NCBI RefSeq assembly: GCF_000003815.2
Contig: NC_049993.1
Coordinates: forward strand, 9,445,458-9,509,457
Direction: 5' to 3'
DNA: 64,000 nt
Source of the DNA: Branchiostoma floridae
Lineage: Eukaryota; Chordata; Leptocardii; Amphioxiformes; Branchiostomatidae
Part shown: positions 1 through 64,000 of the stretch, in pieces
Layout: every line of letters begins with the position of its first letter
Position numbering within the stretch: position 1 is the first letter of the stretch
Made by a program: the position numbers and the translations under genes
The notes under the pieces: model-generated
The model's input: only the letters and a program-made list of their open reading frames with translations
What the model was told of the DNA's origin: nothing
Database searches by the model: none

Positions 1-69
1 AACGATGAGTGGATGAGTTAGAAAGACATGGAATAGAATTTAGGAAGTAGTACGATAATTAGTACTCAC

Positions 70-3000
70 ATCCATCGCTTGTCCTGGCTGTTGCATTTCC
101 GGGAGGGCCTGTGTTCCTGCCGTTAATTGCTTGAACCTATATCGTTAACGAAATAATTTAACAATCAACGCAAATAAAAAGGCATCATACAAATGTTATA
201 AGTACAGTGCTACTGCATCTATTTCAACATGGCTTACCTCTATCGTGTAACTAGTTGCAGCCTCCAGATCACTTATCCTGTACTCAGTGTGATCTTGCGC
301 CACGTCAAATTCGTTCTTAGCTGCACCGGAATCCGTCGAAGTGAAGAGTTTAATGACGTAACCAAAGTTGGGACCGTAGAAGTTGTCCGGCTCGTCCCAC
401 GTCACGTGCAGCTCAGACCAGGATAGGTTCGTCAGTCTCACGTTTTGGGGCATTGTTGGGACTAGAATGAAAGTTTGAATAGTATTGCATTTCTTTCAGC
501 TAAAAAGATAATCTTTATACGTTTAAACCTCTTTAGTGGAAAAGTGCTCAACAACCGTTCAAAATATATGGATTTTTTCTTGCTTTAGTGCACATATCAC
601 ATCACATGTAATGAAGAAAGAAAGTTACATGATTGAAGTAATTTGACAACAGGAAGAAGATGCTTACCTCCTGCCATTGTTCTCTGCCTGACAACCTCAC
701 TTCTGTCACTTTGCAAGTCTCCGATGATAGCGACGATCCAGAAGTCGTAATACGTGTAGGGTGTGAGGTCACTCACTGTCCACGATAGACTTGAAAGTTG
801 TCCAACACCAATGGGGGTAACATCGTTGCTTCCATCTTGTTGCACAGAAACGGTATAACCAGTAACCAGTTCTGCGTAACTAATGTTCCACGATAGCCGA
901 ATTTCTGATGATGACATTGCGTCTGTCCGAACAGATGATGGGGTAATATCTGATGGCCCTGAAGGAAAACAAAGGTAACTTGTTTTAGATGATAATGGTG
1001 TAAAATCATTAAATTTAGAAATGTCAAAAGATTGTACTGGGGAAGACTGTACATTTGCATGATTGGAAGTAACTGGTTGTAGTCAGTGCTAGTGGATATC
1101 TCCAAAACCAAAAATGTAGTCATGAGAGAACCTTACTGATTAACTCTTAACTTAATCTGTTTTACGCTGTCATTTTGTGGTGAATATGCACATACTGCTA
1201 CGAAGAATGTGACAAATCTATAGCTTAACAACTAAAAACCATGGCAATTCTTCACAAAACTAACAATAACCAGGGCATAAACAACTCTTCTGAAATAGGC
1301 TAACTTATCTGTGTTACCGATGCATGCCGGGTCCGATCCAGTCCATGTCCGGTCAGCCTGGCACGTCCGGTTGGAATCTCCTATCAGCTGGTATCCATGG
1401 TTACAGGTAAACTGGACCACGTCCTGATAGGAGTTCCCGCCATTGACGGCACCGTTCTCTGGAGCTGTGAGTGTTGGGCATTGTACTCCTGAAATGTAAG
1501 ACAAAATATCAATTAGAGACACAACAGACACGTGGACACTGTACCCTGGACATGCAAATGTTAACGTTGACAAGGGTGAACCAATTCACCAAGACATATA
1601 CAATCCCGCTGCTAAGTCATGATCAAGTACGTTAAGTTATCTGTTTTACCGATGCATGTTGGGTCCGCTCCAGTCCATGTCCCGTCAGCCTGGCACGTCC
1701 GGCTGGAATCTCCTATCAGCTGGTATCCATGGTTACAGGTAAACTGGACCTCATCCTGATAGAAGTTCCCGCCATTCAGCACGCCGTTCTCTGGAGCTGT
1801 GAGTGTCGGACATTGTACTCCTGAAATGTGAAAGAAAATGTTAACATGCAATGCTACTTACACGTTGCTTTGTGTCCTATTCCTTATTTTCCTTTACGCA
1901 ATGGACATATTTAGATGTCGTCTAGGTCAATGACAGGTTTTGCTGTTTATGCGAGACATTTACCTTTAATTTTGTGAAATGGCAATAGGTAAGAGATTGG
2001 CAAACGAAGTTGGATCGGACCTCCTGGACTGACCTCCTGTCACGAAAACTGCTGGTTCACAGGAAAATCAGGAAAGCCAAATGGACTGTATTATATCCCT
2101 TGCCAGTCCTCAACGATTCGAGTGATTCAATATCGCACAATATCTCAGTGAATGGTTGGTGGCATTAAAAAAATCTTCTACACTGACAACAGGTAAACCT
2201 ACCATTACAGGTGCGACCGTCCTGATGAAGATTAAACCCAGCATTACAGGAACAGAAGAAACCTCCCCCAGTGTTGGTGCACACCTGGTCACATGGTCCC
2301 CTGCCTTCTCTCGGAACGCACTCATCTACATCTGCGGTGTAAAAAGAGCATAGTAAATGATAAATTGATTATTGAACAGGCTTCCCTCCATCAACACAGC
2401 ACATTCAGTATGTTCTAAAAGTTACATATCATCACGCGCTTGTGACATCTTGCTCCAGATTGCAAAAAAAAAGATCACTAGACGTCTCACCTGGACAAGC
2501 TCCTTGTAGAATACTGACGTCATCTATTGCAATGTCGCCATGTGCGTTCCCTCCTCTGACCCCTTCAAATATGACCTGGTAACTTCCGGTGGTTGAAATA
2601 TTCACAGCGACATCGAACCACTGGTTACCTTGGTTACCAGATCTGCTCCAGATCTCAGTCGTCGTGCCTCCAGCTTTCATAGATACCCTCAGCGTACCAA
2701 CGCAGCTTTTAGGAGGGCACTCTTAAAAAAAGAGATAAAAGCTTTGTCAATATAGTTACATCATTCTAGTTGCCAGTCAGCACCAAGCCTGACTACGTAT
2801 ACGTTGTACAAAATCTTCATAAAGATATATAGGAAAATGACAGAAATGTTTGCTATTTGACCGTTTGGCATCAGATTTTTAAATCCTGACGATTTAAATT
2901 ATTTAAAAGTATTGGAAATACTTAAAAGTATTGGAAACTCAATTTAACTTAAAAGTATTGGAAACTTAATTTAACTTGATGGACGTGTCTTTTAACTTGA

Positions 3001-5578
3001 TGGACGTGTCTTTCTAACTTTACAATCGGTTGTAATTCCATTGAAATGTGTGAAGAGCACAATGACGAAGATTTTTGGTCAATGGAAACACCATCTGAGC
3101 AAATTACATGCAGTTGAAAGTGCTAAAGTACTGCAATGTAGTAGCCAGTTACAGTGATCCTATAACAAATTACCTGAGTGTACTCCATACATGTGCGTCC
3201 AGAACAGAAGACACTGACTGCCGCTATGCAAGAGATAGATCGGAGATATGAGACGGGCGATATCTCCCTGTCGTCGTGGGTTCTGTCGTGGGCTCGATGT
3301 TTCTATGAACATGTAGTGGCCTGACGCAGGAAAATGGGTCTAGAGTTATTCCCTCCCGTTCCCAAACATACTGTACCCATAACAATGTTAACATGCCCCT
3401 ATGTAAGTATCTCACTCTCACAATGCTCTGTTTCCTTAAATGTCGGTAGGTCTGGCCTACGACGCCTATGATATTAATATGTATGGGATAATTTGTACAG
3501 ATCGTTCAGTTGAAAATTGACGTCATTACCAACGCTATGCATTTAATGTGGCGTAATACAAATCCACAGTTTTTTTTTCCATACGATGGAAACTGACCGG
3601 ACATTCATAGACATATTTAAAAACAAAAAACGAAGATGTTAAAACTCCGCACACACCTGAGCCAGTGGTGTGGTCGACTGATGGACCGGTGCTGCCCGTA
3701 GTAGTGCGACCAGAGTTACGTATCCAGTTAAAGTCGCCTGTCGTGTCCTGTGTGTACTGGCACAGGTCTGTATCAAAATCACAGCAGTAGGGGCTGTCTG
3801 TAAGGAACACAGTAAACACATGGTTGGAACAAAGTACATATACAAGCAGGGTGTGCAGAGCTATGGTGATGTATTTCCTTGTTAGGTTCATGTCTCACTA
3901 TAGGGCGACATGCACCCCAACACACTGGCCTGCCACCTGTTTCAAGTGCTTAATATCTATATCCACGATGATACCCGGCTTGACATGTCAGAAATAGTTA
4001 AATAGGTTACACCAGAACAGTGCAGGGTTCACATACACATCATTGAGAACCATTGCAGGAAAGGAGCACATGTCAAAATGTGACCTAATATGCTACATGA
4101 AAATGAAGTAATTCTAAAACAGTTGCATGTTTCTTGTTGTTTGAATCAAATACTTTTTTTAGATTTGTTTGTATTGCTGTGTTTGTGATGCTTTTCTCTC
4201 AAAGTCACCAAAGTTTCCCCCAATTTTTTCTTAATTTCTTGTAATATACAGATATTTTATATCCCCCCTTTACATTGTCATGGATTAGGCGTACATGCTA
4301 CTCTTTGTCCTTGAAGAGGCCAAAATCTGCCCCATACAAAAGAGAATGATATCCAAAATAGCTTTATTTCTAGGAACTCGGTGTGATGTCTATCACTGAG
4401 ATTTAGATAGAAATGTTCAGTTCAAGACTGGAAAGAGAATTGGTACCTCTTCTGTGGTAGTAGTCATGTCGTGACGGTGGGTTACTATCACCTAATACTG
4501 CTCCAGGTGTGTCCTTGTTTGATCTGCTCAGGATACATTTACCGTGTCGGTTGTCATACTCAAATGACAGACACGATCCATCCTGAACAGTAGAGGTTCC
4601 CACTAAACACCGTCTGGCGCACTCCTCCACTTCGATGCCCCCGATATCTTCATCGTTGTAACCGGTTATCGCTTTTCCATCGTAAAAGTCAAACCAGGAC
4701 AGCGACGTGCTCGCGTCTGAAACACAGATTGGGAACCAATGCTCTATTATTGTCATTACGGGCCTATAAGATATAGCCCCGAATGCAACACTTACTACTG
4801 TTACAGTCAAAAAACTCATGTTAGAATTACAAATGTTTGCTATTGGATATAACCCTATTTGTCAAATATTAAGGCAATCCAACAAACATGCCCCAATGCA
4901 TGCAAACGATTTTCTAATATCTCTATGACTAATGTTGAACTTTGTTCTCACTTTACATTCAATTGCATTTTATCTAACAAACTTCCTTTTGGGCGAAATA
5001 TATAAGAAAAAAAGTTTAGAAATGCTTCCTCTTCCTCAAAATTTGGTAAATAGACTATCCTGTTCAGTACGAATATGACACTAACACCTAGGACTGAATA
5101 ACTTTTGAAATTCATAGCTACTGTTTTAGATGAGACGTGTGGCGTTGGTAATGGTTCTAGCTTGGGCGCCATGAGCCAGAGGCCGTATGACAAATTAAAC
5201 CGGCAGTTCCTTGATCAGAAAACATTTGTTCCTCTTTATCTATTTGCTTACAAAATGTATGATGTACATGTACTTAACAAATATTATATGATCGTATGTG
5301 AGACATTCCAAGACCAATTTCAGACACCTGATGATCATGCCCAAATCTTAGCTGTTAGTAACCACCCATAACTGACGACAATATTTTATCACATACAGTA
5401 CTTGTGTTAACAATAGTATAGTAAAGAGGCTACTGCTCTAATTTTTCACCTCATATTCGCTTGCAGAAAACTATACACTGAATAGAAGTATTAAGTTAAC
5501 GTACTCACCTGTAAACCCAAAGAAGAAACACACCACGATCAGGAAGAAAACGTCCCCGGCCATGTTTATTTTTTTCAT
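70..5578 (-). CDS. Mosaic secreted/receptor protein: signal peptide, PAN-like, MAM, EGF, 2 sushi, 2 FN3 (3' part missing)
   Basis: Eleven minus-strand exons join in phase: 5509-5578, 4447-4716, 3657-3797, 3174-3320, 2491-2721, 2203-2331, 1650-1820, 1318-1488, 668-958, 238-461 and 70-136. The first encodes a hydrophobic signal peptide ([20 protein letters not shown]). Next comes a cysteine-bearing PAN/apple-like exon with ECARRCL and GSCLSFEYD. Three exons form a MAM domain ([37 protein letters not shown]). Then follow a calcium-type EGF (DVDECVP), two nearly identical sushi/CCP exons and two FN3 domains, the second split at TIE/VQAING. Nearly all module borders are phase 1, the signature of exon shuffling. 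The reading frame is open at the last donor (position 70), so the gene continues to the left; whether it ends as a secreted protein or has a membrane segment and a kinase or phosphatase cannot be seen. The modules suggest extracellular adhesion or recognition. Confidence is high for the exons, low for function. Confidence 0.85.
1318..1820 (-). repeat. Tandem duplicated sushi (CCP) exon
   Basis: Exons 1650-1820 and 1318-1488 are both 171 bp, phase 1-1, and encode 57-residue sushi modules that differ at only about 8 positions. Intron sequence just outside both splice sites is also alike (for example TTATCTG near the donors and ATTTCAGGAGTACAATG at the acceptors). This indicates a recent whole-exon duplication about 332 bp apart. 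Both copies keep the four sushi cysteines and the tryptophan. Confidence 0.85.
2885..3010. repeat. Short tandem repeats in an intron
   Basis: Repeats built on AAAAGTATTGGAAA (three to four copies) are followed by two copies of TTTAACTTGATGGACGTGTC. They lie in the intron between two MAM exons. They look like ordinary slippage repeats. Confidence 0.7.
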
Positions 5579-7769
5579 AATCGTTTCCTCCTGTGCACTA
5601 CTGTCAAGTTTGAAAACTTGTATCCGTCCTCTGGCAAAAGTAGTTCCCTGCCATTATCTATTATCGCCATTTCTGTGGCTATTTGATCTCGGTACATAAT
5701 CTATATCGACCAGTCTTGTTATATGGGGCAGATTGGTAAGCTATGTATGTGTGATCTTGTTGTTCCTTAGTTCTTGTAGCCAATAATGACATTCGTGAGG
5801 TCCACCGTAATAAGTCATAGACAACCGAAGCACTTCGTCATGTGCACACATATCACTACGCACGACTTCGACGTATCATTAAGACCATAGTTCAGGGTCG
5901 TTGGACAGCCTGGCTTACTCTTGTGTGTAGATAACCCTTCTTAGCACGGTTGAACAACTTTGATCTTAAATATAAGACTTAAATTAACCCAAGAAATCTA
6001 GATATGTTTGTGACTTCGATGTCGTTGGTGTAATGTGCTGATACCTCATGACCCCAACAGGTCAGACGGAAATATCCCACCTAGCTTTAGGCTTTGTTTA
6101 CATCGAGAGGTTGTCCTGAAGGTGTAAATACTTGAACATTTTGAACCATTGATACAGCTGCAAAGACCATGGCATGGAGTACAACTGAGTGGCACAGAAT
6201 GACGAGAATGTCATAACTTGTCAATGAACAATGTCAGGTCACCGGCATGATGAATTACCATTTTCACGTATTTGTCATATCAGCACATCATTTGTATATG
6301 GTCAAAGAGGTTTGTCATACATGTCAACAACAACACAACAACAACAACAAAAACATATATGTGAGAGACAGACTTCAAACATCGTCTCCGCCTCTGTTAA
6401 GATCAACAGAAGCCCTGTGTGCCTGTTCTTTGTGTGGGTCACAATAGAAACTGGTTGACGGGAGAGCGCAGCCAGTATACGGGTGATTAAGTCTGATTAG
6501 CCGGCTGTCACGTGGCGTTTTAGAGATGACTGATATTCTTTCTACTGAGGCGGCAACCACTGAACGATCATTAATGAGGGGGCAAACATCTCTTTAGTGT
6601 CAAATTTTATGTGTATTGCTGTCCTTTAAATCATAATTTCGCATCATTATACTACTACTTCTAAAGTCATAGGTCATACAAATCCAATTTTGATCGCTCA
6701 GCAGTCGCCCAGTGATTGTCCAGTGGTAGGAAACCTTTAATCTGGAACCAGATCCACGGTGCGTAATGTATAGTATCAAACTTCCTCCGGTGCCCGTTTG
6801 ACTCCCTTGGCCGGCTACACTCCTTGGCCAGCTTTGATACTATCTTATGGCACCGTAGGATCTGCTTGGAGATTAGGAAACCTTAAGGTTCCGTGATTTT
6901 TCTGCAAGGTATTCAGTCCGAATGGGATACATACTTGTAGTGATAATGTACACCATATAAGGAACATGTTCTGAATCCTTCTATCGGCGTTTCTGGACCA
7001 AATGTTCTTCAAAGGTTCCCCTTTCTTACGTCATTGACACAACAAAAGCCCACAAGAGACACAAGCATAAAATACATCAGTGTCCATAGCTATCCCAGGG
7101 AGCTTTTAGTAAAAGCTCTTGTTTCTACAAATCCAACATTATTTAGTCATCAACAACTTTATCGACACGTGTGATATCAACAAACTGTGATAGGAGGCGC
7201 TCTTGCCCTGTCAGGGCATGAATATGCCCCAAAGAAATATGATTTGTATCATGAAGTACACATAGAGCATCACAATTACGTGCATTGGTCTTGGCATTCA
7301 TTTTCTGCTCACGGAATTTCAGTTGACCATACACTATGTACAACCGAACGAAAAAAAAGCACAAACGACATACTAACTTATTACTCATGGTGTATTTTCA
7401 GTTCTTTCAAGCATTGTCTACCAAAACGTTATCTGCAGACACTCGTCAATTATCTCATTTCCCAGAAGGATGCCTCCGTCTATATATGATGATGATGTTG
7501 ATTTTCAAATGCATAGCAGCGTCAGCGATTCCTAAAGTATGTGGGAGTAATGACTTTATAGAGATTCCATATGTTTTAATATAACTTCTTGGCTCCTCCC
7601 CAACTAGCGTACGTTGACGAATGTGGGGCTATCTAACGCCCACCAGTGCATAACGGATGACACAGAAAACACAACAAAAGAGTCGGAACAGACCGGCGGG
7701 GAAGGCAGAGTAGGACGGCTCCGGCAGGCGTCACCGCCTAGATTGCAGGTGACTACATACGCTTTGTCT
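5579..7769. other. Intergenic region between divergent mosaic-receptor and TRIM genes
   Basis: No exon with coding support was found on either strand. The stretch should hold the promoter of the minus-strand mosaic receptor (start codon at 5578) and upstream sequence of the plus-strand TRIM gene. It contains an imperfect inverted repeat at 6728-6887 and a small imperfect palindrome near 7097-7121. Short reading frames here lack domain content or splice support. Confidence 0.5.
6728..6887. mobile_element. Imperfect 160-bp inverted repeat, MITE-like
   Basis: The left arm (about 6731-6782) and the right arm (about 6832-6886) are inverted copies with roughly 80% identity, sharing blocks such as AATCTGGA/CCAAGCAGATT, CACGGTG/CACCGTA and TAGTATCAAA/TTTGATACTA. 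The spacer is about 50 bp. I could not define a clean target duplication, so assignment to a transposon family is open. Confidence 0.5.
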
Positions 7770-7868
7770 GCATATGTATAAACTAGCTTTTCAGCTGTTA
7801 GTCATCCTTTCTTGGCACAGCACAAATAAGACGTTTTTCTCTCAACTTCTAGGAAACACCAGTCGCAG
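7770..7868 (+). promoter_or_regulatory. Candidate promoter and 5'UTR exon of the TRIM gene
   Basis: A TATA-like ATGTATAAACTAG lies at about 7775-7787, followed by sequence ending in CCAGTCGCAG with a good donor (GTGAGG) at 7869. A matching acceptor (TTACTTACAG) ends at 8768, 13 bases before the TRIM start codon. The simplest reading is a non-coding first exon ending at 7868 and a 900-bp 5'UTR intron. This is inference from splice signals only. Confidence 0.4.
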
Positions 7869-8781
7869 GTGAGGTTTTCATCTTACCTTTTATACCTTAT
7901 TCCCACGTGAATTCGTTGTTATGGTAGTACCGGTTACAATGCGGGCGTTGGTTGCGCCAAACAGAGATTCAGACAACGTTTTACGAAGTTGATAGTACCT
8001 CCTTAGTGTTACACTGACACGGTCTTGGAAAATATGATGTGGACTAAAAAGTTAACGTTATATTTCGTAGTCTAAAATGTCAATTTAGTATTGCAGGGTT
8101 TAATGTGATACCTAGATGTTGCATCATTCACGGATTATGCCGGTATGTGAAGTGGCAACAAGATTTAGGTTGCTACATTTTTATATGGTTCAGTTCTTTT
8201 CTGCCAAAACCTTGCTTCCAACATTTTCTCCTCGTGGCATATTCCTCCCATGACACATTTACAGTAGAGTATATTCTACGATGTTAACATCTGTGTTATG
8301 TTGTCTATGAACTAAGTATTCGTTTTAGATTGATGCAAATGTAGTTTAACGTACTCACGTTCGTTTTGGAGGATCGCTAAACGAGTCTCGTATAGTGGGA
8401 GGGGGGCATCAACTATTGAAGCATTCATATGATAAGCAGTGCATCCTTAACCTATTTTGTGCTATGCGCAGCACTGTGGTATACCCTTTTCCGTGGCAAT
8501 TTAGATGAAATACCACTTTCCTTCGTTTCTCTCTTTTTGGTTGTCTTCTAGCAAACCTCGCATGTTAGTTTCTATACCTATACCTATGCCTATACTGATA
8601 GGGATTTTGTGTCTACTCTCGACTAAATGGCTTAGAATGGTTAGACCTAAGTCATTTAGTAATGCCTTTCACTACAAATGTTCAGTAACCAAAGTATTCA
8701 GGTTTCTGTTATTTCCATGTCATCTTGTATGTATGCATTTTTTTTTAATGTGTTCATGTTACTTACAGTCCATAAGATACC

Positions 8782-11173
8782 ATGTCACAAAACATGGCAC
8801 AACTACCACTGGCCGATCTGAAGCGGCATTTCCTGACGTGTCCCATCTGCTTGGACACGTTCTGCTCACCCAAGATCCTGCCCTGCGTCCACACCTTCTG
8901 TGCGCCCTGTCTAATCAAACATGCCAACGGTAGGCTAGGTTTTCTGTCTTTGGAATAAATTTTCATTTAAATTTTCATGGAATAAATTTTTTTTCTATAA
9001 CTATTCCACAATACTCTGCCTGGCACAGTGGTGATTAATATTGCTCCCGCTGTTAAGTCTTGCTGTGCCAGGCTGGAGGCCTTATCCACCTTAGCCAGGG
9101 ACCTCAGCCCTCTACAACTCAGATGTAGATGTACATAAATAATACAAAATACATGTAAGCTACGCTTAGATTACCTTGTTATACGTTAAATGATAAAACG
9201 ACGGTTTAAGTTTCCCTTATTCGTTATTCTAATAACATCTCTTGTTTGTTTCTTCGTTTGTTGGAATTCAATACTTACTAGTACTTAAGAGTTCTGATTT
9301 GGGGGTTCATTGCCGCATTTGCCGCATGAAATCCGTCATTTCTGTGACTGTGGCTGGAATAGATTTAACTCTGCTATCATTTTTACATGGATAATAAGTG
9401 GTGTCTGTGTTACTGTTAAAGGCTCTGCTTTTCTTCATTCGAAATAATTTTTGTCAATCTCTCAACCCGTACGACTGTAGCAGATTGTATCCTAATCGAT
9501 TGTCGATGTCCTTTGTTTAAGGAAGGACGCGTTTTCCATGTCCCGAGTGCCGTCAGGAAACCCCCATGCCCAGCAATGGAATATCCGGTCTCCAGGACAA
9601 CCATTACGTCACAAGTCTGTACGAATGGGCATCCAGTGCAGACGATAGAATGGAATATCTTCCTCAACCAAGGAGCGATACCTCTTTAGGTAAATGCAAT
9701 CGCCACACAGACGTCGACCTCAGCTACTACTGTTTAGAGTGTGAGACCGAGGTGTGTGAGTGCTGTATACCAGAGCAACACTTTTCACATAGAGAGAAGA
9801 TCACCGTGGTCGAAAACAGGGGCAAGTTTGATTCAGTTCTACTGGTCTCGTTTGAAGCAACCATGAAAAAGCTTACCAACCAGTTGTCACTGTTAGAACA
9901 AGAAGAAAAGAGAGAGTGCGAACAGAGGAAGGTGGCGGCGGCGAGGGAGATAGAAAGCGCTGGGAGGAAACTCGTGGAACAGATCAACCTGCAAGTCTAC
10001 CAGTTGATCCAGCAGCTCCAAGCTCTGCATCAAGACTCGCTATTAGGCATCGTGGAAGACAAGGAGACCATTCACAACTATCTGATGAACATGCAACAGT
10101 GGAAGCAACAGGCAGAAACACTACTGAGAAGACCCACTCGGCTTGATGAAGTTGAGCAAGTACAGACAAAGATGCGATCTTTGCTCGACGATGCTGCAAA
10201 GTGCGAAGGTCTTGGAAGCAACAGAAGACCAGCCAAGTACACATTTATAAGAGAAGAGTTAGACTATCGACTCGTTAGTATAGGTAGAATAGTGGAAGAT
10301 TGTGACATAGGTGAAGGAAACGAAAACCAACAGAGTGCCTCAATGATAAGGTTTGGGAGGGAAGGTAGTGGGGAGGGCGAGTTTCGGTATCCAAGCGGTG
10401 TTACAATATCTGACGAGGGAACGATATTCGTACTAGATGCGGACAACTCGCGGGTCCAAATCTTCGACTCAGATGGAAAATTTCTCAGGACGTTTACCGT
10501 TCTTTGCCCCGAGATTAACAGCAATAACACCCGATTGGAGGGGATAGCCATGGCGTTGGATGGGAATCTGTTCCTAACTGACCAAACGCACAAATCGGTG
10601 GTGATAGTCAATCAACATGGCGAGCTGCAGGACATCAAGAGACTGGACATGGCGGCGCACCCAGCAGGCATTGCGTTTGACCCTCGCACATGGAACCTTC
10701 TTGTCAGTGACGTCAGCAAACACTGTGTAATCGTCATGAACCCCATGGGTGCGCTGCGTCACACGTTTGGGTCACTAGGTGCCTTAGATAGACAGTTTAA
10801 CCAGCCGCTATACTTGACAGTTAACGCCAGGGGCGAGATCATTGTGTCGGACTTCTTCAACCATTCGGTGAAGGTGTTTGATAGTGAGGGCGTTTTTCTC
10901 TTCAAATTTGGCAGTTCGGGTACCGGTGACGGGCAGCTAAGCCTACCGGCAGGAGTTTGTACTGATGCGAGCGGGAACATCATCGTAGCAGACCGCGGCA
11001 ATAGTCGGGTGTCGCTGTTCGATGCGGGCGGACACTTCCTGAAGCATGTAGCGACCAAACAAGACGGATTGAGGGCTCCTGTTGCCGTGGCTGTGTCCAA
11101 GAAAGGCGCTCTCGTCATCACAGACGGATCAAACAGCAGTGTCACTATAGTAAAGAACTTCATATGTCACTAA
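8782..11173 (+). CDS. TRIM protein: RING, B-box, coiled coil, NHL repeats
   Basis: Two exons, 8782-8929 and 9522-11173, join in phase 1 to give 599 residues. The RING is complete across the intron: C20, C23, C35, H37, C40, C43, then C56 and C59 in CPEC. A B-box type 2 starts near residue 108 (CNRHTDVDLSYYCLECETEV). A long Gln/Glu/Lys-rich coiled coil follows (roughly residues 150-290). The C-terminal half carries NHL-type beta-propeller repeats; examples are GEFRYPSGVTISDEGTIFV and GQLSLPAGVCTDASGNIIV. The order RING-Bbox-CC-NHL matches TRIM2/TRIM3/TRIM71-like proteins but without the filamin domain, so it is probably one of the lineage-expanded invertebrate TRIM-NHL proteins. A cytosolic E3 ubiquitin ligase is expected from the family. 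A third-codon-rich second exon holding most of the protein is usual for this group. Paralogue assignment is not possible by eye. Confidence 0.9.
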
Positions 11174-11928
11174 AGTGAAACCCAAAAACTTGGTGTCATA
11201 GTCTAATAACTTATGTTTTGTTATAGAAGCTTAGTTTCAATTGATTTGTTTTATTACTTGCGTTATATCCAGTAGTATAATATTCGTAGCAACAACTGAG
11301 AACGAAAATATGCACAATTCTTATAACTTGTTTGTAAGATTTATAAGATTTCAGATGCCCAATTAAATAGATGCGGTGTATAAGAGATAAGAGTGACAGA
11401 CGGCGATTCGTTGTGGATATATTATTTCAATTTCTGAAAGTACTAGAACATAGAAATATACAGTGGAAATATACAGCATTCGGGATTTTGGTGAGATTTC
11501 TATTAAAAGAATCAAGAAAATTAACTGGAGTCTGTTGTAAAGTCTTTACAATTCAGCGTCGATCAATTTCAAGTCATAATTTCTTAATATTGAACCGATC
11601 ACTTATCACTTGTTTCATTTGCTGTGAATACTGAAATATCTAAAGGTCTATAAATTCAACAAGGCTGAGTTGACATAGCCTCCATAGCAGGCTTTCTGGG
11701 GCCTTTTTTTGGCTCATAATACACTTTTGCTAGCCATTTCTATTTGTACTCGGTCGCTGATTGCTTTCGGAGGCCGGCAATCAGAAAACGCCAGCAATCA
11801 GTAGAAATGGCCAGCAATAGTGTATTATGAGCCAAAAAAAAGGCCCTATAAAGCCTGCTATGGAGGCTAGAGTTGACACAAGTACGAGATGCTCGGCGTT
11901 GTCCCTTCACGTAGCCTGCAGCTGACGT
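11174..11928. other. Convergent intergenic region with a MITE
   Basis: This lies between the stop of the plus-strand TRIM gene and the stop of the minus-strand CMAS-like gene. The only recognisable content is the terminal-inverted-repeat element at 11676-11870. It probably includes both 3'UTRs. A short reading frame at 11371-11634 has no domain support. Confidence 0.6.
11676..11870. mobile_element. 195-bp MITE with long TIRs and 9-bp target duplication (MULE-like)
   Basis: The ends are inverted copies beginning TAGCCTCCATAGCAGGCTTT, with arms of about 70 bp that also share GGCTCATAATACACT. The element is flanked on both sides by the same 9 bases, GAGTTGACA (11667-11675 and 11871-11879). A 9-bp duplication with long TIRs is typical of Mutator-like elements, so the family call is inferred. 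It carries no coding capacity and sits in the 3' flank of the CMAS-like gene. Confidence 0.85.
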
Positions 11929-14900
11929 CTATCTGATCACTTCTACCTCCGTATCCGTCTTTGGCCCCATTTTGTTGAGCTCCACAACCTTAAGAGAGTA
12001 ACATAAAACAATATGTTATAATGATTAACATAAGGAAAGTGGTTTTACTACAAAGTCATTTTATGCCTAGTTACTATGAGAGCCACATGCAAGAAAGGAA
12101 ATGATTTCACGATAAGAATGTTACTTCCGATTTTGAAATAGAAACTGCCATATAAGATTTGCAAACTGTTAAAAATTGCAATTTACGAACACATTTTTTT
12201 CCGACTTATGGTATTGAATAGACTACGAAATTTTACCTGGTCTGTAAATTCTCTCAGTGCCCCTTTTGCGCCTGCGTAGTGGGAGACGAAGCAGGCTATT
12301 CTTTGCACCATACTGTCGCTGTCATCTGCGCATGCGCTAACACCAGTTCTCCGCATGCACTCCACATCAGATACGTCATGTCCTGTGACGTGTAAACATT
12401 TTGATTATTTTCATTATTTGCGTCAGAGAGTTCCAAAGTTCCGAGCAAAAATACATCATAGTAAGAATGTAGTAAGAAATGCTTATGCAATGAATGGTAG
12501 AGAGAATGCACGGGAATGGATGGTGCCCTCTAACTGACTGGATCGCCCCAAAAACATCATTGTACAAAGCTGAAGGGAATATACAATGGCGTGAAAATTT
12601 AATAGATGAATAAATCGACATCCATAGACCGTACTTATCATCCTGTTATGAGCCTGAATCAAGCTAATGAATATGTTAAGACCACTTTACGTACCGACAT
12701 ACCCAACCTCCGCCCAGCTAAGTCCCAATTGTTGCCTGTAGGAGTCCAGTTCGTCCAGTTTATCCTGTGGAGAAGAAAGGGAAACAAAAGACATTTATTT
12801 CATGTAAGAGCCAAACACGCCACAGATCTTTCGAATCTGTGTCACATATACTATTTGCCATACGTTTAACTCGTCATTGACAAAAACCGAAATGTTTGAG
12901 AGCGTTGTTGGAGATGTTGAAGTTGATACAAATAAACACTTCTTGCTCACTGACCTTACAGTTTTGCCTTAGACTGAATTTTTCCCGTTCTGCTAGCGTG
13001 TTGAATACAGGGTCCTCTTCTTCTGATAGCAGCAAGACCTGTAGAGACAATCCACGAAAGAGTTCGTACAATGGTCAGAAGACAGGCAATTAGGCTTGGA
13101 ATTGCTTCTTTTTTTTTGCTTTGGGCGTTGTTGTCGGGCTTTCTATTTCGTCAGACTTTCTTTCATTCGAAAAGCCAGAGCCAAACTGGCAGACTTCACT
13201 GGCTTGGTTGGAGCTAGGACCTGACAAAATAGAGAGCCCAGCAAAAAGAAGACGTCAAAAACAATTTGGAACCTGTAACCTCTGCTTGGAGTGTAGAAAC
13301 AAGATACCACGGAATGCCCCTAAAAGTTTAGTTGCGAAACGTTAACGTTACATGTATAACGTGTTCAGTTGCCTTACATACGTGAATAGTTATACACCAT
13401 TATAGCCATTCTTCAGTTATACTGATCGAGTTGTATGTATAAAGTTTCCGGTTAGAACTTTATCAACCTGGCTCTGTGGCTCAACAGATTAGTCTTGTCT
13501 CTTCAATCCCCGGGCTTTAGAACAGTACGGCAGGATGGTCAAACTTTAAGACGCATGTGGGTACAACTTCTTCACAGGAAGATATATGAGGTCTAAACAA
13601 GCACTATCAAATAGCTATCGCTATCAGGACATGGGGCTTCTGGGCGACCATGGTGGTTCGTGTGGCAGAAGAAGAGTAGCGCCGGACAAGTAAAGTCGTT
13701 GCCTAGAAGAATATGTCCTCATAATGTATATGTAACCAATATGTAGTTTCTACATCACATATGAGACTCAACTTTTCTACAACCTGCATATACATGTGCT
13801 AGATAAGTCTCTCTTTAATTTTTAAAGAAAGTAAGAAGACAATAGTTTCCAGTCCAACAGAGATACATCCTGTTAACAGAGTACACGCATGTTTACAGAG
13901 ATTATCCGCCCAGCTACCTCCTTTGTCTCACCTGTACACCTGTCCTCCTGAGCATGCGCACCCCCACCACGTCCCGTGAATGGTACGTTCTCAGGTGCTG
14001 TCCGGCCGGGCCCTGAAGTGCTTCGGGAGAGAACAGGACTCCGTCTGCGTTCACGGCGAGTAACTTCAGACACTGGGCAGGAAAACATGCACAGAGTATG
14101 GTCAGGGCAGAGAGTATTAAAGTTGTCTTAAAAGCAGCGATGTAACGTTAGTTATTTCTACAGGCCACCGTTTCGGTTGTTGTCTGAAAACACCTAAACT
14201 TGCTGCTTGACACATTCGCGAACACACAGTGAAACAAATAAGGCAGTAATGAACGTAGACCCCAAGAATTTCAATGGTTTGGGGTCCAACAAATACATTT
14301 CTGTCAGATTTCTATACGGTAAGTCATGCAGATGATCTAGGGAAAACACAATTGGTAACAAAACGGCAGTTATCACCACACGTCTGCTTCTTGCTTATTG
14401 TGTCCTTCTTGTTTCAGATTGGTCGGTCCAATATCTCAGCATTTTGTCACGTTTTTCACTAATCTTTATTGTTTTGTTTTCCTATAGCAGTCCTTATATA
14501 TATGATCCGCCAACCTGCCAAACTTCTGTGTTCAATCTGCCCCACACTAAATCTATCTAACAATTATGACTGATTTTTTTTTCGTATCCTCTGGGGAGAC
14601 TTTCATCCATTTTTAATCGCGAAATGACGACCAATTGTGCAGGTAGTTGGAAACCTTTTGTGTAACTGACATTTCGTGAGAGGTCGGTTATTTCTACAAG
14701 TCCTGTGGGGAAAACACACAATATCCCTACGCTGTACAGAGACAAAGTTGTATAATACTGTCAACTCCTGACTGATAGTCATCTAAAATATTAAATAGCG
14801 TGTATAAAAACTGTACCAAAAACAGAGATCCATTCCTAGACTTGTGCTAGAATGATGTCAAGTCGGTTACATGTGTTTTTGGTTAAACATGACAATTTAT

Positions 14901-15361
14901 TCATCTATTCAGTTTTATACATCCTCAAAACCTCAAAACTATGGCACAATTTGTAATCCTTTAAAACCAATGTTCACTGTTATTAGTATCTTTTAGTACA
15001 TCCCTATCTTCCATCAACTTAGTGCAATGCCTAGAAGCAGTCAAATCAACAAACTTTTCATTCGGATCATGAATCATCATAGTCAGACAACTCGAGACGT
15101 TTTGGCAAAAGTTTTGACAGTGTAATCTTGTTTTGATTATTCCAGCAGCAACTGCTATGACGAATTGCACCTGAATGCATGTATACGTTGTAAGAATTTT
15201 GAGCCATGCAGCTTATGTTTGCTTGTAGTAAACGAGCTGAGATACAAACACACGGATTCAGAACTTACCTTCCAATGCGCAAAGTTGTATCCGACTGCAG
15301 ACCCAATCTCTGTTTCTTCCCCCAACTCTACAGACGGCTCGTCACTGTCCTCTGGAAACAT
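11929..15361 (-). CDS. CMAS-like: Stand-alone homologue of the CMAS C-terminal HAD-like domain
   Basis: Six minus-strand exons (15269-15361, 13932-14072, 12955-13038, 12695-12764, 12237-12382, 11929-11988) join in phase to give 197 residues. The start is fixed by an in-frame TGA 9 bases upstream of the ATG with no acceptor between. The protein resembles the KDO8P-phosphatase-like C-terminal part of animal CMP-N-acylneuraminate synthetase: CLKLLAVNADGVL (HAD motif I), VQVLLLSEEED (motif II serine), DKLDELDSYRQQLGLSW (motif III lysine) and YVGHDVSDVECMRRTGVS (motif IV), ending in GAKGALREF. The motif I nucleophile Asp is Asn39, with Asp41 kept; from memory, vertebrate CMAS also has Asn there. 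The cytidylyltransferase half is absent and I found no exon for it upstream. It may be a scaffold or regulator of CMAS, or a diverged phosphatase; catalysis by the classical Asp nucleophile is unlikely. Confidence 0.8.
13475..13530 (+). mobile_element. Possible tRNA-derived SINE head in an intron
   Basis: The sequence CTGTGGCTCAACAGATTAGT resembles a tRNA A-box region and is followed about 25 bp later by CAATCCCCGGG. It lies in an intron of the CMAS-like gene. Length and tail are unclear, so this is only suggestive. Confidence 0.25.
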
Positions 15362-17424
15362 CGTGGTTCAAAGTCAAGATCTTGGCAATCTACAAGTTAG
15401 AGAAAAAAAGAAACAAGATGATAAAAATCATACTTTTGCCTTTGTGTCTTTCCTCGAAAGTTACGTAGATTATAGTCTTCTGAGTTTGGGACAAAATGAT
15501 CTTGTGAAATGTGTGAACAACGCTTTTTTTCATTCCAGATGGTTCTTGTTGTGTTGACAAAAATGGCTTAGTCTCTGGCAGCCACACGTGAACATAACAG
15601 TCCATATAGAGCTATGGTATTGTTGATTAACATTTTTGGAACGAACATTGCTGCTAGCACTATATAGTAGCTGAACATGAAATCCATACGTTGATCACCA
15701 CCCGTTTTAAACAGGAATGGAATGATGGGGGGGGGGTGGAAGTTAAAAAAAACACCCAGCCCCGACCCCCCTTTTCTGCTCCAAATCACCCCCACCCCCC
15801 TCCGACTTAAGTGGAGAACAATATAGTGGGAAAATCAGATTAAAACAAAAATCCTTAGAGGACCAATCTCACGGGCGGGTTGCTTACCACAGATAGTTGT
15901 CCGGATAGCAGTATGTAGTTTCCGACAAAACAGCCAAACGCTTTGCCCAAACTATTTTATGTACTAAACAGAATGTCATGTTGTTGAAGAGAGACTAGTG
16001 GGAGGAGCTAGGAGCGGTGCCCGGCAGTAATTAAAGAAAATGACCACTGTGGGACATTTTACCACGTTTTCTGTTTTTACGAATTATCATGTTTTGTTAA
16101 GTGGTTCCGTAATATAAGCCAGTTTGCTTGAGTGCGGCTACATTGTGTACTGAATTAACTTCATGTTGCAATAAAAGGTCTGACAATAGGTGACACGTGC
16201 AAAAATGTAACGTCATTGTACCAACAATTAATTCAGAACAATTAAAATCTATTCAAGCACATACAATACACCTACATCATATTAATGCCACTACTTTAGC
16301 TTCCGTAACAAAATTTCTCGAAACACAGCTATCTCGTTCTGAAATGCCCCCCGATTATCTTGAATTCTGTACTCTACATATGGTCACCGACTGGTACCGG
16401 GGCTTTACACTAGTCAACAGTTACCTTTAGCACAGTCTAACATTGGTCTCACACCTTAACTTGTGTTGCACTTGTAAGAGAGTCAAAATACCTGAAGAAG
16501 ACGACCAGGCAGCCCTCTGTACGTAATCACCTATCGGGCTCTGTTGTCGGTGTCTGTGTAAACTATGGCTGCCATACTGTAATTCTCATAATTCATTGCT
16601 GCGTATGTGAAATTACGATATGATTCTTATACCATTTGGTAAAAAATAAGATTGAGTGTCAGATTCGAACCACCGCTACAGTCTTCCACGGAAAGCACTC
16701 GCGTAAGATGAAAGTTTTCTCAAGTTGATTTCAACTTTGATTTCATCTTTAGGAGAAAATAAGATGATTTACGGTGTATCCCGCAGGTGTGGTCATGACA
16801 TGAATGTGAATGGGAGCACGATAGATGATAATAGGGGTCAATTCTTTATCGACTTGAGGCGTCTGCCCCAAACAGAGATACGCAATCACTGATATACTCA
16901 TTGTTGCAAAGCACAACATTTTTGCAACGTATTTCAGCTTTTCGGTGTCGAATCTTTTATTGAATTTTCAATTCTAAGTAGCAGCTAAGTAGCAGTATCT
17001 GATTCTGCCAAATTAATTTCCAGGAGGGGGGGTAGTCTTTACAAACATTTTTAGCGAAGTATTCACAATGACAATGAATTAAACTAAGTAACAGAAGTAA
17101 TACAGGATATACATGGTACTTGAAAGATAAACGAAAGATGAATATTCAGATCCAGTTCGTACGCGTTTTCGTTTGAACATGATAGTTTTGCCTGCCCGTG
17201 TAAGTTTGTGTATACATTTGTTTCATATACTAAACCCGAATCTCAGAGCAAAAACACAAACAGCTCGGATACCTGCAACACTGGCATCGTGTGATTCCTG
17301 ATTGCAAGCTGTTTTTTTTAAATATTGTCACATGTTGATGGCAAATGTAAGGACAACTATCTCGGATTGCTTTGTTTTCGTGTTGGTGGGGTTCAGAAAA
17401 AGGAGAAAGGTTCTGTATCTGTGT

Positions 17425-17447
17425 GTGTGTGTCTCTCTCCCACTCTG

Positions 17448-17542
<95 letters not shown>
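17425..17542. repeat. Compound microsatellite (GT)n-(CT)n-(AT)n
   Basis: A short GTGTGTGTG run passes into about 50 bases of CT repeats and then about 65 bases of AT repeats. Apparent reading frames across it encode only low-complexity Ser/Leu, Tyr/Ile or Arg/Glu runs and are not genes. Confidence 0.95.
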
Positions 17543-17543
<1 letters not shown>

Positions 17544-18146
17544 TATATAGCCGCCCTTCGACGTAACACACGAGCTTCGCAGGCATGTAGGTTTGTGCAT
17601 AAGACGATTTAAGTTTGACACTATCATTATTGCCACACATAAATGATGTAGAAAGTGCTCAAGTATGTCCCTGCTGTATATAAGGAGAATAGAGCAGTCG
17701 ACGAGTCTGAGAGCTCTACAGTTCTGACATTTTCGCGAGCAATTTTCGCGTTCTTTCGATCACACCACGATCTTCAGAGATCGGCCAATGTTCACGGGTA
17801 CCCGAGTCTCGTCAAAAGTGATGGGTACGTAGATTTGTTGGTGAAAATACTCTCGAGTGTCTGGGGATATCTAAACTCAGTGACCTCCCGGTGATCAGCA
17901 CATGCGGCCGAAGTTCGTCGGCTGGGTAGCAGGGGATTTATGGCGTGCTTCAGTGTTTCCTAGCCAGCCAAACAATTTGGACGATCTAAAACGATAGAAT
18001 TATCGGTGTCGTGACACGCTCAATTATCCCATGCATTATTGACGGACCATTTGTGTGCGCGGACTACAGTGGTAAGGGTTATTCGGCCAGCTGGTTAACA
18101 CCCACAGCTTTCTGTCATCATCTTGTGACAAGTATCAAAGCACTAG

Positions 18147-18170
18147 CAAGGAGCTTATATAAGCTCCTTG
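18147..18170. repeat. 24-bp perfect palindrome with 7-bp flanking direct repeats
   Basis: CAAGGAGCTTAT is followed at once by its reverse complement. The palindrome is bracketed by GCACTAG on both sides (18140-18146 and 18171-18177), as a target duplication would be. The arm sequence matches the palindrome at 18314-18342. Confidence 0.8.
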
Positions 18171-18313
18171 GCACTAGTAAACGACACAAATGGCGCTTTA
18201 ATACCTTCCAGAAGTGTTTTGGGCTGTTTGTGGGCTGTCAGGTCTTCATTTCTGGTACCATACATTGCCAAGCAGGTATCCTTCTGTAAATATTCGTTTG
18301 TTTACTCTTCTAC

Positions 18314-18342
18314 CAAGGAGCTTTTATCATAAAAGCTCCTTG
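18314..18342. repeat. 29-bp palindrome sharing arms with the one at 18147
   Basis: CAAGGAGCTTTTAT, one central base, then the reverse complement. Flanks read CTTCTAC on the left and CTTCTAT on the right, a possible 7-bp duplication with one mismatch. Related half-sites occur near 7097-7121 and 31246-31258. Confidence 0.75.
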
Positions 18343-21300
18343 CTTCTATCAAGAAAAGAATTTGTTTCAGTTTTAGTTTGTTTGTTCTGGGTGTCAAATA
18401 CAGAAAAATCGTCTCTATCTGTGTTTTAAGATTGTATATCGTTATCAAGAAAACTTCGACAGAACATGCTTCAGTCAAGTCTCAGTATTATCATTAATCT
18501 GCGCTATGAATTTTCTTTCTACACAACAGCTTTTGCAGTACAGAATTGTATGTACACCAGAAATAGCGTTTCTCGTGAACTGACAATTTTAGCATGTTTA
18601 TCTATGCTATGTATACAGGTCTAGTTCTGAAGGAAGTACAGACTACAGTGTATTTTAATTCCATCAAGAACCCGACAAGACTAACATTTACAATTTGTAT
18701 AAAAATCTTCGTCTCGGTCGGCTACTTCTGGACAAGCCCCGTGTGGATACCGTTGGCCCAGTGTAAACAACATGGATACAAAAAATAACAACATAGAGAC
18801 AACCAACGCCAGGATATGCGACGCACCGCCACGTGCTACACGGTGGTAGAGTGGGATGTATCCGAGCAGGTGGTGTGTCTGTCCCGGCCGGCCAGGTCAT
18901 ACACAAGATTTACTACATAAAAATTTTAGATAGACATTCTTTCAGGGCGACATTTTGTAAGTTGATGACTCGAATACCCATGTTGTGTCAAAAGTCCTAC
19001 TTACATGCGTAACAGGTTGGGGTTGAATGAAATGTTGTTTTGGACAAATATCTCCAGACTATTTCGAAAAGTCTCCAGATTGTTTTAGGGAATTTTGCTA
19101 CTGAAAGGTTTGGCCGGCCCTCCATATGGGGAACATTGACCTGTACAGAGGAGGGCTGGCCATAGACAACACTACCCGCATCTGCTGAACTTCCGAATTA
19201 CAAGAGAGCAGATCTAGACACAGCTACAGAACTGGACTCAAAGGAAGGTTTAGGGTGGGATGAGAGGAGGAATTGGGGCATGTCTTTCAAAACTTCGCTT
19301 TTGAGTTCAGCAGGGTGTTCCCACATCACCCATAGGAAAGGATTAACCTGCCCAAACACGGAAGGTGACTATTCTTCGCACCAGTTAGTCAGCTGTCGGG
19401 AGGTTACAAAACCAATTTGAGGGGCGATGTCAAAAAACTCGTCTTGCTATGTGTTGTTTGATATCTTGTGAACAAATACCCGTCTTGGTGTGCACATCAC
19501 CCCTCATTTATGCCGAAAATGTTCATGATGAAGTAAGTATCTATTACGTATTAGTAATGCATGGGTTTAGTGAGTTATCCAAACACACCTCGCGTAACTC
19601 ACCACAAGTCAAATTTTGCAAAACGGTTGTTGATTGTGATATCATGATAGAACTATTGGAAAATAACACTCCCTTCTGGAGTTAAGTACCCCTTTCAATG
19701 GCAGAAATACTATTTAGGGATTTTGTTTTTATAGATACAAACATAGCGATGAGTTGTAAAGATTGTTTATGTTTGCTAATAATAATAAACAAAATATTAT
19801 TTCGTAATTAAAACTTACATTTTCACTAAGGATCATTCGTTTTTCTTATTAGGTTTGTTACAGCAATGGAAAGCCCTAAACCAGTAGAGGCTTATTAATT
19901 GGCATGTTAGTGGTTGCGTCAGAGAATGCATGTTGAAAAAATGTTATCAAATCTTTGGGAATGCTATATACATGTACATAACAATGGTTGAAGCGCCCCC
20001 TCTTGGCCAATATGAGTACTTCATCGCTACCTATGATTTCTAGATCCAAATCTATTAGAATGTTTTCAGTGCGATTTCTGTCAGCATTGCACTAGTCTTA
20101 CTCGCGGCGACCTCATTTCAATGCCCTTGCTCAAGCCTCTTAAACAATAAAAATAAGTTACAATACTTACTTACCTTTCTATAAAGACAAAAGTTGGGCT
20201 GATGGTCTCAGAAGCGACTCCCTTTGCCGACCCCACGTACGTTCCGACAGAAAGGACGGATGTGTTCTTTTGACGCGCCAATTATAAACCGGTCTTTCTA
20301 GGTATGACATAGCCGGCTGCTAGCGCTATTAGGGGCTTATCCATTTAATCACCGGCCCTGGGCCTCATTGGGGGTACAGCAGTACTTTTGTAGTTCTTTT
20401 ACTATAATATGATCTGAATGAATGTGTCAATTATCTAAAAAGAGGGAACGTTATGTTGGGAACGTTATGTTATAAATTTCATTTCACCTCAGGTATGAAG
20501 CTACCGGACACAGACCAAAGAAATGTAAAAGAGACATTGTTGAATTGTTGTTGTTGTTCATGTCTTGACGAATGTGCGATGTTTATGTTCCATAACGCGG
20601 AGATTACGATGACCAACATAATGTTACATATTTGGGGACGACTTTTACACGTCACAAAAGAGACACGAAAAGATCGAACAAAAGCCTAGGACAGTTGGTG
20701 TCATGACACAGTTGTTCAAACATTTGTAACATCTTCAGGAGCGAACCATTTTTTCTCCATGGGGGACGCAAGGTCACCGATAGGGAACGTTTGCTATATA
20801 CGAATCAGCTGCTGACGAATATCGACATCACTTCTCTGGTCTTGGCCCACCCGTTGCGAAGTGCCAATTAAGGTGTGTCATAAATTGCCAATAAACCATA
20901 GAGGTTCCTGTCTTTTTTTTAGAAAAAGAACAGAAATATGCACTTTTTTTTAATAACTCCGACAGCAAATTAGATAGATAATGTAATAGAAAGCAAACAA
21001 GCATTGTCTATTATAAGAAAGTCAGTGTTGGCGAATCAAAAAACATAAAATATGCATTCCCCTTCAATCACAATGGAACATTCCTACACATCTTAAAACC
21101 TGTTCGACAAGTCTTCAGGGGAAAGGGGTTGACAAATATGGCAGCGGCCAACGTAGACAATATTTGCCACATAGTGTTTTGTTGGGTGTGTTCACAGACA
21201 TTCGTGTCAAAATAGCCTTCTGAGAGAACTGTCGTTTGTCAGTTGGCTCACCTGCCGTTGTCATGGTAACGGCTACCTGTACAGGTATGTACTAGTATCT

Positions 21301-21642
21301 TTCACCCTCTGTGTCTCAAGTGTTTGTTGTTGGTTTCTGATTCGTCTCAATAGCGAGTTAAAGATAGTTAAACATCTCTGCCAACTACATGTGTATGTAG
21401 TACTGACATGCCCATGTCCACGTCCATGACAGCAAAATGAGGACATTCTTGTAACAGTAGTGGATATGTCATTAAAATCCGTCTGCCTATCGTATGACAA
21501 GAAAATGTTGTCGCCAAGTCTTAGCGATGGTCATTTGTGTTATTATATACTAGTAGTCTCAATGAATAACGATCTTGCTAATCGTAAAGGCGGCATCTAT
21601 GGGTTTTTTTTTTCGGAATAACAAGCACTGTACACCGCTGAA

Positions 21643-21745
21643 GGTCAGACATCCAGGTAATAAGATACGCCAAAATACGCCAAAATTGGAGCTACTCAAG
21701 CAACTGGATATGGTTTTGAAAACGGTCAGACGTTTTAAACAGCGC
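21643..21745 (+). repeat. Dispersed repeat copy (CTCAAGCAACTGGATATG family)
   Basis: It contains AGACATCCAGGTAATAAGAT, then CTACTCAAGCAACTGGATAT, then AACGGTCAGACGTTTT. The same ordered blocks recur at 22456-22530, 36945-37015, 37243-37300 and, as an inverted pair, 44521-44705. Confidence 0.75.
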
Positions 21746-22455
21746 TCACTATCTTTTGTCAGTGATACAGAGTAGATCTGATGCAGAGTAGGTAAATAAT
21801 TTTACAATTTGACTCACAAACGTTAGGCCAACTCCATCAATTTACGGTTTTAATGATTTCAGGTGAATCTAGGGGGTAAAAAAATCTAAATATTTATCGC
21901 TGGCATTAGATGGTATGATTCATTCTATGCTACGCTGACAGACAAGTTAGACACCCTTTGTACACATGATCTGTAATTATACTACAGTATACATTGTTAC
22001 AACGATGTCCAATAATGGCACAGAACGTTGTCTTAGACTATAACTATTGTCTGCTGTCCCGATAACGTACTTGGTGAAATAATTTTACACTGTATACCAA
22101 GCGGGATAATGTATTCAGCGCTGCCTACCATTAGTTAAATCAAGGAGGTTACATTATTTTCGTGTCGAATAGTGCAGTAATGTCAGTTATCTTATTTAAT
22201 TGTCTGTGAATGATAGGTCACACTACAGTAGCCCAAGGGGGCCAAATCACGCGATGACCTGTATTCATGTGTGTTGCCCGTGCGAAGGGAGGTTTTGTTT
22301 GCTGTGTGACTTTGTCCAGGATCTATATATATATTTATATTTATATAGGCACGTTTCACCGAAAGTGAATGCAATAGATCAACAGATAAAATGTTACATG
22401 TTGTACTGAAAAAGTATTCACAATCATTTGACTGGAAATGGCTATTATTTGCCTA

Positions 22456-22530
22456 ATGACGGTTACTCAAGCGTCTGGATATGATTTTGGAAACGGCCAG
22501 ACGTTTCAGGTAGCATCCATTACCTTCCAT
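22456..22530 (+). repeat. Dispersed repeat copy (same family as 21643)
   Basis: It shows GTTACTCAAGCGTCTGGATA, GATTTTGGAAACGGCCAGAC and TTTCAGGTAGCATCC in the family order. Confidence 0.7.
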
Positions 22531-23602
22531 CGGTTACTATGATAATAGCCGAGCGGTTTCCTGAGTGGTAAATAATGGGACACCATACTTGTGACATGAA
22601 TTTAAGGTAACCATCGGTATACATATTTGATCTAAATTTTGGACTTGGTTGCATAATTGATGAGGATTTATCAGGAAGACACTCGCAATCTAATAGAAGG
22701 GAGAATACTTAATATTTCGCAAAGGTATGAGATTTTAGTATATTTTGGCGTAGAAACAACCTGGTCTAGAAGTGAGCTCTAGATTAGACAATTAGTTATA
22801 TTTTTCTGTATTTCTAGCGATATCCTTTTTTGGTCAAATCTGTTGATCTAAAACTCGCCTAACTCTTTTAGAAATATGTGACTTTCTTCTATTATTAGAG
22901 ACTTTCGATGCGCTTTAGAGGGCTTTTCAGGAGACAAGGCTTAAGTCATGCACGCAGCCAGTGTGACGTCGCATTTGACCTTTGTTGTATCTTGTTGTCA
23001 CACGCTTTGGGTTCAATACGTGGACGCTTTAGTATCAGACAAAAGAGATGATTTTATTCGACGATATGTTCTTCTGACCAAGATAAATCATTGGCTTGAC
23101 TTATTTAGTTGTAAATGTCCATGCCAAGGACAAAGCTTCTAAATGATATTCATTCGAGGGTAAGCCAATAAACATGTAAGGTTGGGGCGAGCCGTGATAG
23201 TGATATTATTAGTGGAGACTTCAGAGAAGTCATACTCGGTGTGTTCATTGAAGTGCCGGCGACATTTAACGTTTACATAACATTTTGTCTTATCTGAAAA
23301 AAACACATCTGTGTAATCTTTAAATCAACTGTAAACAATTGATTCCTAGATTACGTAGATGTTTTCAGAAAAGATCAAATTTTTACGCGAATGATAGAGG
23401 AAACTTCATTCAACTGACATTTTAAACGTTTCCTTATCTGGAAAATTTCACAAAAACGTATAGGAAGGAAACTTTGTACACTCAAAGAAGTATATATCAA
23501 AAGACTTCTAAGTGCCAAGTTTCGCTCTTTTAGGGAATATTGAGAACTGCCCTTGAACATCTAATTATGATATAACCCAAACTTTTGTCACTTTCAGAGC
23601 CG

Positions 23603-23611
23603 ATGTTATAG
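23603..23611 (+). promoter_or_regulatory. Minimal upstream ORF in the sialyltransferase leader
   Basis: After a good acceptor (CACTTTCAG ending at 23597) the leader reads ATG TTA TAG, a two-residue upstream reading frame, 14 bases before the sialyltransferase ATG at 23626. It would be in the mature 5'UTR if the acceptor is used. A dampening effect on translation is possible but inferred. Confidence 0.4.
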
Positions 23612-23625
23612 CCACGCAGCTCGAC

Positions 23626-26600
23626 ATGTTGGTGATACGTCCGAATATACGGTTTTTGGTGGTCCTGGTGGCTTTCGTCGGCTGCCTGCTCTTCTCTGTT
23701 CATCTGGTCTTCTTCGAGAGTAAAGTGGACAGGAACGTGGACGAGAACCTGGTGCCGAGAGACGTCAGCATTTTGGACTTGTTTCCCTCAGACGACGATG
23801 GAAGTGAGTGAGCCATTTTAACTTTCTGTTATCATATTTAGATGGTTATACTGAAATAAAACTAAATACAAGTCACGAGACCATTCATTATGATAACCCA
23901 CAAAGAATCACACAAGATGTATAAAAATTCAACTATTAGATGCATATACTGTCTGTTTTGACTGCTGAGTATGATATTTGAATATTTGAACATTGAAATG
24001 CGACAAGTTATTCAGTTTGCTTGTGAGCTACCGAATGTACAGCAAAAGTTAGCACAAATCAACAAAAAAAACATCGAACATTTCTTAAACAATTTTAACA
24101 TTCNNNNNNNNNNNNNNNNNNNNNNNNNNNNNNNNNNNNNNNNNNNNNNNNNNNNNNNNNNNNNNNNNNNNNNNNNNNNNNNNNNNNNNNNNNNNNNNNN
24201 NNNGGTGGGTTACGTCACACGTTATAGATTCTTGTTTCATATCTTACTAGAGCTGGTTTTACTGTGGCATCAAAAGCACACAAAGAAGCAATGAGTAGAA
24301 GTACAATCATACGTCGTTGAGTAGTTATAGACCACATTCTGTGTACATATTGCGGCTAACAATAATTTCAACTGGACTTGTAGAGGAACTTGACATATTC
24401 TTACGATTAACGATAGGCAGTATAGCAAAAGTCGAGACGTACTGTTTGGCACATACAGATATACTTTGTACTACAATCCGTTACAGCATTTACGACAATT
24501 GTTCCTTTCCTGTTTCAGCTTGCGGGCTCCTTTCTCCACAAGATTGACATCATCCTTCTGTCCGAGCAGAGCGTAGGGCAACTTCACAAGAAGATACGGG
24601 AAAGGGCAAAGGATGAACGGAAGGAGAGGGAAAGACGAGAAGAACAGGAGAAGGCAAAACAAGAGGAGCAGAAACGTCTGGAGAAACTAGCGAAACAGCA
24701 GAAGGAAGAAGCGAACAGCCACCTGGGAGAGGTAAAGCATAGCTTAGCTCAAATCAGATATGTCGTTAGAAGTATATTTATTTTCTATAAACGCTAATTG
24801 GGATGAAATGAATGATAGAGTGGATTGGTCGCTGCATATAAAGGAAGAATCAATGGATGGATGGAAGGATGGGTTGATATATTGATGGACGAAAACTTAG
24901 ATAAATGAACTCTCAGGTTTCCACCAAAATATATTCAGGCACTCTGGGTACTTCTATGGTAGTAAAATGATTTATGAATAATTGAAACTGGAAGAAAAAA
25001 ACGTAAACCTGATGCAGAACAACTTAGTTGGAAACTATTCTAAACTACTTAAAGTTTTGTGATCATGTCAATTTTTCTGGAGGTATTTGTACAGACAAAA
25101 ACCGAAGTTGCATTGAAAAGCTTTTATGTTCAACCCAAGGAAGCTGAAGACAAGCCTCCCCCGAAACCGAAGTTGAGTCAAGAGCGGCTGGACCAGATCG
25201 CCAAGGCGGTGTCACACCTGCGGAAGGCGGACGAGAAACTGCCGTTCGAGAGGAGAGCGAAGCTGTGGAAGATGGCCTATGAGCGGGACGATAAATACAG
25301 CTTTTCGGTACGTTGGTGTGTTTTTTTAGTTCTGTCCTCACCATATCGGCTCAGTGTCCATCCAATGGAAGACTTGTACCTCTAGCACTGTGATGTTAGG
25401 GAAAGCTACAAACTACTAGTATTGACGTGTAAGGCCCAGTAAATTGAAAAGCTTGTACCCTAAACAAATTAAATCACTGAAGCCCCTTCGTAAGCGTGTG
25501 CGTTTCAGTATTTCACAAAATCATTCACATGCGGATGCGAGTAACTTATAAGGTTAGCATGTGCATTGTAAAGCCTGGAATCCAGTTTTGTTGGCTTTAT
25601 TCAGATTCCAATGGTCGCTCCCCCTCCGACAACACGTGGTAGCGACCGTTGAAAGCAGAAAGCTATTACAAAGCTGGATCCTACGTTCGTAACTCGTATA
25701 TTCCATAGTGTATCATATGCCTGGAAAACATCTTTCCCACACAACTTTGAAAAACACCATACTAAACTAACAAACACATTACACAGGATTGTGAGGACAT
25801 GGAGGACTCCATCGCCCGGAACCTGCCGGAGTCGCCCTGGTTCTCGGAGCGGTACATGGATGACCTGAAGCTGTTCCTGGACACGGAGGACATCGACAAC
25901 CCGTACACCTTCCAGAAACTACGTCACTATGGACTGCCGTTCGGCTTCGGGGCACAGAAACGGGACGGTGGGTACAATGGCGTAATAGGAGATAGTCATA
26001 ATCTCTGAACAGGTTTAAAGTTCATCTGCGTTGGTAGAAACCATCCTGAAGGAAAGTTGACCTGTAATTTTCAATTGTTTCATAAAAGTTGGTCTTAATG
26101 AAATTTTCGACTATCCAACTCCAGTCTTTGTCAACAAATGACAAAGGACATTGTCAAAGAATCACAACATAGATCAGAGTTGGGCATTCGAAAAGTCCAA
26201 TTTTTCTGACAAGGGTGAAGGAATTTTTAGCTTTCAGGAAAAAATACATTACAGATACGTGACCTTAAAAAAACTTATTTTTTTACAATCAGATGGTATG
26301 TAATTATGTACAATGATAGATTACTAGTAATCAGATGCTCTTCTTGTTTGATATGGAAATATTTACATTCGCTAAACGTTTTATATTGAAAAAAGTTTAA
26401 ACTTTATTCACCATGGTGAGTCCCTTCTTTGTGTTGGAACAAAGTTTAAACTTTTTCAATATGGAATTTACCAACACAGATGAGCATTCATTCGGACGCT
26501 AAACGTTTTCTTTTCCTTTTGTATGATAATAGTCATGGCGCGGCTGGTACACAATGACAACTTCACCAATGACGACATCCACGGTGACTACCGCAAAGCG

Positions 26601-28792
26601 TGCCTGACCTGCGCAGTGGTGGGGTCCGGCGGAGAACTGAAAGGTGCAGGGATGGGTAAAGAGATAGACAAACACGACTATGTGTTCAGGTGAGCATGTA
26701 CTGATACTTTTTGTTTTGATAATCTGCATTAAATCAACTATATCATAGGCCGTGTGTTTAGGTGGGTGTTTCTTTTCTATTTTGATTTTGGTTGTGCAAA
26801 GCGTTAAAGAACCCTAAGTAGTATCATAAATGTTCATTGATTCATTGTCGCCACCAGACTAATGATTCCAGCAACTTACTTTAAAGCATACCACATTTCG
26901 TGTGACACGATGTACAACCATACTCTATTCTAAGAAAATTGCAGATAGTCTTTCCCTTTGATGAACGACAACGATTTACACTCACTCAATGCTGCACAGT
27001 GGTTTCGACAGCAAGAGAGATCTTACAGCATGATAGATCCAGAATTAAATAACAACAGGACAGAAGTTAATGATGTTTTAATCATTTTTCAGGTTAAACA
27101 AGGCGATGACGGGCTCCCAGTACTGGCCCGACATCGGGAACAAAACCACCTTCTACACATTCTACCCGGAGTCCAACTTCGTACATCTTCTGAACGACAA
27201 AGAAGTAAGGAAATTTTCTTATATCTAAGGGAAGGAGGCCTTTGTTTCTTATCTGCCTTGAGCGTGAACTCAACATTAAGATTATGAACTAACCGATGGA
27301 ACATAAGACCTTAAACACTCCTTCAAAGCTGTATAAGCTGTTTAATTTACGCACGTTTAGACAATAACATTGTGGAAGATTTCATTGTTTCAAATTATGA
27401 AGAAAAAAAACTATTTCACTCCTCTTTCTTGCCCACAGAATGTTGTCTACCTTTATGCGGGGTTTAAACAGTACGATATCGACTACATCACTGCAGTGGT
27501 GGAAGGGGAACCCATGCCCAAAATCAAGGCCAACAACAGATACTGGTGAGTCGTGAAGTTTTGGTCATACATCGATAATAACTTGAATATAGGTTATTAG
27601 TTAAAATAACACAGCAAACGTATAAAGAAGATTAGTGGTAGCCTGGTATGCTTGGCTATTTAGATATAGACTATCGAAAAAGCATGTTCGTCATTGATAT
27701 CTAAATTATTTCCTTAACATATCTATGGGCATTGTCACACGCGATCGAATTGAGGCGCTCTTGTGATAGTCGTACACGCATCGTACAAATTTGTCGGCGG
27801 TTGGTTCTGTCACGTATCACAGACTGTTGAAAAGTCTAAATCAAAATCGTACGAAGACCTTCAGTGAATGTGACCGTAATTATTACACTTTATGGCTAAA
27901 GTTTGATATACATAGATGTTTGATGGTTCACATTATGCTCCGTTTATGTTAATGAAATGGACAAACAAAAATAGTAAGAAGTGTACAAGAAAAAAATGTA
28001 CTGTTTCACCCAGGTCGGTGCGCAACCCGAAGATCCACGGACGGCAGTTAAAGCTCTTCCACCCCGACTTCCTGCGGTACATCCACGTGTCGTACCTGAA
28101 CCACACCGGGGGTCGGCCCACCACAGGCGCCATGCTCGTCTTTACAGCTGTGCACATGTGTGACAAGGTTCGTCTTTTTTTTGTTCAATCTTTGTGAGCC
28201 CGATACTACGCAAATGTCTCACCTGGACTGGGCTATAGCAGTTTCTTAGAAAGGGACGCAACGAAGAGGCAGATAAAGGTCCCACATTTCCTCTGGATAA
28301 GAACGAAGTAACCAGTCATCTATGCATGTTACAAACTTGTTCCACTGTTACAGTGTATTTGCAAGTACAGTGAATACATTGTCCTACTATATATGGAAAT
28401 CGTTTTGCGCACAAAAGTGTCGTTTTGACATACATAAGACTCCCTGATGGTTTTTGTTTTAAATTATGGCCAGCCCTCAACAAAAATTCAATGTCAACGT
28501 TTCGTAATTATCAAGGCATTTACGGTGCTCGGTCTATACCTGTGTTTCAACGGATTTTGAGAGACTGTTTTACTAAGTGATTTTTTCCTCTCTTTCTCTC
28601 CAAACATTCCCACAGGTTGATATTTACGGGTTCGGGTACAACCCACGGTTCTCTGCGCACTACTACGACTCCACCTTCCACGAGCACACGGACAAGGGCA
28701 CGGTCCACAACGGCACAAACGAGAGGCTGGTCTGGGAGCAGCTGCACGCAGACGGTATCATCAATTGGTGGAAACGGGATTCGGAAAGATGA
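23626..28792 (+). CDS. ST6GALNAC1/2-like: ST6GalNAc1/2-type alpha-2,6-sialyltransferase (one exon missing in assembly gap)
   Basis: Exons: 23626-23803, 24519-24731, 25095-25307, 25787-25967, 26533-26689, 27093-27204, 27439-27545, 28014-28167 and 28616-28792. The first gives a type II signal anchor (FLVVLVAFVGCLLFSVHLVF). Exon 24519 encodes a Lys/Glu/Arg-rich stalk. The catalytic part has sialylmotif L (TCAVVGSGGELKGAGMG with DYVFRLNKA), motif S (HPDFLRYIHVSY, GGRPTTGAMLVFTAVHMCD), motif III (HYYD) and motif VS (H then E in HNGTNE). The end, RLVWEQLHADGII, resembles ST6GalNAc1/2 ends. The family moves sialic acid from CMP-sialic acid to GalNAc of O-glycans in the Golgi. Exon 1 ends in phase 1 but the next found exon needs phase 0, so a coding exon of length 2 modulo 3 is missing; the N gap lies exactly there. 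It points away from a CMAS-like gene 8 kb to the left. Confidence 0.9.
24104..24203. other. 100-N assembly gap, probably hiding a sialyltransferase exon
   Basis: Exactly 100 N, a placeholder for unknown length. The base run directly after it is GGTGGGTTAC, which fits an exon end plus donor (G then GTGGGT). The frame break between the flanking coding exons requires a missing exon in this intron. Confidence 0.6.
26384..26463. repeat. Hairpin-forming inverted repeat in an intron
   Basis: ATTGAAAAAAGTTTAAACTT and AAGTTTAAACTTTTTCAAT are inverted copies about 40 bp apart, in the sialyltransferase intron before the sialylmotif L exon. The outer GCTAAACGTTTT is repeated directly on both sides (about 26371 and 26499). 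Confidence 0.7.
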
Positions 28793-29790
28793 CACAAGAT
28801 GGAAAGATAATAGACACTATCGGTGCAAAAATCTATGCAAACACTGTACAGTAGTACTTTGGAGGGGGCTGTAAGAGACGGGATTCGGACAAGATGTTGT
28901 AAAGTCTAAAAGTATGTACCAACATTGTACTACCATGGTTACTAGCATATTCATGATGCCAACGCCCGAGTATCAACTGATGGAAACGAGATTTGAAAAG
29001 ATGACAGATGATGTAAAGACACTAGACACTGTGGTGCAGTTTTATGGACTAAGAGTTACTACTTTGGTTATAAGGGGTGGTGGGTTGGAAGAGACTCTGA
29101 CAACGAGAAGCTCGAGAGCATCCCCATGCTGACAGTATTACTAATTAATTGACACGGGTTTCGGACAAATGACACAAGGAATGAAGACACTGCTAAGTCT
29201 TGTGGGATAATGTATGTTATATAATGAGCTATTTAAAAATGCAAACACTTAAATACTTTTGAGGGGCATTGGAATAGACTGACAACGAGAAGATCCAGGG
29301 CATCCCCATGGTGACTGGTGGAAACGGGATATACGGACAGATGGCACGGGATCTAACAAGAGTTAGAAATCACATAAAAAAGACCAAGTCTAAGAATTTC
29401 TCCCTCGCCGGAAAACGGATTTTATATTCGGAAAGAAGACGAGATGTAACATGAGTTAGGATCTCATAGAAGGCCAAGTCTAAGAATTTTTGTGAACATT
29501 GCACTCCCACTAGCATCACGCTATTTGGGGGAAACGTGGAAAGATACTCTGACACCGTGAATCTGGTGTGGAATCGGGAGAATCATCATGTGGACGGTGG
29601 CATACGATGTGAAGACACCATTGAGTCTCCTGGACCAGCTAATGAAGAGTTTATATGCAAACTGTGTATCGCATTATAGCATCGTTCTTGGAGGGAGAAC
29701 ATTAAAGAGACTTGTTTGAGAGTATCGTCACGCAGACAGCACAATCAACTATTACGGATCTATGCAAGGATTGTCCCAAGGAAACTTGGG
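28720..29790 (+). repeat. Degenerate tandem copies of the sialyltransferase 3' coding end
   Basis: The last codons of the sialyltransferase (from GAGAGGCTGG through GGTGGAAACGGGATTCGG to ATGACACAAG) recur downstream in eroded form. Copies of the GGAAACG-GGATTCGG-AAAGATGACA block lie near 28976, 29146 and 29318, with weaker ones near 29420, 29530 and 29590. Matching GAGAAGCTCGAGAGCATCCC-type blocks lie near 29104 and 29288. Spacing is roughly 170-210 bp. The copies have in-frame stops, so they are non-coding 3' flank or UTR. Confidence 0.65.
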
Positions 29791-32735
29791 GACACTCGGA
29801 CAACATCCTAATGTCCTACGGAAAAAGAACTTACATGCATATGTTACGGATTGCTCATTGATCAAATGTTTAAGATATAAACCGACATATTCTATGTAAT
29901 ATTTGTACGTTTTCAACTTTAAAATTTGAACTCCTGTTTTTATATTAAGCATATTCTAGTCCAGTACAAATGCAATTAAGATTAATATATTTCAGTCGGC
30001 GACATACTATAAATGCCTATTGTGGCAAGATAAAACGATTCATCAAATCATCATAAACATCACTTGGAGTCTTATTCATTTATTTCATACATTTCATAAC
30101 AAAAGTGTAAAACCATGTAGACTGGTGTCAAGTATCACATTTGCTTTCAGTTAGAGATGCAACAAACGAGTTCCAACCAAGCTCCAAGTCTTTTCCGTAC
30201 AAAATGGTAAAATACACCAACATATTGGGGTATATGATCCCAATTTGCCAATACCAACAGCATTCAGTGCCATGGCTTAAAAAGTTTACTAAAATATCGT
30301 GCATTTATTTTGGTCCAAATCCTTATATAATTACATGTATATAAAATACAAATATTCAGCTATATTGCATTTTAACCATAACAAAAATTAAAAGTCATAT
30401 ATTACAATAAGTGAGATAAAGTATATCTGGATAAAATTGTGATTGTCAGTAAATATACATACAAAAGGAACCCATTTCGTATTGACTACATTCTTGTTAT
30501 ATATTTTTTTATGTGTTGTATCATGATTGGGTGACTGCATCTATGCAAATGACTAAGACACACCAAAAATGGTCCCAAAACCAAAACATTCTGTTACCAA
30601 GTATATCATCATATACCAAGTATATATGACCGCAATTTGGTCAATGTGGACCATTAAGAATATGATTTTCCTGCTATATGAGTATTTTCAAAAATCATAA
30701 GACATATGTACAACTTGGACAATATCATAGAACATGGATGATATGGTCAGCCAATGAAAACGAGCCATCAAACTTTCCTTTGTGCCCAGCCAATCACCAT
30801 GCTGCATTTCTCAAACTGGTCTTCTGATTGGTTTTGGCATTCTCACAAATGAAACCTGTTGTCTACAAGTCTGGCCAATGAGCAAGCCCCATGTTTTACA
30901 TGGGCTTTCTAATTGGCTAATGACGTTCAAGTTGAAAATCTAAACTGTATTTCTTCCACAAATACAAACTGTAAGCATATCTTTCTTGACAATCTGATTT
31001 GACGCTCTTCCTGCCACATACATGTACGTGTATCTACTCTAAGGCACATAGATATCTTACAATGGCACAAATAACCACTCAAGGACTTCAACATCATCAT
31101 CATTCACAGAGGAACCCTAGTGCTGGCACAAGTATTTACAAAGCACAGGGCTTTTGCAACTTCGTGTATTCTTTGGACCCTAAGAATTATTTCCTTTGTC
31201 CATTATCTATCAAATTCGAAAAACTGAAGGAAAAATATATGTACTAAAAGCTCCTTGGGGATACAAAGGGTATATACTTATAATAAGGTGGTATATCGAT
31301 ATAATCTGGTGTACTATTTCTTTCTATGTTTTGCTAACAATTTTTCTCTCTGTAAAGATAGGGGATTTGAGAGATAAAAAAAATCAAAACCTTGTAAATT
31401 TGTATTACTACTGGTGTGCTCATGTCTGGAATAATACTTTGAATAACAGGTGTATAATACATGTAGTATGATTTATCTATAAGATTGTCTGTTTTGTTTA
31501 GAACTTCACTTTAAAGGGTTGGAATAGAAGTTTGGACTAAAATACAAGGAATATCATTGGGCCCTTGCAATGCAAGAGTAATGGGCAACTTACTGTTAGG
31601 TTTATTAACATATCATTTAAAAATCATTCAACCTACTTTGTTAACCAACCTTAATAGTAGATCTTGAACTCTAAAATTTTGGAAAAAATACAAATTTCCA
31701 CTTTATCACAGGCACATTTTAACCTTGCACTTGTCCCAACTTAATAGCTATCTTTATGTCACTGGCTTAAAAACAATCTGGGCCAATTCACATGATTTAA
31801 AAATCAAGCCTCACTTTTTGCTATTATTGCAGCTGAATGAAGTATTTCATCCACTCAAACTTTAGATTACAATTACAATTTACTTCCTTCCTTTTGCCGG
31901 ACACCTTTTACAAAAACAACCATTGAAACACCATTATGTTGCAAGTCAGAGGCCCAAGTCTAATCTTTGTCTTCTGGTGTCAGTTCCAAGATTTTTGGTT
32001 TGAGGTGTCAGTGATTATTCTAACTATATGCTTCATGTAACAAAAATCATTTTGCAAAATGCAAGGGCTTCAATGCTAGACATTGGACACTTTGACATTC
32101 CTCTCTTTGCAGTAACCATGTACCATTTTTCAGCTCCTGTTGAAAACCATCTCTACTAAGTCACACAATAGGGATATGCAACCAATACATGTTGACAGCT
32201 CCTTTGTCAAGGATAACCACATAAGCCAGCCAACTATAATGTGATGCCTGTGCTGCCAGCTCAACATAAAGACACATAAATTTTGGTCCCAAAACACTGG
32301 ATTGGAATGTTTCCACTTTAGAAAGACTTTCCACACCAAATAGTAGAGAGAGAGATCCAGCTTTCCAATAGATGCTGTTAAACAGACACAAAACTTTGAT
32401 GAGAAATTGTCCTCACAACACTTTCCAGGACTCCACAAGAAAAAAAGGAATGAGAATAGTACCCACTCCCTCCCTAATTTTGCTAATGTCATCGACTGAA
32501 ATTTGATTATTTCACAGTTTGAGCTTACGGTTGTCGAGGGTTTTGATCAGTTCTAATCAAAATTGTTTTGTTTGGGACAAGATCCACTTTGACTTTTATA
32601 CGAGCCTCTCATTCGTGGTTGATTCTTATTCCAAGGGTTCTCCTGAGTTAGAGGTTTATGTCCACAAGCTCTGCGGACACAGACCTCCTGGGTTATGGTC
32701 TTGAACAGTGAAGAGTCTGAGTTAGACAGGCTAGG
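28793..32735. other. Convergent intergenic region, no supported gene
   Basis: This lies between the stops of the plus-strand sialyltransferase and the minus-strand receptor phosphatase. The first kilobase is made of eroded copies of the sialyltransferase 3' end. The rest is A+T-rich with no exon that I can support and probably includes both 3'UTRs. A GCCCATGTAAAACATGGGGC-type hairpin lies near 30886-30907. Confidence 0.6.
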
Positions 32736-35700
32736 CTACTGCAGGTCCTTAAAGTTTGCATAGAGAGTGAAACTGTCCAGGTACTCCAGTACTGCCTGGT
32801 AGATGAACTGGTACTGTTCCTATGGAGAGAAAAACAACAACCATTTACAAAATGTATACAACCCTTTCGTAATGATATTGCTGTGGCTATGATTTTTATA
32901 CATGCAATTGTAGCTTAAGATATGGTGTAGCTGAGGCCTAAACTGTATCATTTATTCATTCAGGGAAACCTACTGTGGAAAAGCATCCTCCACTTGTCAA
33001 TGTGTAACGTTTAAACTTTTATGTACTCATGTTAATCTTTGTCTTTCTTTTGAACTACAGTGGAGTCTTCAAAACCATTCTAAAATGACATATACAACAT
33101 TAAGAACATTGTTTCAACATCTACCTTTAAAGTCTCATTCTCATTACCCGTTTTCAGCTAGAGGTTGACACATGTCAGGAAATGATTGGAGGAGTCTGAA
33201 TAGAAATGATGGGTACTTTACCACTGTTTGCACCATGTGAGGTCTCTGATATCTCATGGACTTCACAGTTTGGAAAACATCACAGATGCCCTCTGCCTTC
33301 ACCCGCTCAATCACTGTGCTCAGGGTTATGAACGCCCCTGTGCGGCCTGCACCAGAACTGCAGGGAAGACATGTATCACATCATCAATATGACATGACAC
33401 ACATTTTCCATTCAACATTAGAATGATACTTTACAGCATATATTGTTTTGCTATGGTAAAATACTTGCCCCAATTGTTTCAAAATAGTAATAATTTTTTT
33501 AATAACTACAAGGGGTGGACACTGATTAGCCTGTCATGAAACAAATGTATGACATATCAATACATTTAGTAGTATCACCATAGGTACACCCTTTAAACAA
33601 TGCATAATGTATGTGGCAGGCCCATCACTGCATGAAATTTTACATTGTACAGTATATGTATATGCAGAACCTATAAATCATACATGTCAAAGAATAACAA
33701 GCTAGATCTGTGACTGGTACATGTTGCACAATGTACAAATGTAAGTCAATGAAATGAGACACTTACCTGAACTGTGATTGGTTAATAAGACTGATGACAC
33801 ATACCTGCAGTGCACCGTGATTGGTCCATTTCCGGACTGCTGTTGCTGCCTCTCCACCTGACCAATCAGGTCCAGCATGCCGGCAGCATTGGCAGGGATG
33901 CCGATCTCCGGCCAGCCGTGGAAGTGGAACTGCTGAATGGTACGACAGGACGCCTTCTGTTGGGAAAAGGTAGAAAGGAAAATATTAAGTTTCCTCAAGA
34001 TAAACCAATTGGCTTTGGTCATGAATTATCAGTACTAGCATACATCCCTCTGTCTCTGGACAGCATCTTGCTACTAATGATAAATAAAAGATTAATCTAT
34101 TCCCTCACCTTGATGGACAAAAATCAACTTAAGCTTTGAGAGACTGTTGATGTTCTGATGAAAACATTAAGATATCACAACATTTGGAATCTGCACCAGG
34201 TCCTAAAGATTTTCTAATGATCATGAAAGTCTTTCTAACAGTAGTATTGTAGCTACAATAAGACTTGTATGTACCTTTTCCAGCAGTCCTTCTGTCTCCC
34301 CTTCAGCATGCTTCTGGAACTTGTGGGTCTTAAAGAAAAAAACAAATACTTTACGAATGACAGGCTTTGGACAGGGAATTTTTAAAAATAAAACAACAAT
34401 CCTACTTAGTTACAGACACAATCTTGAATACTCTGGATAAGCACAAACATAACAAAGAATATTTCGAACGTTCCCTTGTACCTTCACTAAACACACACAC
34501 TCACTATCTGGTTTATTGTCTTACCTTTGTGTTGGTAATGTGGAAGGTTCGGACGGTGTAGTCTTGGAAGGTTTTGTCTCCCTTAGCCTCCACACAGATG
34601 TCTCCATACATCTCTACTTCACCTGGGCAGTACTTTTGGCGCTTTTCCTGTAACAACAGGGGGAAATATAACACAGATGTCTCCATACATCTCTACTTCA
34701 CCTGGCCAGTAGTTATGGCACTTTTCCTGTAACAACAGGGGAAATATAACACAGATGTCTCCATATATCTCTACTTCACCTGGCCAATACTTGTGGCACT
34801 TTTCCTGTAACAACAGGGGAAAATATAACACAGATGTCTCCATACATCTCTACTTCACCTGGCCAATACTTATGGCACTTTTCCTGTAACAACATGGGGA
34901 GATATAACACAGATGTCTCTATACATCTCTACTTCACCTGGCCAATACTTGTGGCACTTTTCCTGTAACAACAGGGGAAAATATAACACACATGTCTCCA
35001 TACATCTCTACTTCACCTGGCCAATACTTGTGGCACTTTTCCTGTAACAACAGGGGGAAATATAACACACATGTCTCCATACATCTCTACTTCACCTGGC
35101 CAATACTTGTGGCACTTTTCCTGTAACAACAGGGGAAAATATAACACACATGTCTCCATACATCTCTACTTCACCTGGCCAATACTTGTGGCACTTTTCC
35201 TGTAACAACAGGGGGAAATATAACACAGATGTCTCCATATATCTCTACTTCACTTGGCCAATACTTGTGGCACTTTTCCTGTAACACCATGGAGGAATAA
35301 CAGAGGATATATGTTTTAAAATAAAAGATGTTTGTCAGAGAAGGCTGCATACCGAACTGAATTGCCATGTATGTAAGCTTCCTTGAAATATGAGACACTT
35401 AGTCAAAAACGTTGTATTTCATTCAAATGAACTTTAATTTACTCCTGGCTATACGGCATGAAAAAAGGCAATAAAAGCTTATAAGTAAACTATTAAAAGT
35501 CTTATGAATGTAATTCAACATAAAAACAATGGACAACAGAATTCTAACCCACACAATTTATGCATGTACATGTATACAATATTTATTTCATCACAGTACC
35601 ATAATGACGATCACTAAAGCCTTTGCATACATGTAAACGGACACTTTCAGAGAACTAAAAGTTGAAAAGGAGGTTATTTCTGTACTTACATGACCCCTCT

Positions 35701-38700
35701 CCTCCAGCTCTGTCAGCATGATGATAGAGCAGGACTTCCATTCCCAAACCATCTTCCAGAAGTCAGTCACTGTGTTGGGTAGGGGGCCTTGGGTGGCGAT
35801 ATAGGCATCCTTCTCTCTGTACCCCTGCAACAAGAGGCCAAACCAAGATTAAAGATTACGCTGTAAAGCAGCGGTCAAACCATTGAGTTGGGTTGTCCTG
35901 GAAACCTGACAGATTCGATGATCAATAATTTCATACGGATCTTCTTTCTTAAACTTCGGAGGTTTCTTCTATCTCCACTTTCAGTGTGGTTAGAAATATC
36001 AAGAGAAATAGCTTCAGGATTCAAGACTTGATGCGTATACCGGTATGGACAATTTCACAACACAGAGTGGACTTTCATTGTAAGATAGCTCCCATCCACA
36101 TACAAAATGCCCTTACATGACATTGTACTTCTGGTCATATTAAGAATGATACATGTAACATTTACTTACATCGACAAAGGCTGCATTGATGTAGTCTGAG
36201 TTCTTCATACCCACTGTGGGGGTGATGTACACTCTGGATGTGTCATCTGAAAGGGAAAAAAATTAACATTCCTAAGGGTCTTTCTGACAATATAAAGTAA
36301 TTCTATTGGATTTTAATCATACATCGTAATGAAGGCTAAGAATAGAGAGCGCATATTGGGAAAGTAAAACTCATGTGATATGTCATTTTTCTCAAGGCCT
36401 GCACATGTACATGTATCAGCAAACAGCATTTGGGACACTTTTCTCTGACTTAACCCCACTTGCAGTAGTTCATCAAATGAACTGCACTGAATAATGCCAT
36501 CCAGAGGTGTTTGATAATGTGCAAGAAAGTATACAAGAGAATGGAACACTCCAAAAATGACTGACATGTACAAAACTTACATGGCAGGATCTGCAGAACC
36601 CTGTTTTTCTTGATGTTGTCTGGAAGGTTGCCAGATCTCATGTTGTGTTTCTCTATGGGGATTTGGGTCAGTTTCTGGAACAAACAAACACTCAGAGATT
36701 ATACAATGAAAAAAATATACAGGTCTGAAGCAATAAACTTTAAACAACAAAATTACAAAAAATGTACATACATGAATGTAAGCATCATGCAGACAGAAGT
36801 TACATTTATCACCCTGATTTGGTTAATATCCTTGAATTCCACTTTTGCAGTTCTTTCAACAAGTTTTGTTTCAAAAGGCCAGAGTTTATCAAAAAAAGTC
36901 TTGAAAGAAAACTTGTATAGTCACCTATGCAGATCTTACACAAGATAACAGGTACTCAAGCAACTGCATAGATTTTGAAAACAGTCAAACATTTCAGGCA
37001 CATGTAGCATCCAAACATCTGTCCATGTCCAAAATCCACATCAAGGTTGTCTCCAGGATCCATCCATCCGTCCTGGGATGGAAATTTGCTTGTTGGGACG
37101 AACAAAAATTCACACCATCTGTCCCCAACATCTGAACTTCAGTACATAACATTGATGAAATTGTGTTTTCATATGCTTAAAATGACAGATTTAACAAGGA
37201 AAATTAACAACAGAGGCTCCCAAACAATGAGAGAGAGATGAAGGTTAGACATCCAAGTAATCAGATATGCCAGAATCATATCCAGTTGCTTAAATAATTG
37301 CTATTTGGCGTGTAATGAGAGGGACCAAAAAAAAAATCAAAGCTGGAGACAGCCCTGGTCAAAATCTCTCATTTGCCTTACCTTGAACTCTGCCTCCATG
37401 CCCGTGTCCTGTGAGTTCGGCAGCCTGGCTGCCAGTTGCTGTAGATGTCTGCGGAGGTTCGTCACCTCGATCTCTGTATCACCGTACAGGAAATGTTCCA
37501 GTAGAGCTTGGTAGATAAACACATACTGGCCCTGGAACATAAAAACAAGGAACAACAGGGTCACATAAGGGACATGTGTGAGACACCTCGATCTCTGTAT
37601 CACCGTACAGGAAATGTTCCAGCAGTGCTTGGTAGATAAACACATACTGGCCCTGGAACATACCAAACAACACAACAGGGTCACATAAGGGACATGTGTG
37701 AGACACCTCGATCTCTGTATCACCGTACAGGAAATGTTCCAGTAGAGCTTGGTAGATAAACACATACTGGCCCTGGAACATAAAAACAAGGAACAACAGG
37801 GTCACATGAGGGACATGTGTGAGACACCTCGATCTCTGTATCATCGTACAGGAAATGTTCCAGTAGAGCTTGGTAGATAAACACATACTGGCCCTGGAAC
37901 ATAGCAAACAGCACAACAGGGTCACATAAGGGACATGTGTGAGACACCTCGATCTCTGTATCACCGTACAGGAAATGTTCCAGCAGTGCTTGGTAGATAA
38001 ACACATACTGGCCCTGGAACATACCAAACAACACAACAGGGTCACATAAGGGACATGTGTGAGACACCTCGATCTCTGTATCACCGTACAGGAAATGTTC
38101 CAGTAGAGCTTGGTAGATAAACACATACTGGCCCTGGAACATAAAAACAAGGAACAACAGGGTCACATGAGGGACATGTGTGAGACACCTCGATCTCTGT
38201 ATCACCGTACAGGAAATGTTCCAGTAGAGCTTGGTAGATAAACACATACTGGCCCTGGAACATAGCAAACAGCACAACAATGTCACATGATGTCATTTAC
38301 ATATCAAGACTGTACAAAACTGTACAAAATCTTACAGCTATTGTTCAGGTCTTACACTGCTTAATCACTCAATCTTCTCCAGAAAAAAAATCTTACAGTG
38401 TGATGACTTTCCAGTAGAGAGTTTACAACTGTGTATAAAGAGTCAGAGATGAACAATGATGGTAGAAACTTACCTCCGTCTGGACCATCATGCACCTGCT
38501 CTGTCGGATCTGTCCGACAAACCCAAACACGTCCACCCGCTGTTCCGCCGCGATCATATCAAACATGGCGTCAATCACGATGAACGTTCCTGTCCGTCCC
38601 ACACCCGCACTGCAGTGATGTTAAACATGCAATCAGTTTGGCGATACATGACTGTACTTGTTCAACTTCAATTGGATTATCCTACTATTAACTCTATGTA

Positions 38701-39333
38701 GGATTCAGTACATAATACAATATTATCATATAGCCAGGCGCCGCGGACCAATCAGAAGGCCCCGTTCCACGTTGGTTATGACGCCGTAACACGTAGATTC
38801 AGGCCAGGCAGGTGGGTATTGCTCCCCTGATTGGTCAGAATGAATCGACACCGGCACCGGTGTCGATTTGCATCGACACCGGCACCAGTCAGCAGAAAGG
38901 AATGCTTTGTACAGTGTGCAGTCCATGTTAGAGTTAATCCAAACATTATTACTGTTCACATTCCTTCAAATTTATTGAATATGTACAACTATAACTTAGG
39001 ATTGAATAGCAACACACTTGTCCCAGCAGAAGGGAATTTGTCATTATGTCATAAACCACCTCGTTCGCTACGCTCACTCGGTGGTTTATTCGGTGGTTAT
39101 CGCACCTGACCAGGGATTATCTCACCATATACACCTCGGGCCGGGGCATTAACCCTTTATTATATATCAGCCATACTGTGTATAAAAGACACAATGGGAC
39201 AATAATAAAGCAAAAAGCTTCGTCTCAGGACCAAAAGATTATATTGGCATAGTCCTGTGCATACACACGCTACCCAAAACATAACCTTCTCGGCGAAGGT
39301 AAGAATATTTGAAAAGACACACAATGACACACA

Positions 39334-39364
<31 letters not shown>

Positions 39365-42300
39365 CTGCAGTGCACCACTATAGGTCCTGAGTCGGCAGGG
39401 TTGGCTGCCTTCACCCTCCTCACAAACTTCATCATTCCCAGCGGACTCTTGGGCACCCCGAAGTCTGGCCAGGTGGTGAAGTGGAAGTGGAGAAGGGTAC
39501 GGGACTCCTCACCCTGCAAGCAGTACAAAAGAGTTATTAGTATTGTAACAGACTGTTGGAATCGACTAAACATCAACTCTCATAATGCTAACAGCTTCCA
39601 TAAAATTGCCACATGAAAAACTTTCTTATAGTTATAGAGGCCTTCCAAAGGTTGTCTATAACACCTAAATATTCGAGGTGTATAATTAGAAACTGTACTA
39701 ACCGATGCTGCATTGGTACATCTTTTTAAATGACTTTAAATTCATGTAGTTTTTGTCATGTGATGGTATTATGGCATTATGAGCGTCGATGTTACAACTG
39801 TCTATCAAAACTAGTAGCAGCTTGGCACACAGTTGTGCTTAAATTTCTACCAAGGGGTTGTTAAAGGTGGGCTGGGCCATTGGAATGTCTTAGTGACTTT
39901 CCACAAGATGGTATTAGCTGAGCAACTGTACAGCAAGTCAGTAACCAAATATTGAGTCGTTTAACCCTTCTTTTCATAATTGAAATAGGATGCAAGGTTT
40001 AAACGTTTGATTTCAAGGGCAACAAAACACATAAAACGTTAAAGAATCTGTGAAATTTGTTGCGTAATCTCTCAAATCTTTGCTCGCCAACCACTGGAGG
40101 AAAGGGAGTGTTTGGCAGAATTATGGATGTCTAGACTAATAAGAAGAATCTAAATGCCAATGCACAGTCATAGGAGACACTTAAATGTACATTTTTGTAT
40201 TAATGATAAGAGAGTTGTTTTTTTTATTCTCCTGTCAATTTGACAGATGAGGAGGCAGACAGGCATTTGCTTGTTTGCCTGACCTGCACATGACTTTTTA
40301 TGGTGAAGGAGGGGTGTGCAAGTCCTTTTCCACCCTCTCGTCTATTGGAGCACTAAGTCTCACAGGGGCAACTGTATGCAACGTGTGAGGTGGCTCCAGC
40401 AGATGCAGCTTTGTTGTTCGGAGTATCCGTCTCCTAGGAGGACTTCCGAACAAGGATGTAAGGGGTTCCTCCTACCCCCGACTCGTGTCATGGCGGGTGC
40501 ATCATGCCCGAACATGCCCATAAGGCCTGTCTCTGCCACAAAGGCCTGCCACTGCCACTAATAATTAGAGAGTACTGAATAATATTACTACAAGGTACTG
40601 AAGCATGGACATTGGACTGCTTTCCTTCTACAATGTGTCATAAAACTATGACAGCAGACAGAAAAGTGTGGAGAACAATGGTGGCCCGCCTCAGCGAAGA
40701 CTGATATGCCATGAGGATGAGTGAGTGAGTGAGTGAGAAAACTATGACAAAGAACCTACATGTACCTTCCAAAGAGTAAGAGTCCTGATGACGTAATCCA
40801 CTAGTGTGGAAGTCTCCTCACTCCGTACTGTGATGTCACCGTACTGCTGGGACCCTGTGTCTGGCCAGTACTGGCTGCACTTCACCTGAGAACAGATAGG
40901 GGGAGATACCTCATCAGTATCTGCATATTATATCAATAAAGAAAACAAGGACGTACAATGTTTACTACACAGCCTTACATCAATTTTTTTTTCAAATCTT
41001 AAATCTGTTAACAGAGTATGAAATACAGGAAGTCTGTTTTGAAGTTCATCACTTGGATGTCAGATCAGATATCTTATTAGTTATATCCCTTGCCAGAGGT
41101 AGATGCAAAAAAAGGCTACGGTCAGTCATGTAACCGAACATACTACTGGAAATACAGAAATGTTCGCTGTGGTTTTATGTTCACGGTTGTCGTGGTGACC
41201 ACTTCACCGCAAAATTGAAACCACCGCGCATATTTTTCCATTATATTATGAGACTGAAGTCAATGGCGCTACTACAAACTTAAATCCACTACGAACACTG
41301 CATTTTCCCACTTCCGCAACAGTTAATCCCCGCGAACTTGAATGCATTTACAGTACTTTTTTTCCTAAGCCGCAGTACATTTTGTTTTGATGAGAAGAAA
41401 ATTCATCAGGTACTATCCCCACCTTGTTCTTCTCCTTGACATTGGTTACCATGACGATAGTTGCAGTGTTCTGCTCCCAAACCATCCTCCAGAAGTCACT
41501 CAGAGTTTCCTCCTTGGGTCCTGGGGAAACAAACATGGCTTTACACGTAGACTTCAATGTTTTTTAACTTTTAAGTGATAAAAATCTGGTTCATTTGGCG
41601 AGACTATTATATTCCTAGCAACTGTCCTTTGGTCCTCATCCTGTATCTTTAGCACAGGAGCCATGTCCTGAAAAAAAAACGATTTTGTTGCACCTATTTT
41701 ACAGAAAGGGTTTGATCTAATTTTTGTGGTAGAGGAGCCTTTGCTCCATCACCTAGCATGATTTTTATGCTTAAATTGTGTTACACATGTATATCACTTT
41801 TTTGCGAAACATAAAGTTAGAATACTTATAATATAATTCTGCACAGGTGGAAAAATGCAGTTTTAACATTTCTAAGCCTCTTTTGGGACTTGGCACTGCT
41901 TTATTTTGTACAATCAATGAGGTTAAAATTAACCTCCTTGGTATAATTTTACAGACCACTGAAATTTTCCATCACATTCTATTCTGCCCACCTTGCGCTG
42001 CGATGAACTTCTTGCTGTGCTTGTAGCCATCCACGTAGTTAGCGTTGATGTAGTCAGAACATGCCACTCCAGGGATGGAGGTCAGATGCACACGGGAGTG
42101 GTCATCTGAGACATGGAAACAAAAGAACTGACGGTCAAGCACCAATTTGAGAGTAATCGGTTCCTAGCTTCACAACCAAAGTAGTGAAAGCTACAGCTGT
42201 AGTTAGATTAAAGAAAATGTCCAAAATCATTTTTCAAACTGAGTTAGATATTTTTTAGTACTTTTACATGCATAGAATAAAAATAACATAATGATTGTTT

Positions 42301-45300
42301 TTATATTCCTCTTATTGCAATCCTTAACCTAACATGTACACTATAGATCATTCTCATGATTGTTTAAGGTAGCAGGTAGCTCTTGTTGCTATGTTGTTGT
42401 TTTTTTGCTAGCTTTTGCTAAATACTTTTTTATTCAGTGAAGAAGTGAGTTTTGCTGCTCCTTACAATGATGATGTTGGGTAAGGATTTGGGTTAGGGTA
42501 AGAGTTAAGGTTAGCTCTAGTCATGCTACAATTGGCCAAGATTTTTAGGTGGCAGGTAGTTTTGTCATACTATAAAGAAGTGAGCCTTACACATGATGAT
42601 GTTGGGTAAGGGTTAGGGTAAGAGTTAGGGTTTGCTCTAGTCGTGCTATACCATGATTTTTATGTGGCAGAGAGATTTTCTTATCTGTATACTGTAAAGA
42701 AGTGGGTTTCGTGCTCCTTACACATGATGATGTTGGGTAAGGGTTAGGGTAAGAGTTAGGGTTTGCTCTAGTTGTGCTATACCATGATTTTTATGTGGCA
42801 GACAAATTTTCTTATATGTATACTGAAAAGAAGTGGGTTTTGCTGCTCCTTACACATGATGATGTTGGGTAAGGGTTAGGGTAAGAGTTCATCATCATCA
42901 TGAAGAGTTAGGGTTTGCTCTAGTCGTGCTATACCATGATTTTTATGTGGCAGAGAGATTTATACTGTAAAGAAGTGGGTTTCGTGCTCCTTACACATGA
43001 TGATGTTGACGAATCTGTTCTTCTTGCTGTTCTCTGGTAGGAGGAAGGCCTCGTATGAGGCGGAGGGTTCCTGTGGCAGGGCGTCGTACTCCTCACGGAA
43101 CAGCTGGTCATCGTTGGCATGGCGACGGTTGAACTCCTTCTCCAGTCTCTCCATGGGGATGGGAGGGTAGTACGCTGGGGGGAGGGGGGCATGTCAGGGT
43201 GGCTCAACAATCAGAAAATATCACCAGTAATATACAAAAAGTGATAGCAATGTACAAAGAATTCTTTTGACATGAAATGCATACCCTACAATATTATAAC
43301 TTTTACTGTACAGTTTGCTAAGATCACAAAGACAACAGAAAATGACTATTATAGAGATAAAAATTGCCTTTCATCCAGAAAGAATAGCATTACTTTTGAC
43401 ATATATTTGACCTTCCCTTTTCCTCCCTTTTGACTCTATTTTCATGTTGATACTTCAGTTTAGGATTGTTCATCAAAATCTCAGAATCAATAAATTAGCT
43501 TCTTACACAAGAGACACACGGAGATGCAGTTTGGCCTACCGGGGAAAAGTTTAATGCTTTGTTCACTTTTCCGGATACACAGGCAGAAACGAGATCAACA
43601 ACAGAGTAGATAATAAGAAAAACACAGTTACACTCAGATATATAGAAAGTGCGATGTGGAGCACATAAACGACTCTGGTTACATCATTTGATTTGAGAAT
43701 AAGTGTAAGAAGCTAAAACTACGCAAAAATATAAGAAATGTGGCTAAAACTAATGATTAACCTACAAATCTAACTTAATTATCAAAATGGTGGTGAGGAG
43801 GGTGGTGGTGGGTTGAGAGAACGACAGAGCGGACTACCGAAGAGTGCTGCCCGCGGTCTCGTCCTGAGCGGGAATGAGCGTGGGGGACGCCAGGCCTGTA
43901 CCATGTGCTCGCCTGGCACCCCGGGGAGGGACGGAGCTTGTAGCCAGGCCAATTAACAAAAATGACCCGTAGACATTTTTCCACAATTAGATTGCTGTGG
44001 GCTAAGGGAAAATCATAATGTGTTGCAAGAACTTGCCCGACTGTTTCTAGCGTGTCGCCTGACAGTTGAAGCCTTCAAAGATGCCCACGTTCGGGTCCTA
44101 TCACGCATTTTATAGCGTTTGGACCCCACTTCGAGGCTGGAACCACTGGGAGTGTTTTCAAATTACAGTAACGATCAAAAAACTTACGACTAGTGCACAT
44201 GCGCCACGAGGAATCGTGGGTAACTGGTGACCTTTGAAAATGGAGGCTACTTGGGGGTGGTCAGATCAGTAGTCTGACTGACAACCCAGAGGGTGCAGGA
44301 GGCAATCATATTGGGTTTCTAGTAGTTCCTTACCAGCACCCCTATGGAGAGGCATCTCCTCGTCCCTCCCACCGCTCTTCCTGAAGGAGTTTCTGAGGCC
44401 ACTCCGCTTCTTGGACCTCCTGACATGAGGCAGGCCGTTGCCTGCTGCCTTGTTGTTCAGCCTCCTCCTACAACAGAGATGGTGAAGAAACATTATCATC
44501 TGCATCAATATGCTTTAGATTTGCCAAAAAGCAGTTACTCAAGCAACTGGATATGATTTTGGAAGAATATAGGCCCATCCAAGTGTAAGGGGGAGATCAA
44601 GCCTTACTCAGTTACTGTCCAGTCTTATGCTTTTTGTTCCAAAATCATATCCATATTTTTTGAGTAACTGCTTTTTGGCATATCTTATTACCTGGATGTC
44701 TACCGTCAATGCTTCAGATTGTCTTTTGTTCATTTTGCATAAACAGTCACCTTATGTTGTAACACACCAGTTTTAGAATGTCAGAACAAGAAGCATAAGA
44801 CTGGACTGAAATGTTTAATCTTCTCACACTTGGATGGGCCTCTACTCTATTTGGGAAGCGTGCTTTTATACCTGCTTCAGGCACCTCCTGCGTTACATTT
44901 TCTTTCCAATTTCTACAAATAGGCATATAATTTGGTGTGCTGAACATTGACAGGTAGGTACTTATTTTCATCCATCCATCCATCTAAATCTCACCTGATG
45001 AGGATGATGAGGACAGTGAGGATGATGAGGACCACCACAGCCGAGCAGAGGATGATGAGGATCAGCATCCAGTTGGTACCAGGCAAAGGGGCGGTCATGA
45101 TGGGCAGGGAGTAACTACTACTGCTGTACAGGGGCTGGGGAAGAAGGGGAAAATTGTTAATTGTGTAGTGTCTTTGACATCAATCAGAGGCAAGGGAAAC
45201 ATCATCATAGACTGCTGTTGTAAATGTAATCCTACGTAAACATAATCTGGTACTTGACAACAGGAGGAAAAAGCCTAAAGTATGCAGAGGTTGTGAGTTA

Positions 45301-48300
45301 AGTTTGTCTCAAACTTTGATGTTTCTAACTTTTCATTCTCAATCTGTTCTATCTTACCATGGCCCCATCCTGAGGTTGACTGCCGTAAGCCCTGTGTATG
45401 ATGGTGTATCTTGTGCCAGGTTTGAGGGGAGAGTTGGTGTACACGCCCTCATAGATGTCATCTACAGACAGGTCACGCTTCCTTCTGCCGGCACCGACAC
45501 TTCCACCGCAAGACGTCTTCCTCCCATCACCCAGGAAAATGTCTTCCTCAAAGTCTTCCCTGTAAAGCAAGTAAACCTTAATACAAGGAACCTACAATCC
45601 AAACTGATGAAATGAAGCTACAAAAATGCATTTTATAGAGCTCTTGAGGATATCATCTATCTGTGTAAACATTAACTTTCATTACATACAACTACTGGAT
45701 AAAGCAGCAGAGTAAACACTCTAAAGGATGAGGCAATTCAAATAGCAACCACTTTCTTCAGTAACAAACTCAATGAAAGTTAATGAAAGTTAGTAAAGGT
45801 AAATTAAAAGTAATATAATAGTCATACCCTGATTTTCAAAACAAAAATCCAATCTCACCTTCGGAAAGCCAGGGCCACATAGGCAGTCAGATTGTTGCCT
45901 GATGTAGCTTCCTGTTGAGACACCACCTTGAGCTGGTCTGCAGGTGGAAGTGTCTGTAGTGACATTTCCTCTGTCATCTCCAGCACAAGCACCTGCTGAC
46001 ACCTGGGCAGAAAGGATTGTGAATCAATCAATGCATAAATAAATAGATGAATGAATGTGTATTGATGAATGAACATATGTGAATGACTGAATGTGTGAAT
46101 TTATAAGTGAACAAATTAATAAATGGAACATAAAATTCAATAAACAGACAAATTATATTTTCTTACACTTACCTGGACCAGGTACATGATAGGTATAATG
46201 GTAGGTACATGTATAGTGGTAGGTAAATATTGAAGCATTCTTGTTACTTGCAGCTATTCTATGGATAGAATAGATGGTTCTGAGTCTGTGTGTGACTTGC
46301 ATTTTCTTCATGCATGTGAGTGTACAAGCACACAACATTCTGAGCCTGGGAGATGACAAAAAACTCTCAAATTGGATGGAGAAATTCCCTTGAATTCTGC
46401 TGATAGCACAAGTCTTTCCCATGTAGTACTTACTCCACAGGTCCTGTCCTCTCCGACACCTGAGAGAGGGTGATGGGATAGCCGTCATGTTTGATGACCT
46501 CAGCCACCTGCGGCATCGCTGGAGGGGCGGGCATTCTGGGCTCTGTGGGGGGACATAGATACACACTATGAGATTTGCTTGTACTATGCAGCGTTTACAA
46601 TAAACCCCTTGGGAAATACACAAAGAACGACTGTTGTGTAGTTCAGTGGTAAGCAGCCCTGCGGTAAGTGTTTGATTCCGCCTGTTTTGCTCAAAGGATA
46701 TGTATGCTACCGGAAAGGGTTCCAGTCCTTAGAACGGGACATAAAGCCATGGTCCACTGTTCATTATGTTTGTCAAAAAGAGCTAGCGGAATATCCCAAT
46801 GAACCTGTAAAAACTGCACATTGCATCTGTCTTTTCTGTCATGACCAGTAAAAGAACAACTCTAACTTCATTCAGTGAGCTTAACTTGATCGTTATCACT
46901 TTCACTTTCAATTTCATCCCACAGAGGTGACATGCTTGCTGCTCATGTTACTTGTTATAATGAACCTGCAGGAAAACTTGGACTGCAGATGCCAAAAGAA
47001 GAGTTGGTCACCCATACACTGATACAACCCAAGAATTAATACCTAGCCAGCATCTAATAGCTGTAGTGCAAAGTAGGACCAGTCTGTACATTGAAACCTG
47101 GACTTGGCAACAACTTTAGAAAATTGGTTATTGAGGACACAGTAGACTAACAGTAACTGTTAGTCTGTTACATGTACTATGTGAAAATGGACGAGCATTT
47201 TAGTATGGCTTGTGACTGGAGTCTGGAGGTGGTCATTTGCACCAGGTGCCAACCAGGTTTGTTTGTATTGTCCTGAGGAAGATTACAGACGGTCAACAAA
47301 GTCTCAGCAGGGTATCAACTCTTTATTTTAGATCTATTGACCAGAATAAATTTAAATTAGTACTTACTCCCAGGCGGAACCTCACACATATTGGTGCTGG
47401 GTGTGTAGTTGCTGAACTCCCCCATCCCAGCATAGGTGGATGCCGTCATGTTGAACCTGTACCTGGAGTTTGGAGTCAGGTACTTCATGGGGAACGTTCC
47501 CATTCTCACAAACGGGTTGAAATGGTCCTGGCTGTACTCCACGGCTTGGGCGCCAGGGGGCGCATCTATCCAAATGGCAGTCAGGTGCACCTGTGATACA
47601 TGTAGGAGAAAAATGGCATAGATGAATGATAAATTCATAAAAGTTATGTTGTATATATTAAGATTTTTTAAAGACTAAAACTAACTTAATTCAGCCAGTT
47701 TTACAGCATGGTATAACAGGCTGCAACGTTGTTGTATGTATATGTGTATGTTTGTGTTTATTTGTTTGAATAAACCATTGACTGATAAATCTAAAACATT
47801 AACAAAATCCTGCAGTATCAAAATTGATCAATACATGTATGATTATGTTATTATTTTGTATTATTGTCACAAATGACCCTATAGAGTATATGCTGAGTAT
47901 ACTACAACCACAGTAAGTATCCAAAGAGCTGTATGCCACTCTTTTGATCTTGTTGGCATCCATCTGTCTCAGAAGACAATGGTAAGCAGACCAGACAGTT
48001 ATTACTGGCCGTTTGCCTGGCCTGCACATGACTTTTTAAGGTGAAGGAGGGATGTGCACGTCCTTCTCCACCCTCTCGTCTACTGGCACACTAAGTCTCA
48101 CAGGGAAAAAAAATTGCATGACACTTGTAAGATGGCCCCAGCAATTTGAAACCACAGTCAATCGACTCAAAATCCCTAAATACCCAGTATTTGAATATGA
48201 CGGATAAAGGGTACCCCACAGATAAAGGTGAACTAGCGTTTAGATGTTTGTAAGGGATGTACTGACGGTGTATTTGATGATGGTGCCATTTGGAGTCTCT

Positions 48301-51300
48301 GGTGTTTCCCAATGTAGCACACATGCCATATGACTGGTGGAGAGATGCACTCCTCTAGGAGCACTGGGTACTGGTGAACACAAGCAACAAAAATGTCAGG
48401 TGATTGAGATGCAATGGTACAAAATGATTCTTTGATTTGTAGAATTTCATAACATCTTCTATGAGATACTTATCATTCAAGCATTAGCATGGCTGATTGC
48501 TAGCCATATTAACACTATTGAAAGGAAAGATTTAGCTAGAAAGCAAAAACATGCATGTAACAGAATTGAAGTAAATGAAGATATTGTCAAAATCACTTTT
48601 TAGAAGTTCCCTTCTTGCACAATTTGGCTGATGCAATGGCCTAGGGGTGTTCCTTTTGCATGCAAAGGATGCAGGTTTAGGCTAAAGAATAAAAATAGTC
48701 GCTACAGAAGTGGAGATGGGCACTGCTCTACACACCAAAGGCTTGGGAAGGATTTTAATGAATCAACAAACATTTAACATATTCTATACTTACGTCCATC
48801 ACTGGTTGTGCTGTTGGCTCTACTTTCAAATCCCCTACACGGACCAAGGTTATATGGAACCACCTTAAAAACAAGCAAATGATGTGTTATGTATAACTAT
48901 AAGATACAAATTTGTACTTAAATTCATGATGCTAGTATAAGCAATGTGTTACACCAAAAGGTTACCTTTATACCAGCTATGTAGATACAGATGTGACCAA
49001 AATTAATTCAGCATGATTTACCCTCTGCATACTAGGGCTGGGTATCGGTACAGCGTACGGGTACAAAACCGTTTTTTCTTATTGGACAAGTCCAGAAAAA
49101 CCGGACCTGAAAAAATTGGGTGGACCGGATGTTGGACCGATTAGAAAATAAACAGATTATTTTATCAGCCATTCACGCATTTTGGCGCTTGCAGGTGGAA
49201 GAAAATAACAAGAGTGAAGTAGAGTAGAGTTTATAGTAATTTCTACCAAGTTTTACAGCCAATCGTACAGGAGGTGCAGTTAGCGCTGTACGATTTTAAA
49301 ATGCCAGTGTAAGTCTAATACTCCACCAGGCAGATTTCTTTGTAGTGAAATGTACCATTGGTATGAGTCATACTGAATCAGGTCCAGGTTCAGGTCCGGA
49401 CCTGGACCTGATCCTTTGGACCTGAACCGGACCTGGACCGGAATTTTCTGTACCGGTAACCACCCCTAGTGCATACCTGTAGATGCACACAAATTTGTAC
49501 TGGCTGCAACAGAAGCTGGATAAGGTTAAAAGAACACATCATATGATCATCACATGATGTTCACATGATCATCACATGATCTTAACATGTCTTGCTCATG
49601 ACATTGAGGTTCTTTTGAATTATCTTTGTTAGAGTTGATGCAATACTTACTCTGACAGTGTATTTTGTTGCTGGAACCAAACCCTGGTATCTCACTTGCA
49701 GGGTGTCACCAGAACCCAGACTGTTATCAGCCACCTTTATATAACCTCTAAATAGTTCCACTTCGTACTTGTACAACTCTCCATTCAGTGCTTCTGGCTC
49801 CACCCAGGTGGCAACAAGGATGGTTGAAGAGATGTTGGTAAGTTGCAGAGACCTGACTGGTGTAGGATCTGTAATAGATACATTATGATAAATGTCAGTG
49901 AAACATTGAACTGATAATGTACATGTTATTACAAAATAAAGAGATCCTAACTAGCAGTTTTTTTAAACTATTTCACATCATGTATTGTTTTACTTCAATT
50001 TGGCTCTTTAGTGAATTGGTTGCTTGACAATATGCATACATTATAGGCAACAGTAACAGGGGTGGACCCACTGGACAGAGCCGCATGGAAGCGCAGTGTA
50101 CTGCCTACCCGTGTCAGGGATCCAAGCAGCAGTATAATCAAATAATGAATACTACTAACTCTCAATAAACAAAAACAAATTTGCATGAAAAATGGATGAC
50201 AGACAGACAACAAACTCACATCCAGAATTTGTCCGTTTGGTGACCCATGGATGCCAGGCACCCACACCGTTGGTGACCAGAGCTCTCACTGAGACCTCAT
50301 ACGATGTGTAGGACTGCAGATCTTGCACCACATACGTGGTCCCAGTTGTGGCATTACTGATGACTTGTGGCAAGTCTCCTGTACCAGCGAGTCTGTAGCT
50401 GATGTCGTAGCCTGTAACTTCAGCTTGGTGTTGGGCAGGTGGATTCCAGCGCAGGGTCAACCGTCCTTTCCCACAGGAACCACTGGCAGTGAAAGCCTCG
50501 AGGTCACCTGGTACCAACATGGCTGGATCTGGAAGGAATTAGAAAACATCATGAAGTTTAACACTCTTTTATTTTGGTTAACACATTTTAAATCCATAGA
50601 CAGCATGATAAACATGTAGCTAAGACAATTACTTCAATCTACCATAATAAAACAGGTAATACAAGGGTAGTCAATTTACAATTATTATATCATAGAGCCA
50701 AAAGGTATCAACCAATCAGAAGGCACCATTACCCAGATCACTTATATGGCTACACACTCATTCCAAGGTTTCCATTGGTCCAATTTTTTTTGTCACCAAT
50801 AATGGGTTATACATTACCTATGTCACAGTGGGCACCGATGTTCCCATCACTACAGGTACACATGTAACCGTTCTGTCTGTCCACACAGGTTCCTCCTGTG
50901 CAGGGGTTCGACTGGCACTCATCTACATCTGTGAGGAGAGGACAACATGTTTTCTGAGATATCCTAACCTTTATCCTGTGTTATTTGTATTACCTTATGA
51001 CATTAGGCAGCAAGGGGATTATGGTAGCCTAATTAAGGTCCCAAATGCAATACTTGCATTCCTCCTCATCACAGTTCATGACCTGAGTTCATTTCCTGAT
51101 CCACATGGCTTGCTTTATCCAACAAGTGTATCTGTTGTCCTCTCTGTCTTCCACATTGACCCTGTTCTATTACACAGTTATTTCTTGCAACATGGTTTGT
51201 CACTGCTGATTTCTTTTAGTTTGTTTGTTTAGCTTGTTTCACATACAACTGTATATGTGACCAGTAAACTGCCTTAACACACCAATTTTGTACAGTAAGA

Positions 51301-54300
51301 ACATGCTGCATAGGACTGAGCCATAAGGTTTAATTCACTCTCTCCGGTTGGACCCCTACTTTTCCTTCTCAGCTACTTCTTTTGCACTGTCATGTACCTT
51401 CCCACCTTGATTCTCTCATTGATAAGTAATTACAATTATAAGAACTTGACACTGACCTTGATCACAGTTAGCTCCAGTCCATCCAGGTGTGCAGTTACAG
51501 GTGTAGGTAGCGCTGCCTGCAGGTGGGGTGTTCACACATGCAGCTCCGTTCTTACACGGCTGACTCAGACACTCGTCAACATCTAGAGCAAAGAGTGGGG
51601 AAATACCAGTAAGACTTCTTCCATTCATGGATAATTTCATCAGGTTGGTAGATGGCTGTGTGCCAAAAATCTGGGTTGGCTAAACAGTTCTTCTTGTTAA
51701 ACCTACTATACTCTCCTGACAAGGTTGCCCAGACCACCTATATTCAAATCATGAAATACTCTCATGTCCCTAATAAACATACCTTCCGGAATAAACATAC
51801 CCCCCGGACAAATCTTCAAAATCTAATAAACATACCCCACGGAATAAACATACCCCCCGGAAAATGACCAAATTGACATGTAGACTGTGTCCATGCTACT
51901 TCTGTTCAAGGGAAAGCAGATAATAAGCAGGTAGGTTATTTTTATTTACTTATACCTGATCACCAAATCAAAATATAGCTGTATGAATAATGAATATTGA
52001 ATAACTATAGATATATCTTGTTCAAATTATAATATTTTCTCCATTTTCTAATGAAAGGTATACAGACTCCTAACCGGGGGCCAACAGTGCTTTCAAATTC
52101 AACAAGTGAAAATTTACATGATAACGTTACATGAATTTTCTACTCAGAACTTGAAGCAAGTAAATATAGTTATAATAATAATAATAAATATTTTGTACAT
52201 TACTTAAAATTACTGGCATATCAATAAAATCATTATAAATATAGCTCCAAGTACTCAACCATATGTTTTAGACATTACCACCAATTAAAACACACATCAA
52301 CACTCCCAAAATGGACACAAACTGTTCACAAAGTTTTTGTGAGAGCTCGTCTGTGAAGTAGCCCAACATTCAGGCCACAAATAGTAAATATGTTACAGAT
52401 TATATTTTGACACTAGAAACCGCTAAAATTAGAAAATTTTATGATTATTTCTGAAATTCAACACTCTGAAAATATATATGACATTTTGTGCCCATCATTA
52501 CACCGAAATAAAATCATTTTCACCCGTTTACGGCCTCATTTTAGTGATTCGAATCTGCCTCCCAACAGGGTGCTAGCTTTACTGTCAGTGCGTGTTATTC
52601 CTGGCAGCCATGTTGGATCAGTTTCGGTCTTTTTCTTCAAGTTTAAAGCTGTTTTTAGCGACGGATTTCTGCTGTTTTTGGACAATTTGCGGCCCCAAAA
52701 CTCACATTACAAGGGAAAGAAGGTTCTAATTGTTGTTTCTTATGTGAAGGAATTATTCGTCCGCCCCGTTGTCGCTGCCGATAGCGCATGGAACCACATG
52801 GTCGGAAATATACTGTACATGCTAAAATTATGTGATCAGTGTGTTCATTTACGATGTAAATAGAGACTGTAAAAGTTGTTTATATAAAAAAATTGCGCTT
52901 CAAAACGTCAGTGTGGCGGCTTATTTTCCCAATAATAACATTTAGTTTGTACATTCATAGCGAAATCGACCGATATTTTACATAATCGCTAGGATGTTTG
53001 GGTCACAGTGGAGGGGAAATCCGAGCAGCTTCGGCCGAAAATAGTGAATTTTGAGCAAAAATACTGCGGACATATGGACAGAAAACCCCAAACTTTTTAT
53101 TATGCGGTTGTCCCTGGTTAGCAAAGCCCCAATTTTCAAAAAAATAATAAACGTACCGTCCCAAATAAGAACGTACCGGGTGGAATTTTCCTGGGAAAAA
53201 AATAAACGTCCCGGTACGTTTATTAGGGACATGAGAGTAATTTCATCAGGTTTGTACTATGTATATAAATTGTAGATCATCCAGGCTGTATATCAAAAGT
53301 CTCCTGAATAGTCACACTGGCTCTGTTAAACAGTTCTTCTTTTTAACCTACCCTCCTGACAGAACTGCCCTGTCCACCTATATTCAAATCAGGAATAATT
53401 TCATCAGGTTTGTAGATCATCCAGGCTGTGTATCAAAAGTCTCTTGAATGATCACACTGGGTCTGTTAAGGTCATACTGGGTCTGTTAAACAGCTCTTCT
53501 TGTTAAACCTACCCTCCTGACAGGACTGCCCTTTCCACCCAGCCTCACACCCTCCAAACAGACATCTCCCATCTTCAAGGCTACATTCATCGGGTAAGTA
53601 ACAGTGGCAGGTCCCGGTACAGTCAGGGCCAAACTTCCCCTCATCACAAACTAAAAGGGAAATACGACAAAAAAGGAAACAACAAAAATGACATTTGAAA
53701 AAAGCATGAAAAGGGAAATATCTTCAGATTTCTATTTTCTCCCCATACACTGCATTCCTTTGGTTCAAAATCTTGCTGTCAGTTTCTGCACACATAATCT
53801 CTTTGTATAATGCTAAAATGTTGGGAAGAAAAATATATAGGATACAATTAAAACATGCATAAAAGAACTTGCATACTATGAAAAATACCCTACATCAGCT
53901 TGCAGAATGTATAATATTTTACACAAGTTTTGTTTGCTTGGTTGACAATTTAGTTATCTATTGCAACTTATAATGCTTCCATGTCAGAAAGAGATGTTGC
54001 TTAGCTGCATTCAACTAACCCTAAACCTGAACTATCTAACATTTAGAGGTACCGTATACCTGTTTGACACTGTCCACCTTGGTACCCAGGAGTACAATGA
54101 GGTCCAGTGCCATAAGGACAGAACCCAAAAGTCTTGGAGCAGACACCGCCGTTAGCACAATGTCCGCAGTTCTGTTTACAGTCTTCACCATAGTAACCAT
54201 CACCACATGCTATATGTAGTACAGGTTACAGAGCACAAGGGAAGGGAAGAGAAGCAGGTAAGGTTTATTATGGGAAGGGTCTAATCAAAGGGATAATTAC

Positions 54301-57300
54301 AAAGCAATATTGAAAAGTAAGCAATGGAAGGTATTACTGTAATGGAGATAAAGGTATTGGGGAGGGCTTGATCATGCAGGGAAAGTAAAACTAAAAAAAG
54401 GAAAGTTTTACTTCACACAGTACCATCAACCTCATTTTTCCTGTGACTTCTAACTTCTAAGCAGTGCTGTGTAGTAGAAGCCCTGGAAGGATGTGGATAA
54501 AAGGAAAAGAAGGAAAGGAAAGAGAGAGATAAGAAAAAAAGGAAATGAATGAATAAGTATATGAGATGATGGATGAGAAAGCCATTAGATGAAAGATAGT
54601 AGAGTGAGAGAGAAAAATAAAGAGCACCATATTTGTAGAAATAATGCAACTCCATTTGTAACTGACCTAAAGAAGAAACCCAATCTATTACACTACTTTT
54701 CAATTCCAGACAGCACTTGAAAGAGTTACCTGTTTGACATAGTATACCCGTATACCCAGGGGCACAGCGGGGAGTGTTGTAGGGACAGTACCCAGAAATC
54801 TTGTTACAGACAGCACTGTTAGCACAGTGTCCACACTGTTGTCTGCAGCCATCACCATAATAACCATCACCACATGCTAGTACAGGTTACACAGCACAAC
54901 AGAAGGGGAACAGAAATAGGTAAGATTAATGAAGATTAAAGAATAGAAATTTAAAAAAAGAACACTTTCAAAATGCAAGATATTATTGGAAGGCACTTAG
55001 TAGAAGGTATCATCTTAATAAAGAGACGGCATAGACTCAGATCTAATTGAAGTGTTTGATCATACATGGAAAGTAAAACTGAAAAAAGTAAAAGAATTTA
55101 GATTTTGTTTCCCGCAGTGCCCACACTTTCATTTTCCTGAAAGATCTCTAGTGGGCAGTCAGAAGAGAGATATGAATGAATGCATGAATAAATGAATGGG
55201 TATGATGGTAGACAAATGAATGAATGACTAAATAAATGAAAGAGAAGGCAGAGGAAAATGAAAAGGGCCATACATTGTACTTGACAAAATACTGCAGCTC
55301 TTTTGCATCACATTAAGAGATTCAGTTCCATAAAAACATAACCCATCCCACGCACTACTTTTCACAGTAAAAAATCACTCCTGTACATAACACTATAAAC
55401 TGTTACCTCTTTGACATCGTATACCCATATACCCTGGGGCACAGCGGGGGCTGGAGTCAGGACAGTACCCATTGGTTTTGTCACAGAAATCACCGTTAGC
55501 ACACTGTCCACACTCTCTGCAGCTCGCACCATAGAAACCATCACCACATGCCTCTACAGTTTAACATGAAAAGAAGCAGTTAAACAAAATAAAACACCGA
55601 AATGATAGAAATCAGAGATAAGTACCTTAAGAAAAACATAACTTAAAGAATTCTTTGACCCAAAGAAACTGATAGAAAAGCACCTGTTAGATTGGTGAAG
55701 GACACAGAAAGACGTTTAAGTCTTGGTCTTCTTGCACATGCACTAATGAGGACACACATGTATACCTACACCAATCAAATGAAGTACATAATCATCTATG
55801 CAATTACCAATAGGCAGGGCTGGCTTGATCATCATGGTGCTCTTCTGGAGTGAGTAGTTTGATCCTCTCCATGAAGCCCAGATCAGTCCTTGTTTCTCAC
55901 ATGCTACGGGGTTGCTTGGATCCTCTTTGCAGTCGGTTAGATAGTAACCATTTAACGTGCCCTGGCCACATGACGTAGGATACCACCAACCGCCCCTTCC
56001 GTTGTAGTTTGCACAGCTAACAGTTGCATTGTCATTGTCCTGATCCTTTGTTGAGAACTTCATCCCATTGGAAGTAGTGAAACTGTCCCCAGTAGTCCCA
56101 GCATAGCCTCCTATCTGTAGAGTGTACTTACTGGTGGCATCACCGACCGCAAACTGGGAGTACTCTGCATGTGCAACTGTGTTTGTCCAGTCTTCTAATA
56201 TGACCACAAGTTTATACGCTTTCTGTGAAGTGAGTTGGTGGATCCTGTCCAGACCCAGCCAAAAGTCTTCAGTATATACAGAGCCAAATCCATTCACATA
56301 CTCGTACCATGTTTTGTCAAAAGCTGGGGTACCGCTTTGTCTCTTCTGTATAACAGTCCAGCCACCACCTCCATAGGTCATATCACAAAGAGCATTGAAG
56401 GCAGGGGTACCAATAGGGAAGACACCATCCTCTCTTTGGCCATTATCATATAGATCAGCACAGTCCTGGGCTAAGACCTGTCCGCCTGAAAGAAGAAAAG
56501 AAAACAAGATTAAAATATTTGTGACAGAAATCAAAGTCACTTCAATAAGAAACATATTTCAATTTTATATCTATATCCAATTTTTAACTACAAAATGTAT
56601 GGATGGATGGCATAAAAGAAAACATGTTAGAAAATAATGGAGTGGATCAATTCAATTCAATTCAGTTCAGTATCGTAGTACGAGGTGGGATAAAGAATGC
56701 CACTTCAGACTTCTCGGTCCAGCATCATTTGAAGTGGATCATTTGCTCAAAAAAGGAGATGAAATGGATAAAAGAAACCACAGATCTTTTGAAACAGTGA
56801 TAGGACATTTTCTACAAAAGGTCTGTTTTAAAGCTGATTACATATACAGTTGTATGTAAAACCCAGGGTATCATAAGTCAAGCTCTGAGCAGGGATACAC
56901 ATCAAAGCTTCCTATACTGAAATACAAATACAAATCCCAAACAGTCACGCTGCCCAAACCACAAGAATATAATATATCACTGCTTCTTTGACCTCCTCTT
57001 TGACAAACAATCAGAGCTTTCCCTATACATATCACATTTCCCCCTGCTCTTCCTGTTGTAACTTCCTTCCCTGTCAATACTATTATGTTTCCACTGTGCA
57101 TCATAGCTTATCTCCTATAACAGCAGCGGGGAATAGGGCAACACCAACTGGATTCTATAGTTCTTACCACTTTGAAAAGGCTGAAAAATTTCAGTTTATA
57201 GAGTAACGGAGGTACTGATCCAGCAATAAATTTTAGTAAAAAGAAAAAAAAACTACCATTCATGGAAGATGTGCTACATTATATATTCTTGTTTGTTTCC

Positions 57301-58365
57301 TTCTTTTGTAAGTAGTCAATAAACCATACAACCAAAAACCATAAGGCTGGATTCCAATTTTGTGTACAGTAAGTTCAAGCTCTGTTTACGTCTGGGGTGA
57401 TACCGGAGAGTTTCAAAGTCATGGCTTTTTGAATGTGCTTGAGAGGTATATTTTTTCTCAAACATCCAGATCTTGCTGTAACATAATGCGCTGTCTGAAG
57501 GACCCCTATCAATTCAGTAGCATGAAAGTTAGTCAGGAGCAAATTCCGACCTCGTAACTCAAAAGCATGATTACCACAAATTGAACCACAGCACGCTACA
57601 TATTGTATGTCATTGTATTTGTGATGGATGTTTGGAAATGATACGGCTAATTAGCAGCACCCAATCACTTGTTTCCGCCTCATTTCACTCTGAAATGCCA
57701 TCAAGAACATGTTCTAAATCCAGTCAAAAGGCTGTGTTTTGACATGAAGTATGGGAATATAACATCTAGATGTGCTAAATAGTACATGTATGCTAGAGTC
57801 TATCTATGCAGATGCATTGACAAAGTCAAGAGTAATCTAATAAATACCCACAACATGTTTTCCATATCAATAATGCAAAAGCTCAGTTGATGAGCTTCAT
57901 TAATTTTTCATACATATCTAATGTTAGACTATACACTTCTATAACATGAAAATTATGATCGTCATAGTTCACATATCATATGATAGCGTTGACTAATAGA
58001 CTTCCTCCATCATCTAAATAGTGGGGAGGGGGGCATATAGAGCCAGCTATTCTCTGAGTTCTACGTATACTTCGTATTATTACTTCGGGTAAAATGCATG
58101 GGACGTCAACCTAGGAAACAGAATGGTTCGGTTCACGCTACAAAATGTTTAAGAAATCGGGAAGTAGGTGAGTTTTTTTTCGTGCTGTAAACATTTGACG
58201 AAACGCAGACTGGCTGTCAAGAAACCAAAACATTTCTTAGCCACGCCTTTCACTTTCGTAGACAAAATCGGTCATTTCTGAGACAATCGTGGAGAAACTT
58301 GAAGACTTACCGGTCAAGAAGATGCCGAGGATGGCTAGAACCGTCGCTCCCGGCCAGGGAGCCAT
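32736..58365 (-). CDS. Receptor tyrosine phosphatase with N-terminal fibrinogen-related domain
   Basis: 33 minus-strand exons sum to 5007 bp, an exact 1668 codons plus stop. Order: signal peptide ([19 protein letters not shown], 58311-58365); fibrinogen-related domain in one exon (55808-56485); EGF-like exons 55407-55553, 54730-54876, 54060-54209, 53513-53650, 51457-51582, 50818-50928; FN3 50220-50528, 49651-49868+48794-48863, 48267-48370+47368-47590; membrane-proximal exons 46434-46542, 45859-46002, 45358-45559 with RRKR at residues 935-938; membrane segment about 1000-1023 (44995-45134); juxtamembrane 44334-44467. D1: 42995-43174, 41992-42105, 41423-41520, 40766-40885, 39365-39513, 38474-38609, 37382-37531, with [18 protein letters not shown] (Asp1257) and [10 protein letters not shown] (Cys1288). 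D2: 36581-36674, 36170-36246, 35690-35824, 34525-34647, 34275-34328, 33805-33956, 33222-33357, 32736-32819, with WPE and [10 protein letters not shown] (Cys1595). It should dephosphorylate phosphotyrosine at the plasma membrane; the ligand is unknown. Confidence 0.9.
34569..35296 (-). repeat. Minisatellite of 78-79 bp made from an exon's 5' edge and its 3' splice site
   Basis: Nine units, counting the real exon 34525-34647, repeat at 78-79 bp. Each contains the acceptor (CCCCTGTTGTTACAG) and the first 54 or so exon bases, beginning GAAAAGTGCCACAAGTATTG, then returns to pyrimidine tract and acceptor. Start points of the unit (CTTTTCCTG on plus) are near 34642, 34721, 34799, 34878, 34957, 35036, 35115, 35194 and 35273. 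Each unit also contains CCAGGTGAAG, a possible weak donor. The array lies inside the D2 region. Confidence 0.9.
36945..37015 (+). repeat. Dispersed repeat copy (CTCAAGCAACTGGATATG family)
   Basis: It contains GGTACTCAAGCAACTGCATA, TTTTGAAAACAGTCAAACAT and GTAGCATCCAAACATC in the order seen at 21643 and 22456. A further partial, rearranged copy lies at 37243-37300. Confidence 0.65.
37460..38290 (-). repeat. Minisatellite of 120-121 bp made from the D1 terminal exon's 5' edge
   Basis: Seven units, counting the real exon 37382-37531. Each carries an acceptor (ATGTTCCAG) followed by 66 exon bases encoding [20 protein letters not shown] plus two residues, then GTGTCTCACACATG. The marker CCTGGAACAT starts at 37531, 37652, 37772, 37893, 38013, 38133 and 38254. 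Long apparent reading frames on the minus strand across this region are a by-product of the near-multiple-of-three period. Confidence 0.9.
38838..38888. repeat. Nested palindrome and direct repeat of TCGACACCGGCACC
   Basis: TCGACACCGG-CA-CCGGTGTCGA is a 22-bp palindrome (about 38848-38869), and its left half is repeated directly 20 bp on. It lies in a receptor-phosphatase intron. Nearby at 39057-39100 is a GGTGGTTTATTCGGTGGTTA-type short repeat. Confidence 0.6.
39325..39366 (-). repeat. (CA)n microsatellite that supplies a splice donor
   Basis: The exon ending in the catalytic TGC AG (39365-39513) is followed on the minus strand directly by GTGTGTGTG repeated for about 35 bases, so the donor GT is the first unit of a microsatellite. 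Length change here would not remove a GT but could shift donor strength or position. Confidence 0.85.
40268..40401 (+). repeat. Dispersed repeat, copy 1
   Basis: This shares about 130 bp with 48008-48141, including TGCACATGACTTTTTA, GGTGAAGGAGG, CCACCCTCTCGTCTA and CACTAAGTCTCACAGG. No coding capacity was seen. It lies in an intron. Confidence 0.8.
42455..43010 (-). repeat. Minisatellite of about 130 bp made from an exon's 3' edge and its 5' splice site
   Basis: The real exon 42995-43174 ends AACATCATCATGT followed by GTAAGG. The block CATCATCATGTGTAAGGAGC with its flanking intron recurs four more times, with ACATGATGAT on the plus strand near 42464, 42591, 42722, 42854 and the real site at 42994. 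Units also hold TTAGGGTAAGAGTTAGGGTT, which looks telomere-like but is only part of this repeat. Confidence 0.85.
44521..44705. mobile_element. MITE-like inverted pair of the CTCAAGCAACTGGATATG family
   Basis: The left arm starts TGCCAAAAAGCAGTTACTCA and runs to GGATATGATTTTGG. The right arm (44636-44683) is its inverted copy, from CCAAAATCATATCC to GAGTAACTGCTTTTTGGCA. It is followed by TATTACCTGGATGTCTACC, also a family block. It sits in the intron upstream of the juxtamembrane exon. Confidence 0.65.
46628..46790 (+). mobile_element. tRNA-derived SINE-like sequence
   Basis: GTGTAGTTCAGTGGTAAGC (A-box like) is followed 25-30 bp on by GTGTTTGATTCCG (B-box like), then by non-tRNA sequence. 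This is the layout of a tRNA-headed SINE. It lies in a receptor-phosphatase intron. Confidence 0.5.
48008..48141 (+). repeat. Dispersed repeat, copy 2
   Basis: This is the second copy of the repeat at 40268-40401, in another intron of the same gene and in the same orientation. Confidence 0.8.
48628..48690 (+). mobile_element. Short tRNA-like or SINE-like fragment
   Basis: AATGGCCTAGGGGTGTTCC (A-box like) and GATGCAGGTTTAGGC (degenerate B-box like) lie with tRNA-like spacing. It is too decayed to be a functional tRNA gene. Confidence 0.35.
49032..49469. mobile_element. 438-bp non-autonomous element with CTAGGG-type TIRs
   Basis: The ends are inverted and match 17 of 20 bases (CTAGGGCTGGGTATCGGTAC and CTAGGGGTGGTTACCGGTAC). 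It is flanked by TGCATA on both sides (49026-49031 and 49470-49475). The interior is rich in GGTCC/GGACC blocks and has no coding capacity. The TIR style recalls hAT elements, but the visible duplication is 6 bp rather than 8, so the family is uncertain. Confidence 0.75.
51650..53530 (-). repeat. Tandem copies of an EGF exon's 3' edge, split by a transposon
   Basis: The real exon 53513-53650 ends CCTGTCAGGAGG followed by GTAGGTTTAAC. Copies of this edge plus about 100 bp of intron occur near 53320-53420 (TTCTGTCAGGAGGGTAGGTT) and 51650-51757 (eroded: CCTTGTCAGGAGAGTATAG). The two copies are separated by the element at 51759-53237. Shared intron blocks include GAAGAACTGTTTAACAGA and GATGAAATTATTCC. 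Confidence 0.75.
51759..53237. mobile_element. 1.48-kb TA-flanked transposon with 20-bp perfect TIRs
   Basis: Both ends read CTCTCATGTCCCTAATAAAC in inverted orientation and are bordered by TA (51757-51758 and 53238-53239), as in Tc1/mariner-type insertions. Subterminal AATAAACRTACC motifs are repeated at both ends. The adjacent tandem copy near 53385-53410 preserves the empty site (TCAGGAATAATTTCATCAGG). The interior has one 140-codon reading frame (52441-52863) that I do not recognise as a transposase, so the element is probably non-autonomous. Confidence 0.85.
53513..55553 (-). repeat. Run of tandemly duplicated EGF-like exons
   Basis: Exons 55407-55553, 54730-54876 and 54060-54209 (147, 147 and 150 bp) share GDG-YYG, C-CANG and APGY-type motifs. 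They also share intron sequence outside the acceptors, for example GTAACCTGTACTAG and GTACTACATATAG. They are spaced 670-677 bp apart, indicating segmental duplication of exon plus intron. A fourth, more diverged exon at 53513-53650 ([17 protein letters not shown]) resembles the Tie-receptor or laminin EGF type. Confidence 0.8.
55808..56485 (-). other. Fibrinogen-related domain exon of the receptor phosphatase
   Basis: One 678-bp phase 1-1 exon encodes a full C-terminal fibrinogen-like (FReD) domain, about residues 19-244. Landmarks are [47 protein letters not shown], a calcium-loop-like [25 protein letters not shown] and ending WASWRG. The FReD family includes ficolins, angiopoietins, tenascins and FIBCD1 and binds sugars, acetyl groups or proteins. 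The splice phases join it cleanly to both the signal peptide and the first EGF exon, which argues against an artefactual fusion. Confidence 0.9.
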
Positions 58366-59357
58366 CTTCGGAAGCAGAAATCCGACTAAAATGTCCGTCT
58401 TTTCGACCCAAAGTGATACTTCTTCCGCTAAAAATCAACCCAGCCGCCTCGCACTTCCGCTTTGACTGTCTCACTGCGCAACCAGGAAACTTCCGCAGAA
58501 GATAGTCCCGCCGGAACCAGGAAATAAACAAATATTTACCACCAAAATATGGCGAAGTATAAGCACCCTATCATGTTCAATACCATTTATGGATAGAGTT
58601 ATCACATGAACTTGACCTAAGTTCAATTTTTATAAGTACCGACTATTCACTTCAGCGCATTGGTACAAGCCAGATGACCAGCGAGCTAAACCGGAAGTTC
58701 TGGTAGACTAAACCACTCCATAAAAGGGGGCGCCTAACAAATACGTCAAAGACTAAACAGGTGGCAGAGAAAATACCTTGTAAATTTTCCATTAGCAAAA
58801 AAAGTTCGAAAAACCCTTCGAAAAATACGAAATTACGTTAAAATTTTCTAGATGTATAATACTTTTATCTCTATTTCTTAGCTACAGATACGTTATTCTC
58901 TCAAATTCAGTCACAAAGGGCCACAAACTTTGACGAAGGGCAAAAAACGCCAGACTGGCTATCCAGGTCAGTTTGTGTATAAACCGGAAAAAGAATGGGC
59001 GCCGTGGTGATTTTCCGTTTTATACAGCGGGATTTTGTCGGTAAAAGTATAAACAAAAGTCACTCGGACTGCTTTGCCAATAAGTCAGGTATTTTGCGGG
59101 AAATTCCTGGTATGCTGGGCCGCAGGGTCACATGCCGAAAGTGCTGTCAACCATGCACTTGTCACACGGTGGACTAAAGTTTCAAGCACTGGGGAAGTGG
59201 AGAAGTTGAAATGCACGCAACCAGAATCTCACATTCATGTATCACTAGGACTTTCACATCGTGAAAAAAGATTTTGCTATATTAATTTTTTCATTCATGG
59301 GATCTCTTTCCATTGAGTGGGGTTAGCCTCCTAGGTGTCCTAAAACGACCCCTAACA

Positions 59358-59430
59358 AATAGGCCCAGTGGGTAGAGTGTTCGCCTTGCAGTTGGTAACG
59401 TTAGGTCGTAAAGTTTTCGTTCCGGGAAAT
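59358..59430 (+). mobile_element. tRNA-like SINE head
   Basis: GGCCCAGTGGGTAGAGTGTT (A-box like) is followed by TTAGGTCGTAAAGTTTTCGT, a diverged B-box region. The arrangement is tRNA-like, but insertions make a functional tRNA unlikely. Confidence 0.45.
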
Positions 59431-59927
59431 GTCATACAAAAGACTTTAAAATGGTACATGCTACTTTCTCTGCTTCAAAGTATGCAAAATTTGGGAATGA
59501 ACATGTTAGTTGAACACACAGACCACTACTGCGCTGAACTTTATGTCCATTTCTATCTTACGTTAGTGATTTCACAAATCTGTGTGGCCCAGGGCTACTG
59601 AATCAAAGATGGATGCCGGTTTATCCACCATTGGGTGCAGGAAGGACTTTCATTTAATCTACAATAGGGATAGATACCAGGATAATTCCATATTTTAGTA
59701 AAAAAAATACAGGAAATGATTGAATGAATGAATGAAAAATGACTAAGTGAAATATGACTTTAGCTACTGAATTCATCCTAGTTGTAAAAGATTTCCATAA
59801 CCTCCATTAAGAGGATAGTAGTTGCTACTGCTACATCTTTCTAAATCGCACTTTTTCTCTTGTTCCATTGTTATCTGTGCTGCAGAAATTGATCCACTTT
59901 AATGCATTAGTGTGGGAAAATGCAACT

Positions 59928-59995
59928 TAGTGATTGGAAAATTAAGTTAAGCTAAAAGTAGAGCCTTTCAACTTAACTTGATTTTCCAATCACTA
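59928..59995. repeat. 68-bp hairpin
   Basis: TAGTGATTGGAAAATTAAGT and its near-perfect inverted copy ACTTGATTTTCCAATCACTA enclose about 25 bp. It could be a decayed miniature element. Confidence 0.75.
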
Positions 59996-60930
59996 ATTGT
60001 CTTGAATGCAAAGTTTCCGTCACATGACAAACTGGACGCACTGCAATACTTTTCAGCATCTTTACAACATTTGTGTTTATTTTAAACTTTGCTACCCACT
60101 TGGAGAGCGTATATACTGTAAAGAGTGTTCAAAATTTACACTATCATAACTGTGAAGCAAGCACTGTGCAAAATGGTTGAACCTAAAAGTTGTCAGGTAA
60201 TGCTACTTCACTTTTATCAGCATTTTCATTCATGGTAACCTATATCCATTGTTTAAAAAACAGAATTTTTTCTAAACAATAGATTTAGGTTTAATATCCC
60301 TGCAGAAACTAGTGTTATACTTGAGTCATAAGCATGTTTATATGACTCCTTAGTCCCTAGATCCAACCAACCAACACAACTATAACTGTGAATGTGACAT
60401 GCAATTAACCTACACAATCCTGAAAATTATGCCTCATCATTTCACATTATACAACTTTCAAGATATTTTATCATACTCAATATGACTATATTCTATATCA
60501 TATTCAATGTGACTTTGTATATACATATATTGCATGTGTCTGGGTGCCTAGGATCAGCCAGGTAGTATTGTTGCAATTTCAATAAATAAATGAATATCAA
60601 ATTACACTTATTATATTAGTGTTACTGCTGGCTGCTAAAGACATATCTATCGATACATACAAGATGTGATAAAAGCAATTCATACAATGTAGCCTTTACA
60701 AATGGAATGCTGTGTGGCTCTTGCTACCAAATACTCAAAGTCTACATTATGCAGTTCCATTCATTCATTCATTTCAATACAGAACAATAATTATGGCTAA
60801 CATTTGGATCATAAAGTAACATTATTATCTCATATTTACAGTGTACAATCTGTTTATTTTCATTCGCAGCTACAAAGCTCACATATTCATCATCATCACA
60901 AATTCAAAGTACATTTTGTATCTGCAAGTA

Positions 60931-61431
60931 CAGTCAAACCTGTTCTAGTGACTACTGTGACCTCTGCATAAGGACCACCTGGCCATTTTTTGGTGGTTCC
61001 TTGGACTGTTTTCCCCCCACTGACCCAAGAATGAATGATCCTGTCCAGAGTGAGCACCAGTATCTTAATAATCGCTACGACCTGTACTTAGCTTGTTGGA
61101 GCATAAATGTACAATAAAGGTCTTTCATTCAATAATCTACATCTTCAACCTAGTTCGGATATCTAATTCTGACCTCCATGAAAAATGGAGGTACCATTTT
61201 TTCCAAGTCTGTGTGTCTGTCTGAGTGTGTGTTTGTGTTTCCAGATATTTGTGGTCATCATAACTTGAAAACCTCTTGATGGACTACAATGATATTTGGT
61301 ATGTGGGTAGGGGTTGGGAAGACGAAGGTCAAGGTTGATTTTGGGCCCCCTGGTATATGACCTTGATACTGCAGCAGAACTTTTTTTACCATTTTTAAAA
61401 ATTAAGTGTTCACTATGAACAGGTTTGACTG
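60931..61431. mobile_element. 501-bp TA-flanked MITE
   Basis: Inverted ends begin CAGTCAAACCTGTTC on both sides, directly bordered by TA (60929-60930 and 61432-61433). The TA duplication and CAGT-type ends fit a Tc1/mariner-derived MITE. It carries no coding capacity. Confidence 0.8.
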
Positions 61432-61460
61432 TATATATACTGCTTTTGTTTACATAGTCC

Positions 61461-63959
61461 TTAATTACTGACATCCTCAGAGTCGATGAACTCGTTGATC
61501 TGTGCGAAGAGGTGTGGGGAGTGTGGTGGGGTCTTGCTGGGGGAGGTGACCAGCTGTCTGGAATGGCTGGCTGGTTTGATGGCTGGCTTGCCCTGGTTGG
61601 CTTTCTGTAGATAGGAAGCAATCATAGAGACATTTGTCTGTAATGCATACCCAGTATACCGCCCTATGGTACACACACAGTTGTAAGCTGCATATACGGG
61701 CAGATCAATTAAATCAACTGGTGCCTGGACCTCTACTTTTTGCAATAAGTGTGGTGGGTTCTTTGTACATGCTCGAGGTGTGGCTCTCCTCAAACATGGG
61801 ACCTCCATTTAATGTCCTTCCAGGAGAGCCGCACCCTCAGCCGATGTTTAAGAACCCTACGCACTTATCAAAAAAGAGTAGGGGTCCTTCTCTGTGTGAA
61901 TGGATCAAACCTTACAATCCGGTCCCCAGATTGACATCTTGAAAAGGTAACAATCGTGCATCAATTATTTTGATCTTATGTGGTAAATCTCAATTAAAAG
62001 ATAAATACATGTACAGCATTAACTACAAAACCTAGTTATTTACCTGGAGTTGTTCAGCAGCAGTCGATGCTGCTTCTTGCTCCTCTACAGACGTAACACT
62101 CATAATCTCCATTTCCATTGCACCTTTCTCCTCTCCAACCTTCTCATTTCCTCTATCACTCTCAACTCCTTCTGCCTCACCCTTGACCTCTTCCACCTTC
62201 TTCTCTTCCTTAGAAGATGTCATTGCTTGTACTTTACTTTCAGCTCTCTTCAGAATGTCTTTAAAAACAACTCTCTGTGATGACGACTCAGAGTCTTTTT
62301 CTCCTTTCCCATCTTTGTCCTTCTTTGATCCTTTTGTGGAATCGTCTGCTTTCTTGTCGTTCGTTTTGTCGCTGCCTTTCCTTTCTATGGGTCCCTTGTC
62401 GGATTTCCCCTTTTTGCCAGGACTTGGTGTGTTGGTGGTACTGCTTACACGTCCATCTACCATTACATTTGTCTGCAGTTTATCGTCTAGAACATCTGAA
62501 AAAGAGCAAGAGTTTTTTATGTGCATGTTAGAACAACTGGTTTCAAAAATAGGGGACAGTAAAACTGTGAAGTTGTCACTTTAATGTTCCACACTATTAA
62601 GTTAAAAGAAATTTTCACAAAGGAAATTTTTTATTGATCCAAAAATACTTTTTCTACAATAAAACGCATCAAAATTTTTTGTACTGTGCTCTTTTTTAAG
62701 ATGTCAATAATCCATCATAAAATGCCATATCAGTGACAGTGGACAGGAAGGCAAAATTGAGTCATTATCGGGTGACAGTTATATAGAAGTCAAAGAGTAA
62801 CTCGCATGTTAAAGTACATGTATCACAAGATAAACATAACTATGCCTGGGCAGAGTAGGAATCTAGCAGAATCAAGTTTTCTGTCAGAAGAGATATTAAT
62901 TTCCTTCAAAAGACAACCTGAACTTTTCAACTTCCATTCATGTCACTAAATATTAATGGACTGACTTAAAATCTACCCTAACACATTCCTAGCATCCTAA
63001 TCTAAGACTGTTCACAGAGACTCTATTAAACCAAGCTTACCTTCTATAGGTTTACGGCGAATGCTGTACTTGCGAAGGTTTCCTGACGTGACTCGTGCTG
63101 GCGAGCTCGTACGCGGGAGCTGGGGGGACGACGGCGGGCCGACGATGGTCGTGACTAACGGGGTGTCCGGACAGGGAGTCTCTCTCTTCATCGACGCCAA
63201 TATCGCATTACTCATCTAAAGTGCGAAAAAGTCCAACTTTACTGTAATGAAGTTAAACATGTAGACATAGGTAATTGTAAGATTACTACCATATGTATCT
63301 TGTGTCATTTTAAATGTAAACTACGCAGTTTTGATGCAGTCTACTCTCAACAGCTTTGCAGATGTTCACTGAAAGATCACAGATCAAACATATCACACTT
63401 AAAGGTTTCCTCACTCACTATCTGGTTTACCTGTTTTATCTGTTTAGGAGGCTGAAAGGAGACACCGACAGCATGTGGCCATCGACAATAAAGACCCTTG
63501 AACTGAACTCTGGACTTGACTATTTACTAAGTTGCAACATTATGTTTTATGTAATTTCGTATCTGTTAGCATTGTAATCTTTTGTCGTTAAGTTCTTTTG
63601 CGTAGTTTGTCATAGTCCGGAAAAGACTGAGTAGAAAGTAGAGTATCTGGTTTACAGAAAAAAGAAAACATAGTTTGTCCTGTTCATACATGGTTCTCAT
63701 CTTACGTACTGTTAGATATCAAGAGTTAAGACAGCTGCTCTTGTCTTGAAGGAAGAAATACATGAATGCAGAAGAGTAATATCCAACATGATAAAAATTC
63801 TAGTGACAAACTTACTTACTTTGGCTGAGCTCCATGATACAGAAGTTTGAAATGTCCTACACAGAACCTACCATAAGAGCCTCAGGGAAGAGTTCATATC
63901 TGGCCCTTTGGTGCACATCTTCTACCGCCTGTCGCGCTGCCTCAGAGTGGCCTGTGTAC
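61461..63959 (-). CDS. Unrecognised charged protein, C-terminal 286 residues (5' part off the right edge)
   Basis: Four minus-strand exons, 63872-63959, 63041-63215, 62044-62495 and 61461-61604, join in phase and end in a stop. The first visible exon encodes YTGHSEAARQAVEDVHQRAR then YELFPEALM. The next is Pro/Ser-rich with two dibasic stretches (SNAILASMKRETPCPDTPLV, LRKYSIRRKPIEG). The third is very Lys/Glu/Ser-rich and probably disordered (SPGKKGKSDKGPIERKGSDK), with one hydrophobic-charged patch, RVVFKDILKRAESKVQAM. The last ends HLFAQINEFIDSEDVSN. I do not recognise the family. Composition suggests a nuclear or cytosolic scaffold tail with many possible phosphorylation sites; that is inference. 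Exon 63041-63215 begins with an ATG exactly at its acceptor, but the upstream exon is in frame, so that ATG need not be the start. Confidence 0.75.
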
Positions 63960-64000
63960 CTGGGGACATTTCAGAGAAAAAAACATTGTTTTAAAGAGCA

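Follow-up and report, generated by a model that had tools for sequence, protein, structure and literature searches.

The minus strand of the window, meaning the whole stretch of 64,000 nucleotides that was analyzed (C15:9445458-9509457), probably carries a single gene for a receptor with two PTP domains of the PTPRA/PTPRE type and an ectodomain made from a fibrinogen-related domain (FReD), six EGF-like modules, three FN3 domains and a membrane-proximal unit. This reading of the sequence includes a predicted cleavage of the ectodomain, a type of ligand and a signaling output. Sequence comparison identifies the protein as a receptor PTP with a PTPRA-like enzyme and a new head, which supports the original prediction of a receptor PTP headed unusually by a FReD.

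Exon structure and domain order

The gene runs from 58365 to 32736 on the minus strand and has 32 exons and 1652 codons, with one terminal stop and no internal stop (Table 1). The model is based on stop-to-stop frames, comparison with related loci and hand-chosen splice sites, whose scores come from rough, home-made matrices. Its order is signal peptide, FReD, six EGF-like modules, three FN3 domains, a membrane-proximal FN3-like unit, a transmembrane segment (TM) and two PTP domains. The junction phases are compatible at every exon boundary, and every exon from the FReD through the first FN3 is of phase 1-1, as is usual for extracellular modules spread by exon shuffling. Exon 1, 55 bp long and of phase 1, has the same form as the first exon of a kinase receptor gene on the same contig (locus D, below).

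Table 1. Exons and domains of the FReD-headed receptor phosphatase gene (window positions).
Feature	Span	Strand	Exons	Basis or remark
Exon 1, start codon and signal peptide	58311..58365	-		phase 1 out, donor 6.9
Exon 2, whole FReD	55808..56485	-		Pfam PF00147 1.1e-60; PDB matches FIBCD1, ANGPT2
Exons 3-6, EGF-like 1-4	53513..55553	-	55553-55407, 54876-54730, 54209-54060, 53650-53513	all phase 1-1; cysteine pattern by eye
Exons 7-8, EGF-like 5-6	50818..51582	-	51582-51457, 50928-50818	phase 1-1; PF00008
Exons 9-13, three FN3	47368..50528	-	50528-50220; 49868-49651 + 48863-48794; 48370-48267 + 47590-47368	PF00041, 3 stretches
Exons 14-16, membrane-proximal FN3-like unit, furin-like RRKR	45358..46542	-	46542-46434, 46002-45859, 45559-45358	fold by eye
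Exon 17, transmembrane segment	44995..45134	-		sequence
Exon 18, juxtamembrane segment	44334..44467	-		
Exons 19-25, PTP D1, WPDFGVP	37382..43174	-		Pfam PF00102
Exons 26-32, PTP D2, WPEIGIP, C-terminal YANFKDLQ and stop	32736..36674	-		Pfam PF00102

Besides the FReD, Pfam recognized EGF (PF00008, 6.5e-11, two stretches, the best one in EGF5), FN3 (PF00041, 1.8e-31) and Y_phosphatase (PF00102, 2.9e-166, two stretches) in the predicted protein. The other four EGF-like modules were assigned by eye from their cysteine pattern; the membrane-proximal unit, recognized as FN3-like in the same way, is unnamed by Pfam. The FReD-EGF-FN3-TM-PTP-PTP architecture first proposed for the minus strand is thus borne out by an independent hand model and by Pfam. 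The first reading counted 33 exons and 1668 codons for the same architecture.

An automatic model of the gene, with 40 exons and 1857 amino acids, was set aside. It crossed intronic minisatellites, missed most of EGF1-3 and lacked the small exon 48863-48794, which is required to complete the second FN3. Two minisatellites of the window, at 34592-35286 (79 bp x 8.8) and 37463-38288 (120 bp x 6.9), each contain repeated copies of an acceptor together with the beginning of a PTP exon (34647-34525 and 37531-37382). Minisatellites at exon-intron boundaries have reportedly been described in work on the amphioxus Adh locus.

One gene or two

The model might have fused a gene for a secreted FReD (or FReD-EGF) protein with a separate gene for an EGF-FN3 RPTP that lies downstream on the same strand. 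Several observations point this way. The FReD donor scores 0.1, the stand-alone FReD frame continues for 21 codons beyond that donor before it meets a stop, and the neighboring RPTP on C15 (C-) has no FReD. Banyai and Patthy include in their account the caution that novel domain combinations in lancelets may often be gene-prediction errors (PMC4967905). However, the intron between the FReD and EGF1 is only 254 bp long, and none of the start exons detected by a scan of introns between the FReD and the second FN3 has a strong donor.

The scan was for hydrophobic ATG exons of 36-150 bp with a donor score of at least 0. In the 7.5 kb upstream of the FReD (64000-56500), the sole such exon with a phase-1 donor is 58365-58311, the chosen exon 1. 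Three internal candidates were found between the FReD and the second FN3, with donors of 0.7, 0.8 and 1.4; candidates occur at 0.3-0.4 per kb across the window. One of the three, 55271-55127 (donor 0.8), between EGF1 and EGF2, is more hydrophobic than the chosen exon 1. Another, 52369-52279, is signal-peptide-like (donor 0.7) and lies inside the gap between EGF4 and EGF5, which at 1930 bp is the largest in the FReD-EGF-FN3 part, and a gene boundary could be located there. Low scores were also given to the acceptors of EGF1-3 (-0.6, -1.3 and -2.1) and to the first donor of the third FN3 (-2.1), and AATAAA motifs are spread throughout.

The arrangement of a FReD before receptor exons recurs in the genome (513.43 Mb, 431 contigs searched), which also argues against two genes. 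At least 144 PTP matches were grouped by strand into 35 clusters, 15 of them on C15, and FReD positions were collected on the contigs bearing these clusters. Three of the 35 have a same-strand FReD no more than 40 kb upstream (at 11.3, 13.8 and 16.5 kb), where a uniform scatter would give about 0.24, an estimate that is rough because FReDs occur in clusters and both the PTP and the FReD counts are minimum values. The three are the window gene and the phosphatase genes A+ and B- of two other C15 loci. Two further clusters have a FReD at 60-61 kb, one of which is the window FReD seen from the next gene. The kinase genes A-, D and E- likewise have a FReD upstream of their receptor exons. At locus B, the entire block from the FReD to just before the TM is common to two genes that have homologous signal-peptide exons. 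The duplication of the corresponding exons at A and B, which are under purifying selection (dN/dS 0.35 and 0.23), also speaks in favor of one gene. The whole domains, the phase-compatible junctions and the rough cluster count indicate that the union of FReD and RPTP in the window exceeds chance. A split into two genes is quite unlikely.

Enzyme, head and proposed signaling

As a single gene, the window sequence would encode a receptor whose enzyme resembles those of the R4 class. Among the best 60 of 260 matches, D1-D2 scores highest with PTPRA (848 bits) and PTPRE (747), followed by PTPRS and LAR (624-635), CD45 (453) and PTPRG (407); D1 alone gives 423 bits with the D1 of PTPRA versus 308 with that of PTPRT, again among the best 60 of 260. 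The PTP pair is 63.8% identical to PTPRA (511 selected columns) and 59.4% to PTPRE (508). The C-terminus aligns with PTPRA YIDAFSDYANFK, with YANFK kept. D1 has the HCX5R active site and the WPD loop and is predicted to be an active phosphatase.

With an ectodomain, a TM and two PTP domains, the protein has the make-up of a receptor-type classical PTP. The PTP pair, closest to PTPRA/PTPRE among the matches listed, and the C-terminal tyrosine of YANF(K) place it with R4. Vertebrate R4 ectodomains, however, are short and are not known to carry adhesion domains, whereas that of the window gene comprises about 1000 residues with its FReD, EGF-like and FN3 modules. The FN3 repeats and the membrane-proximal FN3-like unit with its furin-type site are instead traits of the LAR-type (R2A) and PTPRK/M-type (R2B) classes. 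Yet PTPRS falls about 213 bits short of PTPRA as a match to the PTP pair (best 60 of 260), and neither FReD nor EGF is known in R2A or R2B; the R2B comparison is one with single-domain chains only, among the matches listed. In an unrooted tree of seven sequences, the window PTPs join PTPRA/PTPRE on one side, with the related phosphatases (C+,C-) and (A+,B-) on the other, but this is no test of class, because the outside sequences are all R4 and the window gene served as the query by which the pieces were selected.

PTPRA is a well-studied activator of Src, and its short ectodomain gives little clue to its ligand. An R4-type relative with recognizable binding modules offers a way to ask what R4 phosphatases sense. 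Among the actions reported for PTPRA are the removal of phosphate from the inhibitory Y527 of Src and, through its own phosphorylated Y789, the recruitment of Grb2 and BCAR3 (PMC7959691). Because of the PTPRA-like pair, the YANFK tail and the action of PTPRA on Src, the main output of the window receptor would be the dephosphorylation and activation of Src-family kinases, and the phosphorylated YANFK tail might bind Grb2-type adaptors. The receptor is also predicted to be cut in the membrane-proximal unit and to stay together as two chains. Basic sites are found at the place matching its RRKR in six related genes of loci A, B, F and G: RRRKR in A+, A-, F and G, and RRRRQ in B- and B+.

The FReD is complete, like those of FIBCD1, the ficolins and the angiopoietins, and its PDB matches include FIBCD1 (best, 166 bits) and ANGPT2 (162 bits). 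In those lectins and ligands the FReD is C-terminal, whereas this one is N-terminal on a signaling receptor. No FReD head on a receptor phosphatase is named in the titles and abstract openings of the papers listed, which is weak evidence of absence.

It had been suggested that this FReD senses acetylated sugars, so that the receptor would perform pattern recognition of the ficolin/FIBCD1 kind and signal by dephosphorylation. The match to FIBCD1 is consistent with this, as are the retained aspartates 393 and 395 of the calcium-site region. The contacts described for the acetyl group in FIBCD1 include Cys414 N, His415 N and Tyr431 OH, with Tyr405 in some ligands (PMC10825690). In the alignment, positions 414, 415, 431 and 405 of the window FReD are C, G, E and N (H415G, Y431E, Y405N), so that the S1 residues of FIBCD1 and ficolin-1, Tyr405, His415 and Tyr431, are all replaced. 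Position 443, presumably also part of the acetyl pocket, is S instead of W, and the CG at 414-415 is as in ANGPT2. In an alignment of nine amphioxus FReDs that includes this one, position 415 is G throughout and Y is absent from position 431, although column 431 sits in a gapped stretch and is less sure.

These changes weaken the acetyl-sugar reading, and a receptor for acetylated glycans is quite unlikely. Sugar binding may nevertheless occur, because His415 of FIBCD1 makes its contact through the backbone and ficolin-2, according to the same source, binds at other sites (PMC10825690). More likely, the FReD would bind a protein or a matrix component, in the manner of angiopoietin FReDs, without a FIBCD1-like acetyl pocket.

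Related receptors with kinase, phosphatase and tyrosine tails

Several other loci on C15 carry related ectodomains. The automatic models of A, B, C-, D and E contain spurious exons and were used only for exons that homology, phase or Pfam supports, and the PAN and MAM labels at all loci were given by eye.

Locus A (C15:10.278-10.328 Mb) holds a kinase and a phosphatase gene head to head. A- (10.278-10.290 Mb, minus) encodes Ig, EGF-like, FReD and FN3 modules, a TM, SAM and a tyrosine kinase with HRDLAARN and DFG. Pfam named FReD (3.4e-67), FN3 (1.9e-34), Ig (1.3e-07), kinase (1.6e-77) and SAM (4.4e-08) in it; EGF models stayed under their cut-offs and PAN was unnamed. A+ (10.302-10.328 Mb, plus) has matching ectodomain exons and two PTPs (Pfam 2.9e-166). 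DNA matches of 71-96% extend across the two ectodomains and end just before the TM. Over 16 matched exons (1203 codons), the twins are 83.3% identical in amino acids, with dS 0.293 and dN 0.103 (ratio 0.35); the comparison excludes the A- EGF exon 10285836-10285690, whose best match is an A+ exon already used. The twins are not colinear throughout: the A+ Ig exon 10317594-10317899 has no match in A-, and A+ has five close EGF copies versus one in A-.

A kinase gene (F, exons from 8461016) and an RPTP gene (G, exons from 8490105) stand in tandem at C15:8.452-8.496 Mb. Within 8452001-8461000 and 8480001-8490000, they have PAN-like, EGF and FN3 exons in common and no FReD. Their identity over 570 codons is about 81.5% (dN/dS 0.35). 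This value is approximate: it leaves out the PAN-like exon of F, for which the stop-free frame used gave no hit, and the frame taken for exon 8457476 was probably wrong. One Ig and one FN3 exon of G are unmatched in the F stretch.

At locus B (C15:14.753-14.797 Mb), the phosphatase has a twin with a different kind of tail. The minus-strand gene, B- (14.753-14.785 Mb), has the order FReD-FReD-EGF-Ig-FN3, followed by two PTPs. On the plus strand, B+ (14.786-14.797 Mb) carries an ectodomain that matches that of B-, then a TM and, in place of the phosphatase, a short, phase-consistent tail and a stop. The two genes lie head to head with 853 bp between their start codons, and the homologous signal-peptide exons are 70 bp long; identity is 83.9% over 1123 codons in 13 exons (dN/dS 0.23). 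The B+ tail (14796737 onward) contains five tyrosines, in NDNYDMV, SDSDYQAL, STEYTSL, DPVYVND and DPEYVEL, and its two splice sites score only 0.3 and 0.0. SDYQAL fits a common ITIM form. Results reported for the amphioxus ITIM receptor BbLcLRR include binding of SHIP1, and less so of SHP1/2, in human T cells (PMC8211107). No kinase or PTP tail for B+ was found up to 14820000; one reverse-strand kinase match (E 0.012) was set aside. Beyond the TM, B- and B+ also match at 71% in DNA (14767080-14767241 with 14799165-14799321), with no coding frame. At C15:14764127-14760389, inside an intron of the B- phosphatase gene, there is an open frame resembling a retrotransposon, along with a stretch of N.

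Similar heads also occur on kinases elsewhere on the contig. Locus D (8.303-8.311 Mb) has FReD-FReD-EGF-Ig, a TM, SAM and a kinase, and its head is 77.8% identical to that of B- (581 codons, 4 exons). E- (1.918-1.932 Mb) has FReD-EGF and SAM-kinase exons, with an incomplete FReD match. The ectodomain exons of the C- phosphatase reach the left end of the window (about 629-4763, minus) and appear by eye to be PAN-like, MAM-like, EGF and FN3. There is no FReD in C-, since C15:9420001-9517457 contains a single FReD match, that of the window gene.

Synonymous divergence differs between exons of the twins (p 4.6e-07 at A, 1.2e-10 at B). The dS of the FReD exons is 0.53 at A and 0.59 at B, and that of the other exons is about 0.25. 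This suggests partial gene conversion of the stalks at both loci while the FReDs diverge, so the ligands of two twins may differ to some extent.

At A and F/G, the DNA itself shows that kinase and phosphatase receptors have ectodomain exons in common. A push-pull function for these twins may be inferred. A tentative reading, plausible but short of probable, is that C15 carries a push-pull family, in which FReD (or PAN/EGF-like) ectodomains were copied onto SAM-kinase, PTPRA-type phosphatase and short tyrosine-motif tails, with the same or similar ligands and opposite outputs. The window gene would belong to this set of recombined heads and tails as a diverged phosphatase member with no known twin, because no near copy of its FN3 region was found in the genome (other matches are 26-36% identical), its FReD shares no more than 50% identity with the other FReDs compared, and C15:9420001-9517457 gave neither a kinase nor a SAM match at E 1 or better.

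Loci A, B and F/G resemble the vertebrate paired receptors, such as KIR, LILR and SIRP, in having neighboring genes with similar ectodomain exons and different tails. They differ in that at A and F/G the enzymes, a tyrosine kinase and a tyrosine phosphatase, form the tails. For the window gene, no twin was found with its FN3 region as query or within C15:9420001-9517457. If real, the family would be a paired-receptor system with the opposing enzymes built into the receptors, and twins that work as pairs would provide a simple genetic system for testing the opposing readout of similar ligands.

It could further be proposed that the window RPTP mainly antagonizes the FReD/SAM-kinase receptors of its chromosome, as the inhibitory partner of a paired system. 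The head-to-head twins at A and the tandem twins at F/G, together with the heads common to the phosphatase B- and the kinase D, are in line with this. However, the FN3 query of the genome and the search around the gene for kinase and SAM gave no twin, and the YANFK C-terminus favors Src activation. The antagonist role is doubtful, and activation of Src-family kinases is the preferred output.

The kinase query from locus D matched an EGFR entry first (274 bits, two stretches), followed by FGFR1-3 and TIE2 (230-234 bits), among the best 60 of 2455 matches. Genome-wide, many uninterrupted frames of at least about 900 residues on several contigs match this query at about 33-43% identity and are apparently intronless kinase genes.
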